From NCBI GenBank assembly GCA_944472155.2, contig OX235275.1:31114865-31178864 (forward strand): a DNA stretch of 64,000 nt, in the 5' to 3' direction. The translations under genes were made by a program, and so were the position numbers. Each line of letters begins with the position of its first letter. The first letter of the stretch is position 1. The notes beneath the pieces were generated by a model that made no database searches, had not been told where the DNA came from, and worked only from the letters and a program-made list of their open reading frames with translations. The stretch is from Trichobilharzia szidati (lineage: Eukaryota > Platyhelminthes > Trematoda > Strigeidida > Schistosomatidae). Shown piece by piece: positions 1 through 64,000 of the stretch.

Positions 1-240
1 TGTACCAAAATGTTTACTTCCCAGGGAAACAAATGCTTTGAGTAGTGCTATTGCCAGACATCTTGTTAATACGGGTCATGAGGTGGATACCGTGATATCC
101 TCCAAGATTATTAATAAAAAATACAACTCAACTCTCCTCAAATTTCCCTGAAACAGTCTCTATTAGACGTTTGTGTGTTCAGAAAGATCCACTTATAAGT
201 CTTTCTTTGCCATGGTGGCTCAGCGTCTATTCTCTTCATC
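1..240 (+). mobile_element. Penelope-like element, GIY-YIG 3' part (fragment)
   Basis: The sequence matches, with many differences, the copy at 28515-28770: the stretch encoding the end of the GIY-YIG endonuclease and the conserved C-terminal block ending in a 'LCVQK...SLSLPW' type motif. Stops and frameshifts break it. It is cut by the window edge, so its 5' extent is unknown. Confidence 0.6.
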
Positions 241-317
241 TCAACCGATTATGTAATGCCTTGCTTTAAGCCACCTGCCTAATATTTGCCTTAGTATAAT
301 TCGGTTCATTTTTGTTT

Positions 318-1075
318 CTACGACAGGCAGAATATTTTACTGGAGATCGCTGAGGCATGCGAAGACCAGGAGAGATCAGAAGAGAGAATAAGTCCAAGAT
401 ACTTAATTTCTGATTTAATTCCTATGTCATTTTCATCAATCTCACAACTGTCATGAGAATCTACGGCTTCTTTTAACTGTCGTTTACATCTTAAGCTGAA
501 ATTAACAGTTTGACATTTAGAAGGATTCAGTTTAAGACCGTTAGACTCAGACCATTTACTGACTCCCGACAGAAAGTTATTTATTTTGTTACAATCTAGC
601 TGGGAGTTAACAGCCATTAAAACTGTTAAATCATCAGCGTACTTCGCAAAGTTTATTTCATCAGGCTGAGGCAAGTCATGTAAGAAAAAAGAAAAAAGAA
701 AAGGAGAAGGGACAGCGCTTTGAGGGACATCAGCCTCAGTAGGCAATGAAGTGGAAGACGTCCCTTTATACACAGTGTACTCCTTTCTTCCTGTTAACAG
801 ACCAACATTCTGTTTGACTTGCAGCAAGTTTATTTGATAAGATGTCCCTAAGGACCGAGTCAAAAGCAGATGTATAGTCTATGAAGGCACAACGAAGAAA
901 ATTTAACCCCCTTGTCTAGACTGGAAGCAATGTTATGATATAAGATGGTAGCTGCATCTAAAGTGCTTCTACTATGCCTATAGTCAAATTGTTTAGGGTC
1001 ATTAAAAGATTTAGGCGAAGGTACAAGACTAAGTAAAAGTAATTTAGCATGAATTTCTGGTTTGATTACGAATTG
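318..1075 (-). mobile_element. CR1-clade LINE, reverse transcriptase fragment
   Basis: A minus-strand frame of 181 codons (863-318) carries CR1-type RT blocks: the 'FLFSFFLHDLP' block, the catalytic 'KYADDLTV' motif, then 'NGLKLNPSKCQ' and 'IKYLGLILSSDLSWSSH'. The block normally reading GVPQGAVLSPFLFS reads DVPQSAVPSPFLFS here, so it has decayed. The homologous sequence continues to about 1075 in other frames. Compare the copies at 21560-24055 and 36095-37385. Confidence 0.8.
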
Positions 1076-1600
1076 ACCCTAAGTGAGAGAATCATTGGAA
1101 ACCAATAGGGAATACTGGACGGCAATTTCGTCATTGTTTTGCGATACTTCATCAACAAGCAGCCATTATCCCACCTAGACGGGATCGTTTCCAGGAGCTT
1201 AAGTTCATGAGGCGTGTTATTTGACCATTTTTAGTCACTGGGAAGGGATCCATTTGTCTTTTGCATTCTTAGTAGCAGGGCTAAACTGGATTCACCGATT
1301 ATTTTTCTTGGGTGAGAATTATTTAATTTCACTTCGGTAGAATGTTAAAATAAATTAGTCCCTTTGATAAATTTGAATAAGGCATTAAAAAGAAAAATTT
1401 CGCGAGATGATGCCTTCATTTCGTAGTTTCTTTACAACCGATTTACAACTAACATGCTTAACAATAATAAAACTAAGTTCATGACAATTACTCAGTTATA
1501 TAAAAAAAGTACATACTAATGACCAATCATCATATTTAAATAGGTCAAGTAGTCGTTCATGATAGGCGAAGATTGGAGTCTATTGTTTTTTGTACTCACA
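1076..1600. other. Intergenic-like intron sequence, weak repeat traces
   Basis: No open frame. 1085-1190 weakly resembles a decayed minus-strand F2 SINE (the part from the second-strand tail to the hammerhead). 1385-1480 resembles 34090-34200, so it is a dispersed repeat of unknown class. Confidence 0.3.
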
Positions 1601-3575
1601 ATTTAGGTTGTATGTGATTAATCCCCCAAAGTACTTCTATCACCTTCAATAACCTTGAATTAGTGTTATGTGATGAAATAATTGTGAAGCAATCATTAAT
1701 ATTGATTCTGTGACCTGACATTAATAAGTGTTTTGCAATGGATGATGCTGGATTTCCATTCAGATTGATTGCACTGGGATTTTCTATGTTTTCGAACCAT
1801 TTTGGAACATGTCATTTTCAAAGACAACATTGGAACATTCTACTGGTTCTACATATTTAGGTGTCACCGCAACAATTCCAGGTGAACTTGTAGATACAGT
1901 TTGAAGTAGAGTCCTTTAATCGTAGGTACAGGGATTAAGAATGTTCGGCAAGTGAGAAAAAGTGATGTGGCGTAGAATGTGCGTTTGATGGCTGACCGAA
2001 GTCTTTGAGCTGTCAACTGCATAATCTGGTCAACCTTGAATGGTAGGTTAATAAAGACAGCTTTCTTTGGTACAGAAGCTGTCTTTTCTAGATGTGGTTT
2101 ATCCTTACTGGGACAAGTGATAAAGCATTCTGGATAAGCACTAGCTAATAAAACTGAATGTATATGTCGAAACTCATCCATCAATGTGTCATTCGTGCAT
2201 ATTTTTCGGTCCCTTGAGAACAAACATTTCACTAAGGAACGTTTATACTGGATAGGAAAAAAACTGGTGAAATGAAGATATTGTTCACTCCATGTCTGTT
2301 TACGAAAAACAGATCGCTTAATCGTTCCATCATCTCTCCTGGTCATTGTAATATCCAAGAAACCGAGTTTGTTATTCGATTCGAGTTTGGAAGTCACTGG
2401 AATATTTGGATGAATATGATTAAATAGAGTAATAAAGTTTTCGATAGATTTACTATTATTACCAATAATGAGTGTATCACCTACATAACATTTATATAGC
2501 ATAAATTTTCCTAGCCTACCTTGCATTTGTTTCGCCAGTTTTGACATAAATATATCTCCTAACAGGGGCCTAAGAGGGCTCCCCATTGCAACACCATCAA
2601 TTTGTTTGTATGCCTTTTCTTGGAAGGTGAATCTCATATTTTAGATAGTGCCTCTGATGTCAGTGACAGAAATAGGTAAATATATCTCACTGCTTGTGAT
2701 GTAATCGTAAATGAAATCAACAGTTTCATGAAGAGCAACAATGGTGAATAAAGATTCTATGTAGATTGAGCACATAAACTTTTCCTTAATGTTCAAGGTG
2801 TCTAGCATATCGGTCAGAATGATTTGACAATGAGTCTCTTACAGGCGTAACGACCTCTGTAATCCATTTTGCGATTTTATGATATGGAAAATTCCACATA
2901 TCTAAAATGGGTCTCAGCGGGTTCCCAGTTTTGTGGATCTTTGGAAGGCCATACAGGTGGGAATTATGTGGTCCGATAGCTTTAAGTTGTTTATAAAGTT
3001 TTTCATTTATAAAACCATGCATCAATAAAATCTGAAACTGACGATTGATCTGCTTTTCCACAAGCAGTACATTATCAGTAGTATTGTCCACCAGAAATTT
3101 GCACTGATCTTTGAGGATATCATTCATTTTATTTTGATAGTCCGATTTATTCATGATGACAACGCCTTCTTCCTTATCAGGTTTCAGGATAATAAGATTA
3201 TCTTTTTTTTCGATTAATTCCTTAAGTGCGGCGTGGTGTTCTTTTGATAAACCATTTTTTTGGTGTATTCTGGCATTTACAAAGTAGTGAGCAATGTCCA
3301 CCAGTTTAACTTTAAACCAGTCCAGATTATCTTTACTAGATGGAGTTAAATCAGAGATTTGATTTTTATAGAGGTTTTCAAATTGTGACTGGACTTCCAT
3401 TTTGGTATTTATTTTCATAGGGATAGTTTTGTATTTCAATCCATACATACGATAATGCTTCCAACTGTAGTTGGGATAGAGTGCAAGTAGATAAATTAAT
3501 TATATGCTTGTGTAGAATGTATTGAAATATATATTCATTCATGGGATTCTTTTTACTGATGTTAACTGCGTACAC
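1600..3575 (-). mobile_element. Penelope-like element A, decayed reverse transcriptase
   Basis: Two minus-strand frames make up most of a Penelope-type RT. 3448-2786 holds the N-terminal part ('LKPDKEEGVVIMNKSDY', 'LYGLPKIHKTGNPLRPIL'). 2637-1864 holds the core ('DGVAMGSPL', then the catalytic box, then 'KLGFLDITMTR'). The catalytic box reads YVGD instead of the usual YVDD, so the enzyme should be dead. The middle of the RT between the two frames is broken by frameshifts. It is adjacent to a second minus-strand Penelope copy (3576-5620). Confidence 0.8.
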
Positions 3576-5620
3576 TGTTTCATTATAAATTATTTAAATT
3601 AATCCCAGCGTGTTAAGAAAATCAAAAACAAGATCTGTTTTCTGAACGTTTCGCTGTATAAGCCACCACAGCTTCTTCAGCAGATTTATTCGGATTTTTA
3701 TTAGTCATCAAAATATATAGTCAAAACTTTTTACACAAATTGAAGTCAGTTTATTTGAAGGCCATTTGTCCATGGACATTTTTACCAATAGAAAATATGT
3801 AAGCAGTCATCACATATATTTGTAATGACTAATGTCCAGTTGTTGTTGTGTTCACTCTCCTATAGTAGTTAATTTGTACAGATTAGTTTTGTATGAGTGT
3901 GTGTGTGTATGTATGTTATTTGTCATGTGGAAAATGCGTGAATTCATATATGATAAACAAGATAGTACATGTTTTAAAAGGTCATGGAGGCTCATAGAGT
4001 TTTTATTGTTTTTTCATCTGTCTTGCTTCATAAGAGTTTGCATTGAAGGTGATAAGTCTATCCCATCTTTCCTATTCACTGCATTCGATGTGATTAAGAT
4101 GTGAAAGGCTTCAGAAGTCAATCTTTCTTTATGTGAATGAAATCCTCTTCCAAGAATTTCGACATTGTCGAAATCAATCTTATGTCCGCTGTGCATAGAC
4201 AGCATGCATTGCTATAGCCGATCTTTTTTCTAGACTTTTTAGTTCTACTTCATTTCTAGGTGGACGTTTCGTGCATAGTCTGTGTTCATTCACTCTGACC
4301 TTCACCTGCCTACTGCTCTCCTCTATATTATGGCATGCATCACATTCTGAACACATTATCTTGTAGACACAATTACTTTGTAACAGTCTGGGAAATTTAT
4401 CTTTGACATGCACCAACGCTTTCTCCAGAGAATTAGAAGGTTTGAAATAGACTTTAATATTACTTGAAGCAAATAGTCTTTGAAGTTGTTCAGCTGTCTC
4501 TTTTCGATATGGAATGGCTATCGTTGATAGCCAAGATGTTTCCCATTTTATGTTTTCCCTTCTGCAGCTTTTTATTGATAATATTATCTAGTAGCTTTTT
4601 CGGAAAACCATTTCCAACCAAAATCTGTTTTATATTGGATATCTCGAGTTCTCCATTTCGTCATCATTATATGTTATAATGTTTCTAGCTCTGTTAACGA
4701 GATTTAAAGCTACTGAAACTTTCATTCTTATTGGATGAACTGATTGGCAATTCAAATACTTGTTGGAATGTGTCGGTTTCCTGTACATAGTGAACTTTAG
4801 TTTCTGGTCAGTTTGTCTTTTTACAAGACAATCCAGAAAGCTTAGAGTTACCCCCGTCCGACTCCGCTTCTTTAGTAAACTCTACATATTCTGAGATTGA
4901 GTTAATCTGTGTTAGAAAGTTTTCTTTTTCAGCTTTCTTAATAATGATAAATGCGTCATCTACATATATCTGTACCAAATTCTAGGATGACAGCTAAAAG
5001 CTTGTCAATGCTTTCTTTTCTAGGGTTTTCTTTTATAAATTGGCTACAATTTGAGATGCTGGTGAACCCATTGCAACTCCATTTGTTTGACAGTATAGTT
5101 TGCCTTTAAAGGTATAATATGTAGATTCCAAACAAAGTTTTGGGCATTTTATAACTTCATTTATTGATAATAAAGATTTACTTAATACTTCTTGATTGTT
5201 TTCAAGTTCATATTTCATAATATCGAGTGAATCACATAGAGGAATACTAGTAAATAGAGAAACCACATCAAAACTTGCCATAATTTCGTCTTCTTCAATA
5301 ATTATGTCCATTACTTTCCTTTTAAATTCCTCAAGATTTTAATGTTCGAAGGAATATTGTATTGAAGTGGTTTTAGTATTCGTGATATATATTTTGATAA
5401 AGTATATGTTACTGAATTGGTAAAATCAATTATGTTATGTGGGTTCCCTTTATTATAATCAGTTTCACTGAATTTACCCTCAATTTCTTCGTTTCAACAG
5501 AAATGAATTAAATCGTCGTTTGAAAATGCTTGAATATGCCTATTTCATTAAACTCTACTATAATGGTAAATTAGTTGAAACTACTCAACCACAGTAAGTA
5601 GTATGTATCTCCTCTTGTAT
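3576..5620 (-). mobile_element. Penelope-like element B, minus strand, with terminal repeat
   Basis: 5311-5033 encodes the RT block 'MASFDVVSLFTSIPL' followed by 'NGVAMGSPASQ'. 4416-4014 encodes a GIY-YIG endonuclease remnant ('NCVYKIMCSECDAC', 'VKVRVNEHRL'). The 3' terminal repeat covers about 3580-3830 and contains a hammerhead (3641-3684). The RT between about 5030 and 4440 is present but broken. 4861-4873 is the uninterrupted version of a site that holds a SINE in the sister copy at 9346. Defective. Confidence 0.8.
3641..3684 (-). ncRNA. Hammerhead ribozyme in Penelope terminal repeat
   Basis: Read on the minus strand: stem I 5' strand UCUG (3684-3681), core CUGAAGA (3680-3674), stem II GCUGU...ACAGC, core GAAA (3652-3649), minimal stem III, cleavage triplet GUU, then stem I 3' strand CAGA (3644-3641). 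Stem III is only ACGU, a palindrome with no loop, as expected for a ribozyme that works as a dimer. All core nucleotides are present. Hammerheads in Penelope-like elements are known; activity of this copy is inferred. Confidence 0.75.
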
Positions 5621-6183
5621 AGACAATATAAATTTTATTTATTTATTTATTTATTTAACGGTGATTTGTTGTTTAATGGTTTTCCTGGGTATTGAAAGTT
5701 CTAATACCGACTGGATGTGTATATTCCAGGTAGCATCACCAGACCCCTTGTTTTCGTCCGCTTCTTGGCTTAAGACCATCGAACGACACAGAGGCTTTGG
5801 AAGATCAGGACTTAATGGATGATCTGTGTCTAATTTCACAGAAACTGTAGACGAAAACCAGGTAGGTAGAAGGAGAAAAAGTTAGGTATTCAATGTGAAC
5901 ACAGAATGAGAATACAGAGGTGCAGACGCAGATACCTAACCTAAAACGACAACAATCGTCAGTCATCATTCATAGAAGCAGTCCAGCGGAAGTCATCTGC
6001 TTCACTTATCTAGCCAGGAGAGAAATCGTTCCAATTACGGACAGGCGGCAGGCATGGGGATGTCAGTTTTATGATCGAAAAAGCAAGACAAACCCTCCTT
6101 AATGTGAAATTGGTATATGGAAATCCAATACACTAAGCACAATGCGAATAATATCTGTATTTTCCACATTAATGTCAAGTTTG
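5621..6183. other. Unassigned intron sequence with ATTT tract
   Basis: Starts with an (ATTT)n run near 5638-5658, which may be the tail of an inserted retroelement. I see no convincing reading frame or match to the other families in this window up to the SINE at 6184. Confidence 0.3.
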
Positions 6184-6375
6184 TTCGTCGGTGGCACAGC
6201 GGTTAGGACTCTCACCGACCATGCACATGGTCCAGGGTTTTCGATCCCCTGCCAACGCACACCTGATATCAATGGTCGGCCTGCAAAATTTGGGCTACCG
6301 ATATCACATGCTGAAAATTCCATACTTGTACAAAAATACGGTGTGGAATCAAGCTATAATCAAAAGATATATGGC
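6184..6375 (+). mobile_element. tRNA-headed SINE with CR1-like tail (SINE-C)
   Basis: The head is tRNA-like: an A box near 'GTGGCACAGCGG' and a degenerate B box near 6235. A middle block ('GGTCGGCCTGCAAAATTTGG') follows. The end (about 6309-6370) matches the CR1 3' end seen at 37318-37370: 'TGCTGAAAATTCCATAC' and the 'GTGGAATCAAGCTATAAT' block. This suggests mobilisation by CR1 RT. The second copy is at 27900. Confidence 0.7.
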
Positions 6376-6559
6376 TCACATACTTGGCGAATGGTCGGTC
6401 GGTCGGTTTTCAGCATAGAACTTTGCACATATGTGCGACAGTTCAAGTCACCACACTCCCTCCTTGTAGCACACAAAGCAAGAGAAGAAAGTAGCGGAAA
6501 TGCACATTAGAAACAGTAAACAGAGGTGTGAAACAAAGGAATAGTAATAACGAAGAACA

Positions 6560-7110
6560 AAACAGTTTCATTGGAAATCATAAGTCACAAGGAGTGGATG
6601 CATCTGCGCCATTGAGAACGATGAGTTTGGGCCATGTCACCAATTGTTTCCAACCATTGGTTTTTACCGTCCCAAGGACCCTAACCAGGAAGTCTACACC
6701 TTCCTAAGTGGCTGGCTTAGACTAACTGTTGTAGGTTACATTGACTGGTGCCATGGTTTGATTTGACCGCCTCTAGCTCTTTTCCAGCCTGGCCCTATAT
6801 CAGCTAACATTGCCCGTCGAGGAAGGCGATGACTAGGCATACGTAATACATGTCCTAACCATCTCAGTCGATGTAATTTCGCAGTTTCGTCGATTGATTT
6901 CCCCGCCTTACCTAGCACTCGACGCCTAACCTCAGTATTGCTCACCTTATTGTACCACTTCACACGGGAGATAGAACGCAGACACCTATGATCGAACACA
7001 GCTAATCTTTTCATGTCTTCTGCTCTCAATGTCCATGTCTCACAGCCATAAAGGAGGGCGGAGCGGACTGTTGAGCAGTACACACGCCCTTTCGTCGATA
7101 GTCGGATGTC
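6560..7110 (-). mobile_element. RTE-clade LINE (type B), C-terminal and 3' UTR fragment
   Basis: 7083-6736 encodes the domain that follows the RT in RTE elements: 'SALLYGCETWTLRAEDMKRL', 'FDHRCLRSISRV', 'LHRLRWLGHVLRM'. The 3' untranslated part continues to about 6560 and matches that of the plus-strand copies at 7425 and 28850. 5' truncated. Confidence 0.75.
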
Positions 7111-7179
7111 ACGTCTACGCCAGAGACGGCGTAGTCACTAAAACTTTTTCGAGCAAGATACTGATGACCCTTATTAACA

Positions 7180-7390
7180 GTCACCGTTTCTGCATAATGA
7201 AGATGGAATGGCGAATCAAGAACCCACTGCCCAAACATATGCCGAAGAAAATAGAGATGGATCGGACACACGTTGAAGAGATCGTCCAATGCCATTGTCT
7301 TCACAGTCATCCTTCAAGTGGGAAACGACGAGTTGGCCGTTGGTCCAAAGGTCCAGGAGGTAGTGTGAAGAAGAGATTTAGGCTTATTGA
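7180..7390 (+). mobile_element. RTE-clade LINE (type A) C-terminal remnant
   Basis: A short piece resembling the last coding part of the type A RTE element (compare 23520-23720 and minus-strand 50600-50415), with the pattern 'NPLPKHMPKKIEMDRTHVEE'. Many substitutions. It lies between two type B fragments of opposite strand. Confidence 0.45.
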
Positions 7391-7424
7391 CAATTTTGGG
7401 GCCAGCCTAACAGGATAGTAGGGA

Positions 7425-8070
7425 CGTGGCTATTGAGAGCGGAAGACATGAAAAGATTGTCTGTTTTTGACCACAGATGTGTACGATCTCTTTCTCACGT
7501 TAGGTGGCATAATAAGGTAAGTAATGTTGACGTTAGGCATAGAGTGTTGGGTAAAAGGGGAAAATCAATCGAAGAGGCTATAAAGTTACATAGATTGAGA
7601 TGGCTAGGTCACGTGCTGCGCATGCCTAGCCATCACCTCCCCCGACGGACGGGCATTACTAGCTGATATAGGTGCAGGTTGGAAAAGAGTAAGTGGTGGA
7701 CAAACAAAAACATGGCCTCATCAATCCATGAAATCCTTGACAGTTAAACTGAGTCAGGTAGGGAGGGAGATGCAGACTTCCGGGTTGGGGCCCACCCTCG
7801 GGACTCTAAGAATCAATGGCTGGAGACAATAGGTGATATGGCTCAAAATCGTTGTTAATGGCGCAGATGTATTCAATCTCTGTAATCTTTCATATTCCTT
7901 TCTACCATTACTCATTCTGTTTCACTCTTATACTTGTCGAAACTCTATTGATTCTCTTCACTCATTTTCTTGTCTACCTTTGTGTGCTCTTTGGAACGTG
8001 GTAACTCGAACTGCTGCACTTCGGTGCCAAGTTCTATGTTGAATCCAGCCAGCCAGCATAGTAGGGACAA
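7425..8070 (+). mobile_element. RTE-clade LINE (type B), C-terminal and 3' UTR fragment
   Basis: 7433-7666 encodes 'RAEDMKRLSVFDHRCVRSLS' and 'LHRLRWLGHVLRM', homologous to 28928-29137. A frameshift ends the frame early ('PRRTGITS') exactly as in the 28.9 kb copy, so the shift was in their shared source. The 3' UTR (about 7850-8045) is also shared with 29310-29520. Confidence 0.75.
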
Positions 8071-8439
8071 AGATGAAATGGCTATGTAATTCTGACGCCG
8101 TATATTCCCTTCAGAACTGAAGGGTATAATAATCATATCACACCGCAGAAAATAAAACAACACTGACATTCAATATATTCCAGTACGTCCAATGAATAAT
8201 GACTGGAGCGTCTTAACCCATCGTCCTTGCGGACGATACATGCATTGATTGCTGGGTAACAGTCTCATTCGGATTATTATGGCTAACTGGGAATGCAGAA
8301 ATACCCCACTGATGAGTTTTAAATAATTCGAAACATCCCCCCTGCATTCCATTATCATAGAACATTAACCGAATAACATCACTTCCATCTTAAAACAACG
8401 TCAGGAAGTTTGTATTTGGGGTCAATATGTCAAAAGAGA

Positions 8440-8665
8440 CCGGTCAATCAAAGGGAAATCCAATAGAAAATAAATTCAATTGTTGGTTTGTAGGGATTTG
8501 ATTGGTTACAGAATTTTCATCATGAGCTGACATTAGTTGGAGAACCACTGGAAAACCTGGGAGTACTGGACAGCTGTTCCGTCCTAGTTTGGGACTCTTC
8601 AACAGTACGCACCCACTGGGATTCAAACCCATTCTTCAATAAATTAGCCCGTTTTAAGCTTTATA
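8440..8665 (-). mobile_element. Hammerhead SINE, family F2 (single copy)
   Basis: Minus strand. A tRNA-like promoter half lies upstream ('GGGTTTGAATCCC' B-box-like), then the hammerhead, then a tail that contains 'TCAGCTCATGATGAAA' and 'AACCAATCAAA'. The same tail occurs at 13925, 14340 and (reverse) 13680. No coding capacity. Confidence 0.65.
8563..8608 (-). ncRNA. Hammerhead ribozyme relic (F2), two core changes
   Basis: Stem I GUACUG/CAGUAC is perfect, stem II GUCC/GGAC is perfect, and stem III is the palindrome-derived ACAGCUGU with the outer bases kept. The core CUGAAGA reads UUGAAGA and GAAA reads GGAA, so cleavage is unlikely. Confidence 0.6.
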
Positions 8666-8868
8666 ATGATATGGCGGTTAATATTTGCAGCATGTATTGT
8701 AAGCATTCTGACAGTTTGGTTGCCTTCTAGACCCTTTAGTTGATTAGAAGACGTTTCGATATCGACCTAGATGATCTTTTCAGAGAAATTTTGTATATGT
8801 ATGTGTAATTCCACTGATTAAAAGGACTTATATGTATTCACCTTAATTTTTTTCTTTTGAATTTTTAG

Positions 8869-8953
8869 ACTGTTGACAAACTACTTCACATTGGATTTCC
8901 GTTGGATTCTACCAATACAAATACGTCATCAGCCGGAATCTATTGTAGCAAAA
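8869..8953 (+). CDS. CC2D2A: CC2D2A exon 1 of this window
   Basis: Bounded by 'TTTTTAG' before and 'GTAAGT' after. The first base completes a codon from an exon upstream of the window; then 28 codons end in phase 0 with 'QPESIVAK'. The reading 'TLDFRWILPIQIRHQPESI' fits the start of the CC2D2A N-terminal C2 domain, where a WPES-like motif is followed by a strand that continues in exon 2 (LFEKHGW). The phase match to exon 2 supports the call. Confidence 0.75.
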
Positions 8954-11900
8954 GTAAGTTAATGAAAATTACACGCTTCTTGACTGTAGATGTTACGAAT
9001 TCCCTGGAATACTTTGAGCACCGAGTGAAATTGAGTCATTATAAAGTATTCGAAACAATTCCAGCTCTTATTTAAGAAAAAATCGACACGAGATTTTTCT
9101 CAACGTTTCGCCACAGCTTCTTCTTCAGTAGAATTATTCGAATTGTATTTACAATCTTTATATGAAAGCCCTAGAAAGAAAAGCAATGACAAGCTTTTAG
9201 CTGTCATCCTAGAATTTGGTACAGATATATATGTATATATATAAAGATGACGCATTTATCATTATTAATAAAGCTGAAAAAGAAAACTTTCTAACACAGA
9301 TTAACTCAATCTCAGAATATATAAAGTTTACTAAAGAAGCGGAGTGCGTTGGTGGTATAGCGGTTAGGACGCTCGCCAATCATGCTCATGGTCCGGGGTT
9401 CGATCCCCGGCCGGCGCACTCCTTTACCTCTCTGAGCCCGAAATAATGCTGGTAAAGAGGAAAGGTTGAGCATGAGGCCAGCAACCCCATCCTGTAAAAT
9501 AAACACTGCTACAGAAACTTCAAGCCACTAGCTTGAAGCCCTATGTTCCACTAGGGAACGTGAAGGAAAAAAAGAAGCGGAGTCGGATGGGGTAACTCCA
9601 AGCTTTCTGGATTGTCTTGTAAAAAAAATGACCATAAACTAAAGTTCACTGTGTACAGGAAACCGACACATTCCAACGAGTATTTGAATTTCCAATCAGA
9701 CCATCCAATAGAAATGAAAGTTTCAGTAGTTTTAAATCTCATTAACAGAGCTAGAAACATTATATTAGATAATGATGATGACATGAAGAACGAGATATTT
9801 AATATAAAACAAATTCTGATTTGGAAATGGTTATCCGAAAAAGCTACTAAGTGATATTATCAATAAAAAGCAGCAGAAGGGAAAACAGAAAATGGGAAAC
9901 ATCTTGGCTATCAGCGATAGCCATTCCATATCGAAAAGAGACAGCTGAACAACTTCAAAGACTCCTTGCTGCATATAATACTAAAGCCTATTTCAAGCTC
10001 TTTAATTCTTTAAAGAAAGCTTTGGTGAATATGAAATACATATATTCCCTGAAATGACACGAGACGACTGGACAACTGTATCTACAGGATAAAGTGTTCA
10101 GAATGTGAAGCTTGCTATATATACTGGAGAGCATTAGACGGATGAATGTTAGGGTGAATGAACACAGGCCATGCATGAAATGTCCACCTAGAAATGAAGT
10201 AGAATTAGAAAGTCTAGAAAGAAGATCAGCCATGCCTATGCTATGATAATGTCAAAATTCTAAGAAGAGGCTTTTATTCACCTAAAGAAAGGTTGACCTG
10301 TGAAGCCTTGCTGATTTCAAGTACATCGAATTCAGTAAATAGGAGAGAAAGGAGAGACTTATCACTTATTCGGAAGACTCTGATTTAGTAAGACAGATGA
10401 GGATGAAACACAAATTCAATCCTATATTACGACTATATTATGAAATATTATCAAGTTTTTGATGTATTTCCCATACAACAAAAAACATACACGTCCACTC
10501 AAATAGACAAATACGCATATGTAACATTTTCACATTAGTCATTACAAACATGTGATGAGTGTTTACACATTTTTCTACTGGTACAAATTTCTACCGACAA
10601 GTGACCTTCAAAGGAACTCACTTCATTTTATGTAGTATTTTCTGATTATATATTTTGATGGTTAATCAACTCCGAATAGTTCTGCTGAAGAAGCTCTGGT
10701 GGCTTACACAGAGAAGCGTTCAGGAAAATCTTGTTTTGATTTTTTCTTAGACACGTTCCGGGATCATTTTAAATAATTTATTTTAATTTTATCAAAGTGT
10801 ATTTGAATTGTCGATTTACAAGAGTTTGATTGGTTTCAAATTTGATCATGGATTGATCTCATTTAGAGTGCCACTGAAATCCAGGAAACAGTGAACAACT
10901 GCTTCGTCCACGTTTCTAACTCTTCAGTAGTATGCAACCATGTTCTACTGCTAGGGGATCGAATCCAGGACTTTTGAGGCTAAAAGGTGAGCCTATTAAC
11001 CATTCAACCAGTTAGGTGGCATCTAGCAGTCCATGAATTCTAACTTCTACCAGTTCATTATATGTATTTTCAGAGTCGGTTACTATAATCTTCGTGTATG
11101 TGATATGTCTGCAAAATGTATCTTCCTGTCTGTCTATCTATCCGACTGTTTGTATGGCGAAAGCATAAACTGTTGATGAATTATGCTTCATGATAGTAGA
11201 TATGGTGGAGAGGAGTTTGTTTTTCATTCGATGGGTACATGGAACTTACGTGTAATCTCACGTGATGAAGCAAAATATCTAAATGTGATCAGGCATTGAG
11301 AATTGTCACAGTGCAAAAACGTTGCATCTTTGATTCATCATTATGGTGAAACTGTCAGTTTTCACAATCTAAACTAGTTAGTAATGGACTAAAGCAAGAA
11401 TGTAGAATTCCGTCCTCCTTGAACGAGTTTCAAATCACCCGTAACATGTCAATGGAGAATATTTAGATTTGGTTTTGGTTCTTGTTAGGAGTTTGATTAA
11501 TTTCCCCTATGGTCATTTCCTCTGAATGAAATTGAACAAAGCAAGGAGAAAATTTTTAGGGGGATTACATAACATCGCTATTTCATTCTGTCGGATCTCT
11601 CAGAATGCCAATAAAATGGGAAGGTATGGCATAAAACTGCTCAGAATCTGTAAGAGTAGTTGAAATGGAAGTGGACTCTGCAGATCGTTAACTAGAAAGT
11701 CAGTAATCTGCTCTCGTCACCCAGATAACAATCACAAACGCACTGATGGAATGCCTATCATGGTGCTACCAACAGCGTAGATGGCGCTCATGTAGAAGGG
11801 AGTGAATCTCCTCCAGAATAATGACATCAAGATTCAACTCAAGAAGTGGCGGAGGTACAGTTGTCCAATGCTAAGCGCTTACAAACCAATTTCAGTGGCC

Positions 11901-14900
11901 AAGGACAGAGAGAACTACTTAGCAGTGCGCGCATCCTTTGATCGACAGCCAGCCGGTTATCACATATACGCAAGAGATGGCGTAAGTTGGCAGTAAATGC
12001 CAAATGAGCCTTCTGTATTTGTGCTGAGATTTCGTCAGTGATGCAATTTCCTAAATAAGTGAAGTGATCAACGCGCTCCACCACTTCACTGTTGCCTATC
12101 TTTAAGCTAGGAGTCGATGTAGTCCAGTCCTGTGGCAATATCTTACATTTGACGGGAGCAAATCGCATGCCAAACACTCGAAGACTGCTGTTCAAAGTGT
12201 TTAGAAGACTCTGCATTTTGGTAGAGTCTTAACCGAGGAGGAGAAATATATCATCATCCACATATTCAAAGTCAACGAGATCATACCCTAGTAACAAGTA
12301 AGTTTCTTAGTCTCTGAATTCAGTTAGGGTCAATTCCATTGGTACATCTATGATGAAACTAAACAGAAATGAGGCCAGCTGGCATCCTGACGGACGTACT
12401 TCTAGACAACATAGTCAGTGCTGCATTCAATGTGAAGTGAATATTTTGAAAAATATCATCTAAAAATACTTATAGTCAAATCAAACCACTAGCGAAGATC
12501 CATCCTCAAAAACCATGGAAAATTTCACTCTAACACACAAATGGAGAAGATTTTTTCAAATGGCTGGTGAAATATTAAAGCCATTCGGAATGGATATGGG
12601 TACAAAAATCACAATAAAATCACTCCATCCAATACTATGTATATATATATATATAGACCGGAACACTCAACAGCAGAAGAAGCCAGCTTTAGCACCATGT
12701 CTGAGATAAAGCTCATCGATAGATAAGTCAAAATACTTGTACCCTTCAACTTCAAATCCAAGAACATTATATATATACATATATATATATGCTATTCCCT
12801 TGGGTTCTTAGGGGAAAATAGGGCATCAACAGCATATCTCTACTTTCTTCTATTTTCTGATATCCTCTTCACCTGAGTCCACGATTGCCCATAATCTCTC
12901 ATCTCCTCCTCCGCAACACGATCTCCTCCATGTCATCCTGGTAGGGACAACCGATTCTTCGCTTCCCATTTGGATTCCACTCGAGCGATGGCCTGTATTG
13001 TAAGTGATGTTACTCGATGGCCTCCTCAACGTATGCCCAACCTATCCATCTCCATTTTATCCTGCATAAACTAGTTGTCAATAGGCACATCTATCATTAC
13101 AGATGGATGATTGTAGAAAAGTATGAACATAAATTTGATTGAGAGAATGTAAATATTGTGGACAGTGGAAGCATCTAGAATGCCAGCGAAATCCCAGAAG
13201 CCTTCAGCTCTAAACCGAGAGACATTTTGACGTTGACAGAGTTTCTTAATCAATAAATAACAAGTCACATAACAAAAAGATCAAATATTATGTCGACGAG
13301 TTGTTTCAGTACTAGTAAAAATTAACACATGGATAAAAAACCTTCTGATAGACACCAGCCACAGTCAAAGCCATCAAGAGAATTCCTTCAGTCTGAATAC
13401 ATATTCACATAAGCACTGATTGTGCTGTCCAGAAGGAGAACAGTAGCTCCGTAATCAAACCAGTCAGGTCAGATAACTCGACCACACCAAAAACCTACCT
13501 ATGAGCTACAAACCTTTCCCACTCTTTGAGGAGCTCCTGAGTATAACTTAGGAACAATTATAATTAGAATATAGTTCAATATACTAATGACGATTTCATA
13601 ATAAGTAGTGTTATTATAAAATATCTCTCTCAAGTATTGGTTTTGTAAGGAAATTTGTTGGATCGGTTGTAGGATTTCATCATGAGCTGACATCTGTTAG
13701 AGAACCAGTTGAAAACCAGCCACAGGGAGTACTGGATAGCCAGCTGTTTCCTCCGTCTTAGTTTGGGACTCCTCATCAGTACACACCAACCACAGGGTTT
13801 CGGACCAAGGACCTTCTTGTCAAAAGCAGAGGGACTTTGTAGACCATTAAACAACTGGCGCCCGATCCAATGACGAATCCATGAATTCTAACCTTTATCT
13901 TCTTCGATGAGTTACTGCTTCACCTTCAACCTCAGCTCATGATGAAATCCTGCAACCAATCAAACAAATATCCCTACAAAAATCAACACTTGAAAATTAA
14001 TATGATGGTCACTAGCTACTTGTCCTATTCAGGCAGTTAACCTGGGATTCTAGTGAGATGCTGTGACCAGTAGGTTAGAGCAGGTTGAAGGTGAGGCAGT
14101 AACTCATCGAAGAAGACATTGCGAAGTGATCACGCTATGTCATGAATTGGCAGAAGTTAGAATTCATGGGCTGACCATTGGTCTACACGCTCGCTAGCCT
14201 TGTAACCAGAATGTCTGGGTTCGAACCCTGGCGATTGGTGCTAACTGCTGAAGCAGAGTCCTAAACTAGGATGAAGGAAATAGCTAGCTGTCCAGTACTC
14301 TCAGGTGCTGGTTTTCTAATGGTTCTCTAACTGATATCGGCTCATGATGAAATCCTCCATACAATTATACATTTCTATCGATTTATGTGGTGATTCATTC
14401 CAATATTCTACTTTATTTCTTAAGTTATTTGAAAAACACGGTTGGAAATCTTATCAGATAGGTGAATTTTATATTGCTCCACCAAGTTATGAAGAGATGA
14501 AAATGTCTTCAGCCATTCAAACGACAACAACAACAACAGCAGCAGCAACAACACCATCATCATCAAGCGCTACGTCTGAATTCAATTTACAATGTTTACG
14601 ATTCACTATAACAACTGGTGCATCATTTAAACTTGTTCAAAGTATTGCCACTTCACCTGACATCTCAACATCAGTGGCATATGTTGGTCTGGGAGGTAAA
14701 CTCCTATTGGAAGCATTAGATGGTACTGGGGAGAAAACTGTCAGCTTGCCTATAACTGGTACATTGTATGCTATGGCTAAATGGGTACCAAGTAAATCAA
14801 TATTAAATGATCTGAGCAATATTGAAGCCAATAGTGGATATGTAAATAGAAGGTGATTCATATCTATGATTATTATTATTAGTTTATACTTTATTTATAC

Positions 14901-17900
14901 AGATTTTTGATACAACAAGCGGCATCAAGTGACGCCCACATAAGAATAGTACATCTCATAGGATATTGGAATGATTTAGGGAAAGCATCATGCAAACAGG
15001 CTGACATATTTTTATCACAAGTATTTACGCAGCGTATTTATTATTATTATTATTGTGTCCTTTTATTCCTAGAGGAACATAGGGCTTCAGCCGTGCGTCT
15101 CCATTGCGTTCGGTTCTCTGATTGAGTTTTCACCTGGCTCCAAGTCTGCCCACACGTATTCATCTCCTCTTCACATGACCTCCTCCAATTCAACCTTGCA
15201 CTGACGACCAACTCGCCGCTTCCCTTTCGGCCGGGTTCCACTCGAGCAATGCCTTGTCTAGTGATATCACTCACTTGATGGTTTCCTCAGATTATGGCCA
15301 ATCCATCTCCATTTCTTCCTGCCAATTTGTTTCACAATCGGTTCCTGCTGGGTTGGTTCGCTCCCAGAGATACCTGTTGCTGATCTTTTCTGGCCTTCTA
15401 TCTGATCTTGAGTAGTATTGAGCGAAGACAACTGTTAATGAAGGTCTGTAGTTTGTTTGAGATGCTCTTTATGACGCGTTGTGTAAGTCTCTGATCCGTA
15501 AAGTAGCATTGACTTCACACTGGAGTTGAAAATCCGGATCTTATTTTTGATGCTGAATGCAGCGTCTTCTCATAACTTTATTTTACTCACGAATCTAAAC
15601 CAAATTTCCCTCCTAGTGCAGAGAAGGCTATATAGGGAGAACAACTAGACAGAACAACAAACGTATTAATGAGGATCTTCCTTCATGGTTTGGAGAAGGT
15701 CAAATAAATTCTATAAGAAGTTCTATTTTGACTCATTTGATTGATGATAGTGGTTACCACCAAGTGGACGAAGGAGTAGTGCCTTCACAGTTATCTATTG
15801 CATCCCATCGAACCCTTCTAACGGAAATCCCACCCGCCACTTGCACATAGCCGAAGCTATGGGAATTGATTAGGGAGAACAATCCTAGTCTTTGCATACA
15901 AAAGCAGTTTGTTCTACCTTTGTCCCTCTCTTGGCCTAGATGTAGTTTAATCAAAACCCTTCCATCCTTTCTTATTCTCCGTTTCCTTCGTACTTTTATG
16001 ATATTTATTTAAACTCTGATTATCTGTCCACTTCACCTTTATTTAGCATTACGTAACTTTGAAGATTTGACCTAATTATTTATTTATTTATTGAATTGTC
16101 TACGCATACAAATATTACTACCTTCGTTATTCTTATCGCCATCTGCAAAAACCTTATTATCATTATCTTTGCTATCATTATAATCATTGGTATTACTGAG
16201 ATTTCAAAACATTTACCACATTATTATTGTTTTAACTTGATCCAAAAACTCACCGTCATTGGTTAAAATTTTTATATATAAACCTATGTAAATCAGAGCT
16301 AAGCCTAAGAAGATCTAATTGTTATTATTATTATTGTTCCTTTGGGTTCCTAGTGTAACATACGGCTTCAAGTACACGTCTCTACTTGCTTCTGTCTTCT
16401 GCTGTACTTTTCACCTGCATCCATGTTAGTCCATACTGCTTCAACTCGTCTTCACACGATCTCCTCCATGTCACCCTTGAACGTCTCACCCATCGCTTCC
16501 CTTTCGGATTCCACTCGAGCACTGGCCTGACGCGCGATGTAACCCAACGGCCTCCTCAGCGAGTGTCCAATCCATCTCCACTTTCTCCTGCATATTTGTT
16601 GGGCGATTGGTTCTTGTTTTGTTTGTTCCCATAGTTTCTTGTTGGTGATTCTTTCCGGCCATCTGATCTTCAGTGTAGAACGAAGACAGTTGTTGTTGAT
16701 AAAGGTCTGCAACAGGCTGTTGGAAATATTCTTTGTGACCCACTGGCCAAGTTTCTGATCCGTATGGAAGAACTGACTGACTTGACGTTTGTATTGAAAA
16801 TCCGAATTTTGTTGTTGATGCTGAGTTGAGTGACAAAGATTTCCAGATTGGTTTCAGGTTGATGAATGTGTTTCTCGCCTTCCCGATTCTCGATTTGACA
16901 TCCTCGTCCGTTTCTCCTGTAGTTGAGACAATGCTCCCTAGATAAGTGAATGAAGTAACCTCTTTCAAATCCCTCCCGTTGATGGTGATTGGCTGTGGAT
17001 GTTGCTGACGCTGTTGTTGTTGTTGGTTGGTTATTTTCATAACCTCCGTCTTGTCTATGTTCACCTGGAGTCCTGTCTTCTCTGGCTGCTTCTTCGACCA
17101 GTTTGTCGGTTTTGGCTTGTAAGTCTTCGATTTTGTGTGACATCAAACATAAATCATCCACGCGCGAAATCCAGGTCTTCTAGGTTTTTCACGTCGGTCC
17201 AGGATATCTCTGTCTTCTCGTTTTTTTTCACTGTCTGACGCATAATCCAGTCCACCACAATTAGGAATATCATTGGTGATAATAAGCACCTTTGTCTGAC
17301 TCCTGTGTTTACTCCAAACGCCTCGCTGAATTTTCCGTTGTGGATCACTTGACATGTACCGTTGTCGTACAGCTGTTGAATAAGGTTGATGAATATTTGG
17401 GGTACGCCGTAGTACTCGAGTAGTTTCCAAATTACTTCGCGGTCAACGCTGCCGAAGGCCTTCTCATAGTCTATAAAGTTGAGGTAGAGGTTTGATTGCC
17501 ATTCCATGCTTTGGAGACGGACTTCTAAGAAGATCTAATTGAAGCCAACAGTATTCATCGCTTATATATCTTGTTCTAATATCTTATATTATTTAGAGTA
17601 ACTAGCTGAAGTGATATATCAAGCCACACTCAGGCAGTCTGGATGCACCAAAAGATGCTGATCTTATACAAACATTTTCAGTAATTTCACAATTCTCATT
17701 GTACTACTGAGAACACAATTTCCCGCTGACAGAGTCTTTTCAACGAATTTATTATCAAGCTACACAGTAGTGTATACATATATGGTTTTTTATTTTTAGA
17801 ACACAATTAATGTCATATATAGACAAAGCAATAAGAAGACGTAATTGTTTTGAATGGTGTAGTGTGCATTTGAGTACAACACATTTTGAACAGCTTGATC

Positions 17901-20900
17901 ACACACGGACTTGTCATAGGAATATATATGAAAACAAAATGCAGAGTTAAGAGGTGAGAAAATAGACTACTTAGGTCAAGTTAAAAGAACATATTGAAAG
18001 TGAAAATAACAATGAAGATCACTAAATCAAATAACAGAGGGAATAGTACATCCGCCCCGACTGATATCAAAACAAAGTTTACCACAGAAGGTGGTTTAGT
18101 GTAATGACGAATTGTTGCTTTGGACTCATGAAGGTGGTTTTAATTTCCTAACTGACAGCTAGGGCTTCCTCAAACTTTAGGATACCCTTCTCCAAACACG
18201 TTTTACAGATAGGCTGAAAAGATGGATGAGCATCAGTTTCATGTCTTGTCTCTTCTGCAATATGTTATGCAATAGAGGAGCTAGGTCTCTCGCTCACACT
18301 ATTAACAAGTTCTGTGGATTCTATTGGCTTCTGGAGCCATTTAGGAATACGTTCTGAAGCCAGCCCTTACTTGCAGAGATCGATTAGTCGTCCTTATATA
18401 TGTGTGTCAACACGTATATTCATTTGGTGAATACAGTGGGATGTGACGTCACATATATATAGAATAATCCATAGGAAGTGTAGATGTTGGGAGGGGATAT
18501 ATAATTATATGGTTAGCAGGCTATTATAAAACGTTACATAACATGGTGTGAAAGTTGATAAGATAGAATTCAACATTGTAGAAACATTTCTTGTATTTAA
18601 GATGACAAGTGGAAACAGTTCATAATGATGATAATAATTGCACACTATCATTATTTGGTGTATTCACGCCTATAATTAGAAGTTAACTGGTCGATAGTGA
18701 CTAGCAGTGGAATCCAGCCAAGATGCGCACTTCGTCCTATTTGGGACAAATCCGTCATCTGAATGTACCTGCATTCTGCAGTGAGTGAGTGATTGTGTTC
18801 CCACCGAGGCCCAAACCCAGTGCCTATAGTTTCAAACGCCAAAGCGTTATCCACTAGGACGAAATGCGCATCCTGGATCCCACTGCTAGTGTCACCTTAC
18901 ACCAATTAACTTTTAATTACATGCCCAGAAATCTTTGAAGCATCTGCACAAGGAGCAGCCGACATATCAACCTGAGACCAAGCACTTCTGTCCAATCAGT
19001 CGACAAGAAAATCTAACGTTGAATTAAATAGTCACACCACTGTTTAAATTTTTTCACGGGATATAATTTTTTTAATATGAAAAACAGCACATATATATAT
19101 ACGATTGTGTAAGTTGGTAATAAACATTTTTCACCACATTGCACCAAGAGATAAACTGGCTACTCTACCGCCTTTTCCAGCTTGTCCTATGTCTAACAAA
19201 CTGTCGCTGGGAAGCAAGTTGCTGAGTCCATATTTGTGAAACATTTCCGATACCTTCAATCTGGTGTGCGAAATCGACATCATTTGCTTACTGAATAACG
19301 ATTTCCACCATGTCTAAATACAGCCCTCCAGATATTGGAGTTATCTACACGATTATGCCATAGGATGTAAGCATTTCTCTACACAGACACAGGATATGCA
19401 GATTTATTGAGTAGATATAGAGTAAGACTGCATTCATCAAAGCACTGTCAGTCTGAGTTTTGACGGCCAGGCTAACACATTAAGACGACATCAAAGTTAT
19501 CCTAAGTTGTTGTAGCCTGCCGTGTCTTTTAATCCACGGTTCGATATCACATTTCATCTGACAACTTTGACAGCAATTACACGACTACCTGGATATAATA
19601 AATTATTGACTAGTTACAATGTTTAACCTGCAACAGTCGGTGCAGATATAGTCTCCTGCAGATCTTGCAATAGTAACTGGAGCCATTTCATGTTGGATCA
19701 AAATCTCCAGCTGATTAGTTGCTTCATGTTGAATTTCAGGGTGAGGCAAATTTTCATCACCGATATCCGTAGATGTTGGTGCTATATTTAGAATTGACAT
19801 ACGTTACCATTCATAGGTTATTGAATTTCTGCTCAGTTCGACCTTGACTAGCAATGATAGCTGATGTAAAATCAATCTGGATAAAAGTTGCAGGCGGTCA
19901 GATCATGACACCAATACATATATGGTCATTAATTTGGATATTATAAATGAACACTTGGGGACTTACTATTTGCTATCGTTGAAATTCTGTATTTCCTGAC
20001 TAATCTTCGTTGAGTATTGATTTTGTAGGGATTTGTTTTGATTGCCATATTGAGTCATAAGAAAAAGGCACAAACAGCGAAGAAAATTTTCTTTTCCACG
20101 ATTCATTTTCATGAACTATACAATCGTAATTATAATTAACAAAGAAATTTTTAGACCAATCAGATACTGGTAAATTTTGTCCTTGGAAAATTGTTTTACA
20201 TAATGTAAGGTGTAAGAAGGGATGAATAGTTGTAAGTAAGACAGGAGACAGAAGTTGGCATGACGTAATAAGTGTGAGATAATGAATAATCAATAAGCTC
20301 GTGTAAAATGGACAGGAACTAGTGGAAAGGCTGTTTTTGTGTAAAATATGAATGAAAAGCAATGTTATTAATAAACAGTAATAGAGTGGTAATAAAATGT
20401 GGATGATGGGAACAATAATAAAAATACAATTGGTCATAGTTATTTTAACTAAACAGGTGAAGATTGGTAATTGGAGTTACGTATTACAAAATCAGTCAAG
20501 AAAATCAGGTGTTAGTGAAATTAGAGTAGTAACAAAGGTGATGAGTTGTCACAAACAGTTGTTAAAAGAAGTTATGTAATAATATGAATAGTTTCATGAG
20601 TGAGTTTTACTCAGGATGCACATAGGAACAAAGTAGATAATACGAATTTACATAAGAGTTCTAAATGAATACAAGAATTATAAGCAATTAAAGAACAGGC
20701 AAAGAAACAAAATTAAGTCATCAAAATCAAAAAGATCAAATCAAATCAAAAAAGTTGTTACCAAGACAGTAGAAGTGGTTGAGTAATCCTCTTTTGTATG
20801 CACAGCTCCGGTTTTTCTATGTGAATGGCCAGAGCGATACAAAGAGGGCGAAACCGTATTGTCTTTGATAGGTTGTTCTTGACCCTGTAGATTACTTTGA

Positions 20901-23900
20901 AGGAGGCGTTTGCTGAAATGGAATGATCAGTGTTCATCAGATGTTTGTGACAACCCATCACCTTTGTTAATACCATAATTTCAATAACGCCTAATTTTCT
21001 TGACTGATTTTGTATGACGTAACTCCAGTTAGCAATCTTCACCTGTTTAGTTAAAATAACTATGACCAAATGTATTTTTGTTTGACAAAATTAATGTACA
21101 CATACATACAAAATAACACCTATATATTTGCGATTGTACAACTAAGAAAATGAATTCACCGAAAAGATACTCTTCGCTGATCTACGTGTTTTGTTTTCAT
21201 TAATGTCTGGATGGGGATTATACATGAATTATCCTATTTTAGCAGCCAATTTTTATTAGATACCTGTTTAGCTGAAAAGAATACTCAGAATAGTCCTGGA
21301 TCTTGGTTTTCACTGATTGGGCCTCCGTAGTACGCCCGAGCAATTCAGTAGAGATGCTCTCTTCGTAGTGGCACTGACTGATGATCTTTCAAATTGCCGA
21401 GAAAACTCCCGTTCTCTTTAAGGTGCAGATTCGTCATTGTTAACGGATGATAAGAACTCTCTTCTTAGGATTTGACCAGTTCTCCCCCCCCCCACCTAAC
21501 TCAAAAAGCCTCGCCGAGAAAAAGAGAGGTTATACAAAGTGAAAGAAAATCCTGGTGTTAAAAAACACTGAACATCTTCATTAAGTCAGAAATACAGAGA
21601 ATAAATACGATCCGTGAATAAACGCCTTTACCATGTGAAACCTCACCAGATATGTGAAAGGTGTTTAAGGAAATCACCGGGCGTAAGGAAAATTAATAAT
21701 GATCCTTTTTCAGTTGATACTGTTTCACCTAATAAGTCCTTCATATGTTGTCCAGAAGGTGTTATGATCTCATATGCTACAAATGCAAATAATGACCGCT
21801 TCTTTGGTTTTAACTGAAACAATGTCCGCAAGTGGAACCTACCCAGTCCCTTGGTCCCGATGGTGTGCCAGGTGTTATCCTTAACTAATCTGCTGGCATG
21901 TCATTCATGTCATTCCCTCACTGGCATTTTCAATGAATCGTTTTCCAGTAACACTGTGCTTGCTTCGTGGAAGGACATTTAAAAATGTTCCTGTATCTAA
22001 AACAGCAAGTGGATATGCTGTTAAGTCCAAACCTATTACCATTTCTCACCCTTTTTAAAACTAATGGAAAGACTACTTTTACCTATCCGTAAACTTTCAT
22101 TAATGACTAATCATAAACAAAGTAGGTGTACTTTAGATGCCACTGGCGTTTTATATCATAATATTGTGTCTCTAGTTTAGATGTAGGTGCCAAATATGCT
22201 CAGTGTGCTTTCCTAGATTACACATCTGCCTTCAACTCTGTACCTAAGCCTCCTTTGTTACACAAGCTTACTGCGTCACAAGCACAGTGTTAGATTACGA
22301 AGTGGTTGCATTCCTATTTTTCTGATAGGAGGTAGTACACTGTTTACAATCGGAAGTCCTCCACCACCGCTTGCTTCACTTACTCTAGGTGGTTTTCTTC
22401 AGGGAGATGTTCCTTCTACTTTTCTGTTTTCCTTCTTCTTACATGACTTGCCCTATTCTGATGAGGCCAATTTTGTTAAATATAGCAGTGGTCTGACTGT
22501 AACTATGCCCGTCTCGTCTCTGTCAGACTGTTCCAAAATGAATTACTTTTTATTAGAAATTAGTCAGTGGTCCTCATCAAATGGTCTTAAGCTTAATCTC
22601 ACCAAATCTCAGATGGTTAATTCCACTTTCAAACGCAAGCGCGACCTACGTAAACTGGTTAGTTCTCACGGTTCCACTATCATAGATGAGACTGAAGTTG
22701 ATAGCAAATCGAATTTGGAAAACACTCTGGACTGTGTGCTTCCTTTTATCACCTTTCCGGGTCTGGTGTCACTCCGTATCTACTGTTACCATTTGTTAAT
22801 TCTTATATTCTGCCTATCCTTCTTTTCTGTTCCTCCACCCCACAGCTTAATCTTTCCCGCGCCACTTAAGAAAGGCTGATGTTTGTTATACTGCGAAGGG
22901 CGCTAAAAGCCTTCAGTAGGGCGAGTGACGTGTCGCTGAACCTACTGATTAACACTGTCGTAGATAGATGCATGGATTCCTGCAAGAAATTAGCAAATTT
23001 TATCCTGTCAGACTCTGAACATCCTTTCCATATACAACTCTCTCCTTACATCTCATCAGGTATGGAAACTAAAGGCAAGTATAGAAGAATGTATGGTCGG
23101 ACGACTAAGTACAATAACTCCACGATTCCTTATTTAGTCGGGACACATTTTATGTGATGAGAAAAGTGTGTAAGACTGGAAATTAACAACTTACCGAGGA
23201 ACTCTAAGTAGACGGCATTGTTTTTTATTTGTTCTCATTATTACATTGTCGCTAATATTTTCCTCAACTACAGGAGGAACGGACGAGGATGTCAAATCGA
23301 GAATCGGGAAGGCGAGAAACACATTCATCAACCTGAAACCAACCTGGAAATCTTCTTCACTCAACTTAGCATCAACAACAATATTCGGATTTTCAATACA
23401 AACGTCAAGTCAGTCAGTTCTTCCATACGGATCAGTAACTTGGCGGGTCACAAAGAATACTTTCAACAGCCTGTTGCAGACCTTTATCAACAACTGTCTT
23501 CGCTGGCTCTATACTGAAGATCGGATGGCCAGAAAGAATCACCAAGAAACTGTGGGAACAAACAAAACAAGAACCAATCACTCAACAAATATGCAGGAGA
23601 AAGTGGAGATGGATTGGACACTCGCTGATGAGATCGCTGAGTGGCATCCCGCGTCAGGCAATAGCTCGAGTGGAACCCGAAAGGGAAGCGGCGAGTGGGA
23701 TGACCAAGGGTGACATGGAGGAGATCGTGTGAAGGAGAGTTGAAACAGCATGGATTACCATGGATGCAAGTGAAAAGTACAGCAGAAGACAGAAGGAAGT
23801 GGAGACGTGTAGTTGAAGCCGTATGTTCCACTAGGAACTCAAGGGAACAATAATAATAATATTTTCACTTGATTTAATTTTATATTTATATTCTTATTGA

Positions 23901-26900
23901 TCAATATTATTATAAATGTGAATGTCCTATTTTAATTATTACCACTTTAATGAGGAAATTAGATACAATATTGATTGTATTACATGCTGAAAATTCCATA
24001 TTTATATCAAAAGCACGTACTGTTTGGAATAAAGCTATTATTATTATTATCATCAAAGAAAAGAACTTTACCAACCATATTGTTTATTTGAGATGATTCT
24101 TATCCATTATTATTATTATTTTTATTATTATTATAGATCAGCGTATATAAACAATTCGCTGAAAAAGTCCACTACAGATTTACGTTCACTTATGTATCCT
24201 TCAATGCAAATGTATCAGTCGAATCCATTATTTCTCAATACAATTGCTACTACTAATAATAATGACAACAGTACTATAACTAATAAACTTAATTTTACTA
24301 CGCCAACCCTTGATCCGAATAATACAATGGATTCAAAATTATTGAATATAATACAGGTAAGAACTTACTACTACTATTATTACTATTATTCTTACTACTA
24401 ATAACCTTTCTACAGTAGTAGAATGCTTGCCAGCTACGCTGCGGTGAGGGGGGGGGGGAGGGGAATCGGGTTCGATTCCCGTTTAGTTTGCTAGTCGATA
24501 GTAGGCTCTAAAAAGAAAGAAGGTTCGGGTGGTTAGTGAAACTATAAAGACTCAAGTCTCTGTTCATTACACTCAGAACATTGTGTTGGGTTGAAGAGCT
24601 GCGTCTCTGTGTTGACTTGTCGACAGCAAGAGTGGATGCTTCAAAGATATCTGAGCACTAATGTGAAATAATAATAATAATTTGCTTTATTCCAGAAACA
24701 GTACTAATGGTACAGTGTGGAATTTTCAGCACATATCTACAATATTTGCATCTAATTTTATCAAACATTTAAAAGGAGTATTAAACAAACAAGAAAATAA
24801 ATAAATAAATCTAAAGACACCAACAGCAAAAAAGAAACGGGATAAACACAAAATAATTTTAAATGCGAAAAAGTACCAAGAAGTAGAAAGGAAAATAAAC
24901 ATCATATAATAATATCTCAGTATTGGGTAGTGGAAGCTATGATATGATTATGCATGGTGACAGTAAAGCTATAGTCATACAAGAAGTTATGAACTGATAT
25001 TTAAGAATGTTTATTGCCAAGAAGATCAGTTAATTTGGTTGAAACAACTCTAAACAATCATACAATAACATTTCAGGGTTGTTGTTTTGTTTTATATTGT
25101 CAGGTCTAATGCAGTGTTTGTAGTGGTAGTGTGAGTAATCCTGCATAATACAAAATTTTAAGGTGGTAATAATGGTGTTCACAACCAATGATTGTCAGTT
25201 AATATTGCCGAAAAGTATAGAAAATGAGAAAAAACAACCACAGAAACTAGTAATTACATGATGGTTAATGACAGGACAATTTTGTACTACTCATAGTGCT
25301 AATAGAGTCGGAACCAGTGGATACACAATAGAAGGAATATAGTAAAGTACAAAAAAGTAAGCCAATGTTAATATTTTAGGCAGCTAAGTATGTTTGAGTT
25401 CACTATAGAATACAAAATAAGAGAGAAATAAAGGAGCCCAAAATTATGTTGTTAATAACAAAGCAAGTCATAGGTGAAGATAATTAGGTTCACATTGACT
25501 AGGCAGGGAATCCAGGATGGGGATTTCATCCTATTTAGGACTTGTCAGCTGCGTGTGCCTACATTCCCAGTACTTATCGTTTTAAATGACAAATTGGGTA
25601 AGCTCAGATGACGAGTTTTGAGCAGCACGAAATACGCGTCCTGAATTTCACTGTTAGTCACCGACAAACCAAGTAAATCGGCCCTATTTTTGTTGTTCTA
25701 TTCACTAAGCTAGGTGGTTTAACTTAGTGATGGCATTCGAAGTGATACCGGAGGTGAGTACCATTCGCCTCAAATGCCAAAATGTTTTCCACTCAGCAAA
25801 TATGACATAAGAATAATGCCATTCGTTATTAGGCGAAACATATGGCATATAGTGAAGGGAACGTAATTACCAAAGAGGAGAAGGGAAGGAAAACAATGAT
25901 CCGACGACTTCAAAGGACACTTCAGTTGGTAATCACCTAGAGTTCACAGAGAAATACCAACAATAACAACAGTCAAAGAACTGTCATTGGAAACCAACAC
26001 TTCAGTAAAAGCAGACGTCTTGAATTCTATGAATTTAATGAAACCCAGAAAGGCAGAAGGACTAGATGGAATTCCTCCAGAAGCACTGAAAACGAATCCA
26101 GAGACCTCAATGAATATCTGCACGCCACTTACAAAGGAAGTTCGGAAAGAAGAAAAGGTGTCTACTAATAGGAAAAAATGCTACACTGTCAAACTGCCAA
26201 GGAAGAGCGACTCAGGTCTATGGGAAAATTGGCGCCGAATCATGCTTTTGTCGACATCAAGCAAAATATAAAGTCGCGTCACCTCAGTGAGACTAAGAGA
26301 TTCATTGGGTTCAGAATCTAGTTTCAGGAGAAGCAAATCATGTGAGGACCGGAATCCAGCACTAGCCATCACCATCAGACACGTTGTCGAATGTGTAAGT
26401 CAAACTTCTATCTCAGCTTCATCGACTTTGAAAGAGCCTTCGACAGAGTTGTCCACGAAGTGATTTGGAGACAACTTCAACACTCTGGCGTGCTCCAAAT
26501 TGTCATCACCCTCATTTAACAGCTATGTGACAATCAGACGTATCGAGTAATCCATATCAGAAAATTCAGAGAAACCTTTAAAGGGAAGTGTTGATGATAT
26601 TCCTAAGTTCGGCAGGTCGTGGAGAGTGAGAAGACCGGAATTCTCTGGAAGATGTGGACTTCATAGATGATTTAAGTATAATATCATATAAACTCGAAGA
26701 TCTGCATGTGGAAACCAACAAGTTGGCAGAGGATGCAGAGGGTGGAGACACGACTGACGATGGAGATGCCTAACCACCGCCAAAACCGACAAAAAGCAAC
26801 AAACACTGAAAGCGTGAATTTCATGAGGAACCAGTGAATGAATGCTGACCTCCTGCTCACTACTGACCTGATTTTAGAATCGGTGTCCGGAAGTTCTAAT

Positions 26901-29900
26901 AATACGTTGTGACAAATATGTCCTACCGATTCTGGTGTGGAAACACTGTGATTCTCTAGACATGGTTAGTAGAACTCATAGCCATAATGAATATACTCTA
27001 ACCTTCAAGCTCTTTTCCTTCACGTTTTTAAAAAGAATATCTTTCGTATTCCTTTTATAGACAATGTCAGGAACTCATCTTCTACCGAGTAGTCTACTGA
27101 ATACTAACCAACCAGAAGTGCTTTGTCATACAAGAGCTGGTGGAGCAAATTACTTTCATCTTGATTATGCCCTTGAACGTTATAATTTTTGTACTGATGA
27201 AGACTTGGACAAATCGAAACGTTTACGATTATTCCGCCTGAGACAGAAACGTGTACCAGGATTTCAAAATATTATTATACCATCATTTGCAAGGCATATA
27301 TCAGAGGATATTTTTGATGTAAGTTATACGTCTCTATGTGCCAATCTACTTATTATTATTTTTCATTCTGTCTTCTGAAATGCCCATTGGCCGGTCCCAC
27401 GACTCCCCACAAGCGGTCACTCCCCCCTCTTTCCAGCGATCGCTTCCATGTCTCCCTTGGATATCGAACTCATCCTTTCCCATTGGCGGTCATCTCGAGG
27501 GATCCGCCACGCGGTCTCACTCGACAGTCTCCTCAGCGAATGTACAGTCCATGCGTCTTTATTTCCTTCGGCATATTTTTGGGTGAATAGTTTATCAGTT
27601 GGTTCTCTACCAGATTTCCTTGTTGTCATCTGATATTGAGAATGTAGCGAAGACAGCTTCTGATGAAAGTCTGGAGTCTGATAAAAATACTTTTAGTGAC
27701 ACTTGAAATCTCTGAACCGTTTAGAGGGACTGGTTCGATTTTGTTTTTTATACATAGTGTAGTGAATTTCCCAACTGCTTTCAAAGCAATCAAGGTCTGT
27801 CTTGATTGTTTAATCCTGCATGGCTTTGACACCTACATTTTAATAGTTTTTGTCCAAATAGCTTTAAACGTGGACTAGTCAAGACTCTATACTATAGAGT
27901 GCGTCGGTGGCACAGTGGTTAGGACTCTCGCCGACCATGAACATGGTCCGGGGTTCGATCCCCTGCCGATGCACACCCGATATCTATGGTCGGCCTGCGA
28001 AATTTGGGCTACCGATATCCATGCTGAAAATGCCATGCTTGTACTGAAAATACGGTGTGGCATCAAGCTGTAACCAAAATAAAAATAAATAAATAAATAA
28101 AATGAGTTAGGAGATTATACTCTACAGAGTAATTAGAGGAAGAATTCGCGTTTCTTGAAAAGATGTTGAAAAGCAATGGTTACCTCAAAGATTCATTAAC
28201 AAGTACGGAAGATCTGAAGTCTTAAATGTCAAACAAATCACAGTGGAGAAAAAGCCAATCTACATTCAACTTGATTATAAAGATGAAAATATTACAGCAA
28301 TTGTCAAGAGAAGATTGAGGACGTCACTAGGCAGAGCCTATCCTGTGACTAAGCTCGTCCCCGTCTATCGAACAACTTGCTTTCCTTTGGTGCAATCAAA
28401 AATCGATAGATATCCGTCTCATGTTAACTCCAACTGTATATACAAATTTACATGTATCTGCGGGAGCAGTTACATTGGAAGAACAGAAAGAAGCGCATAT
28501 CTACGATTTTCTGAACATGTACCAAAAAGCTTATGTCTAAAGGGAACAAATGCTTTCAATAGTGCCATCGCCATGCATCTCCTTGACACACGGGTCATGA
28601 GGTGGACGTCGCAAGATTGTTCAAAAAATTATCAATAGGCAAAAGAGTTCAATTCTCCTCAATTTTGCTGAAGCCATCTCCATCAAGCGCCTGAAACCTG
28701 ATTTATGCGTTCAGAAAGAAGTAGTTTCCAGTCTTTCTTTGCGCACCTGGTAACTGGAGATTTTCACCTCTCTTTCATCGGATTACGTAATGTCGAAAGT
28801 TTCCATTTTGCATGATAGTGTTCAATATTAAATATATATATATATTAACACTCTATGCTCAGCAGTTCGCTCCGTCCTTCTCAATGGCTCTGAAACATGG
28901 CCAATACGAGGTGAAGACACGAAAAGATTGGCTGTTTTTGATCATAGATGTCTACGATCTCTTTCTCACGTTAGGTGGTATAATAAGGTAAGTAATGTTG
29001 ACGTTAGGCGTAGAGTGTTGGGCAAGGAGGGAAAATCAATCGACGAGGCTATAAAGTTACATAGAGTGAGATGGCTAGGTCACGTGCTGCGCATGCCTAA
29101 GCATCGCCTCCCCCGACGGACGGGCATTACTAGCTGATATAGGTGCAGGTTGGAAAAGAGTAAGTGGTGGCCAAACAAAAACATGGCATCAATCCATGAA
29201 ATCCCTGACAGTTAAACTGAGTCAGCTAGGGAGATGCAGAATTCTGGGTTGGGGCCCGCCCTCGGGACTCTAAGAATCAATGGCTGGAGACACTAGGTGA
29301 CATGGCTCAAAATCGTTGTCAATGGCTTACGCAGATGTATTCAGTCTCTTTAACCTTTCATATTCCTTTCTACCATTACTCATTCTGTTTCACTCTTATA
29401 CCTGTCAAAACTCTATTGATTCTCTTCACTCATTTTCTTGTCTACCTTTGTGTACTATTTGGAACGTGGCAACTCGAACTGCTGCACTTTGGTGCCAAGT
29501 TCTATGTTGAATCCAGACAGAGACAGAATACTGTATGCATATATTGATCGATTGATTTTTGTTTAAAAATGAACTCTGTGCAAGTATGTTAAAATTGACT
29601 TTGGCCTGTATGCAGCTGATGAGTAAGTAGACAACGAAACAAGCAATGATGGTACCATTTTATTCTGCAAAAACTGTTGCTCTTGCTTTATTCAAATAAA
29701 TGAATGAATTGATTTCCTTCAGACGTCTCCTGTTGACGTTCATTGGTGCTTTTTGCTGCTAGTTAGGCATCTTTATCATACAGCTGTTGAGCTGAATTGA
29801 TATGGGTTTCGAACACTCCACAGTGTTGAAACAGTTTACAAATCACTTCGCGGTCAACGGTGTCGAAAGGTTTTTTTCAAATTTGATGAAGTTGAGATAG

Positions 29901-32900
29901 AGATATGACTACCATTTTATACTGTATCCTATGATGATTATGCGTAGCGTTTGATTATGATTGGCACATGACTCAATCTTCCTGAAACCGGCTTTTTCTG
30001 AGTTGTTGTGAAGAGAGAGAACGATTCAATGCCAGTCATTGCAGATGTCTAAGTCATCCCCCCCACCTACTCTAGTGGTTTGAAAATGTAGCATTTCTCT
30101 GTATTAGTAGGCACCTTTCCTGCTTTAAAAACTTTCTGTAACAGCAGTGTGACAGATTTTGCACAGGCTTAGGTCATCCTGCGTGATTTTACTCCTCAAC
30201 AGTACTGTCTGCCGGCTACATTTCATTAGTTTCACTGTTCTCTCATCGTGTTTTCTAATCTCTTCACACTCACTGATTTCCAACCGTCTGTTGCAATCAG
30301 TAGTACGTGTATCTTGGGACGTAGCTGGCTCCTTTTCTTGGTACTATTCTCGCTTTAGTGGAGGTTATACACTGTGGTTTGAATGTTTTAGATTTATAAA
30401 GAAGATCATAGTGGGATTGTATCTCGAACTGGATATCTGACGCATAAACTACTGGCATCCCAAACCAGGTCTACTTAGTAAATGATGAATTTAGAATTCT
30501 TAGCTGACCTGAAGTGTGAAGTGAAGTTAACTGCATTTTCAACATAAACGTTGGCACAAATCCGCGGCGGTTCAAGTTGAAACAATTCAGAAAAACATAC
30601 ATGACGGTTGTTGAACGAGAAGAGATGTAAAAAATTATAATAAACGGAAATACCTGGGAGAGAGAGAATAATTCCGCAGAGAATAATGAAAATTTAATAG
30701 AACCAAGGGACCAGAGAAGAATGAGTGTATCTGAGCTGTTGAGAACTATTTCGAGCTGTGTAAAGAACAGTCTGTAGTTATTGATTCTCAGCACCACAAA
30801 GAACAAGGCTGCCAGTCAGTCTACACCGGCCCCAACTGCCTAATATCAGCAGTCAAGGAACTAGTGGACTGTTGAGATGTTTTGATTTTGACCACGTCTA
30901 TCTATTCTACAGTGTATTCTATATCAGCTAACATTACTCATCTAGGGATGCTATGACATGTGTAGTAAGACACATCCAAGGCATCTCAGTCGATGAAACT
31001 ATCAATCTCTGTCGAATGATTTTCGCTTATCACCTAATACTTTATGCCTAATCATTTTATTAACTGAACTAGTCTCTCTCCATGTTATCCAGTTTCAGCG
31101 ACGATGTCTCAGAAGACAGAGCTAACTTTTGTGCAGTATACACTTTCTTTGATGGGAAGCCGAGTTTCACAAGTTGACGACTGATTCTGCTCTCTAATCT
31201 CAGGTGATTCACATTTACTGGTGATGAGTTCATTCCTGAACGAACTATTATTATATTATTATTGTTCCTTTGGGTTCCTAGTGGAACATAGGGCTTCAAC
31301 TACACGTCTCCACTCGCTTCTATCTTCTGCTGTTCTTTTCACCTGCATCCATGTTAGTCCATACTGCTTCAACTCGTCTTCACACGATCTCCTCCATGTC
31401 ACCCTTGAACGTCTCACCCATCGCTTCCCTTTCGGATTCCACTCGAGCACTGGCCTGACGCGCGATGTAACCCAACGGCCTCCTCAGCGAGTGTCCAATC
31501 CATCTCCACTTTCTCCTGCATATTTTTTGGGCGATTGGTTCTTGTTTCGTTTGTTCCCATAGTTTCTTGTTGCTGATTCTTTCCGGCCATCTGATATTCA
31601 GTATAGAACGAAGACAGCTGTTGTTGATAAAGGTCTGCAACAGGCTGTTGGAAATATTCTTTGTGACCCGCCGTCACGTTTCTGATCCATCCGTATAGAA
31701 GAACTGACTGACTGACTTGACGTTTGTATTGAAAATCCGAATCATTTTGTTGTTGATGCTGAGTGACGAAGATTTCCAGATTGGTTTCAGGTTGATGAAT
31801 GTGTTTCTCGCCTTCCCGATTCTCGATTTGACATCCTCGTCCGTTCCTCCTGTAGTTGAGACAATGCTCCCTAGATAAGTGAAAGAAGTAACCTCTTTCA
31901 AATCCCTCCAGTTGATGGTTATTGGCGCTGGATATTGCTGCTGTTGTTGTTTTTGGTTGGTTGGTTATTTTCATAACCTCCGTCTTGTCTATGTTCACCT
32001 GGAGTCCTGTCTTTGCTGCTTCTTCGACAAGTTTGTCGGTTTTCGCTTGTGAGTCTTCGATTTTGTGTGACATCAAACATAAATCATCCACGCGCGAAAT
32101 CTAGGTCTTCTAGGTTCTTCCCGTCGGTCCAGGATATCCCTGTCTTCTTGTTTCCCACTGTCTGACGCATAATCCAATCCACCACAATTAGGAATATCAT
32201 TGGTGATAATAAGCACCCTTGTCTGACTCCTGTGTTTACTCCAAACGCCTTGCTGAGTTTTCCGTTGTGGATCACTTGACATGTGCCGTTGTCGTACAGC
32301 TGTTGAATAAGGTTGGTGAATATTTGGGGTACGCCGTAGTACTCGAATAGTTTCCAAATTACTTTACGGTCAACGCTGTTGAAGGCCTTCTCAAAGTCTA
32401 TAAAGTTGAGGTAGAGATTTGATTGCCATTCCATACTTTGTTCGATGATAATGCGTAGAGTTGAAATTTGGTCAAAACATGATTTGCGTTTCCTGAATCC
32501 AGCTTGTTCTGGTCGGAGTTCTGTATCCTGAACGAACTAAACAGAATAATCCCATATAAGTGTTACTTCAATCAACCTAGAAAAACCTAGTTGGTCTCTG
32601 ACTACTCATATAGAGTCAATCAGTAGTATCTCATATATCAGATTGTAATTCACTTATACACTTTTACGCTGATAATCCAAGTGTAACGACAGAATACTCA
32701 AGGATTTGACAGTGGAGTTGTTTCACTCCACGTCTTTGTGAGATTATCAGTCTCTCTGCCCTACAGTATTCTTGTAGAAGATATGATACACAATAAACTA
32801 CTTGTAGATTCTTGTCAGTAGCGTAAATTCACCGTACACATTCAGGTATGATAAGGTTAGTGATAACAATGAATTCTGTTTTGACAACTATAAATGTTAT

Positions 32901-35900
32901 CATGTGTCAGTTTGTAGAGGATATTTTAAAGTTTATCTTAAAATTCGACACGAACTGAATTCATTTTGAGAACCGCTGAAAACTATGAAAAAATACTGGA
33001 CAGCTTAGTTTCAGTACTCTCCAGCATTATGCATACACTATCACCCCGCTAGTAATCAAACCCAGAATCTTCGGATAATAATAAGGCGAACGCATATACC
33101 ATTCCACTACTGGGATGGAATCCGATTGCCCCCTTGAATCCCAACTGCTGCCAACATGCGATATATAGCGCAACAGCCAGTTAGTGTTATTGGTCAGCAG
33201 TTGGTCTCACAACCAACTTATTGGAGCTTGCCAGTGACGAGATCTCACTAGAAATAAACTAAACCTTGTTGTTAGTCATAATTTGGTTTGCGGTGATTTT
33301 AGGTTTGAATTGATGAATGTGCTTCATTGCAGTAGCTCGCTGGTATACGAGCTTGCTTTGCAGCCTGAAAGTCATGGACTCAACTACAAGAGGTGTTCGT
33401 ACTTCTGAAGAGTCCTAGACAAGGACGAAACGTGTGTCCAGTTTTCCCTGGTTTTCAATGCCTCAATCTTGGAAACTGTAAAAGTGCAAATCAGTTAGTC
33501 AGATAAATATTTTTTTTACTAATTTCTAATCTGACTACTTATTTATTTAATTTTTTTTTTGTTGTATTTCTATAGTCATTGACTGAGAAGAAGAGTTTAG
33601 ATACACATTATAGTACACTGAAAGGTATGAAAGCCTATAAACAGAAGCATAAAATGTATATTGATAAGGTGAGTAATCTAATACAAAATTATAACAATCA
33701 TTTAATACTATAAGCGATATTTTATTTGTAAGTTAAATATTATAAGATTATTTTTAATTCACATTTGTAATTTCCCACTGATCTGTTTTTACTGATACGA
33801 CAATGTCCCTGGATCAACTCTTCGACATAACTAACTGTGAGAAGTAACTTAGAATTGCATGTTTTTGTGGTTGCCGGCACAAGAAGTAACTCCTATACCT
33901 CAGTGGCCTAGTTAGTGAATAACCCTCTAGCATTTTAAGCGACAGATGCTGCATTCGAGTCTTTATGGGAATGCCACCAGTTAGCACAGCGTATGCCTAG
34001 CTAACGAGTCCTAAAATAAGACGAAACATGCATTCTTGATTCTGTTGATATATGCCAACAGAACAATTAACGCCGAGAAGATGGTAAGGTTTTGTAATAT
34101 GAATAAGACATTAAGAAGAGAAATACTATTGCGTGGTGATATCATCACTTCCTAGTTTCTTTACGACCGCTTTACAAGTTACATGGCTGGGAATAATAAA
34201 ATAGAATTCAATTTTAGTTTCTCCCGTCGTTTGATTGGACTGAATTGCTCGGTCTCAGGTTGACATGTCGGCTTCTTGTGAAGATGCTTCGACAATATCT
34301 GGGCATGTAATTCGAAGTTGATTGGTGAATGATGACTAGCAGTGGAATCCAGGATAACTCACATTTCGTCCTACTTGGGACTCGTCTTCTGGATGTACCT
34401 GTATTCCTCAGTGAGTGATGATGTCCCCACCGATGCTCAAACCCACTGCCTAAAGTTTCAAACACCAAGGTGAAAACATCACCACTCACTGCGGAATGCA
34501 GGTACATCCAGATGACGAGTCCCAAGTAGGACAAATGCGCATCTTGGCTGGATTCCACTGCTAGTCACCATCCACCAATTAACTTCTAATAAGATGGAAT
34601 GATTCTGCAATCACTCACTTATATGAAATAAAAGTGAATGTCAGATAACTAAAGCGTATTTTAGTAGTTTAATAATTCCCATTGTAGCATTAATAAGACA
34701 ATATTCAGCGAAGAGACTCTTTTGAAAAACGAATTTATTATCAAGCTGTACAGTCATATATATATGGTTTTTAAGAAATTATATCCGTTGAGGGAATTAG
34801 ATCCAAAGTGTGAATACATGAAATAATAATAGTATGAAATGCAATTAAAATATTTGTGATCATAATCATAGTGAAGTGTCAAGTGTCAAGTAGCAAAACA
34901 ATTAATGTCATATGTAGAATAATACATGAGGTATAGATGGCGGAAAGGGCTGCATAATTATAGGATTAGTAGACGAATATAAAATGCTACATAACATGGT
35001 GTGAAATTTTGATAAGATAGAATTCAATATTCTATATCAGTCCGTGATCAACTCTTAAAACATAACTAATCCTTATAAACCAAACTATAGAAAAAAACCA
35101 AAAAGATAATTTTGGATTTAGAATGACAAGTTGGACAAGCGGAAACAATTCACAGTGAGAATAGTAATACTAATACTAATAATAATAATCGTAGTAATAC
35201 GGGAAAGATACACAGATTAACTAAATAAACAAACTAAATAAATGTCTATCCCTCCACGGCCAAGGCAGAAGTAGGGATTGTACATACTTCTTTTGTACAC
35301 AAAGGTCTGGCTTAAAGTCATGAACTGCCAAGGCCTCAGCTGTCTTTAGAAGTCTGTAACGAAGAAAACGCAGCCAGTTAGCATGGATTCGGTAGATGAT
35401 AATATTAAAATCATGTTCAGGGTTGGCAGAGTGACAAGAGTCGATCAAGTGTGTTCCAAAATAGAGACAACTTCTCACACCCTCCCTTTTACTCTTGTAA
35501 AACCATGCTGGAATTTGTGCTCTCATATACGTGTGGGAAGCGTCCTCTGACTACGGCCAATGTAACTTGCTCCACAAGAGCAGGTGAATTGGTAGATGCA
35601 CATGGCGAATCGATTTTTATTGAACACACCTCGGAAAGTTAAGCCAACTGTTAACTAAATTAATTGGTTGCATAAGTATGAGCTTTAAGATTGTCCAATC
35701 GCATTATAATGAAAACTTTGCCTCGACCTGATGATCTACGTTTGTCCAAATCGATTTTACCTAATTCTGTATACATCTTATCACTTTATACAAATTGCAA
35801 CAGTAACAATTGGTAGATTACACGGGTTAACTGTGAATATTCCTTCGATTGGTAGGTCTTAACTGTTCTCTTTCAGTGCTGTTATCTTCTCTGAGTTGAA

Positions 35901-38863
35901 CACATTATCTGGCTATCTATCATTTTTATCGGAAATACCATTTTCACCTCGAAAACTACAAACACACAATCGAGTTTTATGAATTATCCTCAACTACTGG
36001 GAGGTGGACAGCACATTAGGTGTGCTACTGATAATGCTTTCTTGGATGACACTGAAGCTTTCACAGCTGAACAATTCTTCACACCAACAGCTGGTATCTT
36101 ATGTCTGTAACAGGGCGCAGAATTATGACCCAGCGGACAAATAAGTGGTTGCATTCCTATTTTTCTAATAGGAAGCAGTACACCGTCTACAATGGAAAGT
36201 CCTCCACTACCTCACTTACTTTAGCTGGTGTTCCTCAAGGTGCTGTTCTTTCTCCTTTTCTGTTTTCTTTTTCTTCCTACATGACTTACCCCATTCTGAT
36301 GTAGCTACTTTTGTTAAGTATGCTGATGACCTCTCTGTTTCCATGCTTGTCAACTCTCAGTCAGACTGTTCCAAATTAAATAACTCTCTGTCGGAAATTA
36401 GTCAGTGATCCTCTTCAAACGGTCTTAAGGTGAATCCGTCTAAATGTCAGGTAGTCAATTTCACTTTCAGACAAATACGTGACCTACAACAACTAGCTAG
36501 CTCACATGGCCCCACTATCATTGACGGCATAGAGGTTGAAATTACATCTAACGTCAAGTACCTTGGACTGAGTATTTCCTCCGATCTTGCCTGGTCCTCT
36601 CACATCTTGCTAGTTACTCGAAAGACGTTTTGCTTAACGTTCTACGTGAGGAAGTTAAGGCATTCTGGTATAAAGCAGTTTTTGCTTTCTCACTTTGTCA
36701 GTTCTTGTATTCTACCCATCCCTCTTTACTGCTCCCCATTAATCTTTCCTGGACTACTTAAGAAAGACTTTGCTCTGATGAGAAAGGCACTAAAAGCCGT
36801 TAGTAGGGCAAGTGGGATATCGTTAAACCAACTGGTTAATACTATTGTGTCATGTAATGCCATGTAAGAAACTAACGAATACTATATTGTCAGACCCCGA
36901 ACACCCTCTCTATACGCAGCTCTCTCCTTGCATTTCATCTGGTAGAACTAGAAGCAACTATAGGAGGCTATATGCTAGGACTACCAAGTACAAAACTCCA
37001 CAATACCTTATCTGGCACAGCTGTTATGTGATGAGAAATCCGTTAGGTATGACACGATCAACTTACTGCGGCACTCTAACAAATAGTTCCCATTAGCTTT
37101 TGTTCTCCTTTCTTTGTTACTATTATATTGTTGCTCACATATTCTATTACACACTAATTTTATATTTCATATCCTGTGATGCATTGTTTAAATATGTGAA
37201 TGCAATGCTGTTCTTTTTTTATTTCTTTTATTTATCTTTTCTTCTTTTTGTTGTTGTTGCTTTTTATTTTTAAAATCTTATAAAATTTATGAGGTAATTA
37301 AATGGAATATTGTAATGCACGCTGAAAATTCCATACCTGTACCACAAATACTGTTTGGAATAAAGCTATTATTATTATTATATCCACTCATGTTGTCAAA
37401 ATAAACTCATGGCAATTAGCCTTTCAAAAACAAAAACAAAAAATTAACTAGATGTGTATTTATTATTTATACTTAATTCAGATTAAAAATGAGGTGAATC
37501 AACATTTTCAAGAGGCATTGAATAAAAAATCACTACGAGAAATTGTTATCGAAGAAGAAATACCTAATATCTTGTAAGTTCATTAAACTGTAATTATGAT
37601 ATTTCTTAAGTGTCTACCAATCAGAATTCCAGCTGTATAAATCAATAATGCCAGTCTATATAAGGTATAACCTAGCCGGTACTAGACAGCGGAGGTTGAG
37701 AATAGGGTTTTCAAGAAGCGAAAATAATCATGAGGACATAGAATGTCTTCACAATTTTCGAAGCTGGGGTGGCTCCCCAGATTGCCAAAGAGATGAAAAG
37801 ATATGGTATAGAAGTGTTTGGAATCTGTGAGTGCATATGGAATGAATGTGGACTCTTTAAATTGCTACATGGAGAGCCAGCAATGAAGTAGCGATGAAGC
37901 CGTATATCCCACTCGAACTCCAAAGGAAGATTTTTAATAGTAAATATATATAGCAACCAGTTCAGTAGTCTACCAATCAGAATTCACATTGTATAAATCA
38001 ATAATACCAATTTCTTAGATAGATAGACACACAGGCAAGTAAATGTCCAATCAGATGTTAGTTATTTTTGGAGATGCCCACCACTGCAGTCAGACTATTA
38101 TGTAGTTCATTTGTTTAAATAATTTGAATATTCGCTCTGGTTTCTTAATCATTCGTTTGAGTCTTCTCTTTTATTTGTCGTTACTGAGGGAATCCTACCA
38201 GTCAGTCAGTTATTAGACAACCTGAAGTTGGTTATTTACATGCATACATAATTCTCTCCCGCAGAATATTGTTTCTATTTTGTTTAGCTTACTAGTAGGG
38301 TTTGCGGAGAAGATAAAAGGTGAGGAAGTCTAAAGTCTCAGGCGGCGCTTCCTTCATGACTGATTCAGAAGAAACCGTAAACCGAAGACAACCAGACCTT
38401 CCTGTTATCTGATTGCTAGATGTTTTCGCTTGCCTTCTTTGTCGACCAACACTAGCTATGACAAAAGTGGGTTGAAAAAGAATTAGATGTGGTCGTATCG
38501 AATACTGAAGATCAAATGGCCGGCAGGCCAGAAGAAAGAATTAGCACCAAGAAACTCTGCAGTGGAACAAATCAACAGGCGAGAGCCGATTGCTCAACAA
38601 ATATGCAGGAGAAAACGGAGATAGGTCTGTCGCGTATAGATTGAGGAGGCCGTCGAATGATATCACTTCAGTGGAATCCCAATTGGATGAGACGAATGGT
38701 TCGTTGGTTAGACAGTGAAATGGAGGAGATCGTGTGGGGAGGATAAGATGAATGATTGTGGTCAATCGTGGACCCAGGTGAAGAGGACAGGAGAAAATAG
38801 AACAAAGTTGAGATGTGTTGTTGAAGCCCTATGTTCCACTCAGAACCTAAGGCAGTAATATAT

Positions 38864-38907
<44 letters not shown>

Positions 38908-41900
38908 CTCGGGTATCTATCCCTTAACTCTCCTTAGATGCCTCTATTATTGAAAATTAAATGTTTGATATTCGGTGAAACCGTGACTTCGTGGTCCGGG
39001 TTCAACCTTCAGCTAACGAAATTCAAATTCACTCAGACAGTACAGTACACCTAGTTAAGATATATGATTGGGCATGCGAAGTTGTCAACGCCAAGCTGTA
39101 AGAGGTCACCATAGGCACTGAAAATATCATTCAGAACACAAAAAATGAAGAAGATAAATTATGCTACTTTATTGTTGTTAGTAGTGTAAGTTGCTTTAAA
39201 CAATTTTCTTGTTATTTTCAGATTTTTATTGCCACTATTTAAAAGATTATTTGAACCAAAGCGACCGCTAAGACCAAAATATCAAGAACGTCGTCGTATT
39301 GGTCCACAATATATACACGATTGTGGTTTAGAGTTGATTGTTACCATTCACAGTGCTTATAATTTACCTATACGAAGTAGAAAGAGAACTGACCAATCAG
39401 ATTATAGAGATAATAAAATGGAGGATAGGAATAATGTAAGTTTTCACCTATTGGCATTTTTAATTCCTTATGACTTTTTATCACTGTAAGTGCTATGATG
39501 GAAACCGATTTTTCGTGTATTTTCTGTCACTGGGTAGTCAATCACTTATTACATAAAGAAGTTGTGAATTTGTGCTGGTACAACTCAACCTCTTATCAAC
39601 CCATCTATCCTGCGTCAGTGGCACAGAGATAGAATGCTCGGCGACCACGCGTATGGTTCGGGGTTCCCTCCCCAGCCGACCTACCTCTTTATCTCAGTAA
39701 GCCAGTATTAAGACTGGTAAAGAGGGAAGATTTGGGCATGAGGCTAGCAACCCCATCGCGTGAAAATAAACACCACTGCTACCGAAACTTCAAGTCTCTA
39801 GATTGAAGATGTGTGTTCCACTGGGAACGTAAAGGAATAAGATAAAAAGATGCATTCTGCCCACTCCTCTTTATCGTTCGCTCCACTTTTTCTCCCTTGG
39901 ACTTTTCAAAAAAGACTATGTCATATTACGCAGAACATTGATGGCTGTAAGTAGGATTATTGGCGTGTGTTTGTGTGCCATTTGACTCAACTTACTGACA
40001 TTGTTTGTGTTGTGGATAGGCCTTTTTATTCTTGCATCAGTTGGCTAAAATTCTCTTGTCTGATATCGAACCTCCTTGAATATCTTCGAATAAAATCAGG
40101 AGAAGAGATTTCGTAAGAATTTATGCTCGTAATGCATTCGCGCAACACATTGTAAACAGTCTAATCGCACACGAGCTTGTCATAGGAATGTGTATATATG
40201 AAATTAATAAAGAGTGAAGAGGTGAGAAAATAGACTACTTAGGTCAAGTTAAAAATACATATTGAAGGTCAAAATAATAATGAAGATCACTAAACCAAAT
40301 AACAGAGGTAATAGTACATCTACCCTGACTAGTATCAAAACAAAGTTTTAATTTCCTAACTGCCAGATAGGGCTCCCTCAAACTTTAGGATACCCTTCTC
40401 CAAACACGTTTTACAGATAGGTTTAAAAGATGTGTAAAAATTAATTTTATGTCCTGTCTCCTCTATAGTGTGTTTCGCAATAAAGGAGCTAGGTCGTCGT
40501 CTGTTCTCACCATTAATGGGTTCTGTGGATTCTGCTTGCTTCTGAAGCCATTTAGGAATATGTTCTGAAACCAGCCCTTACTTGCCGAGATCGATGAGTC
40601 CTACCTCCTATGTATACGTGTCCACACGCACATTCAAATCGGTAAATACAGTGGGATTTGACATCATTTAACGCATGTTTAAAGGGCTTATATGGATATA
40701 TTGGCTTCACATTCTCAATTATTATGATATAAGCTGCATAAAAAGTCTTTATAAATGGCAGCGTTGAATCTTTGTCCAGTTTTCAAACAGCTATGATGGG
40801 CCAAATAGGATAGCTTGATGTACACCTCTTTCTTAGGGGCGAGTTGGAGAGCGGGTCTTGGTGTTCTAATCACTATACTTCTCCTTATGAACTTGTCTGG
40901 ATATAATTATTATGGCAACCAGAGTTTGTGTCAACTTTCCTTCTTCCTCATCAAGTGTGTCTTCAGTGTATATTCGTTGGATTCTACTAAAGAGGCACCT
41001 CGCTCACTGAGGCTCTTTTGTACCGAACAGGGCAGAATCTGTGATAATTAAGATACAGTCCTATCCAGGTAGGTTTTCTCTAAATAGATCGTCTTATTAA
41101 TTCATCAGGTGATGCGTCGACTAAGGAATATATCTAGGAAAGATAAACAATTATCTTTTTCTTCTACAGAGGTAAGTGGTATGTTGTTCTGAACTCCATT
41201 GAGGTGGCAGAACAAGGCTTATCATTTATGATTAAAAATCATCTACGTACCTTCTATTTAGCCGCATATTTTCGATTAAATCCTCCGATAAACTCTCAAC
41301 GTGCGGCATACAGATATCTGCTAAAAGGGCCCCCCTAACGGACTTCCCATAGCAACACCATCAACATGATGGAAACAATCGCCTTCATATGTAAACCTAA
41401 CATTGCTTGTACACAGAAGTAATAAAACCCTCAAATAAGAATACACGGAACGGGATGAAAAAAATTGTTTTTAGAAATGTAATTACACAACATGTCAACG
41501 GTTTTAAGCAAAGGCATATTAGTGAATAACGAGTTTACATCAAAATAGAGGTTTATGCACAAAAAAGGAGATCTCTTATTTTTTGAAAACTTTGTCCAGT
41601 CATCCGAATCATGAAACAGTCATCAACATGTGTAATAACCAAGCAAAATAGTATGATTTGTGATCAAAATATTTGGAAAACAGAAAGATTGAGCGAAGAA
41701 ATATTTACTTTTCAATTAGATCCTCATCTCTGGCTCTACTGTAATACACATAGCATTTTTATTACAATACACAACAGTTTACCAATCAGGTGGCACTGAT
41801 ATGTTTGTTAACAATAATTAGTCAGTGTCAAAAGGCCACGGGGTTTATAATCAGCGAAGAAAATCAATACACATTTAAAAGGTAGAAATGGTTAGAATAA

Positions 41901-44900
41901 ATTAATTTTACAAGGATAACCCGTAATTAAATAAAATAATTTGGACAATTATAATTTTTATAGGTTTAGGGGGAGGTTGGCGACGTAGTCCTGTTTATGC
42001 ATTCTTCTAGAGGTGGCCACGGTAAGGAAAGTGGCTGTACAAATTTCTTCTGAACACATAGGCTTGGCTTCTTCAGGTGGATTCCGATTGTTTCAGCTGT
42101 CTGTAGAAGACGAACTCGGAGAGCAAAGTTAGGATTAGTCGGAATGCGATAAATAATTTTAAATGCAGTATTAACATCAACTTTATGCTCAGTATCAACA
42201 AGGTGTGCTAAAATTACGTGTTATCCTTGTAAAATTAATTTATTCTAACCATTTCTACCTTTTAAATGTGTATTGATTTTCTTCGTTAATTATCAACCCC
42301 TTGGCCTTTTGACACTGACTAATTATTGTTAACAAACATATCAGTGCCACCTGATTGGTAAACTGTTGTGTATTGTAATAAAAATGCTATGTGTATTACA
42401 GTAGAGCCAGAGATGAGGATCTAATTGAAAAGTAAATATTTCTTCTCTCAATCTTTCTGTTTTCCAAATGTCTAAATGGGGATTTTTTCTATATCAAAAT
42501 GTTTGACCTTAGACTTACAAATATTGTTCTACTTCGGTTGAACACTTTAAACATATAAAGTATAATTATATTTCAATGGTTTACACACAATGATAAGCTT
42601 TTTTGTTATTGGTTTTATTTCGAGCCAAATTACTGCCCGTGTTCACACCAACTGTTGGAATTGTTTTGTTTTTGTAAACATAGTGTACTTTATTATAAAT
42701 TATTTAAATTAATCCCAGCGTGTTTAAGAAAATCAAAACAAGATTTTTCTGATCGTTTCTCTGTGTAAGCCACAGCTTCTTCAGCACATGTGGTTTGGAA
42801 ACTTATTATGTACTTTACATCAGAATTTTAGTGATTACATTCGACTAAAAGTTCATGGTCGTAGATAATTGAATATGAAAAATCGATTTGTGTATATGCG
42901 GTAAACAATGGTGTGTGTATGTGTGTATGGGTAAACAGTTGCAAAACGTTTAATAGCCTCTACATAAGAAGATATAGACAATCGGGAGTTTTGACCCAGT
43001 ATTATTAATTATTAATATGTATCCATTTTTATTTATTAATCAGGATTTGCTGTGCATCAGCTAACATCACACCCTCATGTCTGTTCAAACTGTTGGGATT
43101 CACCCATATATGCAGGGATTTCGCAGTCAGTCTTTCTTTATACGAACCAAAACCTTTCTGTAGAACCTTAGTCCTATCAAGGTCCACTTTGTGTCCCATT
43201 TCTATCGAATGCAGTGCAAACGTTAATCTTCTTTATATCTGCGGAGGCATTGTTTGTGCCCTTTCACTCTTATATACACCTTTCTGAACGTGTCTCCTAC
43301 ATATACGGCATCACAGTCCCCACAATTGATCTGGTACACACAATTTTGTTAGTTACCTTCCTTTATTTTATTTTTAATCTTCACCATTGATGAGCGTAAG
43401 GTGTTGTTTGCACGAAAATACACTCTTAAGTTACGATCGTTAAGCAATCGCTTTATCTCATCGAATGTTTCTTTGCGATAAGGAATCACCACTGTACTAT
43501 CCCAATTCTTAGCAAGAGGTTTCGATTCATCCTTATCTTCACACATTTATGAGTTTGATCACGGATTGATATCTGTTAGAGAATCATTATAACCTTGTAA
43601 CCAGAAAGTCCTGGGTTCGAACCCAGGTATGGGGGTGCCTACTGCCGATGACTCCCAAACTAGGATGAAACATCTGTCCAGTACTCCCTGGTTTGCAATA
43701 TTTCTCTATCTGTTATCAGTCTTTGATAAACCCGTAAAAACAAAACTAATCCTTATAAACCAAATATAAATAATTATATTTGTAAAATCTCAGTCGAAAT
43801 GTTAAACAAATATCTCTGTATTTATACAGTTAGGGAAATCAATGTCACATTTAAAAATATTAACAAACCATGGGAATTCAGTAATTAAATGCGAGTGCAG
43901 AAAATCAATAATCATGCACGTGTGGGAAAGATATAATTATGCAGGCGCAATCAATATTGATGAGTCACCTGTGTATATATCAACGACACAGTCCGGAACC
44001 AAGACGGAACAACTGTAAGATATTCTCCGGCCACAGATAATCTCTAACTGAATATTAGTTCATGACGACATCTACATTAGGATTTACTTAAAGATTTGGT
44101 AAAATTAGAGGTATATATTTCAAATTGGTGCCTACGTTCTCATTCTTACTAATTTAAACTTCCTGTATGATTTTGCGTTTTATTATTAGCCTTTAAAACC
44201 GTTTGTTGAAGTAAAATTTCAACAGCACAAAAAATCGACAATTCCATCTGAAGGTAGAAATCCAAGTTGGAACACAGAATTTCGATTCGGATTCTTGTAA
44301 GTCCTAATTTTATATTTCGTTTTGTCGGTAGAATAAAAGTAACTTGAGAGGGAGTGATAACTTTCAGCAGTTTTCTCCCCCCCACCGCAGAGGTTCACTG
44401 GTAGAATACTTGTTAGCTAGATCCGGCTATTAGAACCTGACCGTTTCAAGCCTTAGGCTCGTCTAGGAGGAAAATGGATGAGGAAGTTATTGATGAAGAT
44501 CATATAGTTTACATTAATTGTACTATGTTAGTCATGCAAGCCATACTGAAAAATCCTGAAGACATATTTAAGTCATGGAGAAAATAAAAGACAGATTCAG
44601 CCAAGAAAATTTTCTTTATCGACGAAATCATCTTCAGAGGCTGTACAATCGTATTTATACTTACAAAAATATATAGTGGTCTATTTATTATTGAGTAATA
44701 GGGGGTGACATAATTGATATAATTACTCAGGAGTGGCTTTAGAAGTGAAAATTAAAAGTTGTAAATTACATGGTACTCAACGGCACAACGTCCTCATAGA
44801 GAATGGATATCCTCCAAGATTTATCGAGAAAAACATGAAGCCAAGGGAAAAACCTGAAAGAATACAGACGGTGCCGAAGAAACTACTGTTTATGAGTGTT

Positions 44901-47900
44901 GAATTTAAAGGTGATACCGCAGCTGAGATCCTGAAGAATCGCCTATGCAGATCACTGAGAAAAGCCTTCTTTATGGCTGAGCTACGTATCAATTTCTACA
45001 GCCGACAAATGATCAACGGATGTGTGAAGGACAAACTGCCGCTTTGGGCCACCTCAATATGTGTTTATAAATTCACTTGCTCGTGTGGAGCTAGTTATAT
45101 TGGCCGCACAAAGCGCACGCTTTCCAAACGCATCTCTAAGCATTATCCGGCATGGTTAGCAAAGGGACAATGTAAGACAATTACTAGCTCAATTCTCGAG
45201 CATTTGGTGAACTCAGGCCACGTAGCTCCACCAGAATCGTCTTTCAAGATCATCTACAAAGTGAAGCCAAATGGCACAAAGGGCGTCAGGTTTCGGCTTT
45301 TGTGTATGGCGGAGGCTCTGGCAATTCAGCAATACAACCCTGAACTCTGTATACAGAAAAAGTTTGTCCAGTCTCTTATTCTGCCTTGGTCTTAATCTCT
45401 TCACTAATCGTTCCTTGTAAAAAAAAATATATTTTGATTTTTTCTTTTCATTCTAATTTCACTTTTAGTTAGCTTTTGCTTTAATAATTAATCCACTATT
45501 ATCACTCTCATATGATTCTTTTGTATATTTTCACACCCTCTTCACACTTGTTAAATTGACACTCAAATACTTTTATTCTCACTTAATAGCAATTTTAACC
45601 TTATCAAATTTCTATCTTTGTGCCGTTGAGTACCATGTAATTTACAACTTTTAATTTTCACTTCTAAAGCCACTCCTGAGTAATTACATCAATTATGTCA
45701 CCCCCTATTACTCAATAATAGACCACTATATATTTTTGTTAGTATAAATACGATTGTACAGCCTCTGAAGATGATTTCGTCGATAAAGAAAATTTTCTTG
45801 GCTGAATCTGTCTTTTATTTTCTTCATGACTCAATGGGTATTTTCGGTGACATATTTAAGTGTAATAAATGAGGAACCAAACATATATGACCAAATAGTG
45901 ACATGATCCAGTGTAAACTTGTAGTAAGTGGGATTTGCGGGTTCAGTCTTCTGTTACTTCAACAAAAAAGTTATATATGATCATTCACTCAACTACTTTT
46001 AATGATACTCTTCAACACTGAAGTCTTCTCTTCAAAACTCCATAATCTGTAGTCTTAACTATTGGTGAAATTTTATTGTTTTTACGCTATTTCCGCTGGT
46101 TGCTTCAAAAAGATGCACTCAATTGTTCATGGATGAGGTGTATAACTGTTGGGGTGCCGCCAACAATTATACATCTCATTGAAACGTTGTACGATAATGC
46201 AGCTTGCCAAAAAATCCACAATGGGAAACTCACAGAATCCTTCGGAGTGAAGACGGGAGTAAGACAGGGCTGCTCATTATCTCCATTGATTTTTCTGATT
46301 GAGGTAGACTAGACAGTGCAACAGACAGCAGGTAATGAGGAGACAGGCATAAAATGGACCCACATAAAAACTTGGAGGATCTGGATTTCGCCGATGATAT
46401 ATGTCTAGAAGATATGCAAGTGAAAAGCCACAAGTTGGCAGAAGGTGCATTAAAGATAGGGCTTCAGGTCGACATTGAGAAAACAGAGGTGATGAAGATT
46501 CTTGATCAACACACAGCAACAACAACAGACAACAATCCGCACAAATGGGAGAAATCTGAAAGATGGTAACAACTCTATTGATCTGACTTAGCTTTTGCTT
46601 GTTTGCTTGTTTTTCTAACTACTTAAAACTCTTGCATTCTTTAAGACTTTTACGTAATTCCTTATTTTATTTTTTTTCCATATTCACCGTGAGCACAACT
46701 CTTTCATCAAACTATTCATGTTATTACGTAACTCTTCTTTAACAATCGTTTGTGACCACTCATCACTTTTGTAACTTCCCTCTTATATCGACATCCAATT
46801 CCTCTCAATGCTTTTTGTATTACGTAACTCCACTAAAATCTGAAAGAAGCAACCTCCTTTACCTACCGACCTGGGAAGCATCGTTCCAACTACAAGCAAA
46901 TCTCATGAGGATATCAAAGCGAGGATCGGGAAAGCGTGGCGAACCTCTATTACGCTCAAGTCTGTGCGGAGATCAATAGTACTCAGCGAGAAAAGTAAGA
47001 TTTCGATTTTCAACTCCAGTGGAAAGTCACTGTTACTTACTATACCGATCAGATACTTGGCGCCACGCCGCGTCACGAAGGCCACTTTGAACAAACTACA
47101 GACCTTCACCAACGATTGTCTTCGCTCAATGCTACTCAAGATCAGATCAGAAAAGATAAGCAACAGGGATCCCTTGGAGCGAACCAACCAACCAGGAACC
47201 AATTATGCAAGAGATATGCAGGAAGTGGAACTCGACCGAATGGGAAGCCGCGAGTTGGTCGTCAGTGCGAGGGGAACATGGAGGAGGTCACGTGAACAGG
47301 AGATGAAAGCATGTAGGCAGACGTGGAGCTAGGTGATGAAAACGTTGGTGGAGAACCGAACGCAATGGAGACGTGCGGCTGAAGCTCTATGTTCATCTTG
47401 GAACTAAAGGACAAAATAATAATATAATAATAAATCATTCATACCTTAGCCATAACCAGGGAATTGGACTTAAACGTTTTAAGAGTTTTAAGTTTCCAGC
47501 TTTCCATGAATATCTGTTATAGTTATGAGGATATTGGTGGTTCTATCGCCACTCGATTCGTTTATTTGCACATTTTGAGGTTAGAAATATTTCTTTGCTC
47601 AATATTATTTATTAGTTTAATGTTTCTTCTGAAACTCGCCCATTCTGGAAACAACTCCAACACTGTGGCGTACCCGAAATCCTTAACAACCTCATTTAAC
47701 AGTTATGTGCCAATACTGCCTGTCTGGTGATCCATAACCGAAAAGTCGGTGAAGCGTTTGAAGCTGCCCACTACTATCACTGATGATATTCCTGATTGTG
47801 GTGGACTGGTTTACGCGGAACACCATAAATGGGGAGTGAGAAGACAGGAATATGTTGGACCACGGATAAGAAGACTCTAGAATATCTGGATTTCGCTGGT

Positions 47901-50900
47901 GATGATTTATATCTACCGTCACACAAACTCGAAGACTTACAGGCGAAAACTAACAAACTGGCAGAAGAGGCTGGCTGGCTGGCAGGGGAGACAGGACTCC
48001 AGGTGAACATACACAAGACGGAGGTGATAAAGATAACTAGCTAACTAACCAAGGAACAGCTAACAACAACCAGCACCAATCACCATCAAAGTGAGAAATT
48101 TGAAAGAGGTTACTTCCCTAACTTATCTAGGCAGTATCGTTTCAACTACAGGATGAAATGGAACAGGCCTTCATCAACCTGAAACCAGTTTGGAAATCCC
48201 CTGAACTGATTCAGCATAAACAATAAGATTCGGACTTTCGATACTAGTGTCGAGTCAATCACTTCTTCTAGATGTGTCAGAAACTTGGCGCGTTACTCAA
48301 AGCACTTCCAACAGGCGGCGGACGTTTGTCGACAGGTGCCTTCTCTGGCTCTATGCTGAAGATCAGATGGACAGTCAGAAAGAATTAGCGAAATAAACTC
48401 TGGGAACAAACCAGTCAAGAACTTATTACTCAAGACATATACAGAAGAGAATGAAGATGGGTCGGCCACACGGTGTGGAGGTCTTCGAATGACATCGTAC
48501 GGCAGGTGCTTGAGTGGAATCCAGGTGGAAGACGACGAGTTGTGCGTGAGTCGGAGGGTGATATTGAGGAGGTTGTGTTATTAGGATACTGGAGTCTATG
48601 TGCAGTCATAGATATGACGTGCTGTTGAAGCCTTATGTTCTACTCGGAACCCTAAAGAAATAATAACAATAAAAATAAATGTTTCTTCTAACTGTTGTAT
48701 ATGATAAAGATAAGGCCAAACTGTTAATGCTATATATTTTTTTATCATATACACTAAATTTGGTATTAGTGTTTCATTTCCCTTTCAAAAACCATCCCGA
48801 TTCTTCTTTTCATTTCACTGGTCAGTTTAACAGCGGAAACACCAAATTTAGAATGCATGAAAGATCCAATCATCATTAATGTCTACGATCAAGTGACATT
48901 CAGTCAGGCAGAAAGTGAACAGTCGGAACCATTGTCAACGTCATCATCATCACACTACATACAACGTATTGAACATCGTTTAATCGGTTCAACTGAAGTA
49001 CCTTTGTCAACAGTTTACTTGAACTCTAAGGTAGGTGAATTCATTTAGTACATATGCAACTATTTATACTTGTGATTGTTTCGATGTAATATCTGAATGC
49101 ATTACTTCCATGGCTGTTAGACTGAGTGTAGGCTGAAGCTGAATAAAGCAACGCGGTTGTACAACCCTGAAAAAATCTGATGTGAGTGATACCGGGCAAA
49201 GTGAAACTTTAAACACCGCTGACTACCAATCAGCGAATGACCTCGAACGCACCAATCACATGAAACAGGCATTTTTGTGTATGGAATACATATGTTTATT
49301 AAAAAAAGTGCTTAAAAATTGTAGAAGAGTGTTATAAAAGATACCTTCATCTCATAGGTGATGAAAATAGCTTGCAGTTTTAGGTTGGTGTATCAATAGG
49401 GTGTAATTTCATTGTGGGCAAAATTTATTTTGATAAAGTCTCATAGTGCTATACAGTAATATTTACTGAGCAATAAATTGTGCCCGTCGGTGGCATAGTG
49501 GTAGGACGCTCTCCAACCATGCACAAGGTCCGGGGTTCGATTCCCGGCCGACGCACTCCCTTACCTCGCTAAGCCAGAAATAATACTGGTGAAGAGGAAA
49601 GGTTGGGCATGAGGCTAGCAACCCCATCCTGTAAAAATAAACACTGCTACAGAAACTTCAAGCCACTAGCTTGAGGCCCTATGTTCCACTGGGGAACGTG
49701 AAGGAGAAAAATAAATAAATAAATTGTGCTCGGAACGTCATCAGAAAATAATAATTTATGACACTGTGAAACCTTATCAAAATAAATTTTATCCACAATG
49801 GAATTATATCCCACTACCACAGTGCAGAAGTTATATTCTTATATCAACAGAGTAATTTAACCACATTCTATGGATGTAATTATTGAGGTCTTCTAACCCA
49901 AATCTTTCCTGAATCTAACCCTTACGTGAAAATATCTCTTAACTAACTGTAATCTAACTAGAACCAACCCTAATGTCGCCTTTATTAGATTAACCTAACC
50001 CTAACTTGTCCATGGCTTAAAACGTTACTTTATCTTTCCCAAACCTAGGCTGAAACTTGCTAGATATCCCATTTAATGGCATAACACTTCGATGAGCGCA
50101 TATTATTGATGACGACAACATTATTTGTCAGCTTCCACAAACTCGCTCAGTGAATGTTCCAAGGTCACTGGTGCGGTCACACTCCATTGGTAGTTAGTGG
50201 TGCTTAAAGTTTAACTTGACCTGATACCGGTAATTTAAAACACTATCATCCAATTTTACAGTCAGAGACACTACCAATGAGTAATTATTATTATTATTGT
50301 TCCCTTGGGTTCCTAGTGGAACATACGGCTTCAACTGCACTTCTCCACTTGCTTCTGTCTTGTGCTGTACTTTTCACTTGCGTCCATGTTATTCCATACT
50401 GTTTCATCTCCTCCTCACACGATCTCCTCCATGTCACCCTTGGACGTCCCACTCGCCGCTTCCCTTTCGGGTTCCACTCGAGCTATGGCCTGACGCGCGA
50501 CGTCACCCAGAGGCCTCCTCAGCGAGTGTCCAATCCATCTCCACTTCCTCCTGCATATTTGTTGGGCGATTGGTTCCTGTTTCGTTCGTTCCCATAGCTT
50601 CTTGTTAGTGATTCTTTCCGGCCATCTAATCTTCAGTATGGAGCGAAGACAGTTGTTGATAAAGGTCTGCAACCTGTTGAAAATATTCTTTGTGACCCGC
50701 CAAGTTTCTGATCCGTAAAGCAAAATTGACTTCACGTTTGTATTGAAAATCCGAATTTTGTTGTTGATGCTGAATGACGAAGATTTCCAGATTGGTTGTT
50801 TCAGGTTGATGAATGTGTTTCTCGCCTTCCCGATTCTCGATTTGACATCCTCGTTTGTTCCACCTACCTGTAGTTGAGACAATGCTCCCTAGCTAGATAA

Positions 50901-53900
50901 GTGAATGAAATAACCACTTTTAAATCCCTCTGGTTGATGGTGATTGGGGCTGGATGTTGCTGTTGTTGTTGTTGGTTGGTTATTTTCATTACCTCCGTCT
51001 TGTCTATGTTCACCTGGAGTCCTGTCTTCTCTGGCTGCTTCTTCGACCAGTTTGTCGGTTTTCGCTTGTAAGTCTTCAATTTTGTGTGACATCAAACATA
51101 AATCATCCGCAAAATCCAGGTCTTCTAGGTTCTTCACGTCTGTCCAGGATATCCCTGTCTTCTCGTTTCCCACTGTCTGACGCATAATCCAGTCCACCAC
51201 AATTAGGAATATCATTGGTGATGATATGCACCCTTGTCTGACTCCTGTGTTTACTCCAAACGCCTTGCTGAGTTTTCCGTTGTGGATCACTTGACATGTG
51301 CCGTTGTCGTACAGTTGTTGAATAAGGTTGATGAATATTTGGGGTACGCCGTAGTACTCGAGTAGTTTCCAAATTACTTCGCGGTCAACGCTGTCGAAAG
51401 CCTTCTCAAAGTCTATAAAGTTGAGGTAGAGATTTGATCGCCATTCCATGCTTTGTTTGATGATGATGCGTAGAGTTGCAATTTGGTCAGAACATGATTT
51501 GCCTTTCCTGAATCCAGCTTGTTCTGGTCGGAGTTCTGTATCCAGTGCGTCCTTCATTCTCTCCAGGATGATGCGACTCAGGATTTTACTTGGCGTCGAC
51601 AGGAGCATGATTCCTCGCCAGTTCTTGCAGAGTCCCAGGTCGCCCTTCTTTGGTAGTTTCACCAGGTAACCTTTTCTCCAGTCAGTAGGCACCTTTCCCT
51701 CTTTCCAGATCTTTTGCAATAATGGAGTCAGCATATCTGCTGTCGTTTCTGGGTCCGCTTTCAGTGCTTCCGGGGGTATTCCATCTGGTCCAGCTGCCTT
51801 TCCATCTTTCGGAAGGTTGATTTCATTCATGACTTCAGCTTTCGTTGGAGGATTGGTGTCAACTTGCAGTTGTGTACGTGCTGTTGTTGGTATTACTGGA
51901 CGGGTTGTAGGTGGTGGTCGATTCAAGAGTCCTTTGAAGTGGTCCGCCCATTGTTTAATCTGTCTTTCTTCCTTGGTAATTGGGTTCCCTTGGTTGTCTT
52001 TTATAGGTTTCAATTGTGTTGATCTCTTCCCGGATAAAGACTTGGTTATCTGATATAGTGTCCTCAGGTCCCTTTTGCCTGCTGCCTTCTCAGCTTCAGT
52101 AGCCAGGTTGTCGTAGAATTGTCTTTTGTCCTTCCTGGCACTCTTCTTCACTTCTTTGTCCAGTGCTGTGTAAGTTGAGTTCAGCGTCTCTTTCTCTTGT
52201 CCATCTTTGCATTGAATCATTTTTTCTTTCACCTTTCTCCTCTCCTCTATTAGTTTCCAAGTGTCTGTTGAGAGCCATTCCTTGTCTTGTTTCTTCTTTC
52301 TTCCTAAAACCGTTGAGCACGTTTCGTTGAAAATTGCCTTCAGAGAGTTCCAGTGGTCTTCCACGGATGATTCCTCAGGGGTGCCACGTAGTGTTTCCTG
52401 CTTTGCTCTGACAGTTGCAGTGTAAGTGTCCTTTGTGGTTGTGTCTTTCAGTTTTTGCGTGTTGAACTTGCATTGTGGCCTATCCCCAGGTATCCTCGAG
52501 GCTTTCAGCTTCACCTTGAAAGTCCTTTGTACTAGATAGCGGTCTGAACCGACATCTGCTCCTCTCCTCGATCTTGTGTCCAGTAGGCTCCGTCTCCACT
52601 TCCTTGAGATTGAAATGAAGTCTATCTGGTTTTTGGTGTGTCCATCTGGTGAAATCCATGTTGCCTTGTGTATATCCCTGTGTTTGAACACACTGCCACC
52701 AATCACCAAATCATTGAAGGCGCAGAAGTCTGAGAAGAGTTCGCCATTTTCGTTCATTTCACCGAGGGCCTCACGACCCATGGTGAGTTCTCTTCCTGTA
52801 TTGTCTCCTCCCAGTTTCGCATTCATGTCGCCCATCAGGATTTTGATATCGCTCTTTGGGACGTTGTCCATTACTGTTTGTAGTTGACTGTAGAAATCCT
52901 CCTTCTTCTCATGTTCTGAGGCGTTTGTAGGCGCGTAGCACTGAATGATTGTAACCTTTTTTCCTTTTGAATTGAACCTGGCTGTCATTATCCTGGAGGA
53001 GATTGGTTCCCACTGCATGAGAGCTCTAGCCGCTGTTGGTGACATCATGATGGCTACTCCCTCGGTGTGCTCGTGATTGTCCTCTGGGTGACCGGAGTAG
53101 ATTATTGTCTCTCCAGTTGATAGTTGGCTCCTTCCACATCCGTTCCATCTGCTCTCGCAGATTCCCAACACTTCTACTTTATATCTCCTCATTTCTGTGG
53201 CTACTTGAGCAGCCTTCCCAGCTTCGTACATTGTACGAACATTCCACGTCCCCATCCTTATTTTTGCTTTCATCGAAAGAAGGCATATCGGCTGACTGGC
53301 TTCCCGAAGGCTTTCACCAGCCCGCGTCATTTCACTTCCCCGATTCCAGCGAAAAATAAGGTCACTATTTGTAATTTTAGAATTTTGAATATATTTGTGC
53401 GCTGAAGTTTTAGTAGCAATTTGGTTAAGTTTTGGGGGTGGAGTTGCTAGCATCACGCCCCAACCCTCCCTCTTTATCCGGGCTTGGGACCGGCTAGAAT
53501 ACTAGTGACCTAGTAATCTAGGCGAGGTTACCAATGAGTAAGGGTGGGGAAAATTGTCTATCTACTAGGGGAAAGAAGGTTAGTTAGTTTGTGCCCATTT
53601 TTGATTGGACACTAGTAACTAGTGTGACGTGTCTAGTCCTTTCTTTGGTGCAGGCTGAATTCTATCAGTCAGGTTTCGCAATGTGGCCACCATTCTAGGT
53701 ACTCGCCATCACGGTGCACATTGATTTGATGATATTAGATAGTTGGAGGCAATCAGCAGGAAGCCTTCGACCTAGGTTTCGTGCTAGCTGGCACTCATCA
53801 GCAAGGTGTATCTGCAGTCTTGAAGGAATTCATGTCCTTTCTGAGATTCAAACCCGCGTCACCCAGTGGCGATGAGTGCCAACCAACACGAAACCCAGGT

Positions 53901-56900
53901 CCAAGGGTTCCTTCCGATTGCCCCCAACTATCTAGTTTGTCCCTGACACTATTTTCATTACGTAAAATATGGTATCGTGGAATTTTTAAGACAAAAGGTG
54001 AGAGAGAGTATCATTGAAATTAAAGGAGTACTGCAGATCTGTTTCGTCCTGATTTGAGGCTCTTCAGTAGTAGCACTTGTTTGGCACAGGACCTTCAGGC
54101 TACTAGGGGACAGCGTAGTGACCCATTAATTCTAACTTATGCCACCCCATGATTAGTAAAGTTACAGCCACTCAATGCTGTTTATTACCGTCCTAGTGTC
54201 TATTCAGTTAACGTGTCGGCCTAGTAGGCTGGAGGCACCGGGTTTTAATCCCAGAAAGGACATGAATTCCCTAAAGACTGCAGATACGCCTTGCCTACGA
54301 GTGCCCAGAAGCACGAAACCTAAGTCCAAGGCTTGTTGCTGACTGCTTCAAACCACCTAATAACACATTATGCGTCGGTGGTGCGGCCTTAAAATAGTCA
54401 CCAGCCACGCCCCACGTGGTTCAAGGGTCAATCCCTGGTCAATGCACTCCTAAACCCCACCTAACCTTTAGTAAGTCCCTTAGGAAACGAAGACCCGGCG
54501 TGAAGCTAGCCTGCGAAAATAAAACCACTGCTTATGATGATGATGATGAAACATGAGAAATGGTTTACCTTCATTGTAACCAGCCGAAAACAATTCCTTC
54601 ATTCTTCTTAATGATTTCTCCTGCATTTTTCTTTAGGTTAGCGGTAGAATCAATTTATCAGTTCCAATAATTCTACAAGGATATGAGACCGTAAATCTAG
54701 CCAAATCTTCAATTCGACCAATGGTTGATGTTTTGATGACATTGGAGCCATCAATTTATCCACCCGCCCCATTAATGGACTCGGTGAGTAGGATTTATCA
54801 TCCCAAACGTATATTGATTACTTTCTGGTGCCTTGAGTTTTCTTTGGTTTGGTTCACACACACACATAGAATGAGAGGAATCTGTGTTGAAGTTGACGTA
54901 CACCCTGAAGAGATTATTCAAATACCAGGATAGCCCAAGGAATATCATACAATGTTTCTGTGTGCCCGGGTTAGGCTGTAACAGTTTGATAGCAATGGAT
55001 TCTGTGAATTCAAGCAACTGGAATTTTTTCTCTTTATTGATTATTTAGAAAGTAAGACTGTTTACCTCGCTAAGCCAGAAATAATGCTAGTAAAGAGCAA
55101 AAGGTTGGGCATGAGGCTGGCGACCCCATCCTGTAAAAATAAACACTGCTACAGAAATTTAAAGCCTCTAGCTTGAAGCCCTATGTTCCACTGGGAACGT
55201 GAAGGAATAAAAAAAAGACTGTTTCAGGACTGTATGCCATGTCTCGATTACACGTGAACTGATATATCTCCAGCTGTATATGTGAATCCAAACGCGGGAG
55301 CAGTTTTACATTTGGAGATAAGAAAGAAAGGATATTGTCAGATTCTTTAGCTGTGTACTGAAGAGACTTCGATTATTATTATTGTTGTTTCTTTTCATTC
55401 CTAGAGAAACATAGGGCTTCAGCCGTGCGTCTCCATTGCGTTCGGTTCTCTGCTAGAGTCTTCACCTGGCCCCAAGTCTGCCCACACGTTGTCATCTACT
55501 CTTCACATGACCACCTCCAAGTCACCCACCCTCGCACTGACGACCAACTCGCCGCTTCCCTTTCGGGTTTCACTCGAGCAATGGCTTGTCTAGTGATGTC
55601 ACTTGATGGTTTCCTCAGAGTATGGCCAACCAATCCATCTCCATTTCTTCCTGCCTATTTGTTTCACAATAGGTTCCTGCTGTGTTGGTTCGCTCCCAGA
55701 GATCCCTGTTGCTGATCTTTTCTGGCCGGCCATCTGATCTTGAGTAGTATTGAGCGAAGACAACTGTTAATGAAGGTCTGCAGTTTGTTTGAGATGCTCT
55801 TCATAACGCGCAGTGCAAGTCTCTGATCCGTATGGTGAGTAGCACTGACTTCACATTGGAGTTGAAAATCCGGATCTTATTTTTGATGCTGAGTGTTGTT
55901 GACCTCCACACAGATTTGAGAGTAGTGAAAGCTTGTCTTGCTTTTCCGATTCTTGCTTTGATATCCCCGTCAGTTCCGCCTGTATTTGAGACGATGCTTC
56001 CCAGGTAGGTAAAAGAGGTTGTTTCTTTCATGTTTTTCCCATTTATGCTGATCGTTGTCTGTTGTTGCTGTTGGTGGTGTTGACCTAGGAATCTTCATCA
56101 CCTCTGTTTTCTCTATGTTCACGTGAAACTCTATCTTTGATGCTTCTTCTGCCAACTTGTTGATTTTCACTTGCATATCTTCCAGTTTGTGGGATTTCAG
56201 ACATATATCATCGGCGAAGTCCAGATCCTCTATATATTATTATTCCCTTGAGTTCCGAGTGGAACATATGGCTTCAGCAACACATATCCATATTGTTCTA
56301 TTTGGTACTGTTTCCTTCACTTGTCTAGCCCCACGACTGTCCATAGTCCATCATCTCCTCCTCCCCAAACGACCTCGACCATGTCACCCTCACACCAACC
56401 ACCCACTCGTCGCTTCCCATCCGGATTCCATTCGAGCGACGGACTGCATTTAGCCCAGTGTCATTCGACGGCCTACTAAACGTATGCCCAACCGACCTAT
56501 CTCCATTTTCTCCCACATATTTGTTGAACGATCAGCTCTTGTCTGTTTGTTTGTTCCACTGCAGAGTTTTTTTGTTGCTTATGCTTTCTGGTCAGCTGGG
56601 CGGGTGGCCATTTGATCTTCTATGTGGAGCCGGGGATGTGTACAGTTTTTGATGGAAGTCTGTAACTTGTCAGAAATCCTTTTCGTTACGCAGTGACGAA
56701 GTTTATGAGCCATACATAGGAACTGACTGACTTCACGTTTGTGTTGAAAATCCGAATCACGGGTTCTTTATGCTAAGGCGTAGTGCAGAAGATTTCCAAA
56801 CTGGTACCAGGTTGATGAAGGCGTATCTCACCTTTCCTATTCTTTATCCGTTTTGACTTCCTGTGGTTGAAACGATGCTTCATAGAAAATTAAAGGACGG

Positions 56901-59900
56901 AAGTCACTTCTTTCAAATCTCTCCCGTTAATGGTGCTGGGACTGGTTGTTCTTCTTGTTGCTGTTGATTGGTTATCTTTATCACCTCCATCTTCTCTATG
57001 TTCACCTGAAGTCCTATTTTCACTGCCTTCCTCTTCAGGGAGTCCATGTGAAGGAGAAATAAAGACTTATGGGCAATTGAGGAGTCGTAATTAGACTGAG
57101 CGCAGTGGAGACTGTTAATGCATTGCAGCTCAACATATATGTATGTATGTAACATCAAATTTAAGAAGCATGTGACCCTGAGTAATGACGAATGTGGGGT
57201 ACTCAATACCAGTCAATAATCTTCAAATAGGTTGCTGCTGTTCTAGGAACCTCATTTCTGTGCTCTATAAAACCCACCAGTATAGCTAAATAAGGATGTA
57301 ATGAAAAGTAGTGACTGTTCGCGTTTATCACATCTGATTCAGACATACCATGATGGTTTGGTTGCACTCAAGTGCCTGTCTGGAGTATAACGTCACTCAA
57401 TTATCTCTCCAGAGTATTTCTAATCGATCGACAATTCAGTTTAACATATTTGTTAGGCAATAGGTCGTTGTAAGATTTGTAGCCAGAGTGTCCCTTCTGG
57501 CCAACTGATTTTACTATCGAGATAGGGAATGCAGAAGTTAAAAAAATTATGCGACAGCTTGTTGTTGACACTTTTGCTGACGTGCATGACAAGTCTCTTA
57601 ACAATATGGAAGCGTAACGGTAGAAGTCGATAGACATGATAACGGAATGTACATTTATTTCTTCTCCACTTTTCCCAGTAGCACATTCTCAAGTGTACTG
57701 ATTTGCTACATTCAGACCACAAATCTTTTCTATAATCTATTCGTAGCGCTGCTACTTCACGCTGCGTATCTTCAATTCCCCGTTCCCATTCACTCAATTT
57801 CGGTGGCTCTATTGTGGTTACCAATGTACTTAACGACTGTCTGATCAGTTTCGCTAGCTTGTCAATGTCCTTAGGTTGTTCAGAGTAATCCAATTGTAGT
57901 ACAATGAAAAATCGAATCTGGGACACTCTTGATGAGTTTGGAAGCAAGCAACTGTGACTTCGAATCTTTTTCCCATGTGTAGAGTGTGCGACGAAGTAGA
58001 TTCGCCAGCTTCAGTGCCAACACTAACGGGTTTCCGTCAGATCCCAGCTTCATGGTACGGAAATACTGCATTGTCAGCTGCCTGTCTGTCAGGCTGTGGA
58101 ACTCCGCCACCAATCGTTCAACCAGTTCCCTTTATCACCCAACTGTTGCACAGTGTCGAATGCCACCTTTTCCCAGTCTCTCAGCCGTAGTATCTTTGAC
58201 GCCCAACAACTCAGAGGCGGCGTCGAAGTCCCTCAAGAAGCTCCTGATGTCTCCTTTTGTCGAGAGCAGCCGACCATAGGATTTCCACTGATTAGAGGTA
58301 GTGATAACAAATGTGTTAATTCTGCCTTGTGTTTCTTTGTCGTCTTTTCCTGTCTTCCATGTTTTGCCACAATACTCACCGGTCCATTTGCTCTGTCTCT
58401 CTCCCGCTATTTGATATACTTTTGTGGCAGCAAACATCTCCTCACGCATTACTGATACATATTGTCAGCAGTACACGCCAGAAAAGTACTGATTTTGACT
58501 TTGGTGTTGAAGATACGATTCTTGTTCTTCATGCATACTGTAGTAGATGTCTGATCCTACCTTTGAAACTCTGAAATCTATAATGATCATCTTTTTTTTC
58601 CTTCACGTTCCCAGTGGAACATAGGGTTTCAAGCTAGTGGCTTGAAGTTTCTGTAGCAGTGTTTATTTTACAGGATGGAGTTGCTAACCTCATGCCCAAC
58701 CTTTCCTCTTCACCAGCATTATTTCTGGCTTAGTGAGGTAAATGAGTGCGTCGGTGGCCGGGGATCGAACGCCGGACCATGTGCATGGTTGGCGAGCGTC
58801 CTAACCACTATGCCACCGACGCACATGCTGAGTTACGCTGATGCAGTACCAAATTTAACACTATAGTTCAAAAGTAATTTATGCGTAGTTCATATTCCAC
58901 TGGAACTCAATTAAATAAATGTATCAAATAAAGTATAATTATATTTCAATAGTTTACACACAATGATAAGTTTTGTTATGAAACAGCAAAGGTAGTCAGA
59001 TAAATGAAAGAAGTAATTGGTAAGTCAAAATGGTTTGAAATTTTGCCAAAATCATGCAATATACCTAGAATATATGGCAAGATAAAATTGCATAAAGAGG
59101 GATATCCAATAAGACCGATTGTAGACTTTAGAAACACACCGACGTATATGCTATCAAGATTTCTCTCGACAATACTAAGACCAACAAGAGACAACTCAAA
59201 CGCTAGAATAGTAAATTCATTTGAATTAGTGAAGCGACTAAAAACCACTAAAATAGAGGAAGATGAAATACTAGTCAGCTTTGATGTAAACAGTCTGTAT
59301 ACGAAAATACCCATTCAAATGGCCATGAATGCACTGAAAGAGAAACTAAAAGAAGATAATGGCCTAAAAGACAGAACACAGTTATCCGTAGAAGAGATAA
59401 TAAAAGGGGTGGAATTCTGTCTGACAACAACATATTTCACATTCGAAGGGAAGATATACCAACAAAATGAAGGAGTGGCCATGGGATCGCCTATCTCACC
59501 AATAATAGCTGACATATTCATGGATTATTGGGAAGAGAATGCCCTTAAACCATTCAGGTCATCACTGAAATGTTGGTGGAGATATGTAGACGACACACTA
59601 GTAATAGTGAAAAAAACGATATTGAGGAACTCTCCTCACACATAAACAGCCATGTCGACTCAATAAAATTCACTATGGAAGTAGAGAATGAAATTGGGTA
59701 ACTACCTATGTTAGACTGCAAAATACAAAGAATAACAGATGGTAGCATTAAAACGACGCTATATAGAAAAACCACACACTCTAGAAGATTCCTTGATTAT
59801 CACTCAGCTCATCCACTCACGGTGAAACGAGGATTAATACAAGGTCTTGCAGATAGAATACGTAGACTTACAACAACGCCAGAGGACCAATGTAAAGAAA

Positions 59901-60956: not shown

Positions 60957-61139
60957 GTAAGCATATATATAAATAATGTGAACTATGGCCTTTATGGATT
61001 TTCTTTTCTCATACAGGAATCTTTGCTTCCGGAATTATTTTGTTCCTTTCTCTGATCACATGGATGTCTGCATGTTTGCCTTGGGTGTGACGGTGATCTT
61101 TTCTTTTCTCTCTGAAGAAGATCCGGAACTATCAGTAAT

Positions 61140-61700
61140 TGCTTCATTCAATTTTAGATTTTCCCGTTGACTGATTGGACTGAAGTGCTCAGTTTCAGGG
61201 TGACATGTCGACTCCTTGTGCAGATGCTTCGACGATGCGTGGTCATGTAACTAGAAGTTAATTGGTGGGTGGTGACTACCGGTGGAATACAGTCAAGATG
61301 CGCATTCCGTCCAATTTGGGACTCGTCATCTGGATGTACCTGCATTCCTCAGTGAGTGGTGATGTTATCACCGAGGCTCGAACCTAGTGCCCGTAGTTTC
61401 GAACGCCATGAAAGCCACCTCTTGTCCTACAGGTCACATTAATTATTAATTAAGCACTTCGGTCCAATCGATCGACGGGGAAATCAAAAAATTGAATTGA
61501 ATAATTAAAATGACCCTTTGCACAAGAGACAGTGGCTCTCGTGGCCTAAGTGGCATAGTGGATAACGCTTTGGCGTTTGAAACTATGGTCAGTGGGTTCG
61601 AGTCTCTGTGGGAACACCACCACTTAGCTGACGAGTCCTAAATCGGACGAAATGCACATCTTGGCTGGATTCCACTGCTAGTCACCATCTACTAATTATC
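61140..61700. repeat. Head-to-head pair of F1 SINEs
   Basis: The minus copy is 61435-61140 (tail 'GATTTTCCCGTTGACTGATT' outward, head near 61420). The plus copy is 61530-61700 and starts with a complete tRNA-like head: A box 'TGGCATAGTGGATAACG', B box 'GGGTTCGAGTCTC'. About 95 bp of spacer. The plus copy lacks the block between head and hammerhead. Confidence 0.85.
61622..61668 (+). ncRNA. Hammerhead core (F1) with intact boxes but lost stem I
   Basis: CUGACGA (61628-61634), stem II GUCC/GGAC with loop UAAAUC, GAAA (61649-61652), stem III UGCACA-like (from AUGCGCAU), triplet AUC ending at 61660. The 5' strand of stem I (normally AUCCAG) was deleted, and the new one (CUUAG) pairs poorly with UUGGC. 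Confidence 0.7.
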
Positions 61701-61819
61701 AGTAACTACTCCCTGATTTTTGGAAATGTTGTTTCTGTTTTTCTGGTTAAAACTAGTTACTGCAGTTATTTTATCCAATAATCCAAAAAGGATTCTCATT
61801 GTATTTGAAGTAGAAGTGA

Positions 61820-62000
61820 TTTGGGGAGTGGTGACTAGCAGTGGAAACCAGGATGCGCATTTTTTCCCTGTTTACGACTTGTCGGCTGGATATACCTACA
61901 TTCTCCAATGAGTCAGTGAGTGATTGTGTTCCCACTGAGGTTCGAATCCAGTAAGTATTGTTCCAAACGTCAAAATGTTATCCACTAAACCATTCGGGCA
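61820..62000 (-). mobile_element. F1 SINE, minus copy
   Basis: Reversed order: 'GACTAGCAGTGGAAACCAGG' (after the cleavage site), a hammerhead with CCGACAA core and a broken stem II, then the head ('GTGGATAACATTTTGACGTT'-like, 61970-62000). Tail to tail with the plus copy at 61530. Confidence 0.7.
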
Positions 62001-62847
62001 ACGAGGTTCTTCACACCTTGTACAGCGAGAATGAATTCTAACTTTCCCGTTGATTGATTAGATTGGAGTGTACAACTTCTGTTGTTCAAGGATATTCTGA
62101 ATTGCCATGAGTTGAATTGATTACGCCTTGTGTTTGAGAACACACGAATCAACAATGATATCTCATCTTCTCATAGCTTCACTTCAGTATTGTACAGTTT
62201 ATTTAGTGTGTTTATATATGCAATGCAGTCTGACAGCAGAGGTCAAAGGTTATGTGTCAGTTAACAACAGATCAGATCAAGGTGGATGAGTAATAGCTGT
62301 GTTTGAAAGATTAGAAATAGTCTCACGTAATCAAAAGAGAGTTGACAACTAATAGGTTCAGGGATAAACAATCACTTGGGAGTGTTTGATAAGGGACAAG
62401 AGAACAACAGATTGATTATGAGTTACAGAAACATACAGTGAACGACTTAGAGCGTATTTCATAGTTATTCAAGAAGACGATGATGGAACGAAGAAAGAGC
62501 GAAGAATATCCTATTGAGAGTTCCCTCTTTTGGTTCTATAAGAAATATATAAATATATTTATACACAGAATATTCTAGAATAATCGTCATTAACAATATT
62601 GGTGCTCTTCTAATACTGTCGATTTGTTAATTAAGATCAGTGAAATTACAGTTCACGAAAGATGCATAAATTATACTAGTAATGAAATTATAATAGCAAA
62701 AAGAATATCAAATAAGATTAAGGAAATTTCTACAAAAAATTAAGGATCATTAGGAGCTAGATAGCCAATGTTAGGACAGTGTCTGAACCAACATCTTCTT
62801 TTGGATACATCAGTTAGGTTTCTTAGTGTGGATCCGGACAACCAACT
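62001..62847. other. Unassigned intron sequence
   Basis: AT-rich. 62040-62075 resembles the F1 tail. No gene seen. Confidence 0.25.
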
Positions 62848-63560
62848 TCAGCAGTATCTAGTAGACGAATTTTTAAGGTGAAGGTCAGGATCAATCTTGT
62901 GTTGGCTGTTTCCACAAAATGAGATGGAATAGATAGCGCTATGCATGGATTTTGTTTGTCCTTTACTTAACCACGCAGGATAGTGTTCAGAAATCTGACG
63001 ATAAACACGCTTAATTGTACAACCTATGTGACTGGCTGCACAGGAGCAGTTAAATCGGTAGATACACATAGAAGAGGCAAAATTAGGCAGTCTGTTTTTA
63101 ACTCCCAGACGTAATATACGAGTGGTTGTGAAGACACAGCATAAATCAGCAACACTGAAAGCTCCTTTTACCGCATTCCTTAGGTGTTGTGCCAGTATCT
63201 CACTGATGTTATCCACGAGGAACTGAAGTTGCAAGAATAAGGCCTTCCTTTTCCGGAACTGCTGGCATTTTGGCCTGTCTTGACTTTAGATTCATATTCT
63301 TATCGATGAATTTTTCTGGATAACCAATCTCAATAAAGAACTGTTTAATAATATTAACCTCATTCTCCATTAAGACATTCATCAGAGTAGATTGCTTTTG
63401 CTGTGTGGGTAAAGCACTTTATTTGACTGAGTTTGTATTTCAACGGCACGAAGCTGAACAAATGAGTATACTGACTAGTTGATGCAGGTTTTCTGTACAC
63501 ATTTCTTCCTATTTTGCAGCGTCCTCTTTTCTAGACATAAGGACATCTAAAATTGAATTA
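62848..63560 (-). mobile_element. Penelope-like element, GIY-YIG and linker
   Basis: 63234-62848 encodes 'LAQHLRNAVKGAFSVADLCC', 'SMCIYRFNCSCAASHIGCT' (GIY-YIG with G to C changes), 'RQISEHYPAWLSKGQTKS'. Sister of 44733-45395 and 28243-28638. A further linker extends to about 63420. The C-terminal block is missing. Decayed. Confidence 0.75.
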
Positions 63561-64000
63561 CTAGAGTCTCTTTCTTTCCATAATTTTATTTGATATTCTA
63601 TGTAGTATCACATTTTTATGCTTATTATAACTTAAGCGTCTTTCTTGAACTGTAATTTCATTGATCTTAACAAATTGATGGTATTTAAAAACACTAATTT
63701 CGTTAATGATGATTATTGTGGAATATTGTATGTATATAAACATATATATATATATATATATATATAACTGTGGAGGCACAATGGGAAAATCACCGAAAAG
63801 GGTATTCTTTTCTCAGCTTTTTTCCAAATGTCTGAATGGAGGAAATTAGAACTCAGGTCATGGTAGTAAATAGATTGAATGAATTCATTTCTAAAGACAA
63901 AAATTAGGTTTCTCCTTAAGGATAGCTAAGGTTTCAGCTACTTGACGAAGATGTGGATGAGGTCCTTTCGAAAAGACGTCTCTGCTGACGTGGCATAACT
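63561..64000. other. AT-rich end of window with (TA)n
   Basis: A (TA)n tract at 63742-63767 and no gene. 'CACCGAAAAGGGTATTCTTT' (63792) resembles 21158-21180 near Penelope D, so a terminal piece of that family may start here. Confidence 0.35.

Follow-up and report, generated by a model that had tools for sequence, protein, structure and literature searches.

Non-LTR retrozymes of metazoans carry type I hammerhead ribozymes and, in the available parts of the account that describes them, have a tandem structure (PMC7229834), the word 'inverted' occurring nowhere in the text of that article. The SMalpha SINE-like family of schistosomes is counted among such retrozymes in the accessible portion of PMC8490949. 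Cervera and de la Pena (2020; PMC7229834) put forward Penelope-like elements (PLEs) as a strong candidate for moving retrozymes, and this link is repeated in PMC7761336, PMC11722881 and PMC8969392, as far as the available sections of these four sources extend. The link is thus already known as a proposal, and inversions in PLEs are already known as well.

For PLEs, the available sections of Arkhipova et al. (2013; PMC3846280) describe inverted pLTRs that are mostly head-to-head, with a tail at one of them and duplications of 8-10 bp, with self-priming on antisense RNA as the suggested mechanism. Frangieh et al. (2024; PMC11167929) reported that the PLE protein of Anolis cleaves and extends both strands, that it starts reverse transcription (RT) at two internal sites bounding the genomic 'tail', and that in vitro these start sites show no difference between strands.

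The hammerhead elements analysed here belong to three families, F1, F2 and F3. Taking the metazoan retrozymes as portrayed in the published sections available, the elements are like them in their type I hammerhead, in a unit of 327-402 nt (about 170-400 nt expected), in duplications longer than 4 bp and perhaps, going by F3, in tandem copies. They differ in the frequency here of inverted composites whose end types are opposite, whereas the published form is tandem.

Materials and methods

The window is the whole stretch of DNA analysed, 64,000 nt of the avian schistosome Trichobilharzia szidati (G000:C5:31114865-31178864), in a host genome of 1.11 Gb. Each reference unit was taken from an actual contiguous copy (F1, 327 nt, from L019; F2, 402 nt, from L074; F3, 340 nt, from L092), and strict alignment scores were used, lenient ones having extended into the flanks of old F2 and F3 copies. 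The F1 sample comprised the best 74 scored hammerhead matches of 368,299 first-look candidates, which fall in 67 loci, all extracted; it favours intact ribozymes, and pairing played no part in its choice. For F2 the best 20 of 39 scored copies besides the window copy were taken. The F3 sample consisted of 12 loci from 43 rows, ten of them from the upper part of the list, with L098 and L099 chosen because the list already showed pairs there.

The locus pairs L011/L012, L027/L028 and L074/L079 each have the same composite and matching flanks, and are therefore probably segmental duplications of the insertion site. L012, L028 and L079 were dropped as such duplicates, leaving 65 non-redundant loci for F1, 19 for F2 and 12 for F3. 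Two false composites, L072 (a secondary match) and L092 (a palindrome in a tandem array), were excluded from the count of outer ends only.

Composites in the window

The first-pass annotation had described seven head-to-head pairs of hammerhead SINEs in the window. Five of these are clear composites, in which each arm ends outward at one of two 3' sites, S or T, while decay prevents classification of the pairs at 25496/25605 and about 32944/33303. The retrozyme features, with arms as given by alignment and hammerheads judged by the Rfam gathering threshold, are as follows.

8475-8631, minus strand: single-arm F2 copy (Rfam search and alignment), with a T end; target duplication not significant
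13630-14371: F2 retrozyme composite, aligned to the contiguous F2 unit; minus arm 13630-13932 with its T end outward, plus arm 13932-14371 made of tail, head, hammerhead and then S; hammerhead 13729-13782 (minus strand) under gathering; target duplication not significant on its own
18668-19029: F1 composite; minus arm 18668-18857 (S end), plus arm 18855-19029 (T end); joint inside the hammerhead; hammerhead 18712-18764 (minus strand) under gathering; duplication not significant
25496-25678: decayed F1 pair; minus arm 25496-25571, plus arm 25605-25678, both outer ends near the S region; hammerheads 25510-25554 (minus strand) and 25602-25646 (plus strand) under gathering
32944-33456: decayed F2 pair, minus arm then plus arm, arm scores 13-27; hammerhead 33399-33444 (plus strand) under gathering
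34205-34596: F1 composite; minus arm 34205-34468 (T end), abutting plus arm 34469-34596 (S end); hammerheads 34347-34394 (minus strand) and 34506-34553 (plus strand) above gathering; duplication with 3 mismatches in 13, marginal (null P 0.04)
53599-53934: F3 composite; minus arm 53599-53868 (T end), plus arm 53871-53934 (S end); HH9-like match 53746-53819 (minus strand) under gathering; duplication with 3 mismatches in 13, marginal (null P 0.065)
61143-61698: F1 composite; minus arm 61143-61451 (T end), about one unit long, spanning the tail-to-head junction and with an internal deletion, plus arm 61453-61698 (S end); hammerheads 61287-61335 (minus strand) and 61622-61670 (plus strand) above gathering; duplication with 2 mismatches in 13 (null P 0.005)
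61803-62070, minus strand: F1 copy, tail-to-tail with the preceding composite and taken as a separate insertion

The duplication around the composite at 61143 is the sole clear one among the retrozyme pairs of the window, and the two decayed pairs have weak arms, gaps and no significant target duplication. Where gaps had been placed at about 13930-14075 and 61420-61530, the plus arm begins in the tail, passes the tail-to-head junction and reaches the hammerhead; since arms read through this junction, what looked like a tail fragment, a gap and a copy at 61453-61698 or 13932-14371 is one arm. Tail-to-tail neighbours, of which one had been counted, number two in the window (34042/34205 and 61698/61803). 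The earlier reading had also overlooked the fixed opposite S and T ends, the PLE at 58923-60702 described below and the fact that the arms at 13630 and 61143 are contiguous.

In the window, the Rfam type I hammerhead model RF00163 had five matches that exceed gathering, besides several of lower score, and the F3 hammerhead matches HH9 under gathering only. We take these elements to resemble the schistosome SMalpha family. Words like the Pol III A box and B box, the marks of a tRNA-type SINE, were noted in them by eye, and ARAGORN found no tRNA in the window. Adjoining the F3 composite there is a match to the type-P1 twister ribozyme (53460-53534, minus strand; 60.2 bits against a gathering threshold of 67.2), which sits at the 5' end of a LINE frame (50892-53501, minus strand) with RVT_1 and Exo_endo_phos domains. 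The open frame at 14335-14853 was without any match in a homology search.

Pairing across the genome

At a typical locus one flank is followed by the minus arm, the joint, the plus arm and the other flank, with the heads facing inward. Leaving aside L072 and L092, head-to-head composites were scored by script at 53 of the 65 non-redundant F1 loci, 12 of the 19 F2 loci and 6 of the 12 F3 loci (4 of 10 once L098 and L099, picked as pairs, are left out), and those at L049 and, with its tiny arm, L017 were overlooked by the script. Consecutive arms at most 300 bp apart in non-redundant loci (n = 87) were head-to-head in 77 cases, tail-to-tail in 6 and direct in 4, which corresponds in the same order to 53/3/0 in F1, 18/3/1 in F2 and 6/0/3 in F3; two of the 77 sit in the F3 loci picked as pairs, and one F1 tail-to-tail case is an alignment artefact at L049, really head-to-head. 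Neighbours within 500 bp among the best 74 scored hammerhead matches comprised six in minus-plus order, none in plus-minus order and one minus-minus, and copies met by chance in loci extracted for other reasons gave 14 head-to-head, no tail-to-tail and 3 direct neighbours. Composites make up a smaller share of this older, unselected chance-met set, as 45 of its 73 arms stand alone. The head-to-head excess across three families that had been noticed in the window holds in these larger samples.

The second arm is very small at L017 (about 11 nt by eye) and L037 (15 nt), and is easily overlooked in repeat annotation. Three short F1 copies (L021, L030 and L035) all cover unit positions 105-212, ending at S with no second arm, which may reflect a preferred stop or a distinct short RNA. 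F3 forms direct tandem stretches of 340 bp at L088, L092, L093 and L097, which are possible sources of multimeric RNA. In F1, over-length arms are present, yet there are zero direct neighbour pairs in 65 loci.

A search for a single target duplication around each pair, which the first-pass annotation had proposed, found one in 47 of 73 composites, the flanks of the whole composite matching with a score of at least 9, compared with 0.65% of 2,170 shuffled partners. By family, this score was reached in 39 of 53 F1, 5 of 13 F2 and 3 of 7 F3 composites, and the commonest match length was 13 bp (21 of the 47). Examples are ACACCGGTTTCTA at L003, TCTGAGAGAAATT at L019, AAATCGCAAGCAT at L025 and AACCAACATCTTT at L048, and the 20 F1 cases inspected have duplications with A/T-rich ends. 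No recognisable duplication was found in 26 of the 73, including 8 of the 13 F2 rows and 4 of the 7 F3 rows. Single-arm insertions with a duplication of their own are present at L033 and L047 (both by eye) and at L091.

Independent insertion of copies beside or into each other might also place two arms together, and tail-to-tail and direct neighbours (6 and 4 of the 87) do occur. As an origin of the head-to-head pairs it is nevertheless extremely improbable, since there is one duplication per pair, the arms abut or overlap (gap of at most 2) in 42 of 49 F1 composites, with no space for a second duplication, and the end types of the two arms are opposite in nearly all composites, as detailed below. 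The single duplication, the abutting arms with microhomology and the recurrence in three families lead us to conclude that the head-to-head pairs are genuine and arise during insertion, as had been suggested from the window.

Ends and joints of the composites

In F1 the S end reads ..CCACCAATTAAAT and the T end ..AAAATTCAATTAAAT, with CAATTAAAT common to both words. According to the script, 68 of 71 composites have S at the end of one arm and T at that of the other, 39 with T and 29 with S on the left (binomial 2.5e-17 against one half, for copies that are not fully independent), and in 66 of 69 without the two picked F3 loci. Of the three exceptions, two (L001, L009) prove to be S/T when read by eye, whereas L053 is not assignable that way. 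Outside the 71 there are an S/S composite of F2 at L076, the gap of which exceeds the 40-bp limit, and a T/T pair of F2 at L101, a chance-met copy.

Microhomology at the 28 clean joints of the 49 F1 composites averages 2.04 nt versus 0.66 in the null, and all 20,000 simulated means fell below it. The F1 joints are spread over the unit, and a hot spot at the hammerhead cleavage site, which lies after U174, was looked for and not found, U170-180 holding 4 of 56 joint coordinates (1.9 expected). Right copies that start in or just before the hammerhead, as reported from several pairs of the window, are for the same reason not general, and because the joints are spread in this way priming or template switching at the structured ribozyme is not supported as a general cause.

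Another route to inverted arms is self-priming, in which cDNA or antisense RNA serves as its own template after folding back, a route proposed for bdelloid Penelope elements in the available sections of PMC3846280. The head-to-head orientation, variants common to both arms and the joint of L003, which lies at stem I of the hammerhead, would all suit such a process. It predicts, however, equal outer ends, which differ in the 68 composites mentioned above, as well as neighbouring joint coordinates, whereas the coordinates of the two arms are a median of 98 nt apart and lie within 15 nt of each other in only 2 of 71 composites (about 6.5 expected at random). Given these differing ends and distant coordinates, self-priming is not supported and seems very unlikely.

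The RNA template

The junction from T to the head is crossed by 41 of 142 arms, counting those with 20 nt or more on either side of it, and 26 of the 142 exceed one unit, which implies a circular or multimeric RNA template. Non-consensus bases are common to both arms of a locus in 105 of 380 cases (27.6%; 45 loci), L053 alone supplying 23 of the 105, versus between-locus sharing with a mean of 7.9% and a maximum of 12.1% in 200 shuffles; this fits one template or one source, and gene conversion could add to it. Two passes over the same columns within one arm have 6 of 56 non-consensus bases in common, which is near background, and a single monomer circle copied round twice is therefore not supported. 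The dimeric or circular RNA intermediate envisaged earlier is compatible with the over-length arms.

Arms longer than one unit, together with the single-arm insertions at L033 and L047 (both by eye) and at L091, are in line with single-site TPRT of a dimeric or circular RNA. The product of that reaction is, however, direct repeats and not inverted ones, and as a source of the composites its probability is close to negligible.

Twin priming is known for human L1, where the second target 3' end primes on the RNA, with a microhomology joint and one duplication as the result; it is a minority outcome, and its parts do not overlap on the RNA. The retrozyme composites differ in being frequent, in having arms that overlap on the template and in a second fixed start site. 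The classical form of L1 twin priming, in which one linear RNA yields parts that do not overlap, does not fit them, at least 30 template columns being common to both arms in 45 of the 49 F1 composites.

Both strands might also be primed on two separate RNA molecules, or by LINE rather than PLE machinery. Such a reading, which we regard as unlikely, draws on the overlap of the arms on the template, on the few variants that two passes within an arm have in common, on the LINE frame of the window with its RVT_1 and Exo_endo_phos domains and on the L1 precedent; against two RNAs stand the sharing of variants between arms above background and the strictness of the S/T rule, which is unexpected for two independent molecules, and against a LINE the fact that a PLE of the same genome bears the same signature.

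Comparison with Penelope-like elements

The PLE lies in the window between the F3 composite and the last F1 composite.

58923-60702, plus strand: young PLE; 57-nt minus arm 58923-58979 (S end), plus arm 58980-60702 (T end)

Its arms form a 57-bp perfect inverted repeat, and T lies 33 nt beyond S, the extra tail being 60670-60702. The 11-bp duplication around the element, TAAATAAATGT, occupies 58912-58922 on one side and 60703-60713 on the other (null P 0.002). RVT_1 was found above cut-off in 59004-59642 and a weak GIY-YIG in 59702-60499 (E 0.0014; 19.3 bits versus a cut-off of 22.6), the two open frames being separate, and a comparison of the endonuclease piece with PDB sequences gave weak unrelated rows only.

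The family is represented by 40 scored matches, 95-98% identical and including full-length relatives, among which pairs within 3 kb are head-to-head in four cases and tail-to-tail in none, with several direct tandems too. Further composites on contigs C4, C7 and C2 combine a tailed T end with an S end in every case; the duplication measures 11 bp on C7 and about 14 bp on C2, both by eye, and C4 has none. Outer ends of the S and tailed T types were thus present in 4 of 4 PLE composites examined, 3 of them flanked by duplications that range from 11 to about 14 bp, two of these read by eye; the fourth head-to-head pair, on C8, was examined at its joint only. One head-to-head PLE composite (G000:C2:94511200-94511460, L111) adjoins sequence that by eye is like the F1 T-end tail.

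The retrozyme composites show the inverted parts of the PLE type and one tailed outer end in 68 of 71 cases, next to 4 of 4 in the PLE, and the same anatomy is seen directly in both. As PLEs are described in PMC3846280 (available sections) and PMC11167929, the likeness extends to head-to-head inverted parts, an optional tail of 30-40 bp at one end, a short duplication, an AT-rich target, two RT start sites and extension of both strands in vitro. The differences are that retrozyme units measure just 327-402 nt, that the distance from S to T is about 115 nt in F1, 130 nt in F3 and 20-37 nt in F2, set against 33 nt in the window PLE, and that the retrozyme duplication is most often 13 bp versus 8-10 bp in bdelloid elements (PMC3846280, same sections). 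A scan of viral contigs for the hammerhead word found none. The machinery of the PLE is a candidate for moving the retrozymes and probably does so, judging from the signature that both have in common.

Insertion model and significance

We consider F1, F2 and F3 likely to be animal retrozymes of the non-autonomous kind, for which both strands of the target often act as primers at insertion. In this model, a staggered cut would expose a 3' DNA end on either strand, the overhangs measuring about 13 nt, and each end would prime reverse transcription of retrozyme RNA, one at S and the other at T. Both cDNAs would stop at variable points and their 3' ends would be joined via short microhomology, after which fill-in would leave a head-to-head composite, its outer ends being S on one side and T on the other, flanked by one target duplication of about 13 bp. 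We postulate that one RNA, circular or multimeric, could serve both ends, and that a Penelope-like RT/endonuclease could carry out the insertion, with one RNP holding both sites. Observations that run counter to the model are the S/S composite at L076 and the T/T pair at L101, the 26 composites in which no duplication was recognised, the low sharing between two passes of one arm, the many solitary arms among chance-met copies and the uniform start sites of the Anolis PLE on both strands in vitro.

A more tentative extension, which we find plausible without quite favouring it, is that two-ended priming is regular for retrozymes and PLEs alike: one ribonucleoprotein, in which a dimer of the protein sits on a single RNA (circular or multimeric), would hold S and T and cut both strands about 13 bp apart, each 3' end going to a different site, so that inverted composites would be the normal product and single-arm copies incomplete ones.

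The opposite-ends rule and the genome-scale evidence for frequent retrozyme composites seem to be new within the literature covered, outside which most subscription papers lie; a search of that literature for head-to-head hammerhead SINEs or retrotransposons found nothing, and for Penelope and twin priming the titles and the beginnings of abstracts held nothing on PLE integration. In their available parts, published accounts do not settle the way in which animal retrozymes are mobilised or by which PLEs synthesise the second strand. Retrozymes and the young PLE have an insertion signature in common, consisting of opposite S and T ends, one duplication of about 13 bp and a microhomology joint. 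The composites argue against the self-priming model, and they predict a two-site, two-strand reaction that is testable in the existing purified PLE system.
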